From Olleya sp. Bg11-27 (GTDB taxonomy: Bacteria > Bacteroidota > Bacteroidia > Flavobacteriales > Flavobacteriaceae), in contig NZ_CP025117.1 of assembly GCF_002831645.1 (NCBI RefSeq), positions 3,921,001 through 3,985,000 of the forward strand: a DNA stretch of 64,000 bases, in the 5' to 3' direction. A program made the position numbers and the translations under genes. This document shows, piece by piece, positions 1 to 64,000 of the stretch; the stretch's first letter is position 1, and the number at the start of each line of letters is the position of its first letter. The notes beneath the pieces were generated by a model. That model was not told the origin of the DNA. It saw only the letters and a program-made list of their open reading frames with translations, and ran no database searches.

Positions 1-1
1 C

Positions 2-118
2 ACAGTAGAGAAAGGATGGAAAGGTTGGTTAGAAGACCGTCGTCCAGCATCAAATGGTGATCCATACAAAATAGCAGGTCGTATTATTAAGACAGTAAAA
101 TCTGCTAATATTAGCTAA
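2..118 (+). CDS. Glutamine synthetase, C-terminal end (partial)
   Basis: Only the last 38 codons lie in the window; the gene is cut by the left edge and is open in frame from base 2. The translated tail contains LEDRRPASNGDPY, which matches the C-terminal signature of glutamine synthetases of the short eukaryote-like type (family knowledge: the EDRRPASN-DPY segment near the end of the catalytic domain). The enzyme makes glutamine from glutamate, ammonia and ATP in the cytoplasm. A strong terminator follows about 25 bases after the stop. The assignment rests on this short tail only, so the exact class is an inference. Confidence 0.72.
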   Translation, partial: TVEKGWKGWLEDRRPASNGDPYKIAGRIIKTVKSANIS

Positions 119-142
119 TAGCTGATTACTAGTTAAATCCAA

Positions 143-181
143 TAAAAAACGCTTTCTATAAATTAGAAAGCGTTTTTTTTA
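143..181. terminator. Bidirectional intrinsic terminator
   Basis: The arms ACGCTTTCTA and TAGAAAGCGT are perfect inverted repeats around a short AT loop, with an A-run on the left and a T-run on the right. It lies between the convergent glutamine synthetase and cation exchanger genes, so it can serve both. Confidence 0.9.
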
Positions 182-198
182 TGCTCGATTAGTTTTTA

Positions 199-1140
199 TT
201 ATCCTTTAAAAACTAAAAAGATAAACGTACCGTACAACGCTACTAAAGCAAAACCTTTATACTTATTTATTTCATTACGCTTTGGTAACAATCCCAACAC
301 TAACACTAGTGCTGCAAAAATTAACATCCAAAAAATATCTCTCGATAATATTAGAGACTCTGTTACAGGAATAGTCTTAATCATTGAGGTTAATCCTAGA
401 ACAGACCCTATATTAAAAATATTAGACCCAATTAAATTCCCTAAAGAAATAGCTTTCTCTTTTTTAGCAGCAGCAATAACAGATGCAGCCAATTCCGGCA
501 CACTTGTACCAATAGCAATCATCGTTACACCAATAACAGCCTCACTAACCCCTAAGCTAGTCGCTATTGACGTTGCTCCTTTAACCAACCACTCACTACC
601 AAAATATAAAGCTGCAGCACCAATTAACAACCAAATTCCGATTTTAAAATTAGAAACAACAGCTAACGCATCATCCACCTCCTCTAAATCTTCAGTAGAT
701 TTTTGACTTCTTATTAAGTATATTATAAACACAATTAAACTAACAAACAAAACCAAACCTTCAAGTGCCGTTAATTGGTTATCGTTCCATAAAAAATAAT
801 ATAACGCTATAGAAAATAACATCATAACAGGCCATGTTAATCTATAAAAGGATTTATCTATACCAATAGCTCCAACGATAGCAGTAATCCCCAATACCAA
901 GCCTATATTAGCTATATTAGATCCTACTACATTATTAATAGCAATAGCAGGAGACCCTTTTAAGGCTGCTTGTAAACTGACTAATAACTCTGGTGCAGAT
1001 GTCGCAAAAGACACCACCGTCATACCTATTACTATTTTAGAAATATTTAGCTTAAAGGATAAAGCCACAGAAGATCGCACTAAAAACTCTCCACCTACTA
1101 CTAATAATATAAACCCTAAAATAAGATATGCTACACTCAT
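199..1140 (-). CDS. CaCA-family Na+/Ca2+ exchanger-like membrane antiporter
   Basis: A 313-residue protein made almost entirely of hydrophobic helices (about 10 predicted by eye). It has the two alpha-repeats of the calcium/cation antiporter family: SFATSAPELL with NNVVGSNIANIG near residues 44-80, and IGTSVPELAASV with GNLIGSNIFNIG near residues 210-250. The acidic residue in each (A/V)PE motif is the known ion-binding position of the family. A polar loop near residues 145-165 (SQKSTEDLEEVDD) separates the halves. The length and motifs fit the YrbG-like branch, which exchanges Na+ or K+ for Ca2+ across the inner membrane. The ion specificity cannot be read from sequence. It is a single gene facing away from the BlaI/M56 pair. 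Confidence 0.9.
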   Translation of the reverse strand: MSVAYLILGFILLVVGGEFLVRSSVALSFKLNISKIVIGMTVVSFATSAPELLVSLQAALKGSPAIAINNVVGSNIANIGLVLGITAIVGAIGIDKSFYRLTWPVMMLFSIALYYFLWNDNQLTALEGLVLFVSLIVFIIYLIRSQKSTEDLEEVDDALAVVSNFKIGIWLLIGAAALYFGSEWLVKGATSIATSLGVSEAVIGVTMIAIGTSVPELAASVIAAAKKEKAISLGNLIGSNIFNIGSVLGLTSMIKTIPVTESLILSRDIFWMLIFAALVLVLGLLPKRNEINKYKGFALVALYGTFIFLVFKG

Positions 1141-1234
1141 AAAAAATATATTTTTTGCGAAGATACATTTTGAAATCCTAAATAAGAATTAGCACCTCTG
1201 TTTTTTACAATATCATGGAATGCTTTTTATAAAA

Positions 1235-1277
1235 ACTACAAAAATAGTTAAAAAACTAAAAAAGTAGTTATATAACT
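1235..1277. promoter_or_regulatory. Candidate BlaI-type operator cluster
   Basis: Three inverted-repeat elements built from ACTA/AGTT half sites sit just upstream of the repressor gene: 1235-1248 (ACTA N6 TAGT), 1245-1258 (TAGTT N4 AACTA) and the perfect palindrome AGTTATATAACT at 1266-1277. The last two centres are 20 bp apart, about two helical turns. BlaI/MecI repressors are known to bind palindromes in their own promoters, so autoregulation is the likely role. The binding specificity here is inferred. Confidence 0.5.
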
Positions 1278-1323
1278 GTTTTTTTAGTTATGTTTGCTTC
1301 AGACAATTAATAACACTTTGATT

Positions 1324-1683
1324 ATGCAAAAATTAACAAACAAAGAAGAAGAAATAATGCACATTTTATGGAAGCTTGAAAACGCTTTTGTCAAAGATGT
1401 TATGGCAGCAATCAAAGAAGACAAGCCACACTATAACACATTATCGACAATGATCAGGAATCTTGAAGAAAAAGGATATGTCAGTTATGAGGCTTTCGGA
1501 AAAACACACCGCTACTTCCCTATTGTTGCCAAAGAAGACTATCGCAATAAGTTTATGAATACCGCCATAGACAACTACTTTAACAGTTCTTACAAAAATG
1601 TAGTGTCGTTTTTTGCTAAAGAAGAAAAGATTAGTATTGACGAGCTAAAAGAGATTATTCGTTTAATAGAAAACCAAGACTAA
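1324..1683 (+). CDS. BlaI/MecI/CopY-family transcriptional repressor
   Basis: A 119-residue winged-helix protein. MQKLTNKEEEIMHILWKLE followed by a helix-turn-helix with YNTLSTMIRNLEEKGYVS is the typical BlaI/MecI DNA-binding half, and the C-terminal half would be the dimerisation helices. The ATG at 1324 is preferred: it aligns with the usual family N-terminus, whereas an in-frame TTG at 1294 would add ten unrelated residues. The gene ends two bases before the M56 peptidase gene, the classical BlaI-BlaR1 order, so the peptidase probably inactivates this repressor in response to a signal at the membrane. No beta-lactamase lies nearby, so the targets are unknown apart from likely autoregulation. 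Confidence 0.9.
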   Translation: MQKLTNKEEEIMHILWKLENAFVKDVMAAIKEDKPHYNTLSTMIRNLEEKGYVSYEAFGKTHRYFPIVAKEDYRNKFMNTAIDNYFNSSYKNVVSFFAKEEKISIDELKEIIRLIENQD

Positions 1684-1685
1684 CC

Positions 1686-3875
1686 ATGGACTACTTTTTA
1701 AAAGCTTCGGCAATTATCATACTATTTTACGCGTGCTACAAGTTATTTTTACAACGTGACACTTTTTTTCAAGCCAATCGTTGGTTTCTTCTAATAGGTT
1801 TGTTTGCTTCCATCCTACTACCTTTAATTATTATTCCTATTTATATAGAATACACACCAACACCAGTACAATTCTTTGAAACTACAATAACCACAAATCA
1901 ACAAACCACAGAACAATCTAGCTTTGATTATTGGCAACTACTACCTTTTCTATATGCAACAGGAGCACTATTTGTTTTAACACAAGTGACACTTCAATTT
2001 ATATCATTACACCGACTATTAAAAAATGAGAAAAAAACAAAAAAAGATCAGTTCATCTATATTGAAACTGATACCAAAATTGCGCCATTTTCATTTTTTA
2101 ATCGTATAGTTTTTAATAGCAATCAGTTTACCAAGTCGGAACTGCAACATATTATAGCACACGAAAAAGTACATGCTACACAATTACATTCCGTAGACAT
2201 CTTGGTAATCCAAATAGCAAGCATCTTATTTTGGTTTAACCCTTGTGTTTGGCTCTACAAAAAAGCATTACAACAAAATCTCGAATTTATAGCAGACCAT
2301 GAGGCGCAAAACAAGATAAAATGCGCAAAAAGCTATCAGACTGTATTATTAAAAGCTAGTTTAACTACAAATCAATTAGCTATTACCAATAATTTTTATC
2401 AATCATTAATCAAAAAACGAATCGTTATGTTACAAAAATCAAAATCAAAAACAAGAAATCAACTTAAGTTGACCATTGTGCTACCCTTTTTAGCACTATT
2501 CTTAATGAGTTTTAATACAGAAGAAGTTTATATCGCTAAAGCGGAAACTATGCAGGACGCAACAGGATCTAATCTTTTTACAATAACTTCAAACTCTACA
2601 GATCAAGACATTGAAGCTATTAAAAACCAGCTAGAAGCGCAAACAGATGGTTTGAATATTAAGTTTTCTAATTTAAAAAGAAATCTAGAAGGTAAAATCA
2701 CAAAACTTTCAATTGAAACAAAATCAAAAAGCTCAAACAAGTTTAATCACAATGCAACTTATGGAAACGACTTAAAAATTCCTGTTTCTAATATTCATTT
2801 AAAAATTGAAAATGGAGTATTAGTTTTTGAAAACCAAAATCAAGAAGTAGTAATGCACGCAACAGACAAAAGTGTTATTACTGACAAAACAATCACAAAA
2901 CAAGATAGCGTTTCACACACTGAAAATACCATTATCAATTCTCAAACAAAAGCTACTAAAGACTTAGCAAACAAACTACTTATTACAGAAGAAGGAGATA
3001 AACCATTGTATGTTATAGACGGTAAAATAACAGAAGGCAAACTAGATATAGAGCCAGAAAATATAGCATCAATTTTCGTACTCAAGGGAGATATGGCTAC
3101 AAAAAAATATGGATCTAAAGGAAAATATGGCGTTATTGAAATTATCACAAAACAAAAACATGCTATTACTTCAACTAAAGAAGAGATAATTATCACACAA
3201 GATAGCAATGGAAATTTAGTAAAAAACGGTGTTATCTACTCTCCTATCAACAATAATAATCCATTACTAAATAAAAACACCACAGTAACAGACACGCTGC
3301 AGTTTAAAGCAACAAATCAAAATGCAAAAAACAACAGAAAACCGCTTGTTTTTATAGACAGTCAAAAATCAAACGAACAAGAGTTATCAAATTTAAAACC
3401 TGAAGACATCAAATCTATGAGTGTCTTAAAAGACGAAAAAGCAATAAAAGCTTATGGTGAGGAAGGAAAAAATGGCGTTATACTAATAACAACAAAAAAC
3501 GCTACGTCAAACAACTTGAAATCTTCCGAAAAAAAAGATAGTCCTTGGAGTGTAAATTACGGAATATCAAGTACTACTTATACTGATGATGAAGCACCTA
3601 CCAAAAACAATATTGTATTACATATAACTAAAAACACACCTGACTTAGTCTTAGAACAACATAAAAAGCAATTAGAATCTTTGGGTAAAAAATTAGAATA
3701 CCTAACACTAAGAAGAAATAGTAAAAAAGAAATAACAAAGCTTAAAATGTCTATCACAAATAATAAAGGTGCAAACTCAAAAGTATTACACCAATCCAAC
3801 AAAGGAATCCCTCCTATAAATATAACCATAGATACTGACGGAGAAGTAAATATAGAATCTCAAAAGCAAGATTAA
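1686..3875 (+). CDS. BlaR1-like M56 membrane peptidase with TonB-plug-like modules
   Basis: A 729-residue protein with four likely membrane helices in the first 275 residues. The zinc site HEKVH (159-163) lies between helices 2 and 3, with EFIADHEA around residue 200 as the probable third-ligand region; this is the M56/BlaR1 architecture. The soluble C-terminal two thirds holds two kinds of duplicated module. Two are plug-like (KPLYVIDGK...GKYGVIEIITK and KPLVFIDS...GKNGVILITTK), resembling the plug region of TonB-dependent receptors. Two flank these near residues 300-390 and 640-725 and share a pattern like LKRN..GKITKLSI and LRRN.KKEITKLKM. It forms an operon with the BlaI gene. The signal sensed is unknown. 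Confidence 0.88.
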   Translation: MDYFLKASAIIILFYACYKLFLQRDTFFQANRWFLLIGLFASILLPLIIIPIYIEYTPTPVQFFETTITTNQQTTEQSSFDYWQLLPFLYATGALFVLTQVTLQFISLHRLLKNEKKTKKDQFIYIETDTKIAPFSFFNRIVFNSNQFTKSELQHIIAHEKVHATQLHSVDILVIQIASILFWFNPCVWLYKKALQQNLEFIADHEAQNKIKCAKSYQTVLLKASLTTNQLAITNNFYQSLIKKRIVMLQKSKSKTRNQLKLTIVLPFLALFLMSFNTEEVYIAKAETMQDATGSNLFTITSNSTDQDIEAIKNQLEAQTDGLNIKFSNLKRNLEGKITKLSIETKSKSSNKFNHNATYGNDLKIPVSNIHLKIENGVLVFENQNQEVVMHATDKSVITDKTITKQDSVSHTENTIINSQTKATKDLANKLLITEEGDKPLYVIDGKITEGKLDIEPENIASIFVLKGDMATKKYGSKGKYGVIEIITKQKHAITSTKEEIIITQDSNGNLVKNGVIYSPINNNNPLLNKNTTVTDTLQFKATNQNAKNNRKPLVFIDSQKSNEQELSNLKPEDIKSMSVLKDEKAIKAYGEEGKNGVILITTKNATSNNLKSSEKKDSPWSVNYGISSTTYTDDEAPTKNNIVLHITKNTPDLVLEQHKKQLESLGKKLEYLTLRRNSKKEITKLKMSITNNKGANSKVLHQSNKGIPPINITIDTDGEVNIESQKQD

Positions 3876-3890
3876 ACAAACTGTTTAAAT

Positions 3891-3924
3891 AAAAAAAGAC
3901 CTTCAATTGAAGGTCTTTTTTTTT
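3891..3924. terminator. Bidirectional intrinsic terminator
   Basis: The perfect 18-bp palindrome GACCTTCAATTGAAGGTC is flanked by seven A on one side and nine T on the other. It lies between the convergent M56 and endonuclease genes. Confidence 0.93.
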
Positions 3925-3945
3925 ATGTTTAATACACTACTGTAA

Positions 3946-5925
3946 TTACTCAATAATAATCTTTTTTGTAATGCTTTCGCCTTGCGATTTAACAGTAACC
4001 ATATATAGACCACTAGCTAGTTTTAAATCTAAATAACTATTATTACTAATCGTTTGTGATAAAACAGCTCTTCCTTCAGCTGAAAACACAATAACCTCAT
4101 AACTTGGTTTGTTACCAGACACATATAATTTATCGGACGCCGGGTTAGGATACACTTTTATTGTTTCGGTTATAAAACCAGCAACACTTAATGCTTGACT
4201 CCATGGGTTACCTAACTGATCTCCCCAAATATATTCTACTAAGTCTGGTTGATCTATAAACGGATTTCTATTAAACTGCCATTCGTAAACTACATTATTT
4301 CTATTCATTTCAAAATCATCTGGCGGATCATTTCTATGCCAATCTAAAAGTGTCGCTAAATCGCCTAATTGACCTGATGTGGTCGGATACCCATTTTCAA
4401 TACTTAATCCATTATATCTAATTTGCATATATAACACGCTTCGTGCAACATCTCCCTTAAAACTCCCTAAAGTCCCCGAAGGACCAGTATACTCTCCGTA
4501 ATGTTGATTGCTTCTTACACTGTTTTCAGGACCGTCTGCTGCTCGCAAAGCATGTGCATCACTATTACCATGACGTAAAGAATCTGCATTAGTTGTCCAA
4601 AACACATCTTTTCCATCTCTAAAATCATCTAAATCTATACTCGCATAACCTGCTAAAGAGCGTGGATAAGTGTGCTCTCTGTTCCAGGTCCCTGTATTAT
4701 TTGAGGTTGTTTGAAAATCTAGTTTAGGTTTTCCTACTTCTGTATAGACTAACCAAACCTGATTGCTATTCTCAGGATTTTGATCGGCTGCTTCCAAAAT
4801 ATCAATAATATCGGCATATGTCTGCGCTCTAACTACTGTAGGATCTGCAATTATATCTTGTAAGGCTTGCTCCAAGTCACCCTCGGACAATCCATCTAAA
4901 CTATCGTAATACCCTGCAGGCTGTGTACTTATAACAGTACCAAAAGTCGAGTTTAAAGGCGTTCCAAAAGACGCCACGACAAAATCATTATCAACAACTC
5001 TAGTTTCTAAATTATTATTCAAAGCTATATATGCTGTTGGTAATGTTACTACTGCTAGTTTTAAAACCTCATCACCTTCATCCAACACATCATCTATTAT
5101 ACTAATGGTCGTTGTTATCGTATTCTGACCCGCTGGAATAATAAGCGATGTACTCCCCGTAAAATCAGAAGCATCAAAACCACCGTTATTTAACGTAAAA
5201 TCAATAGTTAAATCAGAAGTCACATTTTGTTCTGTAGTAAACGTTATAGCAAAAGTATCACCTTCATTAAACTGCCCTTCTGTAATTGCTGCAAAAATGC
5301 CATTTAACACGATACCACTGCCATCATTTAATGCTCTAGGTGTTGGCTCTGTTGAAACATATGTTATACTATCAGCATTTCCTAAACCATCATCAAAACG
5401 CTGTATTGAATTTGTATTATTACTGGACCCTTCACTAATTTGGTCTGTAACTCCTAACAATGCCATCAACTCTGTATCGTTAGAATCACTAGTATCATAA
5501 ACCAAAGCGTCTACTAAATCCGTTTGCGTCGCTAAAGTCCCTTCTAAAAAATCTGTCGCATCTCCTAAATACAAAGCAACTGCATCTGCTCCGTTTTGTA
5601 TTAAGTTGGGCGGAATAATTATTTGAGGAAAAGGAGAAACTAAATCACTACCAATTAAAAGCAATCCATTGACATCTGTGATATACCCATCTAAATCTAA
5701 AGCAAAATAACTAGAATCATTTCCAGAAAAAGAACCATTAAAAAGAACCAACACATAACCATCTAAAGCAAAATTAGGAACACTTGATAGTAATTCTATA
5801 AATTCGTGATTATCTATATTGTTACCTTCAAAAGTGGTATCGCAATCTAATTCGTTTATAACAACTGTTTGAGAATACCCCATACTTGCAAAAAGGAATA
5901 AGATTAATAAAGTAATTTTTTTCAT
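3946..5925 (-). CDS. Secreted endonuclease I family protein with LTD and Calx-beta domains and T9SS sorting tail
   Basis: 659 residues from the ATG that begins MKKITLLILFLFASMGYSQ, a good signal peptide; an upstream in-frame ATG adds 13 residues and is less likely. The order of domains is: a lamin-tail-like region near residues 20-150 (VVINELDCDT, HEFIELL), a Calx-beta-like domain near 205-305 (EGDTFAITF ... DEGDEVLKLAV), an endonuclease I domain near 340-575 (NREHTYPRSLAG, DVFWTTNADSLRHGNSDAH, MNRNNVVYEWQFNRNPF), and a C-terminal T9SS type A sorting domain (VYPNPASDKLYVSG ... ITKKIIIE). The RNREH-type histidine and the later H and N fit the metal-dependent nuclease fold. It is likely exported through the T9SS and degrades extracellular DNA for nutrients, inferred from the family. 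Confidence 0.92.
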   Translation of the reverse strand: MKKITLLILFLFASMGYSQTVVINELDCDTTFEGNNIDNHEFIELLSSVPNFALDGYVLVLFNGSFSGNDSSYFALDLDGYITDVNGLLLIGSDLVSPFPQIIIPPNLIQNGADAVALYLGDATDFLEGTLATQTDLVDALVYDTSDSNDTELMALLGVTDQISEGSSNNTNSIQRFDDGLGNADSITYVSTEPTPRALNDGSGIVLNGIFAAITEGQFNEGDTFAITFTTEQNVTSDLTIDFTLNNGGFDASDFTGSTSLIIPAGQNTITTTISIIDDVLDEGDEVLKLAVVTLPTAYIALNNNLETRVVDNDFVVASFGTPLNSTFGTVISTQPAGYYDSLDGLSEGDLEQALQDIIADPTVVRAQTYADIIDILEAADQNPENSNQVWLVYTEVGKPKLDFQTTSNNTGTWNREHTYPRSLAGYASIDLDDFRDGKDVFWTTNADSLRHGNSDAHALRAADGPENSVRSNQHYGEYTGPSGTLGSFKGDVARSVLYMQIRYNGLSIENGYPTTSGQLGDLATLLDWHRNDPPDDFEMNRNNVVYEWQFNRNPFIDQPDLVEYIWGDQLGNPWSQALSVAGFITETIKVYPNPASDKLYVSGNKPSYEVIVFSAEGRAVLSQTISNNSYLDLKLASGLYMVTVKSQGESITKKIIIE

Positions 5926-6065
5926 CGTTATGTTTTTTTTTTGCGAATATAGCACTTGACACAAGCGGTCTTGTTCTTCCTATATTAAATTATAATTAAC
6001 AAAATTTAATTTCTAAACAAAATCAAAGCGATCTCTTTAAAAAGATGAATTGTAATAAAACTAAC

Positions 6066-7166
6066 TTAAACGACTTGCTTTTCGTTTTTATCTTTTTTCA
6101 TTACAATGGTTCTGTATGGGAACGGAATTTCGATATCCTCTTTATCAAACCGCTTCTTAACACTTTCTAAAACATCTATTTTAAGTTGAAAGCTATCACT
6201 ATAATTTTGCGCCCAAGCCCAAGCACGAATTGTCATTGAAGAATCATTAAGTTCCGTTAATGCCGTTTTTACCACTGGCTTACCATCCTGTATATCAAAC
6301 TCTGTGCGGTTATCAAAAATAAGCGGATGATTTTCGCACTCTTCCTGCATTATCTTCTTTGCTAAATCAATATTGCTATCGTAAGAAATCCCTATCTCAA
6401 TACGCTCACAACATTTCAATTCGCCTAAATCATAATTAATTAGTTTTTCTTTATTCATGATTGCATTTGGGATTACAATCATTTTATTTTCAAAATTTCT
6501 AATCACTGTATGACGCAATGTTATGTCTGTCACGCGACCAACCATTGTATCTGTTACTTTTACCGTATCCCCAATTTTAAAAGGCTTAAAAACAATTATA
6601 AAAATACCACCAATTAAGTTAGACAGTGCTTCCTGAGAAGCGACACCAATTATAAGCGCGACTACTCCAGCACCACCTATTGCTGTTTGCGCAACACCTT
6701 TCAAGGACGGAAAAGCCAACAAACACAACACGAGTCCAAACAAATAAATCGCTACTAAGACAACAGATTTTAAAAACTTAATACTTGTGGGATCCTGATT
6801 ACTTTCTATCCTCTTCTGAACATCTAATTTAAACCATAAGTTAACAGTAGTCGCTACAATTAAAGTTACAGCCGAAACAAGACCTAGATATAAAACTGTT
6901 TTGAAATCTTTTATAACAACACTTTTTTCATCATTTTCCACAAACAGATAACTTAAGGCTATAACACCTAAAACAATCCAAAGTGTATTAAGAATCTTTT
7001 TAAGTAGGTTTGTAGACTTTGCTTTTTCATACGGAAACTTCCTTTTCTTTTCCTTTATAACCCACTTATGCAACATGTTAGTTAAAACACGTAAAACAAT
7101 AACGATAACGATAACAAAAATACTGTAAATAATATCTTGTCTATGTGCTTGAAAAAATTCTGTCAT
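6066..7166 (-). CDS. MscS-family mechanosensitive ion channel
   Basis: 366 residues with an N-terminal group of about four to five membrane helices and then the conserved MscS pore helix and beta domain (GGAGVVALIIGVASQEALSN, then FKPFKIGDTVKV). A soluble alpha/beta vestibule follows (IPNAIMNKEKLINYD). Such channels open under membrane tension and release solutes during osmotic downshock. The gene appears monocistronic, with no close partner on either side. Confidence 0.93.
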   Translation of the reverse strand: MTEFFQAHRQDIIYSIFVIVIVIVLRVLTNMLHKWVIKEKKRKFPYEKAKSTNLLKKILNTLWIVLGVIALSYLFVENDEKSVVIKDFKTVLYLGLVSAVTLIVATTVNLWFKLDVQKRIESNQDPTSIKFLKSVVLVAIYLFGLVLCLLAFPSLKGVAQTAIGGAGVVALIIGVASQEALSNLIGGIFIIVFKPFKIGDTVKVTDTMVGRVTDITLRHTVIRNFENKMIVIPNAIMNKEKLINYDLGELKCCERIEIGISYDSNIDLAKKIMQEECENHPLIFDNRTEFDIQDGKPVVKTALTELNDSSMTIRAWAWAQNYSDSFQLKIDVLESVKKRFDKEDIEIPFPYRTIVMKKDKNEKQVV

Positions 7167-7783
7167 TGAAACTATTTATTAATCTATTTTTTTCATGGCA
7201 GATTAAAACTGAATATAAACAAACCACACACCATTCGGTAACCAAAGGATTCGTTCTCTACTCTATTAATTTACCTTATTTAAGGTGATTATACTATGTA
7301 TCATTATAGTAATCACTCTAACTGCAAATTTACTACTAGTTTGAATAGCTAAAAAATACTTCTATTAAACTTTTGTTATAAACAAGTTGGAAACGCACTG
7401 TTATTTTAAGCTTTTGTGGAATATCTTAAAAATAAACTCGAATGACTCTGCTAAACAAAATAAATTTTCAAAATGAAATTAATGAATTCTACTTATTTAC
7501 ATTTTTATTATATGAAAATTCTCTTGGTTTAAAATAATCACTCAAAAAAACCCCTACAATTATAACAATTTAAAACAATAATCATAACACCTAATTACAT
7601 ATTGAAACTTCAACAAGGAGAAATTTAAAATAATTGAAACCGTTTACGTTTATACGCTTATATAAGTAAAGTCAAATATATCTATATTCATGATTTTGCT
7701 TGGTAGATACTATTGAAAAAACATATCTTCAAAAAACAATCCTAAAAATGGATGTTATTATTAACCCTTAAAACTTTAAAATT

Positions 7784-7837
7784 ATGCTAACACTAGTCAA
7801 ACTAATAGTCGACGTTTTAACATCGGTTATACTTTAG
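7784..7837 (+). CDS. Possible 17-residue hydrophobic peptide
   Basis: ATG to TAG, reading MLTLVKLIVDVLTSVIL. It is hydrophobic and followed within six bases by a stem-loop with a T-rich tail (7843-7886), an arrangement that could be a very small transcription unit. No clear promoter or database identity can be claimed, and an ORF this short can arise by chance. Confidence 0.2.
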   Translation: MLTLVKLIVDVLTSVIL

Positions 7838-7842
7838 AACAT

Positions 7843-7886
7843 AAAATGTAAAACTTAGTCTAGAATAAGTTTTACCATTTTATTTT
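7843..7886 (+). terminator. Stem-loop with T-rich tail
   Basis: The arms AAAATGTAAAACTTA and TAAGTTTTACCATTTT pair with a single-base bulge around an eight-base loop, followed by ATTTT. It resembles an intrinsic terminator, but the stem is AU-rich. Confidence 0.45.
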
Positions 7887-7951
7887 AAAACACTAAAGAC
7901 TATTTGGCTAACAAGAACTAAAGCAATAATTTTGAATTTAAATTAAAGGGT

Positions 7952-8104
7952 ATGAAACAATCATTTTTCAAGTTTCTAGCAAAAGCTAATAAACTTGTAT
8001 TACCAAGCTACACAAAGCAAAAGTTAGACTTAAGCAAAGCCACTAAACTACAGATGGCTATTTTTGGATGGAAACTATTTATTACAAAAAACGCATTAAA
8101 TTAA
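7952..8104 (+). CDS. Small conserved basic protein, 50 residues (often labelled SsrA-binding protein in flavobacteria)
   Basis: A 50-codon gene: MKQSFFKFLAKANKLVLPS, then TKQKLDLSKATKLQMAIFGW and an ending KNALN. It is rich in lysine and aliphatic residues and compact. From memory, near-identical proteins of this length are widespread in Flavobacteriaceae and often carry the label SsrA-binding protein, although they are far too short to be SmpB (about 150 residues), so the label looks unsupported. The 17 bases between its stop and the TTG box of the tRNA-Arg promoter imply separate transcription. The function is unknown. Confidence 0.75.
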   Translation: MKQSFFKFLAKANKLVLPSYTKQKLDLSKATKLQMAIFGWKLFITKNALN

Positions 8105-8121
8105 ATTTTATTAAAAAAACT

Positions 8122-8152
8122 TTGATACTTATATAAAAAAGATATATATTTG
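8122..8152 (+). promoter_or_regulatory. Bacteroidota sigma-ABfr-type promoter of tRNA-Arg
   Basis: TTG at 8122-8124, a 20-base spacer and TATATTTG at 8145-8152, a perfect match to the Bacteroidota -33/-7 consensus. The tRNA starts 16 bases after the -7 box. Confidence 0.85.
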
Positions 8153-8167
8153 CACCCACGAAAAAAA

Positions 8168-8241
8168 GGCCTCGTGGCGCAACTGAATAGCGCACTTGAT
8201 TACGGCTCAAGAGGTTACTGGTTTGAATCCAGTCGAGGTCA
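8168..8241 (+). tRNA. tRNA-Arg(ACG)
   Basis: A 74-base cloverleaf. The acceptor GGCCTCG pairs with CGAGGTC (one G-U), and the D arm is GCGC...GCGC. The anticodon stem CTTGA/TCAAG encloses TTACGGC, giving anticodon ACG (inosine-modified, reads CGN). The T arm is ACTGG-TTTGAAT-CCAGT. CCA is not encoded. Confidence 0.95.
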
Positions 8242-8248
8242 CTAAAAA

Positions 8249-8293
8249 TAATCCGCATACAACTGTTAATCAGATTGTTGCGGATTTTTTTTT
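8249..8293 (+). terminator. Intrinsic terminator of tRNA-Arg
   Basis: AATCCGCA pairs with TGCGGATT, followed by nine T, directly after the tRNA. Confidence 0.88.
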
Positions 8294-8420
8294 GTTTTTA
8301 TATACGTCACTATTAATTAATTGGAATAGCATCGTGTATTAAACCTTTTAAGTTATAGGCATTCAGAGCACACTATTTTATTATCTTTCGGTAGAAAATA
8401 CTCCAACTAACCTATAATTT

Positions 8421-10565
8421 ATGAAAAAAAATATTATCATCATTGTTTTATTGGTATTATTCACCAATACTTTTGCCCAAAAAACAATAGATAACCCCGA
8501 ATACGGACTTATCAGCATTCCTGGCTCAATTACAAAAATAGAAATATTAGATACCGCTACCGTTTTACATTTTCATATAAAGTCCTACCGCGAAAGAGAA
8601 ATTATTATCTCTGACAAAAGTTATATCGAAGTTATTGGTAGTAACAAAAAGTTATTGGTCACAAAATCAGAAGGTATAAATCTTAACGAAGTGAAAAAAG
8701 CTTCTGATACAGGTGAACTTTTTTATAGCCTACATTTTCCAAAGTTAGAGACTAATGTAAAAACTATAGATTTTGTTGAAGTCCACGACAATGAAGACGA
8801 GCATGCTCATGCTTATGATATTGTTATAGATCAAGAAAACGCATCTATGCTACCTTTAGCGCTTCGTGGTAATTGGATGCGAATGGATGGAAGTAACCTT
8901 TGGGATTATGGTTTTTATACTAATAACGCGATAATAGATAGAGCCGTTTGGAACTATAAAAAAGTGACTAATAAAGGAAAAAAATATACCATTACACTAG
9001 AAAGAGAAGGAGCCTTAAAAACTGTTTATGCAAAACTTAATAAAAATGGTCGTGTCGATTTTGGAGCCACCCCTAAACAACTCGTTGCATATAGTTTAAC
9101 CAAGTTACATAACCCAAATTTTAAATTAGAAAACGACCTACCTTACGAGTCTGCATCTTTATTAAAATTAGACTCTACAACCTATTCTGGTGTAATAAAA
9201 GGATATACAGAACGCGTAAAAGAAAAAGCATATGTTAATATTTATATCTATGACGCCTTTACTTTAAAAGTAGAGCCGCTAAAGGCTAAAATTAAAACCG
9301 ATGGTAGTTTTTCAATTAAGTTCCCAGCAAATTATCCAAAATACATCTTAGTGAGTTCTACTTATACAAATCAGCAACAAGTTAATGTAGAACAAGGAAA
9401 AGAAACCTTTCACTTTATAAACGACGGAACACCTCTTTTTATGGGAGATTGCGCCATGTTAAATGATGGATTAACAGAAATGAAATCTATAAATTCTTTT
9501 TTTAATAATAAAATAATGAAGGAATTAGCAGAAAGCACAATTTCAGTGTCGCCTGAAGACTATAAAAAAGCATGTCTTAAACTTAGAGATAAAGACCTTA
9601 CTGCGCTTAAAGAACTTAATCAAAAACAATTTTTTAGTCGTAAAGCCCTCCAAATAAAAAAAATGAACCACAATTTTTTTGCAATGAAGTCTATTCATGA
9701 TTATGAACGTAGAAGAAATGACCAAATTAAAAATTTATCCCCAAAAAAAGAAGGGACATTAATTATAGACTATAAAATTGAACCTTCATTTTACGACTTT
9801 TATTCAAGGGATATATTTAATGATCGTTTAGGGATTTTAGCAACACCTTCTTTTGGTTTTGTTGCTAATAAATTAACTTCTGATAGTAGTTTTAAAAATG
9901 AGAATGATTCTGCTCGTGATATCGAAAATAATATACAAGACCGTTTAAATTTAGAGAATACTTTTATGATGGATTTTATAAGGTTTCGACAATTTTATAG
10001 CGATTTTTTTAATGAAGGAAATAACTTTACAGAGGCCGATATAGAAAATGCGAAGCAAGAGATTAAAGATCCTTTTCTTTCAGATTACTTAACAATTACC
10101 GCTAAAAGAGTAAAATCAACTCAAGCAAAAAGCACTTCTAACATCAACACGGTAGAAAAGGCTGAAGGCGAAGAATTATTTGAAGCCATGCTTAAAAAAT
10201 TTAAAGGCAAAGTAATTTATGTCGATTTTTGGACAACTTGGTGCGGAGCTTGTGTCGCATTCATTAAAGAGACTAAATTACTTAAAGAAGAAATGAAAGA
10301 TAAAGATGTTGTCTTTTTGTATATATCGGGCGAAAGTAAAAAATCACCAGAAAACACATGGAGACAAGTCATCGCAGACATAAATGGAGAACACTATTGG
10401 CTTACAGAGGAGCAATGGAACTACTTACTAAACAAATTCAACTTTAATGGAATTCCTCACCATATGGTAATCAATAAAAAAGGTGAAGTTGTTAACGATA
10501 ATCTGAGACTCCCTTCTGTCGAAAAATTAAAAGCGGTTTTAAACGAGGAGTTAGCAAAAGAATAG
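8421..10565 (+). CDS. Large secreted protein with C-terminal thioredoxin (TlpA-like) domain
   Basis: 714 residues with signal peptide MKKNIIIIVLLVLFTNTFAQ. The C-terminal 150 residues are a TlpA/ResA-like thioredoxin domain: KVIYVDFWTTWCGACVAF carries the CxxC redox pair at about residues 608-611, followed by GIPHHMVINKKGEVV with the expected cis-proline-like Pro. The N-terminal 580 residues have no motif I can name; a beta-rich segment near residues 240-330 includes a typical carboxypeptidase-regulatory-like stretch (GVIKGYTERVKEKAYVNIYI). Related long proteins in Bacteroidota act in the periplasm on disulfides, but the substrate is unknown. It is monocistronic, ending in a hairpin at 10647. 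Confidence 0.85.
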   Translation: MKKNIIIIVLLVLFTNTFAQKTIDNPEYGLISIPGSITKIEILDTATVLHFHIKSYREREIIISDKSYIEVIGSNKKLLVTKSEGINLNEVKKASDTGELFYSLHFPKLETNVKTIDFVEVHDNEDEHAHAYDIVIDQENASMLPLALRGNWMRMDGSNLWDYGFYTNNAIIDRAVWNYKKVTNKGKKYTITLEREGALKTVYAKLNKNGRVDFGATPKQLVAYSLTKLHNPNFKLENDLPYESASLLKLDSTTYSGVIKGYTERVKEKAYVNIYIYDAFTLKVEPLKAKIKTDGSFSIKFPANYPKYILVSSTYTNQQQVNVEQGKETFHFINDGTPLFMGDCAMLNDGLTEMKSINSFFNNKIMKELAESTISVSPEDYKKACLKLRDKDLTALKELNQKQFFSRKALQIKKMNHNFFAMKSIHDYERRRNDQIKNLSPKKEGTLIIDYKIEPSFYDFYSRDIFNDRLGILATPSFGFVANKLTSDSSFKNENDSARDIENNIQDRLNLENTFMMDFIRFRQFYSDFFNEGNNFTEADIENAKQEIKDPFLSDYLTITAKRVKSTQAKSTSNINTVEKAEGEELFEAMLKKFKGKVIYVDFWTTWCGACVAFIKETKLLKEEMKDKDVVFLYISGESKKSPENTWRQVIADINGEHYWLTEEQWNYLLNKFNFNGIPHHMVINKKGEVVNDNLRLPSVEKLKAVLNEELAKE

Positions 10566-10646
10566 GCACTGAAACTTTTCGTATTACTTTTTTTTGTGAG
10601 AAACCACATCGCTAATTAACTTAAGGCAAATTCCATATATACAAAA

Positions 10647-10675
10647 GAAACCCCTACGTCTATCTTAGGGGTTTC
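10647..10675. terminator. Terminator-like hairpin after the thioredoxin-domain gene
   Basis: GAAACCCCT pairs perfectly with AGGGGTTTC around an 11-base loop. The plus-strand T-run is weak, so it may act mainly as a 3' end-protecting stem. Confidence 0.65.
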
Positions 10676-10903
10676 ATTATATCCTCTTATTTTTTTCATA
10701 TGTTGCACTGTTGCTTAACTGTAATTGGAGTTTTACCCTTACTACTTGATTAATTGCAGGATTGGTAAAAGGTTTTAGCTACTACTATATTTAATTTGAA
10801 ATATTAGTATTAATAGCACCTTTTAGATGACGTTCTCATCTGAATCAAATCATAAAAAAAACAACAACATAAAGCATTTTGATATCCAATCAAGACCACT
10901 ACC

Positions 10904-10947
10904 AAAACCAGCATTTTTCAAAGCTTTTTGAAATGGTTGGTTTTTTA
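10904..10947 (+). terminator. Long imperfect hairpin with T-run
   Basis: AACCA, G, CATTTTTCAAA pairs with TTTTTGAAATG, G, TTGGTT, followed by six T. It resembles a terminator but lies about 340 bases after the nearest upstream stop. It could end a long read-through transcript or a small unannotated RNA. Confidence 0.5.
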
Positions 10948-11041
10948 TTTGTCTTCTATTAAAAAAAACATAAACTAAGGTGATTTATAAACCAAATCTT
11001 AATTAATTTACACCAGCAACAGACAAGACTTATAATACAAC

Positions 11042-11728
11042 ATGACATTAACAGATAAAAAGTATCAAAGTATCTATTTAATTATTCTGATTACGGTGGT
11101 CATATTATTCTGGAACACTTTGTTGGTTTATCCTATTAAGTTATTTGTCGTAATGCTTCATGAAATGAGCCACGGTTTAATGGCTATTGCTTTTGGAGGA
11201 GAAATTATTGAAATACAAATTAGCAAACAAATCGGAGGCTATTGTCTTTACAGTATTACACCTAGTTTCTGGAGTTCGTTTATGACGGGAAGTGCTGGTT
11301 ACCTAGGAAGTTTATTTTGGGGGGCTTTGATTTTAATTTTAGCTGTCAAATCTAAAAAAGATAAATACATTACCTTAGTCATTGGCATTATATTATTAGC
11401 ACTCTCCTACTTTGTATTGCAATCCGGTGAGTTATTTGGAACGTCAATGACCTTTGGCTTAGGACTTTTTATGCTTATTGCTTTTAGATATTTTAGCAAC
11501 TTCTTCCATGACTTATGGTTAAAATTTTTAGGCATTATCTCCTGTGCTTATGTCATACTAGATATAAAAGGGGATTTAATTGATAATTCAAACATTGGCA
11601 GTGATGCCGACGCAATTGCTAAACTTACTGGTTTACCCAGCGTAATTATTGGTATTATATGGATGTGTGTTGCATTAATTATTATGTTTATTGTTTTACG
11701 CTATGTCTACAAAAAACACAAACCTTGA
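11042..11728 (+). CDS. M50B-like integral membrane metallopeptidase family protein
   Basis: 228 residues, mostly membrane helices. HEMSH at residues 40-44 is the zinc-binding HExxH in the first part of the chain, as in the M50/M50B-like family, and GSAGYLGSLFWG near residue 85 matches the glycine-rich core of the fold. M50 enzymes cut peptides within membranes (site-2 protease relatives). In the M50B-like group proteolytic activity is mostly untested, so the function is inferred. The short DUF2892 protein follows closely and may share its transcript. Confidence 0.75.
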   Translation: MTLTDKKYQSIYLIILITVVILFWNTLLVYPIKLFVVMLHEMSHGLMAIAFGGEIIEIQISKQIGGYCLYSITPSFWSSFMTGSAGYLGSLFWGALILILAVKSKKDKYITLVIGIILLALSYFVLQSGELFGTSMTFGLGLFMLIAFRYFSNFFHDLWLKFLGIISCAYVILDIKGDLIDNSNIGSDADAIAKLTGLPSVIIGIIWMCVALIIMFIVLRYVYKKHKP

Positions 11729-11804
11729 ATTTCAACAAAATACACTTAAAAATATACTTTTTTTATTTCTAATGCTTACTTTTAAGTTATCAATACTATT
11801 TATT

Positions 11805-12008
11805 ATGAAAAAAAATATGGGAGCTTTAGATAAAAGCTTAAGAGTATTAGCAGCTATAATTATAGCCTTACTTTATTATCTAAATATAATTAGCGGGACA
11901 GTAGCCTATATTTTAATGGCACTAGCTATTGTTTTTTTAATCACTAGTTTTATCAATTTTTGTCCACTCTACACTATTTTAGGAGTCAATACTTGCAAAA
12001 GAAAATAA
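11805..12008 (+). CDS. DUF2892 (YgaP-transmembrane-like) small membrane protein
   Basis: 67 residues from the ATG at 11805 (MKKNMGALDKSLRVLAAIII). It carries two membrane segments and the typical tail FCPLYTILGVNTCK. The MG..D...R...G/A pattern and CPLY..LG.NTC ending are the hallmarks of DUF2892. An upstream in-frame start at 11691 would overlap the preceding gene and add 38 residues unlike the family. The role in Bacteroidota is unknown; in YgaP the segment anchors a rhodanese. Confidence 0.85.
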   Translation: MKKNMGALDKSLRVLAAIIIALLYYLNIISGTVAYILMALAIVFLITSFINFCPLYTILGVNTCKRK

Positions 12009-12014
12009 CAAGTA

Positions 12015-12053
12015 TAAAAAAAGAGTCTTTAATTATAAAGACTCTTTTTTTTT
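12015..12053. terminator. Bidirectional intrinsic terminator
   Basis: AAAGAGTCTTT and AAAGACTCTTT pair around AATTAT, with an A-run and a T-run on either side. It separates the convergent DUF2892 and clpS genes and touches the clpS stop. Confidence 0.92.
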
Positions 12054-12327
12054 AAATGATTTCTGCACTTAATCCTGCTTCTAGTAACATGGTACATCTG
12101 GGTTCCAACTCTTTATAAGACCCAGTTTTAACCGTGCACTGTCCTTTATAATGTACTAAAATAGTACATTGTTCTGCTTGTTCCGGTGTATGATCACAAG
12201 CATAAATTAAACTATCAATAACATGATCAAAGGTATTAACATCATCGTTATACACAACAATCTCGTTGTTTGGTTTTTCTAAGGTCTCTACCTCATGCTG
12301 TTCTTGTACTTTCTCTTTTGTACTCAT
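12052..12327 (-). CDS. clpS: ATP-dependent Clp protease adaptor ClpS
   Basis: 91 residues. IVVYNDDVNTFDHVI is the signature N-degron binding strand and helix (the family has VVLxNDDxxTxxxV), followed by a CTILVHYKGQC segment of the ClpS fold and a short C-terminal helix. ClpS delivers N-end-rule substrates to ClpAP in the cytoplasm. It is usually close to prmA in this family; here a metalloprotease gene with its own promoter-like and terminator signals lies between them. Confidence 0.93.
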   Translation of the reverse strand: MSTKEKVQEQHEVETLEKPNNEIVVYNDDVNTFDHVIDSLIYACDHTPEQAEQCTILVHYKGQCTVKTGSYKELEPRCTMLLEAGLSAEII

Positions 12328-12364
12328 CCGTACTTTTTTTTATAAAAGTAAAAAAATATTAGAC

Positions 12365-12400
12365 ATAAAAAAAGGCTTCTGTCGTCACAAAAACCTTTTA
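12365..12400 (-). terminator. Intrinsic terminator of the M57 metalloprotease gene
   Basis: On the minus strand AAAAGGTTTTTGT pairs with ACAGAAGCCTTTT (G-U pairs included) around GACG, followed by a T-run. Confidence 0.75.
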
Positions 12401-12420
12401 TTAGTGTATTTAACTTAATA

Positions 12421-13248
12421 TTAGTACATAATGTTAAGCGCACTGATGTCATCTGCTCCAAATTCTCCATCTTCTCCACTACTAAAACAAGCTAACATTA
12501 CTGAATTAGCTGGATCATTTCCACCTAAATCGATTGCACCAATTGATCCTGCTCCTTCATTTTGATTTTGACCACAACTAGCTCTATCAAACCAATCTGT
12601 GTGTCTGAATCCTATTGAGTGACCTATTTCATGTGTAATAACATGCTCTACAACATTTGTATCATAATTGTCTAAACCATAAATCTGAACAAATTTATGT
12701 GGGTTACCATTACTAGGAAAACCAGCAGATCCTCCTGCTCCTGACTGACTTGGATTATGGTATACTACCATATCTTTTGAGTCATAATCAGTTCCAAATG
12801 TTAACTGAAAAGAAATTGATACACCACTTAAGGCATTGTAATTATTTACAGCCCATTGTAATGCTGTTTGTTCTTTAGTAGACAATGCATTACTTCCGCC
12901 TGTATATCCAATTATAGTTATTGTTTTTCCTTGAGATACTAAATTATTAGTACGGTAGTTTCTATCACTCGCAGATACTGATTCAAGACTTAAGATTTCG
13001 TTTTCACTCATAAAAACATCACCTTCTACTTCAATCATTTCTTTAGTGGTACCATCTGGCAACATAAAATCAACTACTTTAACATCTTTAGTATTTATTT
13101 GTGCATCTGCTAATTTAGCAAGTAATTCTGCTGAGACTTCTTTTGCGGCAACTTCTTCTCCTACTATAGTTTCTTCATCTTTTTGACATGATTGTAATCC
13201 TAGAATAAAACATAGGCTGGTTAGAGCCATAAATTGAACTTTCTTCAT
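12421..13248 (-). CDS. M57-type (HEIGH) zinc metalloprotease lipoprotein
   Basis: 275 residues. MKKVQFMALTSLCFILGLQSC ends in a lipobox with Cys21, so the protein is likely lipid-anchored. The zinc site HEIGHSIGFRH near residue 207 is the extended HExxHxxGxxH metzincin motif, and the local sequence fits the Peptidase_M57 dual-action HEIGH family of Bacteroidota. A propeptide-like region precedes it (residues 25-95). It probably acts at the cell surface or periplasm on peptides or proteins; the substrate is unknown. It lies between clpS and prmA with about 240 bases upstream and a separate terminator, so it is likely its own unit. Confidence 0.88.
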   Translation of the reverse strand: MKKVQFMALTSLCFILGLQSCQKDEETIVGEEVAAKEVSAELLAKLADAQINTKDVKVVDFMLPDGTTKEMIEVEGDVFMSENEILSLESVSASDRNYRTNNLVSQGKTITIIGYTGGSNALSTKEQTALQWAVNNYNALSGVSISFQLTFGTDYDSKDMVVYHNPSQSGAGGSAGFPSNGNPHKFVQIYGLDNYDTNVVEHVITHEIGHSIGFRHTDWFDRASCGQNQNEGAGSIGAIDLGGNDPANSVMLACFSSGEDGEFGADDISALNIMY

Positions 13249-13352
13249 TTTTGGTTGAATTTTAAATTAATTAAATGATTTGCTTTACGTAAACTTTTTC
13301 ACACAATTTTAAAAATGTCTATTTAAAAAATTTTGCTATTAATCTTATGTGA

Positions 13353-13374
13353 GATAATTATCACAGCAAAGATA
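13353..13374 (-). promoter_or_regulatory. Possible promoter -7 box and palindrome of the M57 gene
   Basis: On the minus strand TATCTTTG (13367-13374) fits the TAnnTTTG -7 box, although no TTG lies at the right distance. Just downstream, near the expected start site, is the palindrome GATAATTATC (13353-13362), a possible operator. Confidence 0.4.
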
Positions 13375-13485
13375 ATTGATAAAAAAAGAAGATTGTTGCG
13401 GTTTTAACCGTAAATTTATGTTTTAATTAACAAAAAAGTTAAAAATTTGCTTTATTCTCAGTAGTGTTGTTTTATATTCTGTTAT

Positions 13486-14325
13486 TTATTCCTTTTCAAA
13501 TTTAAGCGCTACCCAATTATTTCTTGTTAATGTATCTTTTAAAACAAGTTGGTTATCGTTACATTCTTTTTCTATCATTGGGATGTCTTCTTGGTAAAAA
13601 CCACTTAAAAACAAGGTGCCTTTTGCTTCAAGACATTTTGAATACGTTGCAATGTCGTTTAATAAGATGTTACGATTAATGTTTGCTATAATGGTATCGT
13701 ACTTTTTATCTTTTAAAAGCACCGCTTCCCCTTCATAAACAGAAATATGTTTACAATTGTTACGCTCCACGTTTTCTAAGCTATTTAAGTAGCACCAGTT
13801 ATCAATATCTATAGCATCTAGTGGTTTTGCACCTTTCATCTCTGCTAATATTGCTAAAACCGCTGTACCGCATCCCATATCTAAAACAGACTTGTCTTTA
13901 AAGTCATTTTTAAGGATATGTTGTATCATCATGTGTGTGGTTTCATGATGCCCTGTTCCAAAACTCATTTTTGGTTCGATGATAATATCATATTCTGTAT
14001 CAAACTTATCATGGAATGGTGCACGTACTGCACACAGATCATCAACCACAATTGGATTAAAGTTTTTCTCCCACTCTTCGTTCCAATTGGTTTGTTCAAT
14101 TTCGTCAAACGTATATGTAATTTCAAACTCGTCTGACTTTAATATTTGGATATCGTCCAAAATAGTATCGTAATACTCTTCTTTTTGAATGTATGCTGTA
14201 ACCCCTTCTTCGGTCTCTACAAAGCTTTCAAACCCTGCGTAACCCAATTCTGCTATCAGAATTTCTGTTCCTGGTTGGATTGGTTGCACTTTAAAGTAAT
14301 ACCCTATGTAAATAATATTTGACAT
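13486..14325 (-). CDS. prmA: Ribosomal protein L11 methyltransferase
   Basis: 279 residues from the ATG giving MSNIIYIGYYFKVQPIQPG; a longer reading frame upstream runs through the repeat element and is not credible. The C-terminal half holds the AdoMet site VLDMGCGTAVLAI and the preceding MSFGTGHHETTHMM, a motif specific to PrmA. The later NINRNIL carries the NPP-equivalent region in variant form. It methylates lysines and the N-terminus of L11 in the cytoplasm. It lies downstream of tpiA on the same strand, separated by a 93-base repeat element. Confidence 0.93.
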   Translation of the reverse strand: MSNIIYIGYYFKVQPIQPGTEILIAELGYAGFESFVETEEGVTAYIQKEEYYDTILDDIQILKSDEFEITYTFDEIEQTNWNEEWEKNFNPIVVDDLCAVRAPFHDKFDTEYDIIIEPKMSFGTGHHETTHMMIQHILKNDFKDKSVLDMGCGTAVLAILAEMKGAKPLDAIDIDNWCYLNSLENVERNNCKHISVYEGEAVLLKDKKYDTIIANINRNILLNDIATYSKCLEAKGTLFLSGFYQEDIPMIEKECNDNQLVLKDTLTRNNWVALKFEKE

Positions 14326-14353
14326 TTTAATTTGTACTGTATTTTGCAGATTA

Positions 14354-14446
14354 GCCTGCGTTAGCGGTTGTAGTGGCATCCTTTTTTTGCTGCCATATAT
14401 GGCAAAAAAAGATATAATGGAAGACGCGACCCTTGTGGTAACGCCC
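14354..14446 (-). repeat. Dispersed flavobacterial intergenic repeat, copy A
   Basis: Read on the minus strand it begins GGGCGTTACC and ends CTAACGCAGGC, with an internal ATATCTTTTTTTGCC...GGCAGCAAAAAAAGGATGCCACT. The ends GCGTTA/TAACGC are inverted repeats, and a central hairpin GCCATATATGGC caps the T-run/A-run arm. It lies between tpiA and prmA and is transcribed with them. It aligns block by block with the copies at 42754 and 44591. Confidence 0.7.
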
Positions 14447-14471
14447 AAAGTATTTTGATTTTTTTTAGTAT

Positions 14472-15221
14472 TTAAAAGGCGTTTACGATGGCGTAAAAAT
14501 CTTCAGCTTTTAAGGCTGCTCCACCAATTAATCCACCATCCACGTCTGGTTTAGAGAAAATTTCTTTGGCATTTGCTGGTTTTACACTCCCTCCGTAAAG
14601 GATGCTCATGTCTTCTGCTACTTGACTACCGTATTTGTTGTTTAATGTTTTACGGATAAATTTATGCATGTCTTGTGCTTGTTCTGGACTTGCTGTTTCG
14701 CCAGTTCCTATTGCCCATACAGGCTCATAAGCCAATACGATATTTTTGAATGCCGAAGCCTCTAAATGAAACAATGCGTTTTTGATTTGCCCTTCCACTA
14801 CTGCTTCATGGTTTGCTGCTTTACGGTCTGCTAGCTCTTCTCCAAAACAGAAAATGACACGTAAGTCTTTTGATAAGGCTTGGTCTACTTTTTTAGCTAA
14901 AATAGCATCGTCTTCGTTAAAATAAGCACGACGTTCTGAATGTCCCAAAATTACAGTTTGAATGCCTACACTTTTAAGCATGTCTGCATTAACCTCTCCG
15001 GTATATGCTCCGTTTTCTGCGAAGTGCATGTTTTGTGCAATGACCTCTATATCGTCCTCGCGAGTTGCTTCATAAGCATGCCATAAGTTAGTATATGTTG
15101 GTGCAATCATAACCTCTGCATTAGATGTTTTTGTTTGCTTTTTTAAATCTGAAATTAAGGCTTCTGATTGTGGTAAATCATTATTCATTTTCCAGTTTCC
15201 GGCTACTATGTTTTTTCTCAT
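14472..15221 (-). CDS. tpiA: Triosephosphate isomerase
   Basis: 249 residues, full length. The start MRKNIVAGNWKMN has the catalytic Lys11; ILGHSERR carries the catalytic His, AYEPVWAIGTG the catalytic Glu, and ILYGGSVKPAN the phosphate-gripping loop. It interconverts dihydroxyacetone phosphate and glyceraldehyde 3-phosphate in glycolysis. It starts 11 bases after the stop of the upstream permease gene, so the two are probably co-transcribed, and prmA follows after the repeat element. Confidence 0.97.
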   Translation of the reverse strand: MRKNIVAGNWKMNNDLPQSEALISDLKKQTKTSNAEVMIAPTYTNLWHAYEATREDDIEVIAQNMHFAENGAYTGEVNADMLKSVGIQTVILGHSERRAYFNEDDAILAKKVDQALSKDLRVIFCFGEELADRKAANHEAVVEGQIKNALFHLEASAFKNIVLAYEPVWAIGTGETASPEQAQDMHKFIRKTLNNKYGSQVAEDMSILYGGSVKPANAKEIFSKPDVDGGLIGGAALKAEDFYAIVNAF

Positions 15222-15232
15222 GACGTTGTGTT

Positions 15233-16309
15233 TTATTCTAATTTAACTTTTGGATCTAACCAAGTGTATATAATATCTACAAAAATATTAATTATAATGA
15301 ATAGTAAGGCGATAATTAACACGGAACCCATAATTACAGGTAAATCTAAGGTGTTAAGTGCGTTTACGATTTCTTTTCCTAATCCGTTCCATCCAAAAAT
15401 ATACTCCACAAACACTGCTCCTGCTAGCATACTTGCAAACCAACCTGAGATTGCAGTCACTACTGGATTTAGTGCGTTTTTAATGGCGTGTTTTTTTATA
15501 ATCTGAAACTCTGATAAGCCTTTTGCTCTGGCTGTTCTGATATAATCTTGATTAAAGACTTCTAATAAGGAGTTACGCATTAATTGTATAACTACTGCTA
15601 ATGGTCTAATCCCTAAAACGATTGCTGGCAAGATTAAATTTTTCCATTTAATGTGCATTTTTTCGCCAAAGTCATCTAACTCGTAAAGGCTTCCTGTCAT
15701 TTCTAGATTGGTGTATTTATGTAATACAAAACCAAATAACCATGCAAATAATATGGCACTAAAAAAGGATGGTACGCTCATCCCTAAAGTACTTAATATC
15801 TGAATAATTTTATCTAAAAATGTGTCTTTTTTCAATGCTGAAAGTACACCTAATATAACGCCTAAAAAGATTGCGATTAGTATTGCCGATACTGCTAACA
15901 CAAACGTATTGGGTAAAGTCTCTGATAATACTTGGCTTACTTTTTTACCTTGTTTGGTAAAAGATTCCCGTAAGTACGGAAATTTTATAACTGTAGTTGT
16001 GTTACCTATTGCAAACAGTTGTGTTGCTGAATATTTATTTTGACTTAAATAGGTATAGTCGCCTTCTGTTTTAGAATGAAATGAGAGTGGTGACAAATCG
16101 TTTAAATAATAAAAATACTGCGTTGCCACCGGCTTATCAAAACCATACTTTTTTTTAATAATGGCTAATTGCTGACTATCCTCGTTTTGACCCAACATCA
16201 TTTGTGCTGGATCTCCTGGAAGGACACTAAATAAAAGGAATATAACAGTTACCACACCAAATAAGGTGAGTAATGCATACAGGCTTTTATTTAGTAAATA
16301 GGTTATCAG
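15233..16309 (-). CDS. DppB-type ABC transporter permease, probable CTG start
   Basis: A binding-protein-dependent permease with about six membrane helices, the PGDPA motif near the start and the EAA-like loop DYIRTARAKGLSEFQII that contacts the ATPase, as in oligopeptide/dipeptide permeases. A GTG at 16255 opens a 340-residue frame, but homology continues upstream in frame: ITYLLNKSLYALLTLFGVVT is the normal first helix of the family. No ATG, GTG or TTG is present there, and the frame is closed by TAA six bases upstream of a CTG at 16309, which aligns with the usual initiator Met. I therefore place the start at this CTG (358 residues). No ATPase or substrate-binding gene is adjacent. Confidence 0.85.
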   Translation of the reverse strand: MITYLLNKSLYALLTLFGVVTVIFLLFSVLPGDPAQMMLGQNEDSQQLAIIKKKYGFDKPVATQYFYYLNDLSPLSFHSKTEGDYTYLSQNKYSATQLFAIGNTTTVIKFPYLRESFTKQGKKVSQVLSETLPNTFVLAVSAILIAIFLGVILGVLSALKKDTFLDKIIQILSTLGMSVPSFFSAILFAWLFGFVLHKYTNLEMTGSLYELDDFGEKMHIKWKNLILPAIVLGIRPLAVVIQLMRNSLLEVFNQDYIRTARAKGLSEFQIIKKHAIKNALNPVVTAISGWFASMLAGAVFVEYIFGWNGLGKEIVNALNTLDLPVIMGSVLIIALLFIIINIFVDIIYTWLDPKVKLE

Positions 16310-16395
16310 ATTGTTTTATTTATTTTGTTTTTAGTTAAAAACAGTGTGCTTCTCGATATAATTAATGATTACCTCACAAATCACTAGCCGTGCCG

Positions 16396-17703
16396 TTATT
16401 CTTTTTTTAGCGTGATTTTAACCACACCCGTAATATTCTTTTCGCTGTCTATGTTTAATGAGTCCAATTGTGTTCTGTCTTTAAACACATCCATTCTCTC
16501 AATAGTTTCGGGATCTAAAGCCTCTGTTTCTGCTTTAGTCACCAAAGTATCATCAATAAAATAAGCTACAACCTCCTCAATTACTTTAGGAGTTGGGCGC
16601 TCAACTTTAGGCAATGCTAATTGGTCCACATCATTCCAATGTAATTTTTGGATAATGGTTCCTTTTTCTAATTTTAAAACTCCTGGATTAGAACGTATAA
16701 TTGTTTTTAAAGCAGTCTCGTCACAGAAATAGTAGTCAAAACCTAGTTTGTATTGAGATTTAATCAACGCTACTTTATCAGGTCCAGATGCTGTTAAACC
16801 AATCACATCATAACCATTTGCAATAGCCAAATCTGAAGCTATTTTAATAGCTTCTAAACCTTTCGCTTCTGATAGTGCAAGATTGTAATTAACGATTAAT
16901 ACAACGTGCGGTCTAGTTAAAATATCTTGTGTAAAATCTTCGCCATCTTTTTCAATTGAAAAATCATGGATTGGTGGCTCATACCCTTCTGATATAGTTT
17001 CAGTAGTTACACCTACATATGTACCTGTAGATTCTGGATAAGATCCGCTTGTCATGTATGCCTTTTCTGTACCGTTCTCATCAAATATCCAAGTGTATTC
17101 TATTACCGGTTGTGGTGCACCTTCTGGAACAATCATTTTATCTGTAATGTTGTTGCCTACTTTAAAAGGCCTAAAGTCTATTGATGGCAAATGCATTAAC
17201 ACGTGGTATGCAAATCCTAAGCAAGCAATAAAGCTTAATAAAGACAGTATGGTTGTTGATAGCTTACCAAAAAATGGTTTGATGTGCTTTATACCAAAGA
17301 AAATAATTAATATCATTACTAATAACGCTACATCTTTCCAAAAGCTTTCCCATGGGTCCATCTTCATGGCATCACCAAAGCATCCACAGTCTTTTACTTT
17401 ATCAAAATAGGCAGAATAAAACGTTAGGAATGTAAAAAAGATAATCATTAATAATAAACTCCAAACCGTAAATTTAGGCTTGTATCCAATTATTAAAAAG
17501 ATACCTAAAAGCACTTCAAAAACGACTACTATTATTGAAATCCCTAAAGCATAAGGAATAAAAAATGGTAAATCTAAAACGGTTGGACCAAAATACTCCT
17601 CTAATTTAAAAGCAAATCCAATAGGATCATTAAGCTTTATAAATCCCGAAATAATAAAAAATATACCAACAAATATTCTTAAAAAACCGACTATGTATTT
17701 CAT
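16396..17703 (-). CDS. BT_3928-like DoxX/MauE-type membrane protein
   Basis: 435 residues. The first 160 residues form four membrane helices of the DoxX/MauE type (FIISGFIKLNDPIGFAFK and a CGCFGDAMK motif between helices 3 and 4). A soluble part follows whose centre, HVVLIVNYNL...DVIGLTASG, has the look of a thioredoxin-like fold without a CxxC pair. This layout matches the BT_3928 family of Bacteroidota. MauE/DoxX relatives work in thiol redox or respiratory assembly; the specific role here is unknown. It lies downstream of the DUF1599 gene and upstream of the permease. Confidence 0.85.
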   Translation of the reverse strand: MKYIVGFLRIFVGIFFIISGFIKLNDPIGFAFKLEEYFGPTVLDLPFFIPYALGISIIVVVFEVLLGIFLIIGYKPKFTVWSLLLMIIFFTFLTFYSAYFDKVKDCGCFGDAMKMDPWESFWKDVALLVMILIIFFGIKHIKPFFGKLSTTILSLLSFIACLGFAYHVLMHLPSIDFRPFKVGNNITDKMIVPEGAPQPVIEYTWIFDENGTEKAYMTSGSYPESTGTYVGVTTETISEGYEPPIHDFSIEKDGEDFTQDILTRPHVVLIVNYNLALSEAKGLEAIKIASDLAIANGYDVIGLTASGPDKVALIKSQYKLGFDYYFCDETALKTIIRSNPGVLKLEKGTIIQKLHWNDVDQLALPKVERPTPKVIEEVVAYFIDDTLVTKAETEALDPETIERMDVFKDRTQLDSLNIDSEKNITGVVKITLKKE

Positions 17704-17737
17704 AACTTTAATTAAATATCAAATTGCAAAAGCAATT

Positions 17738-18277
17738 TTATTGTTCTGTTAAATGTATCATTGCGAAAATGGCGTAATTAATCATATCTTGATAATTAGC
17801 ATCAATCCCTTCGCTTACAATTGTTTTTCCTGAATTGTCTTCAATTTGCTTAACACGTAATAATTTTTGTAAAATTAAATCCGTTAAACTACTTACACGC
17901 ATATCTCTCCAAGCCTCACCGTAATCATGGTTTTTGTCTTGCATTAACTGCTTTGTTGCTTTAACCTGTGCATCGTATAAAACCGTAGCTTCTTCAACTT
18001 CCAAATCAGGTTGCTCTACCACTCCTTTTTCTAACTGGATTAAAGCCATAATGCAATAGTTGATAATCCCGATAAATTCGCTTTGCTCGCCTTCGTCAAC
18101 TTTACGCACATCATTTTGTTGCAGACCTCTAATACGTTGCGCTTTTATAAAAATCTGATCTGTTAAAGAAGGTAAACGTAAAATGCGCCAAGCACTTCCG
18201 TAATCCGTCATTTTATTAATAAAAAGGTCGCGACAGGTTTTTATAACAGCATCGTATTGTTTTGAAGTATCTTGCAT
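17738..18277 (-). CDS. DUF1599 protein with two repeats
   Basis: 179 residues made of two copies of an approximately 80-residue helical unit: DLFINKMTDYGSAWRILRLPS with SEFIGIINYCIMALIQLE, and KQLMQDKNHDYGEAWRDMRVSS with YQDMINYAIFAMIHLTE. The KxxDYGxAWR motif in each copy defines DUF1599, a family restricted mainly to Bacteroidota. The all-alpha pattern with conserved acidic residues could suggest a nucleotide-pyrophosphohydrolase-like fold, but that is speculation. It diverges from folP. Confidence 0.88.
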   Translation of the reverse strand: MQDTSKQYDAVIKTCRDLFINKMTDYGSAWRILRLPSLTDQIFIKAQRIRGLQQNDVRKVDEGEQSEFIGIINYCIMALIQLEKGVVEQPDLEVEEATVLYDAQVKATKQLMQDKNHDYGEAWRDMRVSSLTDLILQKLLRVKQIEDNSGKTIVSEGIDANYQDMINYAIFAMIHLTEQ

Positions 18278-18392
18278 ATTTGATAAACTCTAATTGAATT
18301 TTGCGTAAATTTCGCATAAAATTATTTAAAGTTCAAGGTTTAGGGTTTAAAGTTTTACTAACGTTATCCCAACACCATATATAAGTGTACAA

Positions 18393-19217
18393 ATGACAAT
18401 AAATTGTAAAGGCAAACTTATAGATTTAAGTACTCCAAAAGTAATGGGTATTTTAAATGTTACACCCGATTCTTTTTTTGATGGCGGACGTTATAAAGAC
18501 GAAACTTCTATTTTGAATCAAGTCGAAACCCTATTAAATCAAGACGCTACTTTTATAGATATTGGTGCTTACAGTTCTCGACCAAATGCGCCGTTTGTGT
18601 CTGAAGACGAAGAATTGCAACGTATTTTACCAATAATCAAACTTCTGGTAGATAAATTTCCAGATATCAATATTTCGGTAGACACGTTTAGAAGTACTAT
18701 TGCGAAAGCAACAGTTGAGGCTGGAGCAGCTTTGATTAATGATATTTCGGCAGGGCATTTAGATAACAACATGCTGCAAACCATCGCTGATTTACATGTC
18801 CCTTATATTATGATGCATATGCGAGGCACACCTCAAACCATGCAAACGATGACGGTTTATGATAATTTAGTCAAAGACATAAACTTTTATTTTTCAGAGC
18901 GTATTGCAACAGCTCGTGCTTTAGGCATTATTGATTTAGTTTTAGATCCTGGTTTTGGTTTTGCTAAAACGTTAGAACAGAATTTTGAATTATTAAACAA
19001 TTTTGAACTTCTAAATATTACCGAATTACCTTTACTAGCTGGTCTATCCAGAAAATCTATGATTTACAAAACGCTAGACACTACAGCAAATGACACCTTA
19101 AACGGGACTACTGCTTTACACATGATTGCTTTGCAAAAAGGCGCTAAAATACTGCGCGTGCATGATGTTAAAGAAGCCCAAGAATGTATCACACTTTACA
19201 ATCAATTACATGCTTAA
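18393..19217 (+). CDS. folP: Dihydropteroate synthase
   Basis: 274 residues. MGILNVTPDSFFDGGRY is the pterin-binding signature 1, DIGAYSSRPNAP the second (with the variant AYSSRP instead of the common GESTRPG), LDPGFGFAKT the third, and GLSRKSMIYK the fourth. It joins hydroxymethyl-dihydropterin diphosphate to p-aminobenzoate in folate synthesis. Its 3' end overlaps the following lipoprotein gene by 8 bases, which suggests translational coupling. Confidence 0.95.
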   Translation: MTINCKGKLIDLSTPKVMGILNVTPDSFFDGGRYKDETSILNQVETLLNQDATFIDIGAYSSRPNAPFVSEDEELQRILPIIKLLVDKFPDINISVDTFRSTIAKATVEAGAALINDISAGHLDNNMLQTIADLHVPYIMMHMRGTPQTMQTMTVYDNLVKDINFYFSERIATARALGIIDLVLDPGFGFAKTLEQNFELLNNFELLNITELPLLAGLSRKSMIYKTLDTTANDTLNGTTALHMIALQKGAKILRVHDVKEAQECITLYNQLHA

Positions 19218-19944
19218 CAGATTATTATTTATCAGTATAGCGCTTTTATTTTTTTCCTGCGGAAATGAAAAAGTACTGCAACTATCAGAAATACAAAATG
19301 CTACAATCACTGAGATTTTAGACGTCTCTCCAGCTTACATTTTTTATGATGAAACCAAGCAAGATAGCGTTGAGTTAAATCGAAAAAACTTAATTATATC
19401 AACCAACTGGTTGGTTAATGTAGATAAGCGTTTAACACTAGAACAAGCGTTACCATCTATAATAAAATTACAGGAGAAGAAACGCAATGCAACCATGCAT
19501 AAAAATGAAAAAGCACGGAATTATTATACTTGTAATGATACTAGTATTAAAAATTTAGGCTTTATTGATTTTACTGATGTTGTTTATTCTTTTGACAAAA
19601 GCAAAGCACCAATAAAAGATAATGCAAAATTGTACAATGAAAAAGTTATAGACAAAACTTCTTCAGATTATCAAACAACTTCTCCTTGGGCTAAAATATC
19701 ACCTGAACATTATTTTGGTGTTGAATTATTTTTGGACAGTAAGGATAAAATTTACGCTTACTCGAAAGACTTATTAAAATCAAATCAATTAGAAGACTAT
19801 CTTTCGAAAATTCACAATAAAGTATTTATAGAGATTAATTTTAATAAAAAAATATCAATACAAGATTATATTTCGTTCAAATCACTTTTAAAAAACATAG
19901 AATCAGAAAACATCATTATTAGTATCAACGAATTCATTTATTAA
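19210..19944 (+). CDS. Predicted lipoprotein of unknown function
   Basis: 244 residues from the ATG at 19210, MLNRLLFISIALLFFSCGN, a lipoprotein signal with the lipobox FFSC. A longer frame from 19126 is inside folP and would hide this signal. The body is polar, with no family I recognise (KRLTLEQALPSIIKLQ, SDYQTTSPWAKISPEHYFGVELFL). It could be a periplasmic or outer-membrane protein. It is sandwiched between folP and cdaA, overlapping folP by 8 bases and ending 35 bases before the cdaA start, so an operon is likely. Confidence 0.75.
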   Translation: MLNRLLFISIALLFFSCGNEKVLQLSEIQNATITEILDVSPAYIFYDETKQDSVELNRKNLIISTNWLVNVDKRLTLEQALPSIIKLQEKKRNATMHKNEKARNYYTCNDTSIKNLGFIDFTDVVYSFDKSKAPIKDNAKLYNEKVIDKTSSDYQTTSPWAKISPEHYFGVELFLDSKDKIYAYSKDLLKSNQLEDYLSKIHNKVFIEINFNKKISIQDYISFKSLLKNIESENIIISINEFIY

Positions 19945-19979
19945 CCCAATTATATTAAATTTACAAAAACCGCTTTCCT

Positions 19980-20765
19980 TTGGATATATTTAAAGACATT
20001 TTAAAATTTAGTTGGATAGACATGATAGATGTAGTGTTAGTTGCACTGCTACTCTACTACGTTTACAAACTAGTTAAAGGGACAGTTGCTATTAATATTT
20101 TTATTGGTATTGTAGTCATTTATTTTATCTACTTAACAGTAGAAGCTTTACAAATGGTATTACTAACCAAGATTTTAGGGGGCTTTATTAGTGTTGGTTT
20201 TATTGCTTTAATTATCGTGTTTCAGCAAGAAGTCAGAAAGTTTTTATTAATGATTGGATCAACCAATTTTGCCAGTAGACGTAAATTTTTAAGTCAGTTA
20301 AAGTTTTTAAAAATAGAAACTGGTACGTTAACAGATATTGATGCTATCATCTCTGCTTGTAATAAAATGAGTAGCACAAAAACTGGTGCATTAATCGTTT
20401 TAGAACGAAATAACAATCTTGATTTTTTAGCGAATACTGGTGATGAAATGAATATAAAAGTCACCCAACCGATCATAGAAAGCATTTTTTTTAAAAACAG
20501 CCCACTACATGATGGTGCCATTATTATACAAGATAACATTGTCAAAGCAACACGTGTTATTTTACCAGTAAACAACGAGAAGACCATTCCGCAACGCTTT
20601 GGTTTACGTCATCGTGCTGCTGTTGGAGTGACTGAGCGTACAGATGCCATTGCCCTTGCTGTAAGTGAAGAAACTGGGCAAATTTCTTGCTTTAGAAATG
20701 GCGAATTCCTGCCGTTTGAAAACACCGTGGAATTAGCGCAGATTTTAAAGAATGATTTAGAATAA
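19980..20765 (+). CDS. cdaA: Diadenylate cyclase CdaA
   Basis: 261 residues with a TTG start (no nearer ATG keeps the first helix). Three membrane helices occupy residues 15-80 (IDVVLVALLLYYVYKLVKGT is the conserved CdaA start), then the DAC domain with the catalytic DGA (NSPLHDGAIIIQ) and RHR (GLRHRAAVGVTE) motifs. It makes c-di-AMP from two ATP at the membrane. It follows folP and a lipoprotein gene on the same strand, an arrangement consistent with co-transcription. Confidence 0.95.
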   Translation: MDIFKDILKFSWIDMIDVVLVALLLYYVYKLVKGTVAINIFIGIVVIYFIYLTVEALQMVLLTKILGGFISVGFIALIIVFQQEVRKFLLMIGSTNFASRRKFLSQLKFLKIETGTLTDIDAIISACNKMSSTKTGALIVLERNNNLDFLANTGDEMNIKVTQPIIESIFFKNSPLHDGAIIIQDNIVKATRVILPVNNEKTIPQRFGLRHRAAVGVTERTDAIALAVSEETGQISCFRNGEFLPFENTVELAQILKNDLE

Positions 20766-20844
20766 GCTTTGCTTTAATTTCTTAAAAAGCTATAAATCAA
20801 CCCACACATACTAACCATTTTATACTAATTGAAAGAGTTTAGCA

Positions 20845-21252
20845 ATGCACATTAATTACAACGAAAAAGACAAAACAATTGACATTAAAGATGGATTAAA
20901 AACCCAATATTTAATGATTAAAGCATTAATGATTCTAAATCTTGTTAATGCCATTCTTAATGCGTCTTACATAAGTGACACTGGGATTGGCTTAATGCAA
21001 ATTATCTGGATAATATTAGGGATTACATCAATAGTGGTCTTATATTTTTACTTTTTCAAAAAATCAAGCCAAGAGAAAATTGCAGTTAAATCAATCGAAC
21101 AATTAACAGAAAAAACCGTCTTTGGATCAAAACGACTGTCTTTAAAATTAACTAATGGAAAAAGTCGGGATATCGTTTACCTAAAAACACCTGAACAAAT
21201 TACTAAAGTCAAAAAAATACTTACAAAAATAGGCGTCACTATTTTAGATTAA
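20845..21252 (+). CDS. Small membrane protein of unknown family
   Basis: 135 residues with two membrane segments near residues 25-45 and 48-70 (LMIKALMILNLVNAILNA and IIWIILGITSIVVLYFYFF), then a basic soluble tail (KRLSLKLTNGKSRDIVYLK) that looks like a small beta-hairpin plus helix. I do not recognise a family; the tail resembles membrane-bound PH-like tails in general shape only. It lies 79 bases after cdaA on the same strand. Confidence 0.7.
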   Translation: MHINYNEKDKTIDIKDGLKTQYLMIKALMILNLVNAILNASYISDTGIGLMQIIWIILGITSIVVLYFYFFKKSSQEKIAVKSIEQLTEKTVFGSKRLSLKLTNGKSRDIVYLKTPEQITKVKKILTKIGVTILD

Positions 21253-21374
21253 TTTGGTCATCTAGATAAAAAAACTAGTCATTTTCTGAAGTAGGCAATT
21301 AAAATCATTAATTAAATACCAACAGCCCGCTCTGCAATTTATAACTTATGAGACGACTATAGTCTTCATATGAA

Positions 21375-23147
21375 TTAGGCTACTTTTTCAGCTTGTAAAA
21401 ACTGTACTTCGTACAAGTTTTTATAATACCCTTTGTCTTTTTTAAGCAACTCGTCATGCGTCCCTTGCTCAACAATTAAACCTGCATCCATAACAATTAT
21501 ATTATCTGCTTTTTGGATGGTTGCTAATCTGTGCGCAATAACTATAGACGTACGACCTTTGGTAATTTTCTCAGTCGCTGTTTGTATTAATTGCTCTGAA
21601 TACGAATCTACAGAAGACGTCGCTTCATCTAATACCAAAATGCTAGGATTGGTTACATAGGCACGTAAAAAAGAAATTAGTTGTCGTTGTCCTGAAGATA
21701 ACATCACACCACGTTCTTTTACATTATACTGATAACCATTAGGTAAACTCATTATAAAATCGTGTATTCCAATATCTTTTGCTGCTTGTACAACATCAGC
21801 CTCTGTAATATTTGGATTGCTTAATGTGATATTGTTCAAAATAGTATCCGCAAATAAAAATACATCCTGTAATACCACTGCTATTTGTTGTCTTAAAGAG
21901 ACTAATGTATACTCTTTTATATCCGTATTATCTATTGAAATTGTCCCAGAAGTGATTTCGTAAAAACGGTTTAACAAATTAATAACCGTACTTTTCCCTG
22001 CTCCTGTAGCGCCTACAATTGCCACAGTATCTCCTGCTTTTACATCAAAACTAATGCCTTTTAAGACCTCTTCATCTTCAACATAACTAAAATGTACACT
22101 ATCAAAATTGATACTTCCTTTAAAGTTTTCAGCAATAAGGTTTCCTGAATTATCTATTTGCGAAGTTGTATCTAATATTTTAAAAACTCTGTTTGAAGCA
22201 ATCATCCCCATTTGAAGCGTATTAAACTTATCCGCTATTTGACGCAATGGTCTAAATAACATAGGAATCATGGTAATAAACATAAATAAATCTCCAGGTG
22301 TAACATTACTTCCCTCTACTAATATGTTTAAACCTCCAAACCAAACAATTAATCCTGTTGTTAACGAGCCTAAAAATTCAGCAATTGGAAAGAAAATAGA
22401 GTTATACCAAACCGTTTTTAACCACGCTTTTTTATGACGATTATTAATTTCTTTAAAATTTTTATATTCGGTATCTTCTCTTGTAAATAACTGTAAAATT
22501 TTCATTCCTGTGACACGTTCTTGTACAAACGAGTTCAAGTTGGAGACTTCGTTACGGACATCTTCAAAAGCGCGCTTCATGTATCGTTGAAAAATTTTTG
22601 TAGCAAATAATACAATTGGTAACGTTACAAATACAATCAAACTTAACTGCCAATTGTAATATAACATTGCGCCAGAAATCACGACCATGACCAATAAATC
22701 TCTGATTATAGTAAATAAACCATCCCCAAAAACAGAAGCGATACGTTCCATATCCGTAACTGCTCTAGTAATTAACACTCCTACTGACGATGTATTAAAG
22801 TATTTCATCTTAAAACTAAGAATATGATCAAATAGTTTAACACGAATATCTTTCACCATTTTTAAGCCTAACCAAGATGAAAAATAGATAAAAAATAACT
22901 GAAGTACGACTTGTGTTACTAATAGCACAATCATTAATATGATTAGAAAAATAAAACCATTATAGTCTTTTTTAACTAAATGTTCATCAATAATCTCTCT
23001 TAACAATACTGGTGTTGCAATACTTAAAGCTCCTAAAATAAGCACCGAAACTATCAATCCGTAAAATACAGATCTATACGGTTTAGTGTATTTAAACAAC
23101 CGTTTAAATAGTGCTTTGTCAAATATGTTTTCTTTTGTCTTAGTCAT
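21375..23147 (-). CDS. ABC exporter (MsbA-like, fused permease and ATPase)
   Basis: 590 residues. The first 330 form a six-helix exporter transmembrane domain (YSSWLGLKMVKDIRVKLFDHIL is a coupling-helix region), and the rest is the nucleotide-binding domain: Walker A GATGAGKST, a Q-loop VLQDVFLF, signature LSSGQRQL, Walker B ILVLDEATSSVD and H-loop IVIAHRLAT. Such half transporters dimerise and export lipids, drugs or peptides. The substrate cannot be inferred. Its start overlaps the end of truA by 8 bases, so the two are translationally coupled. Confidence 0.93.
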   Translation of the reverse strand: MTKTKENIFDKALFKRLFKYTKPYRSVFYGLIVSVLILGALSIATPVLLREIIDEHLVKKDYNGFIFLIILMIVLLVTQVVLQLFFIYFSSWLGLKMVKDIRVKLFDHILSFKMKYFNTSSVGVLITRAVTDMERIASVFGDGLFTIIRDLLVMVVISGAMLYYNWQLSLIVFVTLPIVLFATKIFQRYMKRAFEDVRNEVSNLNSFVQERVTGMKILQLFTREDTEYKNFKEINNRHKKAWLKTVWYNSIFFPIAEFLGSLTTGLIVWFGGLNILVEGSNVTPGDLFMFITMIPMLFRPLRQIADKFNTLQMGMIASNRVFKILDTTSQIDNSGNLIAENFKGSINFDSVHFSYVEDEEVLKGISFDVKAGDTVAIVGATGAGKSTVINLLNRFYEITSGTISIDNTDIKEYTLVSLRQQIAVVLQDVFLFADTILNNITLSNPNITEADVVQAAKDIGIHDFIMSLPNGYQYNVKERGVMLSSGQRQLISFLRAYVTNPSILVLDEATSSVDSYSEQLIQTATEKITKGRTSIVIAHRLATIQKADNIIVMDAGLIVEQGTHDELLKKDKGYYKNLYEVQFLQAEKVA

Positions 23148-23889
23148 TTAATTTTATTGTGTCTGGATAAGCTACTTCAGTTAAATATAATCCTTGTGCT
23201 GGTACTGAAAACCCGGCATTGCTTCTGTTTTTAGATTTTATAATGGTGTGTAACTCGTCAACTTCCATTTTCCCAACACCTATATTGATAAGAGTACCTA
23301 CTATGGCTCTTACCATGTTTCTTAAAAAACGATCGGCTTTAATAGTAAAATGTAATTCGTTATCCATTAATTGCCATTCCGCTTTCATAATATCACAATT
23401 GTACGTTTTTACATCTGTGTGAGTTTTAGAAAAACACTGAAAATCGTTGTATTCGAACAATATTTTTGTCGCTTCATTCATTTTTTCAATATCTAAAGCG
23501 TGTTTCAAAAAATAAGATTGATCCACATTAAAAGGGCTTTTTTGTAAAGCTACACGATATAAATAGGCTCTGCTTGTTGCATGAAAACGCGCATGACTAT
23601 CGTCCTTCACTTTAAATATAGATTGGATAGCAATATCTACTGGTAAAAACGAATTTAATTTATACTGCACTTTTTCTGCATCAAAAATAATATCTGTATC
23701 CCAGTGAGCAAACAATTGTTTGGCATGTACACCAGCATCAGTACGACCAGCACCCATAACAGCAATAGTTTCACCTAAAATAGTAGATAATGCTTTTTCT
23801 AAAACTTCTTGTACAGAAATAGCATTAGGTTGCTTTTGCCAACCATGATAATTTTTCCCATTATAAGATAGTTCTATAAAATAGCGCAA
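23140..23889 (-). CDS. truA: tRNA pseudouridine synthase A
   Basis: 249 residues. GRTDAGVHA contains the catalytic Asp51, and HARFHATSRAYLYR and FLRNMVRAIVGTL are the other hallmark segments of TruA. It modifies uridines 38-40 in the anticodon arm of tRNAs. It overlaps the downstream ABC exporter gene. A -7-like box TATCTTTG lies upstream at 23918-23925 on the minus strand. Confidence 0.95.
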   Translation of the reverse strand: MRYFIELSYNGKNYHGWQKQPNAISVQEVLEKALSTILGETIAVMGAGRTDAGVHAKQLFAHWDTDIIFDAEKVQYKLNSFLPVDIAIQSIFKVKDDSHARFHATSRAYLYRVALQKSPFNVDQSYFLKHALDIEKMNEATKILFEYNDFQCFSKTHTDVKTYNCDIMKAEWQLMDNELHFTIKADRFLRNMVRAIVGTLINIGVGKMEVDELHTIIKSKNRSNAGFSVPAQGLYLTEVAYPDTIKLND

Positions 23890-23917
23890 GAAAACAGTAT
23901 TTTTACATATTAAAAAG

Positions 23918-23925
23918 CAAAGATA
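23918..23925 (-). promoter_or_regulatory. Possible -7 box for truA and the ABC exporter
   Basis: TATCTTTG on the minus strand, 28 bases upstream of the truA start. No TTG is present at the expected -33 distance. Confidence 0.4.
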
Positions 23926-24008
23926 ATATAAAGACAGAAGCTTGAAGTCCGAAGCTTAAAGTTTTAAGAATAGTTTACCTAAAAAACACAGAAAGACCTT
24001 TAACACAA

Positions 24009-24503
24009 ATGAAAAAAATATTATTACTCTCCGATACGCACAGCCATATTGACGATACTATTTTAAAACACGTCAAATTAGCTGACGAGGTTTGGCATGC
24101 TGGTGATATTGGAGACCTTAAAGTAACCGATGCTATTCAAGCCCTAAAACCACTGCGTGCCGTATGGGGAAATATTGATAATGATAAAGCACGTGCCGAA
24201 TTTCCGGAAAACAACAGATTTACTATAGAAGGTGTAGATGTTTGGATTACACATATTGGTGGGTATCCCAATAGATACAATATTAGGATTAGAGAGGAAA
24301 TAAAAGCAAATCCCCCAAAATTATTTATTTGTGGACATTCTCATATTTTAAAGGTTATGCCAGATAAAAAGTTAGGTTTATTACACATGAATCCTGGTGC
24401 TATAGGCATACATGGCTTTCATAATGTAAGAACCATGTTACGCTTTACAATAGATAATGGTAAAATTGATAACTTAGAAGTTATTGAGTATCCTAGAAAA
24501 TAA
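24009..24503 (+). CDS. YfcE-type metallophosphoesterase
   Basis: 164 residues with the standard calcineurin-like metal-binding blocks: LLSDTHSH (Asp9, His11), HAGDIGD, GNIDN and ICGHSHI, in that order. The length and layout match the YfcE/MJ0936 family of small phosphodiesterases. It probably hydrolyses phosphodiester bonds in the cytoplasm; the natural substrate is unknown. It is a single gene with a strong terminator. Confidence 0.9.
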   Translation: MKKILLLSDTHSHIDDTILKHVKLADEVWHAGDIGDLKVTDAIQALKPLRAVWGNIDNDKARAEFPENNRFTIEGVDVWITHIGGYPNRYNIRIREEIKANPPKLFICGHSHILKVMPDKKLGLLHMNPGAIGIHGFHNVRTMLRFTIDNGKIDNLEVIEYPRK

Positions 24504-24535
24504 AAAAACCGAAGCTTTCGCTTCGGTTTTTTTTC
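24503..24535. terminator. Bidirectional intrinsic terminator
   Basis: ACCGAAGC and GCTTCGGT pair around TTTC, with A- and T-runs on both sides, between convergent genes. Confidence 0.95.
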
Positions 24536-24561
24536 GCACTAATACTACTAAGATGTTAGGT

Positions 24562-24975
24562 TTAACGTAAACGATCCACAGATTTGACAAGATCTTCATC
24601 CTTCTTAATGGCTCTATTTGATAAAATCAAAAAGACGATAGATATAACAGGGAGGAAAATCGCAACACCTTTCTCAGAAACATCATTTGCTTCTCCAGAT
24701 GCATTTAGCGTTCGATACACGAAAAATCCTAGTAAAATTAAGTTTAATATCTGATTTAGTCGTCCCAACATAAATTGAGACTTTCTATTTTTAAATTTAA
24801 ATATTGAAATTACAGCTAATAACGCAGATCCTATAAACAAACCAAAAACAACTCGCTCGTCTTTAGCAAAAACCATAATATCGTTAGTTGTTGTCCATAA
24901 ATCAAAGACAAAAATGAGTCCTCCTGAAATAATAGCAACAATTAATAAATATACCGTTTGAATACGTTGTAACAT
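24562..24975 (-). CDS. DUF4293 membrane protein
   Basis: 137 residues with four hydrophobic segments. The start MLQRIQTVYLLIVAI and the segment RKSQFMLGRLNQILNLIL are characteristic of the DUF4293 family of Bacteroidota, whose function is unknown. It is divergent from rho, with which it is commonly neighboured in flavobacteria (family knowledge, from memory). Confidence 0.87.
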   Translation of the reverse strand: MLQRIQTVYLLIVAIISGGLIFVFDLWTTTNDIMVFAKDERVVFGLFIGSALLAVISIFKFKNRKSQFMLGRLNQILNLILLGFFVYRTLNASGEANDVSEKGVAIFLPVISIVFLILSNRAIKKDEDLVKSVDRLR

Positions 24976-25267
24976 ATTATAATCTCAAATATTGAATAAC
25001 AAAAATATAGTTTCTTTTCTTATTAAAGAAACATACTGCATTAAAAATTATCTTTATTATAAAATCATAATCGCAAGCTTCTGTGTTCCAATTAAAAAGG
25101 AATAAACATAGAGGACTGAATAAAAAATTGAAATAAAAGTTGTATAATTGCAGTAACGCAATGCAACACTCACACTAGCAGAACGTTAATTCTTCAGAAG
25201 TATATCTTATTTTCTTCAAGAAATAATCAATTCAAATTACATCAACACATAAGTTAATTCAACATCA

Positions 25268-26992
25268 ATGTTTGAAATCTCACAATTAAAAGAAATGAAG
25301 CTTCCTGAATTACAGGATATGGCTAAAAAACTGAATGTCTCTAAGTTTCGTTCATTAAAAAAATTAGATTTAGTATATCAAATACTAGATAAGCAAGCAG
25401 CAGATCCAAAAGCTGTTTTAGAAGTAAAAAAAGAGGATACTCCTGTTAAGAAAGCCCCTGTAAAAAAGGCCGCACCGGTTAAAGCTGAAACCACTGAAAA
25501 ACCAGTAGCAGCTCCAAAGCCAAAAAGAGCTAGAGTTGTTAAGCCTGCTAAACAAAAGGAAACCACAAGTCAACCTCAATTAGATTTAACACCTGAAACC
25601 GCACCTAAACCTGTCGCTAAAAAGGAGGTTAGTGAGAAGGAAGTGGTCGCAAAAACACCTGCTAAACCACAACCCAAAAAACCGGTTCACAACCATCAAA
25701 AAAACAAACAGACTAACGACAATAAGGACGACAAACAAAGCGATAATAAGCAACCAAATCGTCCAAAACATAACAATCAAAAAAATAGTAACCAGAAAAA
25801 CAGCAATCAAAAAAACGGTAACCAACATAACGGAAACAAAGACAGTCGTAACCGTTATAGAGAACCAGATTTTGAATTTGATGCTATTATAGAAAGTGAG
25901 GGTGTTTTAGACATCATGCAGGATGGTTACGGATTTTTACGCTCTTCTGATTATAACTACTTATCATCACCTGATGATATTTATGTCTCACAATCTCAAA
26001 TTCGTTTATTCGGATTAAAAGTTGGAGATACTGTTCTAGGACAAGTTAGACCTCCAAAAGAAGGCGAAAAATATTTCCCTTTAATTAAAGTCAGCAAAAT
26101 AAATGGTCAAAACCCTAATGTGGTAAGAGACCGTGTTGCTTTTGAGCATTTAACACCATTATTCCCTCAAGAGAAATTTAATATTGCAGAAAAGCAAGCG
26201 ACTATCTCTACAAGAATCATGGACTTGTTTGCACCAATAGGTAAAGGACAACGTGGTATGATTGTATCACAACCAAAAACAGGTAAAACCATGCTTTTAA
26301 AGGATGTTGCCAATGCCATTGCAGCAAATCATCCCGAGGTATACCAAATGATATTACTAATTGATGAGCGTCCAGAAGAAGTAACAGACATGCAACGTAA
26401 TGTTCGTGGAGAAGTTATTGCCTCTACTTTTGACAAGGAAGCACACGAGCACGTAAAAATTGCTAACATCGTTTTAGAAAAAGCAAAACGATTGGTAGAA
26501 TGCGGACACGATGTTGTGATCTTATTAGATTCAATTACGCGTTTAGCTAGAGCATATAACTCTGTACAACCAGCGTCAGGAAAAATTCTTTCGGGAGGTG
26601 TAGATGCTAATGCTTTACATAAACCAAAACGTTTCTTTGGAGCTGCACGTAATATAGAAAATGGGGGATCTCTAACTATTATTGCAACAGCATTAACAGA
26701 AACAGGTTCTAAAATGGACGAAGTAATTTTCGAAGAATTTAAAGGAACAGGTAATATGGAACTACAATTAGATCGTAAAATATCTAATCGTCGTATTTTC
26801 CCAGCTATCGATTTAACATCATCAAGCACACGTCGTGATGATATTTTATTAGATGCTACAACCATCCAACGTATGTGGGTGATGCGTAAATATCTTGCAG
26901 ACATGAATCCTGTAGAAGCTATGGAATTTATAAATGATCGCTTTAGACAAACTAGAAATAACGAAGAGTTTTTAATCTCGATGAATGGTTAA
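25268..26992 (+). CDS. rho: Transcription termination factor Rho with long disordered insert
   Basis: 574 residues against about 420 for the E. coli protein. Residues 1-45 are the helical Rho N domain ([16 protein letters not shown]). Residues about 57-199 are an extra low-complexity insert rich in K, P, Q and N (for example [17 protein letters not shown]). The RNA-binding cold-shock domain starts near residue 200 ([15 protein letters not shown]), then the hexameric ATPase: Walker A SQPKTGKT, Walker [12 protein letters not shown], and [17 protein letters not shown]. It unwinds RNA and ends transcription. The preceding 290 bases form a long leader. Bacteroidota Rho proteins are known to carry such inserts. 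Confidence 0.97.
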
Positions 26993-27013
26993 AAGCTAAC
27001 ACATACATAATAC

Positions 27014-27047
27014 AGAAAAGCCTTAACAATCGTTAAGGCTTTTTTTA
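27014..27047 (+). terminator. Intrinsic terminator of rho
   Basis: AAGCCTTAAC pairs with GTTAAGGCTT around AATC, followed by a run of T. Confidence 0.92.
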
Positions 27048-27300
27048 TGACCTAATATGGCCGACATATGTATCACGTTTATTTTTATTCTAAACGCTAG
27101 CACAACCCATTGAAACCACATCTACAAGCTACATCTTAATACCATAGATAGAAGATTACATAATGATATTATACCCTTCTTAAATAGAGTCAAAATATCG
27201 ATACCGCGTCTCTTCGTACTACTATATTAAAGCTAATACACATAAGAAGTTAATAGAACAACCGTATTTTTATCGGTTTACATCAATTAAAATAAGACAC

Positions 27301-27335
27301 AAAAAAAACGCCTCATATAAATGAAGCGTTTTAAA
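27301..27335 (-). terminator. Intrinsic terminator of rpsT
   Basis: On the minus strand AAAACGCTTCA pairs with TGAGGCGTTTT (one G-U) around a six-base loop, followed by more T. Confidence 0.88.
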
Positions 27336-27354
27336 ATTTTTAAAGTAAAACTAA

Positions 27355-27606
27355 TTACATCGCAGCAACGTGCTTAGATAAACTAGATTTTAAGTTAGAA
27401 GCTTTGTTAGCATGTATAACGTTTTTCTTTGCTAATCTGTCTAACATAGAAACGATAGAAGGAAATAAAGCTTCAGCTTCTTTCTTGTCTTCTAACTCAC
27501 GTAATTTTTTAATTGCATTACGAGTAGTCTTATGTTGGTACTTGTTTAACAAACGCTTAGCTTCGTTACTTCTAATTCTTTTTAAAGTTGACTTGTGATT
27601 TGCCAT
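27355..27606 (-). CDS. rpsT: 30S ribosomal protein S20
   Basis: 83 residues, highly basic and helical: [20 protein letters not shown] is the standard S20 start, with [18 protein letters not shown] near the end. It binds 16S rRNA in the small subunit. It starts 31 bases downstream of tRNA-Glu on the same strand, with no promoter or terminator between, so tRNA-Glu and rpsT appear to share a transcript. Confidence 0.97.
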
Positions 27607-27637
27607 TTTTGTTTCCTTATTTTTTTTATAAAAATTG

Positions 27638-27709
27638 TAGCCCGTAGGGGAGTCGAACCCCTCTTACATGGATGAAAACCATGCGTCCTAGCCGATAGAC
27701 GAACGGGCC
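27638..27709 (-). tRNA. tRNA-Glu(TTC)
   Basis: A 72-base cloverleaf on the minus strand. The acceptor GGCCCGT pairs with ACGGGCT, the anticodon stem CATGG/CCATG encloses TTTTCAT (anticodon TTC), and the T arm is GAGGGG-TTCGACT-CCCCT. CCA is not encoded. It is preceded by two consensus promoters and followed by rpsT. Confidence 0.96.
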
Positions 27710-27727
27710 ATTTAATTATTGAGAGCG

Positions 27728-27758
27728 CAAATATAAAACATATTTTTTAAACTTGCAA
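27728..27758 (-). promoter_or_regulatory. Proximal promoter of tRNA-Glu and rpsT
   Basis: On the minus strand TTG (27756-27758), a 20-base spacer and TATATTTG (27728-27735), a perfect Bacteroidota -33/-7 promoter ending 18 bases before the tRNA. Confidence 0.85.
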
Positions 27759-27807
27759 ACTTTTCAAATAACTTTTAAATAACTTAGCAACGTTGCCATT
27801 GCGGGTG

Positions 27808-27837
27808 CAAATATACAACTATATTTAAGTATTGCAA
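27808..27837 (-). promoter_or_regulatory. Distal promoter of tRNA-Glu and rpsT
   Basis: On the minus strand TTG (27835-27837), a 19-base spacer and TATATTTG (27808-27815), 80 bases upstream of the proximal promoter and in the same direction. It lies between the tRNA and the end of proS. Confidence 0.75.
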
Positions 27838-27866
27838 CAATTTTTATAAAAAAAAACAAAAAAACT

Positions 27867-29345
27867 TTAATAAGCTTTTGCAAATAACACGCGACGTGCT
27901 GATTCTCTGCCAGTAAGCACACAAATTCCTTTTTCAATTTTTCCGTCTAAAGGAAGACATCTAATCGTAGCTTTAGTAATTTCTTTGATTTTATCTTCAG
28001 TTTCTGCCGTTCCATCCCAATGTGCAGAGATAAATCCACCCTTTTCTTCTAAAACTTTTTTAAATTCTTCAAAAGTTTCTACTTCTGTAATGTGTGTATC
28101 TCTATAATCTAAAGCTTTCTTATATAACGTATCTTGTATTTCCGTCATTAAGCCCTCTACCCTATCTGTTAAAGTATCTAATGCAACAACCTCTTTAGTT
28201 AATGTATCACGTCTAGCAAGCTCCACAGTACCGTTTTCTAGATCTCTTGCTCCTATCGCTATCCTTAATGGTACACCTTGCAATTCGTGTTGTGCAAACT
28301 TAGCTCCTGGTCTATACGTATCCCTGTTATCAAACTTAACGGATATGTTTCTACTTCTTAAGTCTGTCATTATACCATTAACAACTTCTGTAATAGCTTC
28401 CAATTGTTCGTCTGTCTTATATATAGGAACAATAACAACTTGGTTTGGTGCTAATTTTGGAGGTAGTACTAATCCATGGTCATCACTATGTGTCATAATT
28501 AATGCTCCCATTAATCTTGTAGATACTCCCCAAGATGTTGCCCATACATATTCTTGCTTCCCTTCTTTTGATGTAAACTTCACATCAAATGCTTTAGCGA
28601 AGTTTTGACCTAAAAAGTGAGACGTCCCAGCTTGTAGTGCTTTTCCATCTTGCATTAAAGCTTCAATACAATAGGTTTCATCCGCTCCAGCAAAACGTTC
28701 ACTTTCTGTTTTCAATCCTTGAATAACAGGAATAGCCATAAAGTCTTCTGTAAACGTGGCGTAAACACCATTCATTAATTCTGCTTCAGCAATCGCTTCT
28801 TGTTTTGTTGTATGCGCCGTATGCCCTTCTTGCCATAAAAATTCTGCTGTACGTAAAAATAAACGTGTACGCATTTCCCAACGTACAACGTTAGCCCATT
28901 GATTGATTAATAGAGGTAAATCTCTATATGATTGCACCCAACCTTTAAAGGTACTCCATATAATAGCTTCACTAGTTGGTCTTACGACTAATTCTTCTTC
29001 AAGCTTAGCATTTGGGTCAACTCTTAGTTTTCCTGGCTTATCTGGATCGTTCTCCAGCCTATAATGTGTAACTACTGCGCATTCTTTGGCAAAGCCTTCA
29101 GCATTCTTTTCTTCTGCTTCAAATAGGCTTTTTGGAACAAATAATGGAAAATAAGCGTTCTGATGTCCTGTTTCTTTAAACTTTTTATCTAATTCTGCTT
29201 GCATTTTTTCCCATATCGCATAGCCATAAGGTTTTATGACCATACAGCCTCTTACTGCCGAATTTTCAGCTAGGTCAGCTTCTACAACCAATTCATTATA
29301 CCATTTGGAATAATTTTCAGCTCTACTTGTTAGTTTTTTACTCAT
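27867..29345 (-). CDS. proS: Prolyl-tRNA synthetase (short, archaeal/eukaryal type)
   Basis: 492 residues of the short class II form without the bacterial editing insert. The start [14 protein letters not shown], motif 2 region [19 protein letters not shown] and motif 3 [19 protein letters not shown] are characteristic. It charges tRNA-Pro in the cytoplasm. This type is normal in Bacteroidota. It is a single gene, divergent from the surface lipoprotein operon. Confidence 0.96.
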
Positions 29346-29446
29346 ATACAGTATTTTGGCACAAAAATTGTGATTATGTTAAATAATAAAATAGTTCAGC
29401 AAAACTAACTATTTTTACAATGTTCAACAATTAAAAACAACACGAT

Positions 29447-30493
29447 ATGAAATTAAATAACTACTTATCTAAAAAATTACCATCGTTTATGGTTCTTACG
29501 GCTGTTTTAGCTTTAAGCTCTTGTGGATCTTATCAATATGTTGGACAAACAAGTGATGGCATTTACGGATCTACTACCGAAAATGCACCACAAGAAGATA
29601 TTGCAATACCAGCAGAAAATAATAACGACTACTATTCCAATTATTTTAAAGAAAAAGCTTTAGAAGCAGAAGTATATAATAGTGAAGATGAAATTTTTAC
29701 AGATATAGATTCTTACCAAGGGTCATATGATGATTCTTTAGAGGAAAATACTCAAAATGCTGGCTGGGGAGCTACCAACGAAAACGTCGTCATTAATGTT
29801 TATGATAGTGGTTATAACAATTATGGATGGGGCTATAACAACTGGGGCTATAACAACTGGGGGTATAATAACTGGGGATACAACAGACCTTGGGGTTATA
29901 ACAACTGGGGATGGAATGCTGGTTTTAACTATGGATATGGTTGGAATAATGGGTTTAATAATCCATATTGGGGACATTCTTATTACGGAAATGGTCATGG
30001 CTATGGCTATAATTACAACCGCGGTTACAACAGAAGAGGTTTGTCTTACAACGCTGGAAGACGCGGAACAAATGCAAGCAGAAACTCTTTATTAAATTCA
30101 AGATTAAATTCAAGAAATACTGTAACTAGATCAAGAACAACTCCTAGAACTAGAGCTAACAGTACAACACCTAGAATTAGAGCTAACAGTACAACACCTA
30201 GAACTAGAGCTAACAGTACAACACCTAGAACTAGAAACAACAGTACAACGCCTAGAACTAGAAACAACAGTACAACACCTAGAACTAGAAACAACAGTAC
30301 AACACCTAGAACTAGAAACAACAGCACAACGCCTAGAACTAGAAATAATAGTACAACTCCTAGAACTAGAACTAATAATTCCACACCAAGAAGCAACAAT
30401 TCTACACCCCGAACAAGTACAACTACAAGAAGTAGTTCTTCAACAAGAAGTAGCTCTTCGTCAAGTAGTAGTTCAAGAAGAGGTAGAGGTTAA
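29447..30493 (+). CDS. Repeat-rich surface lipoprotein
   Basis: 348 residues. The N-terminal signal ends in the lipobox LSSC near residue 26. Residues about 125-190 are an aromatic/Gly/Asn-rich block with NNWGY repeats, and residues 233-304 are eight tandem copies of a nine-residue PRTR(A/N)NSTT unit, followed by a Ser/Arg-rich tail ending SSSSRRGRG. The tail is strongly basic. The fold would be extended or disordered. I recognise no defined domain; flavobacterial homologues of this type often carry vague names. It lies 18 bases upstream of the FadL-type barrel gene, so they are likely an operon and may act together at the outer membrane. Confidence 0.8.
   Translation: MKLNNYLSKKLPSFMVLTAVLALSSCGSYQYVGQTSDGIYGSTTENAPQEDIAIPAENNNDYYSNYFKEKALEAEVYNSEDEIFTDIDSYQGSYDDSLEENTQNAGWGATNENVVINVYDSGYNNYGWGYNNWGYNNWGYNNWGYNRPWGYNNWGWNAGFNYGYGWNNGFNNPYWGHSYYGNGHGYGYNYNRGYNRRGLSYNAGRRGTNASRNSLLNSRLNSRNTVTRSRTTPRTRANSTTPRIRANSTTPRTRANSTTPRTRNNSTTPRTRNNSTTPRTRNNSTTPRTRNNSTTPRTRNNSTTPRTRTNNSTPRSNNSTPRTSTTTRSSSSTRSSSSSSSSSRRGRG
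29831..29875 (+). repeat. 15-bp tandem repeat in the lipoprotein gene
   Basis: Three head-to-tail copies of GGCTATAACAACTGG (the third varies at three positions), encoding G-Y-N-N-W units. Confidence 0.9.
30143..30358 (+). repeat. 27-bp tandem repeat, eight copies, in frame
   Basis: Eight units of 27 bp encode PRTRANSTT (three copies, one with Ile) and PRTRNNSTT (five copies); a degenerate ninth unit follows. The copies differ mostly by single bases, so the array has probably expanded by slippage or recombination while keeping frame. Confidence 0.93.
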
Positions 30494-30511
30494 AATTTAA
30501 AAAAAAGATCT

Positions 30512-32035
30512 ATGAAAAAAATAACTATATTAATTATGGGTATCTTATCCATATCTGTTAGTAATGCACAAAGCATTAGTGACGCCTTACGCTATTCTAG
30601 TGGAGAAATAACTGGAACAGCTCGTTTCCAAAGTATGAGTGGTGCGTTTGGAGCACTTGGAGGAGACTTAAGTGCAATAAGTATTAACCCAGCAAGTTCT
30701 GCTGTTTTCACTACTAGCTATGCTTCATTTTCATTAGGAACCGAAAACAATTCTAACAGTACCAATTATTTTAATGGCACAGACAATTCTTCTAACACTT
30801 CATTAAATTTAAATCAAGGTGGAGGTGTTTTTATATTTAAAAATAGTAACACTGATTCTCCTTGGAAGAAGTTTTCTTTAGCTATGGAGTATGATATCAC
30901 AAAAAATTATGACAACGACTGGAGAGCTAATGGAACAGGAAACACTAGTATTGGTCAATATTTTCTTGCCAATGCACAAGGCTTGCGTTTAGATGAAATA
31001 TCACAATTTCAAGATGAGACGATTTCTGAAGCTTATTCAGAAATAGGAATTGCTTATGGGTATTCCAATCAACAAGCTTTTTTAGGTTATTATTCTTCTA
31101 TTTTAATACCTGACAATGACGACAACGACGGTAACACTTTGTACACGAGTAGTATTTTAGGAAATTCGTTTAAACAAGACTACACGTACTCTGCTACAGG
31201 ATATAATGGAAAAATTAGCTTTAACCTAGGAACACAATATGGAGAAAATACTTATTTTGGATTAAATCTTAACTCTCATTTTTTAAATTACGAACGTTAC
31301 ACTAGTTTTTACGAAACAAATAATAATACAGGCTCATTAGTTAAAGAAGTTTTATTTGACAACACATTGTCTACAAACGGTTCTGGCTTCTCTTTTCAAT
31401 TAGGAGGTATCTTTAAATTAACCAATGAACTAAGAGCTGGAATAACTTACGAATCGCCAACATGGATGACTCTAGAAGATGAAACGACACAATATATTGA
31501 AACACTTGTTTCTGACGATACTAATGGTGATTTTTATCAACCCGTAAACCCAAATGTTTTAAATATATTTGAAAGCTATAGAATACAAACTCCTAGTAAG
31601 ATTACAGGAAGTTTAGCTTATGTTTTCGGGACACAAGGCTTAATAAGCCTTGATTATTCTAGAAAAGATTATAGTAAAACAAAATTTAAACCAACTTCTG
31701 ACCCAAGTTTCAATGCTCAAAATGCTCTAATGGAAAACATGCTAACTGCCGCGTCCACTTTTAAAATTGGTGCAGAATATAAAGTAAAGCAATTTAGTTT
31801 TAGAGGAGGTTACAGAATTGAGGAAAGCCCATATGCTAACGGTACAACTGTTGGTGACTTAACAGGTTATTCTTTAGGTTTGGGTTACAACTTTGGTAAT
31901 ACTAATTTAGATCTAGCATTTAACCAATCAAGACAAGATAGAGATGAACAATTTTTTAATACAGGATTAACAAACCCTGTTATTCTAGACACTAAAATTT
32001 CTAATGTGACCTTAACCTTAGGATTTAGATTATAA
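30512..32035 (+). CDS. OmpP1/FadL-family outer membrane protein
   Basis: 507 residues with signal peptide MKKITILIMGILSISVSNAQ and a beta-rich body ending in NVTLTLGFRL, a terminal aromatic/aliphatic strand as in outer-membrane barrels. The early segment SMSGAFGALGGDLSAISINPAS is typical of FadL/OmpP1 and PorV-like barrels in Bacteroidota. It could be a hydrophobic-compound transporter. It follows the repeat lipoprotein by 18 bases and ends at a terminator. Confidence 0.85.
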   Translation: MKKITILIMGILSISVSNAQSISDALRYSSGEITGTARFQSMSGAFGALGGDLSAISINPASSAVFTTSYASFSLGTENNSNSTNYFNGTDNSSNTSLNLNQGGGVFIFKNSNTDSPWKKFSLAMEYDITKNYDNDWRANGTGNTSIGQYFLANAQGLRLDEISQFQDETISEAYSEIGIAYGYSNQQAFLGYYSSILIPDNDDNDGNTLYTSSILGNSFKQDYTYSATGYNGKISFNLGTQYGENTYFGLNLNSHFLNYERYTSFYETNNNTGSLVKEVLFDNTLSTNGSGFSFQLGGIFKLTNELRAGITYESPTWMTLEDETTQYIETLVSDDTNGDFYQPVNPNVLNIFESYRIQTPSKITGSLAYVFGTQGLISLDYSRKDYSKTKFKPTSDPSFNAQNALMENMLTAASTFKIGAEYKVKQFSFRGGYRIEESPYANGTTVGDLTGYSLGLGYNFGNTNLDLAFNQSRQDRDEQFFNTGLTNPVILDTKISNVTLTLGFRL

Positions 32036-32066
32036 TTAGTACTTCATTTATTTTATAAAACGATAT

Positions 32067-32097
32067 AAAACCTGAACAATGTGTTCAGGTTTTTTTA
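32067..32097 (+). terminator. Intrinsic terminator of the FadL-family gene
   Basis: AACCTGAACA pairs with TGTTCAGGTT around ATG, followed by T-rich sequence. Confidence 0.9.
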
Positions 32098-32334
32098 TGC
32101 TCAAGCCTATAGTAATCAGCAATACCAGACCGTAATTAAAAGCGCATATTATGTTAGTATAATCAGCACTTGTAAAAGTTTAGAAGATTGAATTAAAAGG
32201 AGATAAAACACCTCTCTAGTATTATAAAAACATAGTATCTGAACAGAAGTAAGATGAAAGTCCTAAGATATAGATGGAGAAGCTTTTTTACTTTATAGCA
32301 AAGTTAAGAATTGTTATCAATCTAACGTGAGTAT

Positions 32335-32367
32335 AAAAAAAGCCTGAACAGATGTTCAGGCTTTTTT
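32335..32367 (-). terminator. Intrinsic terminator of the giant T9SS protein gene
   Basis: AAGCCTGAACA pairs with TGTTCAGGCTT around GA, with A- and T-runs on both sides, just past the end of the minus-strand gene. Confidence 0.9.
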
Positions 32368-32396
32368 AGTTATAGTGATTAGGTCACTATTTTAGT

Positions 32397-35300
32397 TTAT
32401 CGCTTTAAGGTAAAGTGTGCCTTAAATTGTTTTTTAGCATTGTTTGGATCGTTTGGCTCTTTATAGTCAACCGTAAACCAATAGTCACTGGTTGGCATTG
32501 GGTTGCCGTTATACGTTCCATCCCATCCTAGTCCTGTTGGACTTAGTTGTTTTAATAACTTTCCATAACGATCAAAGATGTATATCACTGCATCAGGCTG
32601 ATCATCGATTCCGTAAATATTCCAGGTGTCATTAAAACCATCGTCGTTTGGCGTAAAGAAGTGTGGATAATCCATTATAGGGATTGGTAAACTAAACTCT
32701 CCACAACCATTGATATCTCTTACCGTTACAATATGATCTCCTGCGCCAACATCGGTAAAGGTATACGTCCCGTCATTTGGCACATTAACTTCCCATGGTC
32801 CGTCGTCAATACTAAATTCGTATACGGAGCTTCCACTACCTGTTGCAGTGACATAAATATTATGTACGTCTGCAAATGCTTCTGTTAACAACTCTACTGC
32901 TATTGTTGGTGGTTCACTTTCTTCAACTATAGTTGTAGCTACTGTTTGACACATTGTAACACTACTTGAACTAATATCAGTAACAATCACAGAGTAGTTA
33001 CCACCTTGCGTTGGTTCTAAACTATTTCCTGATTCTCCTGGAATAGTGATGTTTTCTAATAACCATTCAAAAGTATAGTCCGTTGTATTTAATCCTGTTT
33101 CGATTATTGGTGCGCTAACCACTTCTGTACCATTAGTGTTGATACATAATAAATAACTTGACTCTAATTCAACCTCTGGTAATGGGTTAACTTGTAAGGT
33201 TAGTTCTGCGGTTTCATAACATATTGAAGTATCAACCATGGTTCCGGTTCCTGAGCCATCATCAATCATCGTATCATTATCTACACGGACATAAATAACT
33301 TGTGGGTTAATTATGTTTTCATATAATAATGGTAAAGCATTTAGTGCTGCATCGGCATCCGCTTGCGTTGCATAGTAACTTACAATATAGTTTGCTGGAT
33401 CTTGTCCATCTAACACCTCTGGATTTTGAGTAACTAAATCAAACTGTGTACTATCGTTTGTAGTATCCCCATCGGTTTCCATAGTGTCATCACATAACTC
33501 GTAAACAATTGGGGCCATATCTGGATTAGCTTGCGCCCCCTCTTGTACCTCGATCGTAAAACTTGTTCTAGCGATACAACCTGTAAGGTTATTGGTAATA
33601 TCTACAGAGATGATTTCTGGGTTGGTCGCATTAGTATAGTTTGATGGATTACCAATAGTAGTACCATCTGCTGCATAAAACGTCAATGTAAAATCTGTAG
33701 CACTTTGTGTTCCTAAGATTTCGTCTGTTTTACTTACTAAATCAAATCCATATTGACCATCACTAAATAACTCGCAATAGATATAATCTTCGATTGGACT
33801 AACCTCTGGTAATGGATTAACGATGATATCAAAACTAACAATGGTATAACAACCTGTTCCTGATGTTCCTATTTCGTCCGTTCCATTTGTTACACGCACA
33901 TAAATAGTTTGTGGGGTAATAGCTACTCCTGGATTTGTTGGATCTTCATTGCTATGCATTGTTGGATCAGCTATTGGCGTTGTCCCCATTAAAGCGTTAT
34001 CTAAATCCGTATAATAACTTAAATGTCTTGGATCACTTGGATTAATACCTTCGCCATTTAATATAACTGCCGCATCTTGAGTTAAATCAAAGAGTTCGAT
34101 TAAATCGTTTGGTCCTACAACAGCAACATCATCACACAACTCGATATTATCTGGATTTTCTAATGGTGTTGGGTTTGGTAACACACGTATAGTTAAGGTT
34201 GTAAATGAGAAACATCCTGTGATAGAATTGGTAACTCTAACATAAACCGTTTGTGGGTTTGCTGGATTAGTACCAACCATCATGTTAGTATATTGTGTTG
34301 GATCTGCAATGACATTAACATCGGCTTGCGCATCTGCTTGTGTTTCATAATACGCGACTATCCAACTCACATTCCCAGCTATGATTTCGTCATTTTTAAC
34401 CGTTAAATCAAAGGTAGCGATGTCATCGTTGTTTTCATAATAATTAGCATCTAACTCGTCACAAATAGCTAATGGTGTTGGCTGTACTAATACTGGAGGA
34501 AATTCGACTATAATTTCAAACTGTCCCGTGGTCACACAACCATTTGTATTACTAACTAATCGGATATAAATGGTTTGAGGATTAGTCACATTGGTATAAT
34601 TACTAGTGTTAACTATTGGACTATTTCCGCTCTCTGCATTTAGTGCTGTAGTATGATACGTTAAAGTAAAATCTGCAGGGTTTTGTGTCCCTAAAATTTG
34701 TGGTGTCATAACGGTATCAAAATCAAATTGATTAAAACCATCATTATTATCATCACACACTATGTAATCGTCTATTGTTATTGGCACAACTGGTGAAGGC
34801 TGCACATCTAATGGTAAAATAACTATTGTAAAACAACCTGTTATATCATTTTCTGCACGTACGTATACATTTTGGTTACTAGGTACAATATTGGTGTATG
34901 GACTAGTTAACGGATTAATGTCGCTAGTGGCATCTGCTTCTGTTTCGTGATAGCTAATACTAACACCTGACTCGCCATTTAAGATACTTATCGTTTGACT
35001 GTCCAAATCGAAAAGAGCAAATCCATCATTATCACTATCACATTCTATTAATGTACTTGGATTAGCTTCTGGCGAAGGGATTGGGTTAACTCTTAAGTTT
35101 AAAGTAATTGTACTAATACATCCTGTCACATTATCTTCTGCTCTTACATAAACTGTTTGTGCATTAGCAGTATTAACATAAGGACTGAAAATTTGATCAG
35201 AAGCGCTACCATTACTTGCTCCCGTTTGAGTAAAGTAATACGTTAATGTAATTCCTGTTTGTCCATTTAAAATTTGTGCATTAGCATCTTCCAAAGTAAA

Positions 35301-38300
35301 TGCTTCTTGCGCTAGTGCTGGAACTTCTCCTGGCAAATCAGTATCATTACATAACTCTAATGGTGTGGGCTGTACTAACACTGGTAATGGATTGACTATT
35401 AAATCCATTGGTGTTGTTGTTGAACATCCATTAGCATTATCCGTTATTACAACCCAAATCGTTTGCATATTTACCGTTGTATTAGTAAAGGCATTTGGTG
35501 TCGCTATTGCATTTTGCGGTACTGCCGCATCTGCTGCTGTCGTATAAAAGGTAATTGTATAATCTGCAGTTGCTAAATCGTTAGTCGTATCTGTATCTAA
35601 CTGATTTAGTATTTCTGGATTATTTAACTCTAAATCAAATAACGCAATGCCGTCTGTATCATTATCACAAACCTCCAATGGACTTGGGTCAGTTATTTGA
35701 GGCGTTGGATTGACGATTAGCCTTAAATCTTCATAACTAGCACATGCAGTTGTTATAGTTGCACTTTCAACACGCACATAAACCACCTGAACATCCTCTA
35801 CGATATTATTGTAAGGACTTGTTAATGGGTTAACATTAAGCTGTGCATCACTAACTGTTTCATGATAAGTTACTGATAACCCCGGTACCCCGCCTGTGAT
35901 TTGAGCTTCAGAGTCTGTTAATGTAAAGACACTAAACCCATCACTATCTGGATCACAAACTACTAAATCTGTTGGTGCAAAAGTGATTGGTGCTTGCTCT
36001 ACTTCTAATTGTAAAGTCGTGGTTGTGTAACATGTTGTATTTACATCCTCAACTCTAACAAATACCGTTTGTGGATTACTAATATTGTCATAAGGTATTG
36101 GTAATGCATTCATTGCCATATCTGCATCTAACTGTGTCAAATAATATGTTACAGCATACGCTGGATTACCCCCACTTATTTCATTATTTTTAAGACTTAA
36201 ATCTATTGAGGTTAAGCCATCTGGTGTACCATCATCACAAACTGATAATGGTGAAGCGGTTACCGCTACAGGCTCTGGATAAACTGTAACCGCAATTGTG
36301 GTTGTTGTTGGACAAGATCCATTAGTCGTATAATCAATGTTATATGTAACATTAGAACCTCCTCCCGTAATTAAACCGGAAGCGGCATCTAAAACGGCCA
36401 TATCACCTGCAACAGGAGCCACATTAAATGTAAACACCCCACCTGTTAAACCTGTAATTGTAGCTACTGCTCCATCACATGTTGGTGTATAAGTAAATGA
36501 AGAATCATCTGCAGGAAGTACATTTAATACTTGAGTACTTGATTGTATACATGCTCCAGCGGTTGTATACTCAATAGTATAACTTGCTCCTGGAGTTGCC
36601 GACGTTACTGTACCTGTATTAACATCTATTACTGCCGTGTCTGTTACTGCAGGATTGAATACATAAGTTCCTCCTGGTGTAACAACAGAGTCTACGATAC
36701 CTCCATTACAATCTGGTAGAACAGTAAAAGCTGGATCATCTTGATTTAAAACTGTTACATTTTGGAAACTGTTATCAGAACAAGGACCTGAAGTAGTATA
36801 TTCAACAGTGTACGTTGCTCCTGGAACACCGCTTGTAACCTCCCCTGTTAACGCATCTATAATTGCTCCATCTGTATTTATTGGGTTAAAGACAAAGGTT
36901 CCACCTGCATCGCCAATAATATTCATTGTTGCTCCATCACAATTTTCAATTACAGAAAAAGTAGCATCTTCAACGGGATAAACTGTTACAGACTGTGTAC
37001 TACTATCAGGACAAATTCCCGCAGTCGTGTATTCCACTGTATACGTTGTACCTGGTGTTCCATTAGTTATAGCTCCTGTAACTGAGTCTATTGATTCAGG
37101 ACCTGTTACCGCTGGATTAAAAGCATAAGTTCCTCCAGGAGTAGCGACAGTATCAACAGTTCCCCCATCACAAGAAGGTGCCATAGTAAAGGATGCATCA
37201 TCTGTTGTTAGCACAACTAAAACTTCATCTGTAGATGATGGACAAGTCCCTGTACTAGTGTATTGTATAGTGTAATTAGTTCCAGAGATACCATTAGTTA
37301 CTTCTCCTGTTGTTGTATCTATTGTTGCTCCATCACCTAAATCAGGGTTTAAAGCAAATGTTCCTCCAGGCGTAACAATACCACTTACCGTTCCTCCTGA
37401 ACAATTTGGTGTGACCACAAATGAAGAATCATCAGTAGGGTTTACAATTAATTCAAAAACAGGTAAAGCAGATGCGGTATAACATGCATCATTACCAATA
37501 ACCTGTACTCTTACATAAATTTCTTGCGGATTAACTGTATTTGTATAATCACTAACTAATTCTGTACCGGCAACACCAGCATTAGCTTCGGCAAAACTTA
37601 AATAATACGTGACTACAAAACTTGTCGAAGATTGCGTTCCTAAAATAGCTGCATTTTGACTTTCTAAATCAAAAGCTTCAAAGCCATCATTTGATACATC
37701 ATCACAAGTGACCATATCTGGCGCAGGATTAATTATTGGCTGCGTTGTTATGTTTAAAGTGAACATTTCGGTTTCAAAACAACCCGAATTTAAGTATTCT
37801 ATTCTAACATAAATAGTTTGAGGCACTCCTAAAACAGCAGACGAACTATAACTTGCAGGTGTCGCAATTGCTGAAGTTCCATTAGTTGCATCAGCTTGAG
37901 TTTCATAATAGGTAATATTCAAATCTCCAGGAACGGCTGATGGTGCCGTAATAACGGCATCATTCTCTGTTAAATCAAAAATATACGGTAATGCCCCTGG
38001 ATTACATAAAAACAAATCATTTGGCAACCCATTATCTAATTCTGGTAAAACATCAATACAAACGACCTCTGTATATTCACAACCAAAATCATCTGTAGTT
38101 CTATAAGTATAACAATGTGTACCTGCTGTCGCAGGTTGCACTGTAATATCATTTCCTGTTGTACTAATTATTGACGCATCAGTATCCCATCCTTCAGTTA
38201 CCGTTACGGGAGTAAAAGATAATTCTGGAGGCTGTAAATTTGGATCAAACTCTATACTCCATGAAAAAATGTATCCATTATCAGCACTTAAATTATCAAC

Positions 38301-39590
38301 CACTCGAATGGTCCAATCTCCATTTAAAGGGCTTCCTAATAAAGAACTAAAACTTTCTACTGGTAAGTATGTCCCAGTAGCCCATGAATTACCAGCTGGA
38401 TTTGAACCCGCTGTAACTGTTGGGGCATTCTCTAATAAAACTGCCGCAGACATAGAAAAACAATAATCTTCACCAACACCTGCTACGTTTGATGAGTCGT
38501 CATTAGCGCCTCCAAAGTAAGTCCCTCCTCCTGCTTGATCAAATAACTGAGCTTCCAAACCGGAAGGTCCTGTTATAAAAAGATCTAAATCACCAGAATA
38601 AGAATGCTCCATATTAACACAGACAGAAACAATTTGATTAACATCTGTTAAAGTTAGTGATGATTCATAACAATCGACTGTAATCGATGTTTGATAAGAA
38701 GCCCCACTACCATCAGGTAAAAAAGTTGTTCCACTGACAGGTGGTGTACAGTCATTAATAAATTGTACTGGGTTAACAACCCCATTTAAAGTTGTAGAAT
38801 CTCCAAAACAAATAACACTGTCTACAGCCTCTGTACCAGTAAAATCAGGATTTGTGCCAACTTGGATTACTTGATTGATTAAATTGGTATTTGCACAACC
38901 ATCAGGATCTGTATTAGTATTAGTATCATTCACATTTAAATTGACAATATACACTCCCGGTGTTGTGTACGAAAACGTTGCAGATTGTCCAGAAACAAAA
39001 TTCCCATCTCCTAAATCCCATTCGTAAGATGCTCCCGTTCCATCAACAGAAAAGTTTGCGCTACCATTTAAGGTAATAGGCTCATCAGGACATACTCTTA
39101 TATAACCATCTCCATTTGGTGCTGGTGATGCACTATCTAATTGAGAGACGATTGTTTGACAAGGCTCAAAACAAGAAATATTTGCTGCCCATCCGGCTGC
39201 ATTCGGAGCACCGTCAGAGGTGAATTCAATAGTTAAACATCCCGATAAATTTTCAGATGTTGCTGTAACAAATCCAGGATTAGCACCAGGACCTCCTCCA
39301 CTAAACTGTCCAAACGCTGGAGCAGAAATATCGTCACCATTATAAATAGTCATGACATCAGTATTCAATCCTGTACTGAAGGCTGTAAAATTTAATTGGA
39401 CTAAATTCCCTGGTGTATCAGGACAAATAGTCAAAATAAAACTCTCATTATCAGAATAGTTGGCAGACGCCCCTCCTGAATCGTAAAATACGCCTCCACA
39501 CTGACTAACTGTTGTGCTTTGCATAAGTACATCTTGCGATAAAGCAATAAATGAATTTAATAATATAAGGGCTACTAAAAACTTTTTCAT
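32397..39590 (-). CDS. Giant modular cell-surface protein with T9SS type B (gliding-motility-associated) sorting domain
   Basis: 2397 residues from the ATG giving MKKFLVALILLNSFIALSQ, a signal peptide; an earlier in-frame ATG adds seven residues. In order: a CUB-like domain near 25-145, a PKD domain near 165-255 (SYEWDLGDGNFVSGQ), a proprotein-convertase P-like domain near 310-460 (MEHSYSGDLDLFITGPSG), then about a dozen 90-110-residue modules each ending in a (V/I)YVRV...TGC strand. A block of five 76-residue modules at 36290-37440 sits inside this array. The C-terminus PHFFTPNDDGFNDTWNIYG is the type B T9SS sorting domain. It should be exported and attached to the surface; adhesion or binding of surfaces or polymers is inferred. 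Confidence 0.9.
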   Translation of the reverse strand: MKKFLVALILLNSFIALSQDVLMQSTTVSQCGGVFYDSGGASANYSDNESFILTICPDTPGNLVQLNFTAFSTGLNTDVMTIYNGDDISAPAFGQFSGGGPGANPGFVTATSENLSGCLTIEFTSDGAPNAAGWAANISCFEPCQTIVSQLDSASPAPNGDGYIRVCPDEPITLNGSANFSVDGTGASYEWDLGDGNFVSGQSATFSYTTPGVYIVNLNVNDTNTNTDPDGCANTNLINQVIQVGTNPDFTGTEAVDSVICFGDSTTLNGVVNPVQFINDCTPPVSGTTFLPDGSGASYQTSITVDCYESSLTLTDVNQIVSVCVNMEHSYSGDLDLFITGPSGLEAQLFDQAGGGTYFGGANDDSSNVAGVGEDYCFSMSAAVLLENAPTVTAGSNPAGNSWATGTYLPVESFSSLLGSPLNGDWTIRVVDNLSADNGYIFSWSIEFDPNLQPPELSFTPVTVTEGWDTDASIISTTGNDITVQPATAGTHCYTYRTTDDFGCEYTEVVCIDVLPELDNGLPNDLFLCNPGALPYIFDLTENDAVITAPSAVPGDLNITYYETQADATNGTSAIATPASYSSSAVLGVPQTIYVRIEYLNSGCFETEMFTLNITTQPIINPAPDMVTCDDVSNDGFEAFDLESQNAAILGTQSSTSFVVTYYLSFAEANAGVAGTELVSDYTNTVNPQEIYVRVQVIGNDACYTASALPVFELIVNPTDDSSFVVTPNCSGGTVSGIVTPGGTFALNPDLGDGATIDTTTGEVTNGISGTNYTIQYTSTGTCPSSTDEVLVVLTTDDASFTMAPSCDGGTVDTVATPGGTYAFNPAVTGPESIDSVTGAITNGTPGTTYTVEYTTAGICPDSSTQSVTVYPVEDATFSVIENCDGATMNIIGDAGGTFVFNPINTDGAIIDALTGEVTSGVPGATYTVEYTTSGPCSDNSFQNVTVLNQDDPAFTVLPDCNGGIVDSVVTPGGTYVFNPAVTDTAVIDVNTGTVTSATPGASYTIEYTTAGACIQSSTQVLNVLPADDSSFTYTPTCDGAVATITGLTGGVFTFNVAPVAGDMAVLDAASGLITGGGSNVTYNIDYTTNGSCPTTTTIAVTVYPEPVAVTASPLSVCDDGTPDGLTSIDLSLKNNEISGGNPAYAVTYYLTQLDADMAMNALPIPYDNISNPQTVFVRVEDVNTTCYTTTTLQLEVEQAPITFAPTDLVVCDPDSDGFSVFTLTDSEAQITGGVPGLSVTYHETVSDAQLNVNPLTSPYNNIVEDVQVVYVRVESATITTACASYEDLRLIVNPTPQITDPSPLEVCDNDTDGIALFDLELNNPEILNQLDTDTTNDLATADYTITFYTTAADAAVPQNAIATPNAFTNTTVNMQTIWVVITDNANGCSTTTPMDLIVNPLPVLVQPTPLELCNDTDLPGEVPALAQEAFTLEDANAQILNGQTGITLTYYFTQTGASNGSASDQIFSPYVNTANAQTVYVRAEDNVTGCISTITLNLRVNPIPSPEANPSTLIECDSDNDGFALFDLDSQTISILNGESGVSISYHETEADATSDINPLTSPYTNIVPSNQNVYVRAENDITGCFTIVILPLDVQPSPVVPITIDDYIVCDDNNDGFNQFDFDTVMTPQILGTQNPADFTLTYHTTALNAESGNSPIVNTSNYTNVTNPQTIYIRLVSNTNGCVTTGQFEIIVEFPPVLVQPTPLAICDELDANYYENNDDIATFDLTVKNDEIIAGNVSWIVAYYETQADAQADVNVIADPTQYTNMMVGTNPANPQTVYVRVTNSITGCFSFTTLTIRVLPNPTPLENPDNIELCDDVAVVGPNDLIELFDLTQDAAVILNGEGINPSDPRHLSYYTDLDNALMGTTPIADPTMHSNEDPTNPGVAITPQTIYVRVTNGTDEIGTSGTGCYTIVSFDIIVNPLPEVSPIEDYIYCELFSDGQYGFDLVSKTDEILGTQSATDFTLTFYAADGTTIGNPSNYTNATNPEIISVDITNNLTGCIARTSFTIEVQEGAQANPDMAPIVYELCDDTMETDGDTTNDSTQFDLVTQNPEVLDGQDPANYIVSYYATQADADAALNALPLLYENIINPQVIYVRVDNDTMIDDGSGTGTMVDTSICYETAELTLQVNPLPEVELESSYLLCINTNGTEVVSAPIIETGLNTTDYTFEWLLENITIPGESGNSLEPTQGGNYSVIVTDISSSSVTMCQTVATTIVEESEPPTIAVELLTEAFADVHNIYVTATGSGSSVYEFSIDDGPWEVNVPNDGTYTFTDVGAGDHIVTVRDINGCGEFSLPIPIMDYPHFFTPNDDGFNDTWNIYGIDDQPDAVIYIFDRYGKLLKQLSPTGLGWDGTYNGNPMPTSDYWFTVDYKEPNDPNNAKKQFKAHFTLKR
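36290..37440 (-). repeat. Five tandem 76-residue modules in the giant protein
   Basis: Each module has DD(S/A)SF...C(D/N)GG..... TPGGT(F/Y).FNP ... TG.VT.G.PG..Y.(V/I)(E/Q)YTT.G.CP.S. Spacing is about 230 bp. The copies are clearly related at both protein and DNA level and differ from the flanking YVRV modules. Confidence 0.8.
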
Positions 39591-39636
39591 TGGTTTGTGT
39601 TTATGATACATCGTTGGTGTAAACTAATTTTGCAGA

Positions 39637-40113
39637 TTATTTTGTAATGGTTTGAGACTTGATAATAATAAAATACTCCGTATTATCTATCCTGTAAATA
39701 CTTGACCCAATTCCAAAAAACTGAAGATTATATTTCAAGACATTAAAAGTTGAAGGGTCATAATTTTTATCCATAATTAGATTAGCGTTATAATTATTAA
39801 AAAGCCCTGCATCACTAATAAATTGATACTTGTTTTTATTCTCCACTAAACTTGGCATTTTTTTTATAGACACTCTGTTTCTAAGTAAATGCTTAAAATC
39901 TTTAACACGTTGTGGTTTACTTAAAATATAAGCTTGTAATTTATCTTGATAAACGTCCTGCAACATCCCCATCTCTTTTGCTGTTAATGGCGCATCAACA
40001 TTTTTACTATATTTAACTAATTGTGTTTTTTGTTTCTTTTGGGTTTGTGCTACTCCTTGTTGAGTAAACAACATTAATCCAAATACTAGTGTAAAGAAAA
40101 CTCTAAGTCTCAT
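39637..40113 (-). CDS. Small secreted protein of unknown function
   Basis: 158 residues from the ATG giving MRLRVFFTLVFGLMLFTQQGVAQ, a signal peptide; the longer frame starting at 40212 has no support. The mature part is basic (KKQKTQLVKYSKNVDAPLTA) with no motif I recognise, and ends FFGIGSSIYRIDNTEYFIII. It lies 46 bases upstream of the giant T9SS protein on the same strand, a possible two-gene unit, although a leader separates them. Confidence 0.72.
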   Translation of the reverse strand: MRLRVFFTLVFGLMLFTQQGVAQTQKKQKTQLVKYSKNVDAPLTAKEMGMLQDVYQDKLQAYILSKPQRVKDFKHLLRNRVSIKKMPSLVENKNKYQFISDAGLFNNYNANLIMDKNYDPSTFNVLKYNLQFFGIGSSIYRIDNTEYFIIIKSQTITK

Positions 40114-40264
40114 TGTTTTTAAGATAAAATTAAGTTCGAAAATTAAGGAAATTTTAATTAACATTATGTTAATATAGTGACCTAAATTTAGGTTTTTCCT
40201 ATTCTTATACATATAACAAGTACATTTAACAAAACCCTACCCTCAATCAAATTTATTTATTGTT

Positions 40265-40272
40265 TATCTTTG
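40265..40272 (+). promoter_or_regulatory. Possible -7 box of the folE operon
   Basis: TATCTTTG, 38 bases upstream of the folE start. No TTG lies at the -33 distance. Confidence 0.4.
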
Positions 40273-40310
40273 CAAACTATTTTAAACACCATTTTACAGA
40301 CTTTATTTAA

Positions 40311-40988
40311 ATGAAGATTGAAAACAATATAGACGACAACGATGCTATTGGCGAAAACCATATTGGCACAAATCACGATACTCCATTAAGAGCGGATGCT
40401 TTTGACTTATCAGATGCTGATAAAATTGAGAGTATAAAAAAAGACGTCACTAAAATATTAGAGACTTTAGGTTTAGATTTAACTGACGATAGCTTAAAAG
40501 GGACACCTAACCGTGTTGCAAAAATGTTTGTTAACGAGATTTTTGGAGGATTACACCCAGATAAAAAACCGAAAGCTTCGACTTTTGATAACAAATATCA
40601 ATACGGAGAAATGTTAGTAGAAAAAAACATAACCGTTTATTCTACTTGCGAGCATCATTTACTTCCTATAGTAGGACGTGCACATGTTGCTTATATTTCT
40701 AACGGCACTGTAGTTGGGTTGTCTAAAATGAATCGTATTGTAGATTATTATGCAAAACGTCCTCAAGTACAAGAGCGATTAACCATACAAATTGTTAAAG
40801 AACTACAAGAAGCTTTAGGTACGGATGATGTTGCTTGTGTCATAGATGCAAAACACTTATGTGTAAACTCTAGAGGAATTAGAGATATTGAAAGCAGCAC
40901 AGTAACTTCAGAATTTGGAGGACAATTTAAAAAGAAATCTACTAGACGCGAATTCTTAGAATATATCAAACTGGAGACAAAATTTTAG
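40311..40988 (+). CDS. folE: GTP cyclohydrolase I
   Basis: 225 residues. STCEHHLLPIVGRAHVAYI carries the zinc-binding Cys and the catalytic His pair, LSKMNRIVDYYAKRPQVQERL is the conserved substrate-binding helix, and KHLCVNSRGI holds the second zinc Cys. It converts GTP to dihydroneopterin triphosphate, the first step of folate (and queuosine precursor) synthesis. The start of cysS follows after nine bases, a probable operon. Confidence 0.97.
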   Translation: MKIENNIDDNDAIGENHIGTNHDTPLRADAFDLSDADKIESIKKDVTKILETLGLDLTDDSLKGTPNRVAKMFVNEIFGGLHPDKKPKASTFDNKYQYGEMLVEKNITVYSTCEHHLLPIVGRAHVAYISNGTVVGLSKMNRIVDYYAKRPQVQERLTIQIVKELQEALGTDDVACVIDAKHLCVNSRGIRDIESSTVTSEFGGQFKKKSTRREFLEYIKLETKF

Positions 40989-40997
40989 TAAACAGCA

Positions 40998-42482
40998 ATG
41001 GAACTTTACAAGCATCAAAACATAAAAATATACAACTCCTTAACAGGAGAAAAAGAGAACTTTAAATCTATTAACGAAGGGTATATTGGCATGTATGTTT
41101 GTGGACCAACCGTTTACAGTAACGTCCATTTAGGAAACGTGAGGACCTTTATGTCCTTTGATGTGATATTCAGGTACCTTAAACATCTGGGATACAAAGT
41201 CCGTTATGTTAGAAATATTACCGATGCGGGACATTTAGAAAATGATGCCGACGAAGGTGAAGACAAAATTACTAAAAAGGCAAGGTTAGAAGAAATCGAA
41301 CCTATGGAAGTTGTACAACGCTACACTGTCGATTTCCATAACATATTAAATACATTCAATTTTTTACCGCCAAGTATAGAGCCTACCGCAACCGGTCATA
41401 TTATCGAGCAGATAGAGCTAATTAAAACCATTATTGATAATGGTTTTGGTTACGAAGTTAATGGTTCTGTCTATTTTGATGTCCATAAATACAACGAAAC
41501 TAACAATTACGGCATTTTAAGTAAACGTAAGTTAGAAGATTTAATACATAACACTAGAGCACTAGACGGGCAATCGGACAAGAAAAATCCACAAGATTTT
41601 GCCCTTTGGAAAAAAGCAGAACCTACGCACATCATGCGTTGGCCCTCACCTTGGAGTGACGGTTTTCCTGGATGGCATTTAGAATGTACTGCCATGAGTA
41701 CTAAATATCTTGGGGATCATTTTGATATCCATGGTGGCGGAATGGACTTAAAATTCCCGCATCACGAGTGCGAAATCGCTCAAAATCAAGCCGCATTAGG
41801 AAAATCTCCAGTAAACTATTGGATGCACGCCAATATGTTAGAACTTAACGGACAACGCATGTCTAAATCTACAGGAAACACTGTAAACCCAGACGAGTTA
41901 TTATCCGGTAATAATGCCTTTTTTAGTAAAGCCTACACACCAAGTGTTATTAGATTTTTTGTAGCACAATCGTCATACCGTAGTATTTTAGACCTTACTG
42001 ATGACGGTCTATTAGCCAGCGAAAAAGGGTATAACCGTTTAATGGAAGGCGTCAGTCAACTAGACCATTTAAAAACTTCTAAAACATCTACAATAAACAT
42101 TGACGCTTGGAAGCAAAAATGTTACGATGCCATGAATGATGATTTTAACACACCAATTGCCATTGCAAACTTATTTGAAGGTGTTAAATATATCAATCAG
42201 ATAAAAGAAGGGTCTGAAACTATATCCGAAAAAGATTTAGAGACTTTTAAAACAACAGTCAATGCTTTTGTTTTTGATATTTTAGGATTAAAAAACGACA
42301 AAGCAGCAGCTGGAGCCGGAACAGATAAATTATCTGGAGCCGTACAATTATTAATAAAACTACGTCAAGAAGCTAGAGTCAATAAAGACTTTGCTTTATC
42401 TGATCAAATCAGAGATGAGCTAGCAGAGGCGGGCATACAACTTAACGATGGTAGAGAAGGCACAACCTTTTCTACGAATTAA
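40998..42482 (+). CDS. cysS: Cysteinyl-tRNA synthetase
   Basis: 494 residues of class [22 protein letters not shown] contains the zinc Cys and the HIGH-equivalent [14 protein letters not shown] the later zinc ligands, and MSKSTGN the KMSKS loop. It charges tRNA-Cys. It follows folE by nine bases. A terminator-like hairpin lies between it and yidD. Confidence 0.97.
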
Positions 42483-42493
42483 ATACATTAACG

Positions 42494-42522
42494 AAGTCCT
42501 TTCTTTACGAGAGGACTTTTTT
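42494..42522 (+). terminator. Terminator-like hairpin just before yidD
   Basis: AAGTCCT (42494-42500) pairs with AGGACTT (42512-42518) around an 11-base loop, and a six-T run ends at 42522. The yidD ATG begins three bases after the run, so termination here would block yidD, or the stem could cover its ribosome binding site. Confidence 0.75.
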
Positions 42523-42525
42523 ATT

Positions 42526-42747
42526 ATGAAAAAAATACTAATCGCTCCCTTTTTATTTTTAATTAAGGTTTATCAAACCCTGATTTCCCCCTTTACACCA
42601 GCAACTTGTAGATATCAACCCACCTGTTCAAGTTACACTAAAGAAGCGTTACAAAAACATGGACTACTTAAAGGATTAAAACTAAGTATCAAACGTATTT
42701 TTAGTTGTCATCCATGGGGCGGTAGCGGTTACGACCCCGTACCGTAA
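42526..42747 (+). CDS. yidD: Membrane protein insertion efficiency factor YidD
   Basis: 73 residues from ATG at 42526, [35 protein letters not shown] has the cysteines and the CRYxPTCSxY pattern that defines YidD, and [14 protein letters not shown] is the family ending. It assists insertion of inner-membrane proteins with YidC. An upstream in-frame start would overlap cysS and pass through the hairpin, so it is not preferred. Confidence 0.95.
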
Positions 42748-42753
42748 TTATTT

Positions 42754-42832
42754 GGGCGTTTTAACAGGCTGTCCGTTATATCTTTTTTAAGAAAAATAAA
42801 AAAGGATGCCACTTCCATCCTTAACGCAAGCG
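42754..42832 (+). repeat. Dispersed flavobacterial intergenic repeat, copy B
   Basis: It begins GGGCGTTTTAACAGGC and ends CTTAACGCAAGC. It contains TTATATCTTTTTT, then AAAAAAGGATGCCACTT and the stem GGATG...CATCC. It starts six bases after the yidD stop, the shortest of the three copies (79 bp). Confidence 0.72.
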
Positions 42833-42934
42833 TACAAGCTTTTAGTCTCTTCATTAATTTATTGCTAAACCTTTGCTAAGTAATTCTGATAAATAAAGCA
42901 TAAATGCTATATTTACAACTCCAAAAAACAAACT

Positions 42935-43864
42935 ATGTACATACTTAAATTCGATTGGAATCCATTAACAGGAATCGATATTATAGGAAATTTTAAAATA
43001 CATTTTTATAGCTTAATGTGGATTGCTGCATTTGTTATAGGACATGCTATAATGAAATATATTTTCAAACGTGAAAAAATAAAGTTAGAATTTTTAGATC
43101 CTCTATTTATATATACTGTCCTTGCAACCATGCTTGGTGCACGTTTAGGACATGTTATATTTTATCAACCTGAATTATTTTCGCAAGACTTTTTTAGCGT
43201 CTTTCTACCATTTAAATTTAACGGTGGTTTCGAATTTCAAGGCTTTCAAGGCTTAGCAAGTCATGGCGCAGCAATAGGTATTATTATAGGTATGTTTTTA
43301 TACCGTAAAAAATACAATTACAAATCATTAATGTGGATTTTAGACCGTATTGTTATACCTGTAGCTTCGGGTGCCATATTTATTAGATTGGGTAATTTTA
43401 TTAATTCTGAAATCATTGGAAAAATTACTGACTCTGACTTTGGTGTTCGCTTTGTACAAAACTTTTATAACAAATATGAGATCGTACAAAAAACGGGAAT
43501 TAAAGACGTTAAAAAAGCCTATGCTTCTATAACTGATAATCCAAACATGGCACCATTACTAGAAGCGGTACCTTTTAGACATCCTGCACAATTATACGAA
43601 TCGTTTTGTTACATTTTTGTGTTTTTAATACTATGGTTTATTTATACTAAAACGACCAAAAAAGATCAAACCGGGTTTTTATTCGGATTATTTTTAATCC
43701 TACTTTGGAGTGTTAGATTTTTTGTCGAGTTTGTTAAAGAACCACAAGGTGATGAGTTTATCAATTGGTTTGGACTTAACACAGGACAATGGTTAAGTGT
43801 TCCATTTATTTTAATTGGTCTTTATTTTATGTTTGTCTTTAAACCTAAAACGGCTATCAAATAA
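42935..43864 (+). CDS. lgt: Prolipoprotein diacylglyceryl transferase
   Basis: 309 residues with about seven membrane helices. MLGARLGHVIFY, FQGLASHGAAIGI, AIFIRLGNFINSEIIG and FRHPAQLYES are the conserved Lgt segments; RLGNFINSE holds the signature Arg and Asn. It adds diacylglycerol to the Cys of prolipoproteins at the inner membrane. The stop overlaps the start of the DUF192 lipoprotein by one base, so they are translated together. Confidence 0.96.
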   Translation: MYILKFDWNPLTGIDIIGNFKIHFYSLMWIAAFVIGHAIMKYIFKREKIKLEFLDPLFIYTVLATMLGARLGHVIFYQPELFSQDFFSVFLPFKFNGGFEFQGFQGLASHGAAIGIIIGMFLYRKKYNYKSLMWILDRIVIPVASGAIFIRLGNFINSEIIGKITDSDFGVRFVQNFYNKYEIVQKTGIKDVKKAYASITDNPNMAPLLEAVPFRHPAQLYESFCYIFVFLILWFIYTKTTKKDQTGFLFGLFLILLWSVRFFVEFVKEPQGDEFINWFGLNTGQWLSVPFILIGLYFMFVFKPKTAIK

Positions 43865-44367
43865 TGAAACACTATTTTAAATTTACCACCCTTCTTTTAT
43901 TATGTACTTTAACACTTGGTTTTACATCTTGTAAGGAAGATAAGCCTGTTGCACCTGTAAAAATTGACTTTAAGAAAGAAGGAGAATTAACGCTTTTTAA
44001 AGGCGCTACAGACACTATTGCTAAGGTCTTTAATATTGAGGTTGCTAAGACTGATTACGAGATACAAACGGGATTAATGTATCGTGACAGTATGAAAGAT
44101 AATCAAGGGATGTTGTTTGTTTTCCCTGATGTAAAGCAACGCTCATTTTACATGAAAAATACACGTATCCCTTTGGACCTTATCTTTTTTGATCACAACA
44201 AACGTATTGTTAGTTTTCAAGAAAACGCAAAACCAATGGATGAAAGTGGTTTACCCTCAAATACACCAGCGCAATTTGTTTTAGAGCTTAATGCAGGAAT
44301 GGCACAAAAGCTATTACTTGATGTAGGAGACAAAATGGACTATTTTGAATACCTCTTAGAAAAATAA
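43864..44367 (+). CDS. DUF192-family lipoprotein
   Basis: 167 residues, with a lipobox near TSCKEDK (Cys at about residue 23) after a hydrophobic signal. The DUF192 domain follows: NIEVAKTDYEIQTGLMYRDSM, FYMKNTRIPLDLIFFD and LELNAGMAQKLLLDVGD. Function unknown; small beta-barrel-like proteins of this family are usually secreted. It overlaps lgt by one base. Confidence 0.9.
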   Translation: MKHYFKFTTLLLLCTLTLGFTSCKEDKPVAPVKIDFKKEGELTLFKGATDTIAKVFNIEVAKTDYEIQTGLMYRDSMKDNQGMLFVFPDVKQRSFYMKNTRIPLDLIFFDHNKRIVSFQENAKPMDESGLPSNTPAQFVLELNAGMAQKLLLDVGDKMDYFEYLLEK

Positions 44368-44388
44368 AATTCTTATTTAGATTATATA

Positions 44389-44428
44389 AAAAGCCTAATT
44401 GTTACTATTACAATTAGGCTTTTTTTTT
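44389..44428. terminator. Intrinsic terminator of the lgt-DUF192 operon
   Basis: AAGCCTAATTG pairs with CAATTAGGCTT around a nine-base loop, followed by a T-run. Confidence 0.93.
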
Positions 44429-44539
44429 GTGTCCTTAAATTTGCTTTACCATACCCTTTATTAGATTGAATATCCACTAAACAAGATCACAGTACTATAA
44501 AACAATAACACTTTTAGTATTTGAGGTTATAATTAACAG

Positions 44540-44566
44540 ACTAAACGCTAAGGCCTTTCGTTTAGT
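44540..44566. repeat. Perfect inverted repeat hairpin
   Basis: ACTAAACG (44540-44547) and CGTTTAGT (44559-44566) are perfect complements around an 11-base loop containing AAGGCCTT, itself a palindrome. No T-run follows. Confidence 0.6.
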
Positions 44567-44590
44567 AAAAGTTTTATATTACCTCTGAGT

Positions 44591-44698
44591 TTGCGTTAAG
44601 GATTGATGTGGAAATCCTTTTTGTGAGCTACGAGCAAAAAGATTGTAACGGAAAGCCTGACGCACTTTTGCCAATAAAAACAAAAGTGAGTAACGCCC
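44591..44698 (-). repeat. Dispersed flavobacterial intergenic repeat, copy C
   Basis: On the minus strand it begins GGGCGTTACT and ends CTTAACGCAA. It has an extra perfect hairpin CACTTTTG...CAAAAGTG (absent from A and B), then GTCAGGCTTTCCGTTACAATC, then ATCTTTTTGC...CAAAAAGGATTTCCACAT and the stem GGATT...AATCC. It is the longest of the three copies (108 bp). It lies downstream of secDF in the transcription direction. Confidence 0.7.
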
Positions 44699-44760
44699 TA
44701 AAAAATCATATTGATTGATTTAAAAAGAGTGTTTCGCTCTACTCGCAATAACGCAAAACA

Positions 44761-44798
44761 AAAAAGCCTTTCTAAATTAATAGAAAGGCTTTTTTTTT
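44761..44798 (-). terminator. Intrinsic terminator of secDF
   Basis: AGCCTTTCTA pairs with TAGAAAGGCT, with an A-run and a T-run on either side, just beyond the minus-strand secDF stop. Confidence 0.93.
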
Positions 44799-44816
44799 AT
44801 ACTGTTTAGTTTATGA

Positions 44817-47800
44817 CTACTTCACTACTGTTTCGTCAACCACTACTTCTTTCTTTTTTAATGCGTCTGCTGCATTTCCTTTTTTAACAAAGTCATACAT
44901 GATTGGCGTTGCAATAAATAATGATGAGTATGTACCTACAACTACACCAATAATTAAAGCGAACATAAATCCTCTAATTGAGTCTCCTCCAAAAATAAAG
45001 ATTGCTAATAATACGACTAAAGTAGTTAAAGACGTATTTAACGTACGACTTAAAGTACTACTTAATGATGTATCAATTACTTTAGCAAATGGCCACTCTG
45101 TGTGCTCGTTGAAAAATTCACGAATTCTATCAAATACAACCACCGTATCATTTAACGAGTATCCAATTACTGTAAGGATTGCTGCAATAAATGCTTGATC
45201 GATTTCCATTGAAAATGGCATAAACTTGTATGTTAAAGAGAATACCCCTAGTACGATGATAACATCGTGGAATACTGCTGCTACTGCACCAAGTGAAAAT
45301 TGCCATCTTTTAAAACGGAATAAGATATATAAGAAAACTACTATTAACGATCCTAATACAGCCCAAAAAGAAGCTTGCTTAATATCGTCTGCAATAGATG
45401 GACTTACTTTGTATTGATCCATAATACCAACTTGCTTATCTGCTTTTGATAAGTCTTTAAACGCTTCAAAAGACACACCTTTTAAATAAGGTTGTAAGGT
45501 GTTATATATTTTAAGTCTTACTTCTTCGTCTACTTCGTTAGCCGTTTCGTTAATTTTATATTTCGTTGAGATCTTTAAGTTATTATCATCTCCAACAGTT
45601 TTTACAGTAGCACTTCCAAACACATCTTGTGCTGATAAAAGCCCTTCTATCTCAACTGCACTTACTGGTTCTGCAAAACGAACTTGAGTGGTACGTCCTC
45701 CAACAAAATCAATACCCTGATCTAAACCATTAGTAAATAAAGATCCTAAACTTACTACTAATGCTACTGCAGAAATAATATAAGCAACTTTACGTTTTGT
45801 AAGGAATTCGATATTAATGTTTCTAAATAAGTTTTTAGTTAATCCTGTTGAGAATTCTAATTTACCGCCTCTATTTGCATACCAGTCTACTAATAATCTA
45901 GTAATAAAAATTGCAGTAAATAAAGATGTACCAATACCTATTAATAAAGTCGTTGCAAATCCTTTAATTGGACCTGTACCAAAAATAAATAAGATTAATG
46001 CTGTTAAACCTGTTGTAATGTTGGCATCTAAAATTGAAGATAATGCATTACTAAATCCATCTTTTATGGCTATTTTTTGATCCTTACCTTTAGACAACTC
46101 TTCCCTGATACGTTCAAAAATAAGCACGTTTGCATCCACAGACATACCAATAGTTAATACGATACCTGCAATTCCAGGAAGTGTTAATACTGCTCCAATA
46201 CCTGATAACACACCAAATATTAATAAGATGTTGAATAACATTGCGATGTCAGCAAACAAACCTCCTTTACCATAGTAAAACGCCATCCAGATTAAAACTA
46301 ATGCTAATGCAATACCAAATGACATTGTACCACTATCAATAGCTTCTTGACCTAAAGATGGTCCAACTACACTACTCTGAATAATTTCTGCACGAGCTGG
46401 TAATTTACCTGCACGTAATACATTTGCTAAATCTGTTGCTTCGCTTAATTTAAAGCTTCCCGAAATCTCTGTACTTCCTCCCGCAATTGGTCCAGATGTT
46501 GATGATGGCGCAGAGTATACTGTGTTATCTAAAACAACAGCAATTTGACCTTGAGTTTTAAAAGCCTCTCCTGTCATTTGCTCCCAAATCTTAGCACCTT
46601 TACTGTTCATTTGCATACTAACAACTACCTTATTAGCTTGGTTATAAGATTGACGTGCATCCGTTACAACAGCACCATTTAATGGCGGTACGTTATCTCT
46701 ATTACCTTTTAATACAAATAGGTCTACTAATTCACTATCTTCAGATGGTTTTCCAAATAAAAATTTAGTATGTTTTAATTCTGATGGTAATAACGCTAAT
46801 ACTTCTGACATTGCTAAGTAGCTTGCTACTTTTTCTTTATCTGCTACATTAAATTGTGCTAATGTCGCTCCAAATCCTGGACCAGCAATTAAATCAATTA
46901 ATGGATTAACTTCATTTACAGTTTCGTTTTCCTCACCTGTAAGTGCAGCAATTGCTTTTTCTTCTTCAGTTAATTCTTTTACTTCTCCATCAGCATCCGC
47001 TTTTGTAGTAGTATCTTTTAACTTTGTTTTTAATAACTCATTTGCAGACACTAAAAACTGATTAAATTGTTCTCCTTTAAGACCTTCCCAAAACTCTAAT
47101 TGTGCCGTCTGAGTAATTAAATCTGTAGCACGTGCCACATCTTTCACACCTGGTAATTCTAATAATACACGCCCAGTGTTACCTAAACGTTGGATGTTTG
47201 GAGAAGTTACACCAAACTCGTCAATACGCTTACGTAATACCTCAAAAGCAGACACAATAGACTCGTCAACTTTAGTCGTCAAAACTGCTTGTGCATCACT
47301 ATCTGACATATTAAGATCAATCTCTCCTACTAATGCTCTATTTGCAAAAATATCTGGAGACGCTAATTTCTTATCTCCTTTTATAGCATCGAATGCCGAA
47401 AAGAAATCTTCTAGATATGTGTTTTGACTATCTTTCTGAATTTCGTCTGCGTCGTCTAATGCTTTTTTAAATGTAGGATCCTTACTGTCGTTTGACAATC
47501 CTGTTAATAAATCTCTAACAGAGATCTGAAGTATTGCTTCTAAACCTCCTTTAAGGTCAAGACCTAACTTCATTGAGTTTTGCTTAACATCTCCGTAGGT
47601 GTTTCCAAGAAAAACGCTCTCTTTTGATGTTGCTAATGTGTCTAAATATTTAGCAGCATAGTCATTTACTTTTGCAGAGCGGTCTGTTGCTCCTGCTTCA
47701 ATTTTACTTTCAGCTAATTCTGTTGCATTGTTTTCAATCGCATTATTTTTAAATGTGAAAGACAGTTGGTAGATACTTACCAACCCAAACAATACAGCGA

Positions 47801-47828
47801 ATAGTTTTACTAATCCTTTATTTTGCAT
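44817..47828 (-). CDS. secDF: Fused protein translocase SecDF
   Basis: 1003 residues: SecD (about 1-640) and SecF (about 660-990) fused, as usual in Bacteroidota. SecD begins with a membrane helix, then GLDLKGGLEAIL, a large periplasmic part with FEVLRKRIDEFGVTSPNIQ, and six membrane helices (GMSVDANVLIFERIREEL carries the proton-relay Asp). SecF has GIDFVGGRTTQVRF and GYSLNDTVVVFDRIREFF. It uses the proton gradient to help pull exported proteins across the inner membrane. A consensus promoter lies 37 bases upstream. Confidence 0.97.
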   Translation of the reverse strand: MQNKGLVKLFAVLFGLVSIYQLSFTFKNNAIENNATELAESKIEAGATDRSAKVNDYAAKYLDTLATSKESVFLGNTYGDVKQNSMKLGLDLKGGLEAILQISVRDLLTGLSNDSKDPTFKKALDDADEIQKDSQNTYLEDFFSAFDAIKGDKKLASPDIFANRALVGEIDLNMSDSDAQAVLTTKVDESIVSAFEVLRKRIDEFGVTSPNIQRLGNTGRVLLELPGVKDVARATDLITQTAQLEFWEGLKGEQFNQFLVSANELLKTKLKDTTTKADADGEVKELTEEEKAIAALTGEENETVNEVNPLIDLIAGPGFGATLAQFNVADKEKVASYLAMSEVLALLPSELKHTKFLFGKPSEDSELVDLFVLKGNRDNVPPLNGAVVTDARQSYNQANKVVVSMQMNSKGAKIWEQMTGEAFKTQGQIAVVLDNTVYSAPSSTSGPIAGGSTEISGSFKLSEATDLANVLRAGKLPARAEIIQSSVVGPSLGQEAIDSGTMSFGIALALVLIWMAFYYGKGGLFADIAMLFNILLIFGVLSGIGAVLTLPGIAGIVLTIGMSVDANVLIFERIREELSKGKDQKIAIKDGFSNALSSILDANITTGLTALILFIFGTGPIKGFATTLLIGIGTSLFTAIFITRLLVDWYANRGGKLEFSTGLTKNLFRNINIEFLTKRKVAYIISAVALVVSLGSLFTNGLDQGIDFVGGRTTQVRFAEPVSAVEIEGLLSAQDVFGSATVKTVGDDNNLKISTKYKINETANEVDEEVRLKIYNTLQPYLKGVSFEAFKDLSKADKQVGIMDQYKVSPSIADDIKQASFWAVLGSLIVVFLYILFRFKRWQFSLGAVAAVFHDVIIVLGVFSLTYKFMPFSMEIDQAFIAAILTVIGYSLNDTVVVFDRIREFFNEHTEWPFAKVIDTSLSSTLSRTLNTSLTTLVVLLAIFIFGGDSIRGFMFALIIGVVVGTYSSLFIATPIMYDFVKKGNAADALKKKEVVVDETVVK

Positions 47829-47864
47829 GGTTTTGTTTATTTAATGTCAAATGTTTTGATCGCG

Positions 47865-47895
47865 CAAATATATAAGATGCGTGAAAATTTGACAA
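47865..47895 (-). promoter_or_regulatory. Promoter of secDF
   Basis: On the minus strand TTG (47893-47895), a 20-base spacer and TATATTTG (47865-47872), a perfect Bacteroidota -33/-7 promoter. Confidence 0.85.
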
Positions 47896-47983
47896 TATTT
47901 TTAATGGTTTAAAATGAAATGTTTAAAGCTTAAACAAACGTTATTTAAGGCTTTTAGGTGGTAATCGTTTTATATTAAAATCG

Positions 47984-48574
47984 TTAAACAGTAGGTCCTG
48001 CTCTACCTTCTGGAATATTAAAAGTTCCTTTATCAATACTAATAGAGATATTAGTATTGACTTTTTTAGCCACAACTTGTGACTGATTTAGTTGTAATAT
48101 AATTTCAGTTATACCTGAAAAGGATACAGTAACCTGAGAGGCTCTTGTATAGTCTTGTTTGAGCTCTACAATATATTTACCGTCAAAACCAACTCCCGAT
48201 TTGGTTGCTGTTTTAATTTCAAAAACATCAAATTTATAATTGTTGTTTACAGGATTATCAGATTGATTATTTTGACTAACCAATGCTATTAGTTTTTCTT
48301 TTAATAAAACTGATTTTACACTTTCAATAGAGGCATCACTATAATACGTTATTTTTAATGTCCCATTGTCCTGAAATACTTGCGTATCATTGACACCAAT
48401 GCTTCTAAGTTGACTTTTAATAACAGAAATAGTCGCTTCTGTTTGAGAAACAGCAGTTTGATTATCTGTAAATTGAAATATTATTTCTTGATTAGGTACA
48501 GCAATTTGTTGTTGACTAACAACAAAAATTGTAAGCGCAGTAAGCAATGCACCAAAGTACCATTTTGACCTCAT
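47984..48574 (-). CDS. Small secreted/periplasmic protein, possibly SecD-like
   Basis: 196 residues with an N-terminal hydrophobic segment (WYFGALLTALTIFVVSQQQ). The segment ATISVIKSQLRSIGVNDTQVF followed by DNGTLKITYYSDASIESVKSVL has the shape of the SecD periplasmic ferredoxin-like region (compare IDEFGVTSPNIQ and the following beta strand in the adjacent secDF gene). This resemblance is an inference from the pattern, not an established match. It is just upstream of secDF, separated by the secDF promoter. Confidence 0.6.
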   Translation of the reverse strand: MRSKWYFGALLTALTIFVVSQQQIAVPNQEIIFQFTDNQTAVSQTEATISVIKSQLRSIGVNDTQVFQDNGTLKITYYSDASIESVKSVLLKEKLIALVSQNNQSDNPVNNNYKFDVFEIKTATKSGVGFDGKYIVELKQDYTRASQVTVSFSGITEIILQLNQSQVVAKKVNTNISISIDKGTFNIPEGRAGPTV

Positions 48575-48639
48575 GCGCCAAATATAAAAAATAAGGTTGT
48601 ACTACTATAGTCTTTATGCAAATAAATAGGGTTTGAAAC

Positions 48640-48674
48640 AAAAAAAAGAGCAGCTATTACGCTGCTCTTTTTTT
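48640..48674 (-). terminator. Intrinsic terminator of the DUF4412-like gene
   Basis: AAAGAGCAGC pairs with GCTGCTCTTT around TATTAC, with A- and T-runs on both sides. Confidence 0.93.
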
Positions 48675-48694
48675 ATCATATAGTATATAATAGA

Positions 48695-49348
48695 CTATTG
48701 TCCTTCCATTTTCTCGTATCCTTCTGGAACAACGACCTTAAATTTATCTTCAGAAACCGTTTCTTTTTTAATTTCAGTCACTTCCGATATAATAACCATA
48801 TCAGTTCCCATTTGGTTTACTTTCATTGTCATATGTAAAGGAAAACCTTTTAATTTATCTCCTAATCCAGAAGTTTGTTGTGATGCTACAGGAATAGCCT
48901 CAGTAGTAAACATAACCATTTCCACATCAGATCCGTTTTGCGACATTTTAACGATGTATTGTTTACACTCGTATCCTAAAACCGTTTTTACTTCTTCTCC
49001 TTCTGTAACAACAACATCTTTTGCTAACTCTTTAGCTTCAGTCGTATCAGTTAACATATATTTTTTTCCCATCATTGGGTTATCCATTAACACTAACATT
49101 TTACTTTCGCTATCATTATTAATTGTAATAACGTTACCAGACATTGGACTATTTAACTCTCCTCTTGAGTTTTTATCTTTAAAGTAAGTTGTTGTCAACA
49201 TCTCTCCCACCATATCAAACTGAGCCTGAGCTTGCTCGTTATCACTAGACATCGTTGTTTTAGTAATAATAATACCTTCCGTTACTTGATCTTGTGCAAC
49301 CATAGATAAACTAAAAGCTGCTACTAATAAAAATACTATTTTTTTCAT
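48695..49348 (-). CDS. DUF4412-like secreted protein
   Basis: 217 residues with signal peptide MKKIVFLLVAAFSLSMVAQ. The mature part has VLGYECKQYIVKM (a conserved GYxC-x-KY-like motif of the DUF4412/GLPGLI-like proteins), and FPLHMTMKVNQMG near the end. The family is periplasmic in Bacteroidota, of unknown function. It is a single gene between a terminator and the PQQ-like gene. Confidence 0.75.
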   Translation of the reverse strand: MKKIVFLLVAAFSLSMVAQDQVTEGIIITKTTMSSDNEQAQAQFDMVGEMLTTTYFKDKNSRGELNSPMSGNVITINNDSESKMLVLMDNPMMGKKYMLTDTTEAKELAKDVVVTEGEEVKTVLGYECKQYIVKMSQNGSDVEMVMFTTEAIPVASQQTSGLGDKLKGFPLHMTMKVNQMGTDMVIISEVTEIKKETVSEDKFKVVVPEGYEKMEGQ

Positions 49349-49474
49349 TTTGTGAAATTTGTTTCGATTAATTGTTTTTTTGTTTTGTTGTGCTTATTAA
49401 TTATTGACAAACATAATGCCATAATAATTTTACAACTTAAATAGAAAGCTATGATATTGCTATTTATTTTTTTA

Positions 49475-51334
49475 TTAAAATTTATAAGATGTAATTAAAT
49501 GGTTGTTTTCATTAATAAAAACAACATTATCAATTTCGTCAATTAGGTAATTGGGTGTTTTATCTAAAAGGCTAATTTCCGTATCAGGATTCCCTGTTTT
49601 TTTATTGATCATGTATATCTTATGTATTGTAGGTTTATCATCAGCCTTCACCTTAGTAACAATAAACTTATGATCCTTTACTGTTTTAGAATTATAGTAT
49701 CTACTTTTAGTAATTTCGAATACAGTGGCCATATTATCACCTGAACCAACATACATACTTGCAATATTTGAAGTTTCAGTTCTTGCTCCATTTTGATCTG
49801 ATGATATTACATATGCACCATTCGAAATTGATGATAAAGTACTAATATTATCTAAGGATCCTTGTATATCTAAATCTACACCTGCAATATTTAATCCTAA
49901 TTGTGCTAACCCTTTAAGCCCATTTAAATTTGATGGTGGCTCATAATACTTAGTGTACTTAACTTGTCCTGATGGTTCTAATAATGACATGTGTTGATCT
50001 GCATTTATTAGATATCCTGCTCCTTCAATATATTCTGCAACTAAAGGTGTTTTTCTTTTTACCTTTTCTAATTCCACATCTTCAGCAAAAAGAGTTACTA
50101 AACCTGTTTTTAAATCAAACTTATAAGCCTTTTTGTTTTCAAATAGAATAACCTTATCCTCTTTGGTATCATAAGTAACTGCAGGAATTGATTTAAACTT
50201 AACATCTTTATCCCAAACATCTTTACCTTTTTCAAAATCTAAGATATTAGAACGTTCTGTTGAAATATACATGACTCCTTTAGGAATCACTGAAGTGTAA
50301 TACGCATACCCTTTCACTTTACTCGTCCATATTTTATCTCCGTTATTATCCACCAAAGAAATAGTACTATCATCTTCATCTTTACCAATAGCTATAAAAT
50401 TATTTTCGTATGGAATGACTTCGTCCAAAAAATCAATTTTAAAGCTCTTTTTCCACTTGAACTCATTGGTCGCTGGATCGATAATATTAAATCCTTCCGT
50501 TTCTACTAAAATTAAATTATTATCATTATCAGGTCTAATATCGATTAAGGTCCCCCTTAATTTAAGTTTCCCAGGAGTGATATCACTTCCTGTATTAGGA
50601 TCTAAAACTATTAATTTATTAGATTTTTTAACACCAACATACAAACTACTATTGCCTTCTGAATACACTAAAGCTTTTATATCTTTTTTAGCTTCGTATT
50701 CCCAATTAATGTTACCACTAGCTATATCTATAGCATAAATTTTCTCTTCAACACCAACTAATAAATCTCCTTTTTTATTAAAATAAGGACCTTGATCTAT
50801 AAAAGAACCACTAAAAAGTTTTTTTAACATACCTCCCACTTCTCCTACACTTGTAATCCATTGTTCTTCCCAAGTCTTAAGACTAAAGCTCATTAATATG
50901 CGCTCTTTATTTTTTAAAAGCTCAAATAAAATGATACCTTGATCTGCTAGTATATTGAAGTTTTTAATTCTATAACCTTCGTCTTTTGTATCAAATAAGA
51001 TATCTCCATTACTAGAATTAACAATAATCCCTCTTGTTTTCCCTGCTATTGGAACATACTCTACATAAAATAATGGTAAACCATCTATGTTTAAAAACGA
51101 ATTTCTATCAACCCCCTTCAACTCTTGATTATGCCATACTGTTTCTCCAGTAATGTTATCCATTGCCAATAATCCTTTAGCTCCAGAAGCGATAATAGCG
51201 CCAGTATTAGTTTGCTCAATCCAACCAACTTGGTATAATTGTTCTTTAAGATCAACTTCCCATTTTTTTTCTTGGGCTGATACAACGTTTAAAAACAACA
51301 ATAATACTAATGTTAATGCAATTTGTTTTTTCAT
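49475..51334 (-). CDS. Secreted PQQ-like beta-propeller repeat protein
   Basis: 619 residues with signal peptide MKKQIALTLVLLLFLNVVSAQ. Several degenerate PQQ/BamB-type blades are visible (GLLAMDNITGETVWH, KIYAIDIASGNINWEYEAKK, IDPATNEFKWK), consistent with a seven- or eight-bladed propeller in the N-terminal two thirds. There are no cofactor motifs. A scaffold or binding protein in the periplasm or outer membrane is likely; no partner is visible. Confidence 0.8.
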   Translation of the reverse strand: MKKQIALTLVLLLFLNVVSAQEKKWEVDLKEQLYQVGWIEQTNTGAIIASGAKGLLAMDNITGETVWHNQELKGVDRNSFLNIDGLPLFYVEYVPIAGKTRGIIVNSSNGDILFDTKDEGYRIKNFNILADQGIILFELLKNKERILMSFSLKTWEEQWITSVGEVGGMLKKLFSGSFIDQGPYFNKKGDLLVGVEEKIYAIDIASGNINWEYEAKKDIKALVYSEGNSSLYVGVKKSNKLIVLDPNTGSDITPGKLKLRGTLIDIRPDNDNNLILVETEGFNIIDPATNEFKWKKSFKIDFLDEVIPYENNFIAIGKDEDDSTISLVDNNGDKIWTSKVKGYAYYTSVIPKGVMYISTERSNILDFEKGKDVWDKDVKFKSIPAVTYDTKEDKVILFENKKAYKFDLKTGLVTLFAEDVELEKVKRKTPLVAEYIEGAGYLINADQHMSLLEPSGQVKYTKYYEPPSNLNGLKGLAQLGLNIAGVDLDIQGSLDNISTLSSISNGAYVISSDQNGARTETSNIASMYVGSGDNMATVFEITKSRYYNSKTVKDHKFIVTKVKADDKPTIHKIYMINKKTGNPDTEISLLDKTPNYLIDEIDNVVFINENNHLITSYKF

Positions 51335-51425
51335 TATAATGTGGGGTTTTAAAAATTTCCAGTTGTAAAAGTAGGATTTTTAAAGTTAAAACGTAGAAAA
51401 AAAATCAAGTATCAAAATGAGTTTC

Positions 51426-51460
51426 AAAAAAAAAGACTATCTTTTCAGACAGTCTTTAAA
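51426..51460 (-). terminator. Intrinsic terminator of mdh
   Basis: On the minus strand AAAGACT pairs with AGTCTTT, with an inner TCT/AGA stem, followed by a long T-run. Confidence 0.85.
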
Positions 51461-51480
51461 AAAATATTTTAACGTAATTA

Positions 51481-52407
51481 TTATAATTCTAATAATCCAT
51501 TAGTTTTCTTAACACCTTCAGCAGATTCTACTAATTTTGCTTTTTCAGCATCAGTTAAACTAATTTCTACTATTTTCTCGATTCCGTTTACTCCTAATAC
51601 ACAAGGAACTCCAATAGATAAATCACTTAATCCAAATTCGCCTTCTAATAAAGCAGAACAAGGGAAAATCTTTTTAGTATCACATGCGATAGCTTGAACC
51701 ATTCCTGATACTGCTGCACCTGGAGCATACCAAGCAGAAGTACCCAATAAACCTGTAAGTGTTGCACCACCTACTTTAGTATCTTGTACAACTTGTTCCA
51801 TACGGTCTTCAGATAAAAATTCTGAAACTAAAACACTGTTTCTTACCGCTTTATTTATTAATGGCACCATTCCTTTATCAGAGTGACCTCCAATTACCAT
51901 TCCATCAACATCACTAATAGGAGCTCCTAAAGCCTCTGCTAATCTGTATTTGAAACGCGCAGAATCTAATGCACCACCCATACCTATAATTCTTTCTTTT
52001 GGTAAACCTGTCGTTTTGTGTACTAAATAAGTCATAGTATCCATTGGATTACTTACTACTATGATAATTGTATCAGGAGAATTTTTAATTAAGTTAGACG
52101 ATACTGTTTTTACAATACCTGCATTAATACCAATTAATTCTTCACGTGTCATTCCTGGTTTACGTGGAATACCAGAAGTAATAACACAAACATCACTTCC
52201 TGCTGTTTTAGAATAATCGTTAGTGACACCCGTTATTTTAGTATCAAAACCATTTAAAGAGGCTGTTTGCATTAAATCCATTGCTTTACCTTCTGCAAAA
52301 CCTTCTTTAATGTCTAATAAAACGACTTCTGATGCAAAGTTTTTAATTGCAATATACTCTGCACAACTTGCACCTACTGCTCCTGCTCCAACTACTGTTA
52401 CTTTCAT
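51481..52407 (-). CDS. mdh: Malate dehydrogenase
   Basis: 308 residues. KVTVVGAGAVGASCAEYIA is the Rossmann GxGxxG start, TSGIPRKPGMTREEL the mobile loop with the Arg pair, and MVIGGHSDKGMVPL carries the catalytic His. The lack of LDH-type Gln in the loop and the IPRKPGMTR pattern favour malate over lactate dehydrogenase. It interconverts malate and oxaloacetate with NAD in the TCA cycle. The region 52452-52459 on the minus strand holds a -7-like TAATTTTG. Confidence 0.95.
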   Translation of the reverse strand: MKVTVVGAGAVGASCAEYIAIKNFASEVVLLDIKEGFAEGKAMDLMQTASLNGFDTKITGVTNDYSKTAGSDVCVITSGIPRKPGMTREELIGINAGIVKTVSSNLIKNSPDTIIIVVSNPMDTMTYLVHKTTGLPKERIIGMGGALDSARFKYRLAEALGAPISDVDGMVIGGHSDKGMVPLINKAVRNSVLVSEFLSEDRMEQVVQDTKVGGATLTGLLGTSAWYAPGAAVSGMVQAIACDTKKIFPCSALLEGEFGLSDLSIGVPCVLGVNGIEKIVEISLTDAEKAKLVESAEGVKKTNGLLEL

Positions 52408-52451
52408 ATCTTATTTAATATTTAAAATTAATTGTGTTTCTTACTGTTCTA

Positions 52452-52459
52452 CAAAATTA
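52452..52459 (-). promoter_or_regulatory. Possible -7 box of mdh
   Basis: TAATTTTG on the minus strand, about 45 bases upstream of the mdh start. No TTG lies at the -33 distance. Confidence 0.35.
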
Positions 52460-52659
52460 ACATTTTAAAATTACTTTTTATTAAGAAAACTATAAATCTA
52501 GGAGATGATCTTTAATCCTAAAAAAAAGATTCTAAAGTTTATCAGTAATCAAGACGGTTAAAAAAAAATGCTATTATAAATTAATTTATCTCAAAGTCTT
52601 AAATATATTAATCAAAATTAAGTATTTCCTTTTTTTACAGGTCAAAATAGATTTTAGAG

Positions 52660-52695
52660 TAAAAAAAAAGGAAACATTAAAAAATGTTTCCTTTA
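52660..52695 (-). terminator. Intrinsic terminator of gyrB
   Basis: AAAGGAAACATT pairs with AATGTTTCCTTT; on the minus strand a ten-base T-run follows. Confidence 0.93.
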
Positions 52696-52713
52696 CAATA
52701 TAAAATTAACTAA

Positions 52714-55088
<2,375 letters not shown>

Positions 55089-56600
55089 ATGAAAAATTAT
55101 TTTTCTTCTACATACAAGAAGATGATAGTTATAATGGCAGCTTCTGGCTCGTTATTTCTAATCATTTGTTTTGTTTCTTTTTTTATTTTAAAAAATCAAA
55201 ACAAAACGTATTTAGCTATTTTAACATGTAGCTTTGTAGCACTGTTAGTCATTTTTGTTTTCTTCTTAAGAAAAATGATTGCCGAACCCTTAAGTTTAAT
55301 TATTAAGATTCTAGAAAAAAATGACGAATCTGCTATCGCTAAATTAAAAGAGGCCTCATTAGAATTTTCGCGTATTGGTGACTTGTTTCTAAATAGTAAT
55401 CAACAAAAAGAAGAATTACAAAAAGCTAAAGAAAAAGCTGAAGAAAGTGAAGTTTTAAAAGCTTCCTTTTTAACAAACCTATCGCACGAAATAAGAACGC
55501 CTATGAATGCAATTCTTGGGTTTTCTGACATTTTAAGTACTCAAGAACTATCTGAAGCCGAAAAAAAAGAATACATAACTGTTATTACCCGTAGTGGAGA
55601 GAATCTTGTATTGATTATTGATGATTTAATTGAAATGTCAAAAATTGATACCAATCAAATAAAACCTAATTATAGTGCTTTTAACTTACAAGAGGTTTTA
55701 AATGAGGTTAAACAAACTATTGAAATTAGCATTCCTAAAGACAAATCTTTAAAATTATTTTTAGACCAACCCAAACATCCTGTTGTTTTTCAATTAATAA
55801 GTGACGAAACAAAATTCAAGCAAATAGTTGTAAACCTAGTTAATAACGCCGTAAAATACACAGAAAAAGGAGCTGTCAATTTTGGATACAATATTAATCC
55901 TGATAGTAATATGTTAGAATTTTATATTCAGGATACAGGTATTGGAATGACCAAAGATGATTCTAAAAACATCTTTAATAGATTTAACCGTATTCAGAAT
56001 GATAAAACGATCAATTTAAGTGGTCTTGGCTTAGGACTAGCTATTTCAAAAGCTTACATTGATATGCTAGGTGGAGACATTTGGTTAAAATCAGAAGAAA
56101 ATGCTGGTACGACCTTTTACTTTACAGTCCCTTTAAAATTAAATGGACTACCTATTACACCTAAAAAAGAAATCGAATTAAATCCTGTTGATAAAATAAA
56201 GCCTTTAAATATTTTAATTGCTGAAGACAACAACATTAACTTTATGCTAATAAATCGCGTGATGACCATGCGAAATTACACGGTTATAAGAGCGAAAAAC
56301 GGAGAAGAAGCAGTTGATATCTGCAAAAAAAATGATTCAATACAATTAGTTATTATGGATTTAAAAATGCCAAAAATGGGCGGTTTTGAAGCTAGAAAAA
56401 TAATTAAAGAGTTTAAACCATATTTACCTATAATAGCGCACACAGCTTATTCTTCTGCAGAAATTAACAGCGAAGTTTATGAAGCAGGTTTTATTGATTG
56501 TCTTTCCAAACCTTTAGACAAAACAAAACTATTTAGGATTATCGATAGGATTCAACATCTTACTCCCGATCCAAAACCAACACAGCCTATTTTAGACTAA
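55089..56600 (+). CDS. Hybrid sensor histidine kinase with receiver domain
   Basis: 503 residues. Two membrane helices (about 12-34 and 40-60) enclose almost no periplasmic loop, so the signal is probably sensed in or near the membrane or inside the cell. A coiled segment leads to the HisKA box FLTNLSHEIRTPMN (phospho-acceptor His133), then the ATPase with NLVNNAVKYTEKG, DTGIGM, and LGLGLAIS. A C-terminal receiver follows, with IAEDNNIN (acidic pocket) and the phospho-acceptor Asp424 in IMDLKMPKMGG. It lacks a DNA-binding output, so it presumably passes phosphate to another regulator. No cognate partner lies nearby. Confidence 0.92.
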   Translation: MKNYFSSTYKKMIVIMAASGSLFLIICFVSFFILKNQNKTYLAILTCSFVALLVIFVFFLRKMIAEPLSLIIKILEKNDESAIAKLKEASLEFSRIGDLFLNSNQQKEELQKAKEKAEESEVLKASFLTNLSHEIRTPMNAILGFSDILSTQELSEAEKKEYITVITRSGENLVLIIDDLIEMSKIDTNQIKPNYSAFNLQEVLNEVKQTIEISIPKDKSLKLFLDQPKHPVVFQLISDETKFKQIVVNLVNNAVKYTEKGAVNFGYNINPDSNMLEFYIQDTGIGMTKDDSKNIFNRFNRIQNDKTINLSGLGLGLAISKAYIDMLGGDIWLKSEENAGTTFYFTVPLKLNGLPITPKKEIELNPVDKIKPLNILIAEDNNINFMLINRVMTMRNYTVIRAKNGEEAVDICKKNDSIQLVIMDLKMPKMGGFEARKIIKEFKPYLPIIAHTAYSSAEINSEVYEAGFIDCLSKPLDKTKLFRIIDRIQHLTPDPKPTQPILD

Positions 56601-56635
56601 AAAAAATGCCCAATAAATATTGGGCATTTTTTTTT
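56601..56635. terminator. Bidirectional intrinsic terminator
   Basis: AAATGCCCAAT pairs with ATTGGGCATTT around AAAT, with A- and T-runs, between convergent genes. Confidence 0.95.
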
Positions 56636-56653
56636 ACTATTTAATCATTAGCT

Positions 56654-58318
56654 TTAATATGCTTTATCGTGCACGTTCGCGATAGCACGTCCAGAAGGCT
56701 CGTTCATGTTTTTAAAAGCTTCATCCCACTCTAATGCTGTTGCCGTACTACACGCAACACTTGCTTCTTGTGGTACGCTTAAAGCTGCCGCATCACTAGG
56801 GAAGTGCCCTTCAAAGATAGAGCGGTAATAAAACTCTTCTTTATTTTGTGGCGTTTGTATTGGAAATCTAAACTTAGCATTAGCCATCTGCTCATCCGTC
56901 ACTGCTTCTCCAACAACTTCTTTTAACGTATCGATCCAGCTATAACCAACGCCATCACTAAATTGTTCTTTTTGCCTCCATGCTACACTTTCTGGTAACA
57001 TATCTTCAAAGGCTTTACGAACAACCCATTTTTCCATACGCTCTCCATTAATCATTTTATCTTGAGGGTTGATACGCATGGCAACATCCATAAATTCTTT
57101 ATCTAAGAATGGTACGCGCCCTTCAATTCCCCAAGCAGCTAAACTTTTGTTCGCCCTTAAACAATCGTACATATGCAACTTATCCAATTTACGAACGGTT
57201 TCTTCATGAAACTCTTGTGCATTTGGTGCTTTATGAAAATATAAATACCCTCCAAAAATTTCATCGGCTCCTTCACCAGACAATACCATTTTAATTCCCA
57301 TAGACTTAATAACTCTTGCCATTAGATACATTGGTGTAGACGATCGTATTGTTGTTATATCATACGTTTCGATGTTATAAATTACATCTTTAATAGCATC
57401 TAAACCTTCTTGAATGGTAAACTTTATCTCATGGTGGACTGTTCCAATATGATCCGCTACTTTTTGGGCTGCCGCTAAATCCGGAGAGCCTTCTAATCCA
57501 ACTGCAAAAGAGTGTGTTTGTGGATACCATGCTTCTGAAGTATCATCACTCTCAATACGTTTTTGTGCATATTTTTTTGCAATTGCAGATACCACTGAAG
57601 AATCTAATCCTCCTGATAATAATACACCATAAGGCACATCACTCATCAACTGTCTATGCACCGCTGCTTCCAAAGCTTCTTTTACTTCTGCAATACTTGT
57701 TTCATTTTCTTTTACAGCATCATATTCACTCCAATCTCTGTTATACCATTTTACAAATTCACCATCTTTACTAGACATATAATGTCCTGGAGGAAATAAT
57801 TCAATTTTAGTACAAACGCCTTCCAAAGCTTTTAATTCGGAAGCCACATAAAAAGTTCCGTTTTGATCCCAACCAATATATAATGGGATAATCCCCATGT
57901 GATCACGAGCGATAAAATATTCATCTTTTTCAACATCATAGATTGCAAACCCGAAGATACCATTCATTTCATCTACAAAATCGACTCCTTTTTCTTGATA
58001 TAAGGCTAGAATAACTTCGCAATCACTTTCTGTTTGAAAATCATATTTACCCTCAAACTGTTGACGCAATGCTCTGTGGTTGTATATTTCGCCATTTGCT
58101 GCTAACACTAGTTTATTATCTGGGCTAAACAATGGTTGTTTTCCAGATGCTGGATCCACAATAGCCAAACGCTCGTGTGCCAAAATAGCTTTATCATCAC
58201 TATAAATACCTGACCAATCTGGTCCACGATGACGGATAGTTTTGGACATTTCTAAAACCTGAGGTCTTAAATCTTCACTTTTCTGTTTAAGGTCAAAAGC
58301 ACATACAATTCCACACAT
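56654..58318 (-). CDS. asnB: Asparagine synthase (glutamine-hydrolysing)
   Basis: 554 residues, like E. coli AsnB. MCGIVCAFDLK has the catalytic Cys2 of the N-terminal glutaminase, with RHRGPDWSGIY and AANGEIYNHRALR; the synthetase half has YGVLLSGGLDSSVVSAIA (PP-loop) and VLSGEGADEIFGGYLYFH. It makes asparagine from aspartate, glutamine and ATP. It appears monocistronic. Confidence 0.96.
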   Translation of the reverse strand: MCGIVCAFDLKQKSEDLRPQVLEMSKTIRHRGPDWSGIYSDDKAILAHERLAIVDPASGKQPLFSPDNKLVLAANGEIYNHRALRQQFEGKYDFQTESDCEVILALYQEKGVDFVDEMNGIFGFAIYDVEKDEYFIARDHMGIIPLYIGWDQNGTFYVASELKALEGVCTKIELFPPGHYMSSKDGEFVKWYNRDWSEYDAVKENETSIAEVKEALEAAVHRQLMSDVPYGVLLSGGLDSSVVSAIAKKYAQKRIESDDTSEAWYPQTHSFAVGLEGSPDLAAAQKVADHIGTVHHEIKFTIQEGLDAIKDVIYNIETYDITTIRSSTPMYLMARVIKSMGIKMVLSGEGADEIFGGYLYFHKAPNAQEFHEETVRKLDKLHMYDCLRANKSLAAWGIEGRVPFLDKEFMDVAMRINPQDKMINGERMEKWVVRKAFEDMLPESVAWRQKEQFSDGVGYSWIDTLKEVVGEAVTDEQMANAKFRFPIQTPQNKEEFYYRSIFEGHFPSDAAALSVPQEASVACSTATALEWDEAFKNMNEPSGRAIANVHDKAY

Positions 58319-58454
58319 AATCTTATATATTTTAATTCTTTAATTCTAATTGATGTAGCAAATATGATTATTATGTTTCAATATTAAAACATCAAACCCA
58401 TTAATGCTTACATATTAAAACAAAAATGTAGTTATTTACAAAAATTAGACGCTT

Positions 58455-58484
58455 TTGCGTTTTAAAAAAGGAATCTTAGCTTTA
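58455..58484 (+). promoter_or_regulatory. Probable promoter of the YCF48/BNR-like T9SS gene
   Basis: TTG (58455-58457), a 19-base spacer and TAGCTTTA (58477-58484), one mismatch from the TAnnTTTG box. Confidence 0.6.
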
Positions 58485-58509
58485 CAATCTGAAAGTAAAA
58501 CCATTTCCA

Positions 58510-59787
58510 ATGAAAATATTACACTTATGTATCGCTTTGTTTTGCATTAATCTAAGCGCACAATCTACTTGGCAAACGCTACCAGAGATACAACCCAATA
58601 TTAACAATCAACGTTTTGACGATGTCTTTTTTCTAGACGCCAACACTGGTTGGGCAGCAAATGGCTATTACGCCTCCGTACATAAAACTACAGATGGCGG
58701 AATTACTTGGTCAGAACAATTAAACCAAACAGACTTAGGCAGTAACCACTATTTTAGGAATATTGAATTTCTAGATCAAAACATTGGTTTTTTAGGTACT
58801 TTAAATGGCCTTTTTTACAAAACTATCGATAGCGGAGTAACCTGGACCACTGTTACTAATATTACTCCAAATCCTGTTGCTCTTTGTGGATTAAACACCA
58901 TTGGAACTTCTACCGTTTTTGGTTGTGGCGCTTATTTTAATCCTGCGTTTATTATCAAATCTACGGATAGCGGTTTGTCTTGGCAATATATTGACATGTC
59001 AGCTTATGCAGAGGCCTTAGTGGAAATCTACTTTGTAACAGAAAACCTTGGTTACGCAGCAGGAAGAAATAATAATGGCGGCACTTTATTAAAGACAGAA
59101 GACGGAGGAACGACTTGGACTGAAATATACAACTCTACTGTTGTTGGCGATTATGTTTGGAAAATACAGGTTTTAGATAGTAATCCAAATATTATTTTTG
59201 GAGCTGTTGAATCTACAGCAGAAACGTTAGGTAAATTTATAAAATCTACAGATGCCGGAAGCTCTTGGTTTACAACGGACGGTCCTGAAACAAATCTTCA
59301 AGCAGTTGGTTTTATATCCGAAACGCATGGTTGGATCGGTGGACACACGACTGGTTTCCATGAAACTACTGATGGCGGAGTAACATGGACCAATTTAAAC
59401 ATTGGCTCTAATCTTAATCGAATTTTTGTTGTATCTCCAAATCTAGCTTATGCTTCTGGAAAAACTATATATAAGTATACAGACCAAACTTTAGGCACTA
59501 ACACTATTTCGGAAACAGAAAAATCACCCTTACAAGTTACGCTACTAAAAAATCCTGTTAACGCTGATTTAAAATTTTCTATAGCTTTTAAAAGTGATGA
59601 TAATCTATTAATCGAACTATATGATGGGTCGGGTCGTTTTATAAAACAACTCTCTAGAGAACAAATAAAAGCATCAGACGTCCTAAGACAATACACTTTT
59701 GATGTTAAAGAGTTAGCTTCTGGGATTTACTATTTAGATTTTCACAATAATAGCGGAAGACAATCTATAACATTCATTAAAAATTAA
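58510..59787 (+). CDS. Secreted YCF48/BNR-like repeat protein with T9SS type A sorting domain
   Basis: 425 residues with signal peptide MKILHLCIALFCINLSAQS. The body is a beta-propeller-like array in which T(D/E)(D/S)GG.(T/S)W recurs: HKTTDGGITW, YKTIDSGVTW, IKSTDSGLSW, LKTEDGGTTW, IKSTDAGSSW and HETTDGGVTW, interleaved with GWAANG/GWIGG strands as in YCF48/BNR-like families. The C-terminal 75 residues (LLKNPVNADLKFSIAF ... ELASGIYYLDFHN) are a T9SS type A sorting domain. It is thus exported and likely surface-attached; the ligand is unknown. Confidence 0.88.
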   Translation: MKILHLCIALFCINLSAQSTWQTLPEIQPNINNQRFDDVFFLDANTGWAANGYYASVHKTTDGGITWSEQLNQTDLGSNHYFRNIEFLDQNIGFLGTLNGLFYKTIDSGVTWTTVTNITPNPVALCGLNTIGTSTVFGCGAYFNPAFIIKSTDSGLSWQYIDMSAYAEALVEIYFVTENLGYAAGRNNNGGTLLKTEDGGTTWTEIYNSTVVGDYVWKIQVLDSNPNIIFGAVESTAETLGKFIKSTDAGSSWFTTDGPETNLQAVGFISETHGWIGGHTTGFHETTDGGVTWTNLNIGSNLNRIFVVSPNLAYASGKTIYKYTDQTLGTNTISETEKSPLQVTLLKNPVNADLKFSIAFKSDDNLLIELYDGSGRFIKQLSREQIKASDVLRQYTFDVKELASGIYYLDFHNNSGRQSITFIKN

Positions 59788-59866
59788 TACATATTACTTA
59801 AACCTACATAAATAAAAACTGCTAATAGTAAAAATAAGACTAAACTCATAAAAACACCAAGAACCA

Positions 59867-59903
59867 ATTGATTCTATTTCTTTTAAAAAGAAATAGAATC
59901 AAT
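59867..59903. repeat. Perfect 18-bp inverted repeat with a one-base loop
   Basis: ATTGATTCTATTTCTTTT (59867-59884) and its exact complement AAAAGAAATAGAATCAAT (59886-59903) flank a single A. No T-run follows on either strand. It lies six bases beyond the stop of the small ORF at 59910-60032. Confidence 0.85.
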
Positions 59904-59909
59904 ATAATA

Positions 59910-60032
59910 TCAAAAAAAAACAGAAATTAAAAAAGGGACCACACTATTTAATGGCATTGCAAATAACAATCCAATACATAGACTACCTAAACCAATCAAC
60001 ACACCTAACAGAACATCTAAAGGTTTTTTCAA
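59910..60032 (-). CDS. Possible 40-residue membrane peptide
   Basis: TTG to TGA on the minus strand, 40 codons. It reads MKKPLDVLLGVLIGLGSLC and continues IGLLFAMPLNS and VVPFLISVFF, one or two hydrophobic segments after a basic start. It begins 12 bases after the queE stop on the same strand, so it could be translated from the queE transcript, and it is followed by the perfect hairpin. Such a composition can also arise by chance in AT-rich DNA. Confidence 0.4.
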   Translation of the reverse strand: MKKPLDVLLGVLIGLGSLCIGLLFAMPLNSVVPFLISVFF

Positions 60033-60044
60033 GATTAAATAGGA

Positions 60045-60674
60045 CTATGGTATGTTTAAATATTTATGCGTCTGTAATGACACTTTCCATTTTGGATTAG
60101 CCATAACGTAATCTACAATCATAGGGATCATAGTGTCACGCTTGCTCCACTCTGGTTGTAAATATAAAATACAATCGCCGTTAACTTTAGCAGCTTGCTC
60201 TTCAGCAAACTTAAAATCGTCCTTATTATAAATAATACATTTTAGCTCGTGTGCTTTATCATAAACTCCCTGAGTCGGTAGTTTCATTTTTTTAGGAGAT
60301 AAACAAATCCAATCCCATTGCCCGGTTAACTCGTAAGCACCAGAAGTTTCAATATGGATTTTACAACCTTCAGCTTTAAGCTTATCCGTTAATGCTGTCA
60401 TATCCCAAGTTAATGGTTCCCCACCTGTTACAACTACAGTATCACTATACTTTTTAGCATTAGCAACTATAACATCTGTACTCGTTGGTGGATGTAAATT
60501 AGCATTCCAACTTTCTTTAACATCACACCAATGACATCCCACATCGCAACCACCAATTCTTATAAAATAAGCAGCAGTTCCTTTATGAAATCCTTCGCCT
60601 TGAATAGTATAAAACTCTTCCATTAAAGGCAGCATCAATCCTTTGTTAACTAAATCTTGTATCTCTTGTTTCAT
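60045..60674 (-). CDS. queE: 7-carboxy-7-deazaguanine synthase
   Basis: 209 residues from the ATG giving MKQEIQDLVNKGL; an upstream ATG adds three residues. GGCDVGCHWCDVKESW is a CxxxCxxC radical-SAM cluster, and FYTIQGEGFHKGTAAYFIR and VVTGGEPLTWD are typical of QueE. It makes the deazaguanine precursor of queuosine in tRNA, using SAM and a [4Fe-4S] cluster. The other que genes are not here, though folE in this window supplies the upstream pathway step (GTP to dihydroneopterin triphosphate). Confidence 0.94.
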   Translation of the reverse strand: MKQEIQDLVNKGLMLPLMEEFYTIQGEGFHKGTAAYFIRIGGCDVGCHWCDVKESWNANLHPPTSTDVIVANAKKYSDTVVVTGGEPLTWDMTALTDKLKAEGCKIHIETSGAYELTGQWDWICLSPKKMKLPTQGVYDKAHELKCIIYNKDDFKFAEEQAAKVNGDCILYLQPEWSKRDTMIPMIVDYVMANPKWKVSLQTHKYLNIP

Positions 60675-60780
60675 GGACTGCAAATATAATCTTATCTATT
60701 GGAAGTTTTAAGCATTTAAAGTTGAAAGTTTTCAATGATTTACGCTAAGATTAGTATTTTTACATCAAATATTTTTAAGA

Positions 60781-62310
60781 ATGAGCAGACAAGACGAATT
60801 TTTCAAACACATCACAGAGGGAAACACTTGTAAAGGCGACTATATCACTTTGGGATCTGCTATGTTAGATGGCGAAACCGTTAAGGATGCTTTTGTAAAT
60901 TTACCTTTAAAAACCATGAATAGACATGGTTTAATTGCAGGTGCTACTGGAACAGGAAAAACTAAAACACTTCAAGTTTTAGCAGAAAACCTAAGTGAAA
61001 AAGGAATTCCAGTTTTACTTATGGATATAAAAGGGGACTTAAGTGGTATTGCACAACCAAGTCCTGGTCATGAAAAAATTGACGAACGTCATGCTAAAAT
61101 AGGATTACCTTTTGAAGCAAAAGGCTTTCCTGTCGAGATATTAAGTCTATCGGAACAAGACGGTGTTAGACTACGTGCTACGGTAAGTGAATTTGGACCT
61201 GTATTATTATCAAGAATTTTAGACCTTACAGATACACAATCTGGAGTAGTGTCTGTTATTTTTAAATATTGTGACGACAATAAATTACCGTTATTAGATT
61301 TAAAAGATTTCAAAAAAATATTACAATACTGCACTAACGAAGGTAAAGAAGAGTTTCAGGACGAATACGGACGTATCTCCTCCGCTTCTACCGGAGCAAT
61401 CCTTAGAAAGGTTATCGAAATAGAACAACAAGGTGGCGATTTATTTTTTGGCGAAAAAAGTTTTGAAGTCGAAGATTTGTTAAGAACCACAAGGGATGGT
61501 CGTGGCTATATTAATATTATTAGATTAACAGACATCCAAGATAGACCAAAATTATTCTCGACTTTTATGCTAAGTTTATTAGCAGAATTATATGAAACTT
61601 TACCAGAACAAGGTGACTCTGGTAAGCCCGAATTAATTATGTTTATTGATGAAGCACATTTAATTTTTAACGAAGCCTCCAAAGCATTATTAAACCAAAT
61701 AGAAAGCATTGTCAAACTAATCCGTAGTAAAGGGGTTGGCTTATACTTTGTCACACAAAACCCAACCGATGTCCCAGAAGGTGTATTAAGTCAGTTAGGT
61801 TTAAAAATCCAACATGCCTTACGTGCCTTTACTGCTAAAGATAGAAAAGCAATTAAATTAACAGCACAGAATTACCCTGACACAGCGTATTATGATACTG
61901 CAGAAATCCTAACGTCATTAGGTACGGGAGAAGCTTTAGTTTCTGCTTTAGACGAAAAAGGAAGACCTACACCGCTTGCATCAACTATGATGCGTGCGCC
62001 AATGAGTAGAATGGATATTTTAAGCGATAATGAGTTACAAGCCTTACTTGACGACTCTAAACTCGTTTTAAAATACAACGACACCATTGATCGTGAAAGT
62101 GCTTATGAGTTATTAAACAAAAAAATAGAAAAGGCTGAAGCTTTGCAAATTGAAGAAGACGCTAAGGCAGAAAAAGAGAAAGCAGAAAAGAAAACTAAAA
62201 CAACCACGACTAGAAGACAAAGCACTGCTCAAAACCCAATAATTAAAGTCTTAACAAGTGCTACATTTATTAGAAGTGTTTTTGGGATTTTAAAACGTGT
62301 TCTGAAGTAA
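60781..62310 (+). CDS. HerA-like DUF853 ATPase
   Basis: 509 residues. GLIAGATGTGKTKTLQVL is the Walker A, LLMDIKGDLSGIAQPS a conserved strand, ELIMFIDEAHLIF the Walker B and VGLYFVTQNPTDVP the later sensor-like segment, all typical of the DUF853/YjgR branch of HerA-type ATPases. The C-terminal 60 residues are charged (KAEKEKAEKKTKT). YjgR-like proteins are poorly understood. It is a single gene with a small lipoprotein gene 68 bases downstream on the same strand. Confidence 0.9.
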   Translation: MSRQDEFFKHITEGNTCKGDYITLGSAMLDGETVKDAFVNLPLKTMNRHGLIAGATGTGKTKTLQVLAENLSEKGIPVLLMDIKGDLSGIAQPSPGHEKIDERHAKIGLPFEAKGFPVEILSLSEQDGVRLRATVSEFGPVLLSRILDLTDTQSGVVSVIFKYCDDNKLPLLDLKDFKKILQYCTNEGKEEFQDEYGRISSASTGAILRKVIEIEQQGGDLFFGEKSFEVEDLLRTTRDGRGYINIIRLTDIQDRPKLFSTFMLSLLAELYETLPEQGDSGKPELIMFIDEAHLIFNEASKALLNQIESIVKLIRSKGVGLYFVTQNPTDVPEGVLSQLGLKIQHALRAFTAKDRKAIKLTAQNYPDTAYYDTAEILTSLGTGEALVSALDEKGRPTPLASTMMRAPMSRMDILSDNELQALLDDSKLVLKYNDTIDRESAYELLNKKIEKAEALQIEEDAKAEKEKAEKKTKTTTTRRQSTAQNPIIKVLTSATFIRSVFGILKRVLK

Positions 62311-62378
62311 TAAACTAGTACTCTAGTATCATAAAAGAATGTCGCTTAAGCGGAAATAAAAAAAACAATATAACAACA

Positions 62379-62930
62379 ATGAAAAAAACAATAGTAGCGC
62401 TAAGTATTATCGCATTAGTATTTACATCTTGTAACAAAGGGGTAGATACCTTTTTGGTACAAAATCAAAACATAGGATTATTAACAGACTCTACACAAGT
62501 CAAAGAGTTGAAAACTATTTACGCAAACGACTCGATAATAAGTCCAATTGGAGGAGACGAGTTTTCGAGTACTTTAAACACTATTGAAATTTATGAAAAA
62601 GGTGGTAAACATTTATTAAGCTTAACCCCTAAGCAATTACTAGATTCTACAGCAACGATATCTAGTATTATAATAAAAGATGCCCGATTTAAAACTGACA
62701 AAGGAATTACGAGTGCTAGTACATTTGGTGATATTAAAGCAAAATATACCATTACTAAAATTCAGAATTCCTTTAAAAGTGCCTCTATTTTTGTAAAAGA
62801 AAGCGATGCCTTTTTCTTAATTGACAAAAAAGAATTGCCAGCAGAATTTAGATTTGATATTAAAAAAACAATAGAGTCTGCTAATATCCCAGACACTGCA
62901 AAGATTAAGTCTTTTATGTTGGGTTGGTAG
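62379..62930 (+). CDS. Predicted lipoprotein of unknown function
   Basis: 183 residues. MKKTIVALSIIALVFTSCN is a signal with lipobox FTSC. The rest (KGVDTFLVQNQNIGLLTD, then IIIKDARFKTDKGITSASTFGDIKAKYTI) is a soluble periplasmic domain I do not recognise. It lies 68 bases after the HerA-like ATPase and 49 before the cupin gene. Confidence 0.75.
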   Translation: MKKTIVALSIIALVFTSCNKGVDTFLVQNQNIGLLTDSTQVKELKTIYANDSIISPIGGDEFSSTLNTIEIYEKGGKHLLSLTPKQLLDSTATISSIIIKDARFKTDKGITSASTFGDIKAKYTITKIQNSFKSASIFVKESDAFFLIDKKELPAEFRFDIKKTIESANIPDTAKIKSFMLGW

Positions 62931-62979
62931 TTCTAACTTTTATAGACGCAATATTATAGTATACTCCAAATTTAAAAAT

Positions 62980-63351
62980 ATGGAAAGCAAAAAAAAATAC
63001 ACCATACAAAATAGCCCTTTTGTTGTTCCAACAACGGATGGCAAATTAATAGAAGAACATGTTGGTTTGGCTACAGACGGGAATAAAGAGCTTAGCATTG
63101 CACATATGGTTGCCCCTGCTGGCTGGAGCGAACCGTTTCAAACACCAGAATTTGACGAATACACGTATATAATCAAAGGAAAAAAGCAATTTATTATTGA
63201 GGGGGAAGAAATAATATTGGAAGCAAGTCAATCTATTAAAATAGAAAAAAACACCCGCGTTCAATACTCTAATCCATTTACAATAGCTTGCGAATACATT
63301 GCCATTTGCACGCCTGCTTTTTCAATTGATTTAGTAAACAGAGAAGATTAA
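62980..63351 (+). CDS. Small cupin-domain protein
   Basis: 123 residues. The cupin core is visible in WSEPFQTPEFDEYTYIIKGK and EEIILEASQSIKIEKNTRVQYSNP; metal ligands of the usual HxH type are partly replaced (EFDEYTY), so metal binding is uncertain. It lies two bases before the alpha/beta hydrolase gene, so they are probably co-transcribed. The role is unknown. Confidence 0.8.
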   Translation: MESKKKYTIQNSPFVVPTTDGKLIEEHVGLATDGNKELSIAHMVAPAGWSEPFQTPEFDEYTYIIKGKKQFIIEGEEIILEASQSIKIEKNTRVQYSNPFTIACEYIAICTPAFSIDLVNRED

Positions 63352-63353
63352 AA

Positions 63354-64000
63354 ATGAAAAAAACAATAGCTAAAGTACTTCCAAAAATAATTGGTAACGG
63401 TTTAAATGCCGTGAGCTATGTTGCGCCAAAATATGCAAGTGCAAAAGCATTAGATATCTTTGCAACACCAAGACAAGGTCGTTTTACAGAAAAACATCAT
63501 CCTTTTTTAGATACAGCCAAGCAACTAACATTACCGCACGATAACCACGACATACAGACCTATAACTGGTCAGGATCCAAAACAACCATTATGCTAGCAC
63601 ATGGTTGGGAAAGCAACACTTATAGGTGGAAGCAACTCATAGAGATGTTACAACAATTAGATTATAATATTGTGACTTTAGACGGACCGGCGCATGGTAA
63701 ATCAAGCGGTACACAGTTTAATGCTATATTGTATTCAGAATTTATAAATGTAGTGGCTAACCACTATAAACCCGATGCAATTATTGGGCATTCCGTTGGC
63801 GGTATGGCGTCTGTCTTTTTTCAACACAAATATCAAAACGAAGCTTTACAAAAAATGATATTGCTTGGTGCTCCTTCAGAGTTTACAAACGTGTTTAAAA
63901 ACTATGTCAATATGCTAGGTTTTAATAAGCGTATTGAAAATGGATTAAATGACTTAGTTTTAGAGCGTTTTAATTATAAACCCTCTCATTTTTCAGCTGC
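63354..64000 (+). CDS. Alpha/beta hydrolase, N-terminal part (cut by window edge)
   Basis: Starts with ATG at 63354 and is open to the end of the window (at least 215 residues). AHGWESNTYRWKQLIEMLQ is the oxyanion segment, LDGPAHGKSSG follows, and IIGHSVGGMASVFF is the nucleophile elbow with the catalytic Ser in GHSVGG. The acid and histidine lie beyond the window. It may be an esterase or lipase-like enzyme. It follows the cupin gene after two bases. Confidence 0.88.
   Translation, partial: MKKTIAKVLPKIIGNGLNAVSYVAPKYASAKALDIFATPRQGRFTEKHHPFLDTAKQLTLPHDNHDIQTYNWSGSKTTIMLAHGWESNTYRWKQLIEMLQQLDYNIVTLDGPAHGKSSGTQFNAILYSEFINVVANHYKPDAIIGHSVGGMASVFFQHKYQNEALQKMILLGAPSEFTNVFKNYVNMLGFNKRIENGLNDLVLERFNYKPSHFSA

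Follow-up and report, generated by a model that had tools for sequence, protein, structure and literature searches.

Folded Flavo-1 elements of Olleya sp. Bg11-27: positionally stable copies with a possible cis-acting role at gene boundaries

The three structured elements found in a 64,000-nucleotide stretch of the Olleya sp. Bg11-27 genome (NZ_CP025117.1, positions 3,921,001 to 3,985,000; hereafter the window, whose own numbering is used below) are almost certainly copies of the Rfam family RF01705, Flavo-1. The family is already known and was published in 2010 (Weinberg et al. 2010, PMC2864571). We tentatively favor, at somewhat less than even confidence, the reading that the Flavo-1 copies of this genus are old, inherited in place, kept folded one by one, and acting in cis at gene boundaries, a role at the 3' end being our best guess. 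A folded copy would lie in cis at the 3' end of a gene, where it may be read by RNA polymerase or a bound factor; the fold could stop or shield transcription that crosses the boundary, or set the 3' end of the mRNA. Copy-by-copy conservation near gene ends moves the question from the targets of a small RNA to the effect of each copy on its neighbors. The features of the window are as follows; gene surroundings here and below are crude ORF calls, with gene names read by eye from translations.

14358..14446, minus strand: element E1 (GGGCGTT...AACGC), between tpiA (upstream) and prmA (downstream); Flavo-1 matched on the plus strand (Rfam strand)
14349-14435, plus strand: Rfam match of E1 (cmscan, 51.0 bits, E 4.3e-8)
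14472..15221, minus strand: tpiA-like gene, upstream neighbor of E1
13486..14325, minus strand: prmA-like gene, downstream neighbor of E1, ATG start chosen
42754..42827, plus strand: element E2, upstream of lgt, starting 7 bases past the stop codon that ends a yidD-like gene; Flavo-1 matched on the minus strand (Rfam strand)
42758-42830, minus strand: Rfam match of E2 (cmscan, 55.1 bits, E 3.3e-9)
42802..42822, minus strand (the Rfam strand): terminator-like hairpin and T-run inside E2, an alternative to the long hairpin
42935..43864, plus strand: lgt-like gene, downstream neighbor of E2
44593..44698, minus strand: element E3, between convergent DUF192-like and secDF-like genes; the Rfam Flavo-1 strand is plus
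44590-44666, plus strand: Rfam match of E3 (cmscan, 53.9 bits, E 6.7e-9)
44663..44688, minus strand: side hairpin P2 of E3 (CACTTTTG...CAAAAGTG), derived from sequence and fold and lying outside the Rfam consensus
44760..44795, both strands: terminator-like hairpin, bidirectional, in the gap that separates E3 from the secDF-like gene

In a covariance-model search, all three elements score over the curated RF01705 cut-off of 42 bits (51-55 bits), which bears out the preliminary description of them as diverged copies of one structured family. The sequences and the six shared blocks are as it described, and the complementary outer GCGTT/AACGC ends are present in each element. Its element limits overshoot the outer GGGCGTT...AACGC ends by 2-5 bases on the AACGC side, and its designation of E1 as intergenic holds if prmA begins at the ATG at 14325 and fails with the longest open reading frame (13486-14448, TTG start), which enters E1. 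A search for further copies gave 36 matches in the Olleya genome at E<=1, including 34 at E<=1.2e-4 and 28 over the cut-off; at this loose limit, 5 of 14 control genomes also give matches, none of them over the cut-off. The recurrence in other flavobacteria mentioned in that description is likewise found, with Flavo-1 in 53 of the 99 genomes examined and a patchy distribution between genera and species. The likeness to the published family lies in the covariance-model fit at all three places, the Bacteroidota hosts, and the multiple copies per genome. The RF01705 model has 76 columns and the actual unit is longer, as a closing helix and a side hairpin fall outside the model.

One strand of the element folds into a long hairpin, P3, with an upper stem of a T-run and an A-run and with fixed mismatches; the helix of GCGTT and AACGC closes the element, and P2 forms a variable side hairpin. 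The closing ends comprise 5-7 bases in E1-E3 and vary along with the fold in other genera. Pairing was analyzed in a wide sample of 119 elements, the first matches to one pattern rather than a census (the true total is at least 119). Six pairs are Watson-Crick in 94.7% of cases among these listed elements, far above permuted (54.3%) and slid (19-39%) controls. With these controls and the many further copies, neither outcome named in advance as refuting the preliminary description came about. Pair -15/+16 is nearly invariant in the same sample, and P2 folds better than shuffled sequences in 56 of its segments. Folding-energy z-scores for the six single strands of E1-E3 range from -0.8 to -3.0; the energy of folding alone is therefore insufficient to reveal the elements. 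The flanking DNA has the same strand bias in folding energy, so that this difference is uninformative. Non-Watson-Crick pairs favor the Rfam strand by 15 to 3 in the 119 listed elements and by 22 to 7 in 134 left/right pairs, a set that takes in orthologs and contains one or more false parses. This strand is antisense to most upstream genes, a point that counts against a boundary role.

The strong covariation and the G-U pairs favoring the Rfam strand would also be expected of free small RNA genes, the type under which Rfam files the family and with which the earlier wording "a conserved RNA" agrees. We consider such a gene family very improbable, as no consistent expression appears in a published map (PMC9723704) and the promoter-like signals (judged by eye only) and terminator-like signals are not general. 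The evidence points to a cis element instead.

The positions of the copies are stable within the genus. Among the 30 best copies of the Olleya genome, 27 lie at the same place in congener G005 and 25 in G001. E1 occupies the same place in both relatives, E3 does so in G005, G001 and G009, and E2 is almost invariant across these three. The comparison covers all listed copies for G005 and G001; absences in G009 and G003 say little because only 17/34 and 7/29 copies, respectively, were compared. Outside Olleya, 10 of about 111 loci coincide with an Olleya site.

Selection seems to preserve the fold of single Olleya copies where they stand: in 62 ortholog pairs, 22 pair positions changed on both sides and remained Watson-Crick, against 2.2 expected if the changes were independent, whereas 3 other positions lost their pairing. 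The count was obtained by direct parsing (27/30 own cores, 62/70 ortholog pairs); counting by alignment gives 19, and three of the 22 belong to L027 of G001, which is partly scored as broken there. The P3 arms retain 97.6% identity in G005 and 91.4% in G001, compared with 85-90% and 75-81% in the flanks, in an alignment-based comparison from which the 7 ortholog rows lacking a parsed core were dropped. Selection could be mimicked by template switching within the hairpin or by gene conversion among copies: L017 in G001 and G009 equals L021, and L031 in the same two genomes, as well as L021 in G005, is one base from L014. This origin of the compensation is nevertheless quite unlikely, since L015, L016, L019, L022, L024, L027 and L028 differ by 3-8 bases from the nearest other own copy, and template switching would erase internal mismatches, yet the C-T mismatch at -14/+15 is retained in 104 of the 119 listed elements. 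The Olleya copies give the impression of age and of preservation one at a time, not of jumping, and this hints at a local job for each site.

These properties run counter to the MITE-like or REP-like nature initially proposed, as the copies are positionally stable and individually constrained and have no general link to a RAYT transposase. Given its patchy occurrence among genera and species, the family may have been mobile in the past. A non-autonomous mobile element of either kind, once spread and now mostly static, would account for the dispersed occurrence in 53/99 genomes with lineage types, for the T-rich base that precedes the element, and for the guaA locus, where a single one of 10 Chryseobacterium genomes has the element behind a shared terminator (by eye). 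We regard it as rather unlikely in view of the fixed positions in congeners, the 10 non-Olleya loci that share an Olleya site and the in-place compensation. The flanking duplications and empty sites that such insertion predicts were not found in clean form at any site inspected (L013, L033, L029, L155, L192, L194, L036, L037, L015 and three Chryseobacterium sites): the entire intergenic region differs between relatives at L013, and at L029 and L155 the relatives actually carry the element or an altered version. Fresh insertion was also rejected for the near-identical copies in G071, which share a larger repeated block.

RAYT mobilization was rejected as a general explanation. A RAYT-type match (NF047646, E<=1e-5) is present in 14 and absent from 11 of the 25 genomes with at least 10 Flavo-1 matches (one of those examined, G006, is only 75% complete). 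Of 20 sources with RAYT gene flanks, which represent 18 distinct loci and mostly extend 1.5 kb, a single one contains a Flavo-1. Flavo-1 resembles REP/REPIN sequences and their RAYTs in being a dispersed, short, palindromic intergenic element often near stop codons, but it is less numerous, fixed in position, and lacks a general RAYT partner. With MITEs it shares a short, non-coding body and perhaps the short complementary ends, whereas no target duplication, empty site or parent transposon was found at the sites inspected. Spread by phages or plasmids was rejected on the 116-base E1 query alone, which hit nothing from phages and matched a plasmid once, over 26 bases.

The Olleya copies lie mostly behind a stop codon in the reading direction of the upstream gene, with a sense upstream neighbor at 24 of the 30 own copies. 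Among these 24 sites, 17 have no separate terminator-like hairpin. The orientation bias in the wide sample (49 to 25; of the 119 listed elements, 23 at the edge of a locus were excluded, and 8 fell within an ORF call) is weaker than in Olleya and only a little above the general lean of other gene pairs at the same loci (332 to 218), and separate terminators are weakly rarer (16/59 vs 98/245). At one convergent gene pair, a bidirectional terminator is found in G001 and G009 and Flavo-1 in G000 and G004; O. marilimosa is a carrier of the terminator. Counting for a boundary role are the RF01705 match, the stable positions, the compensation, the arm identity, the sense neighbors, this swap and the sites without a terminator; the weak biases of the wide sample, the restriction of the swap to one site, the copies that sit behind a terminator, and the lack of any regulon theme seen (by eye) among the neighbor genes count against it.

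Flavo-1 shares with bidirectional intrinsic terminators an A-run and a T-run and, at the one site above, the ability to hold the same spot between convergent genes, but its T-run is paired within the stem. The pattern of intrinsic terminators, a GC-rich stem running straight into a T-run, was seen on one strand only of E2, and a search for such a terminator-like hairpin in E1 and E3 found none; a canonical hairpin of at least 6 pairs before a T-run occurs in 48 of the 119 listed elements, on one strand only. Insertion behind intrinsic terminators seemed to be the rule in G063 and G071 (by eye), a notion that the wide sample contradicts, with a terminator directly before the element in 5/99 listed cases (shuffles 9/495) and directly behind it also in 5/99.

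The copies behind terminators probably lie outside transcripts, and in the Flavobacterium psychrophilum transcriptome Flavo-1 matches are reported in sense and antisense, many of them beyond transcribed regions (PMC9723704); both senses and the location outside transcripts count against a boundary role. These observations, along with the structure kept in place, would suit a site acting at the DNA level, in which gene-end DNA, single-stranded or extruded as a cruciform, would form the hairpin and be bound by a chromosomal protein, in loose analogy to the protein-bound REP/BIME sites of enterobacteria. Such a site is unlikely for Flavo-1, as no binding protein is known and the matches in the own genome have no replication-strand bias (15 to 21, hand count).

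The cis-acting boundary reading has a stronger form, which we consider doubtful: Flavo-1 might constitute a new kind of transcription boundary, a folded structure that works with a factor as a stop or insulator where genes end, is interchangeable with bidirectional intrinsic terminators and is maintained per copy across flavobacteria, rather than the small-RNA gene of the databases. One concrete site for comparing the two is the 3' end of the deoxynucleoside-kinase-like gene in Olleya, where the element and a terminator alternate.

We confirmed the three intergenic elements of the window, with the sequences and shared blocks of the preliminary description, on re-reading the DNA. Each was assigned by cmscan (Rfam 15; cut-off 42 bits) to Flavo-1, RF01705, with the model on the strand opposite to the orientation first given, which is that listed here:

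14358-14446, minus strand, element E1, Flavo-1 (51.0 bits)
42754-42827, plus strand, element E2, Flavo-1 (55.1 bits)
44593-44698, minus strand, element E3, Flavo-1 (53.9 bits)

Many further copies exist, the Olleya sp. Bg11-27 genome (4.31 Mb, one contig) holding 36 matches at E<=1, 28 of them over the cut-off. Matches at E<=1e-3 occur in 53 of 99 genomes, this one included, and over the cut-off in 47 of 99 and in none of 14 control genomes. The family is already known from two published listings: Weinberg et al. (2010) list it as probably RNA, not cis-regulatory (PMC2864571), and the entry in a 2022 review carries no function (PMC9029176). No paper assigning it one was found in the literature searched, which took in few subscription papers. 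Published descriptions of Flavo-1, in the portions available, mentioned neither the conservation of copy positions, nor in-place compensation, nor a larger fold.

Written from the GGGCGTT end (the A strand), the element comprises GGGCGTT, a side hairpin (P2), the left arm of a long hairpin (P3) ending in TATATC, a T-run, a loop, an A-run, the right arm starting with GGATGCC, and TAACGC; the Rfam model lacks P2 and the closing GCGTT/AACGC helix. For the pairing test, genome contigs were scanned with a pattern leaving four paired bases free, for little bias, and 119 elements were parsed from at least 120 loci (the wide sample). The free bases read GC/GC in 57, AC/GT in 27, GT/AC in 13 and AT/AT in 10 elements, with 12 of the 119 departing. 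Watson-Crick cells make up 94.7% across six pairs; the share drops to 54.3% (maximum 59.1%) with right arms permuted, a control that takes no account of relatedness among elements, and to 19-39% with the right arms slid. One of the six, pair -15/+16, is almost invariant and contributes nothing to this covariation. P2 varies in sequence between copies and retains its hairpin (mean energy -5.2 versus -2.1 when shuffled; segments found in 56/119). The mismatch -14/+15 is preserved as C-T in 104 elements and T-C in 10 of the 119. In these elements (loci L256-L375) this non-Watson-Crick pair thus switches both sides together, a hint that the mismatch as such is being read.

Relative to the 30 best own-genome copies, a copy lies at the identical place for 27 in the Olleya congener G005 and for 25 in G001. 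P3 arm identity is 97.6% and 91.4%, respectively, and that of the 30-base flanks 85-90% and 75-81%. Ten of about 111 non-Olleya loci also fall at an Olleya site in identical orientation, as at thiC-thiE in Tenacibaculum and an mgtE-like gene in Lacinutrix. Among 62 ortholog pairs, 22 pair positions are altered on both sides and still Watson-Crick (14 distinct site-pairs at 10 sites), 2.2 being expected if the sides were independent, and three pairs are broken. Gene conversion between copies could account for some cases (L017, L021, L031), but offers no obvious explanation for the other compensated sites.

Departing cells on the A strand comprise 15 A-C and 3 G-T in the 119 elements; a second, partly related set covering nine pairs gave 22 and 7. 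Read on the Rfam strand, such an A-C cell becomes G-U, so the Rfam strand is likelier to be the folded one, although a mutational strand bias could produce the same excess. Folding energies are not decisive, since the flanks differ between strands likewise.

Neighbours of the own copies, judged by eye from translations, are mostly core genes with no shared theme (tpiA, pyruvate kinase, guaA, thiC, yidD, secDF, gpsA, SAH hydrolase and others). In A orientation, the upstream neighbour is sense in 24 of 30, the downstream in 23, both in 20 and neither in three. The wide-sample bias (both sense 49, both antisense 25, remaining classes 11 and 11; 96 of 119 elements) is modest, as other adjacent gene pairs in the same loci lean likewise, 332 to 218. 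For sense upstream genes, the median distance from the stop codon to the position 28 bases ahead of the T-run is 32.5 nt (60 elements).

We favour a cis-acting boundary role on the evidence that follows. Behind a deoxynucleoside-kinase-like gene, at its 3' end and facing a convergent neighbour, G000 and G004 carry Flavo-1, and G001 and G009 carry a bidirectional intrinsic terminator (by eye), with no Rfam match there at E<=0.1. Among the 24 own sites whose upstream gene is sense, 17 lack another terminator-like hairpin, four have one following the element and three one preceding it. Sites of the wide sample have a separate terminator somewhat less often (16 of 59) than control genes do (98 of 245), but the difference is weak. 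Against this role stand the strand carrying the G-U pairs, the copies located behind terminators and the F. psychrophilum transcriptome, whose authors report Flavo-1 matches sense or antisense to transcribed regions and many others outside such regions (PMC9723704); the main rival is a putative DNA-level binding site.

The suggestion of a MITE-like or REP-like element is not supported for one active as such. Of 25 genomes with at least 10 Flavo-1 matches, 14 have a RAYT-type gene (NF047646, E<=1e-5) and 11 do not, Flavo-1 occurs at one of 20 RAYT-type gene sources (18 distinct loci), and no clean empty site was found among sites compared between relatives. Points in favour of past mobility are the patchy distribution of the family and the case of guaA, behind which ten Chryseobacterium genomes carry a terminator, followed by Flavo-1 in G063 only (by eye).

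An own-genome 500-residue ORF (L044:376-1878; contig 837163-837522) joins HemF (coproporphyrinogen oxidase) in frame with a Y1 transposase domain of RAYT-like type; RAYT matches of G005 and G045 fall in 507- and 511-residue open frames that may carry this fusion too. A second own Y1 transposase gene, at L043, is degraded (140-residue ORF; HxH motif reading HVY) and sits amid repeats of another type, GCCACTAGTT...AACTAGCGG.

At own-contig 642500-643350 (L247), a palindromic repeat GTCATTACGAAGG...CGCAATGAC occupies the spot that holds Flavo-1 in G005, G004 and G009. At L036 and L037, two own-copy sites beyond the 27 shared with G005, that genome holds broken Flavo-1 remnants whose left arm carries another repeat. 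The REP-like repeat CCTGAGCGCAGTCGAAGG lies at roughly one point of the Flavo-1 left arm at several sites (L001; L250-L252): own-contig 118121, L036 in both G003 and G005, and L037 in G005. Genome G071 (L124-L128, L397-L408, L423) carries a 278-base block with 26 matches, and none in G082, the sole other genome compared from G071's family. A Flavo-1, entire or halved, forms the start of several copies. A fragment resembling an integron integrase C-terminus precedes one partial match by 20 bases (86 bits, below the family cut-off, by a model that also matches in 13 of 14 controls). In the copies that could be aligned (10 distinct of 18 inspected), the block terminates at a palindromic site with GTTGTT, beyond which the gene differs per copy, for example a UvrD-like helicase, an nSTAND-like NTPase or a DUF4365 protein; the arrangement resembles an integron-type cassette system carrying defence-like genes.
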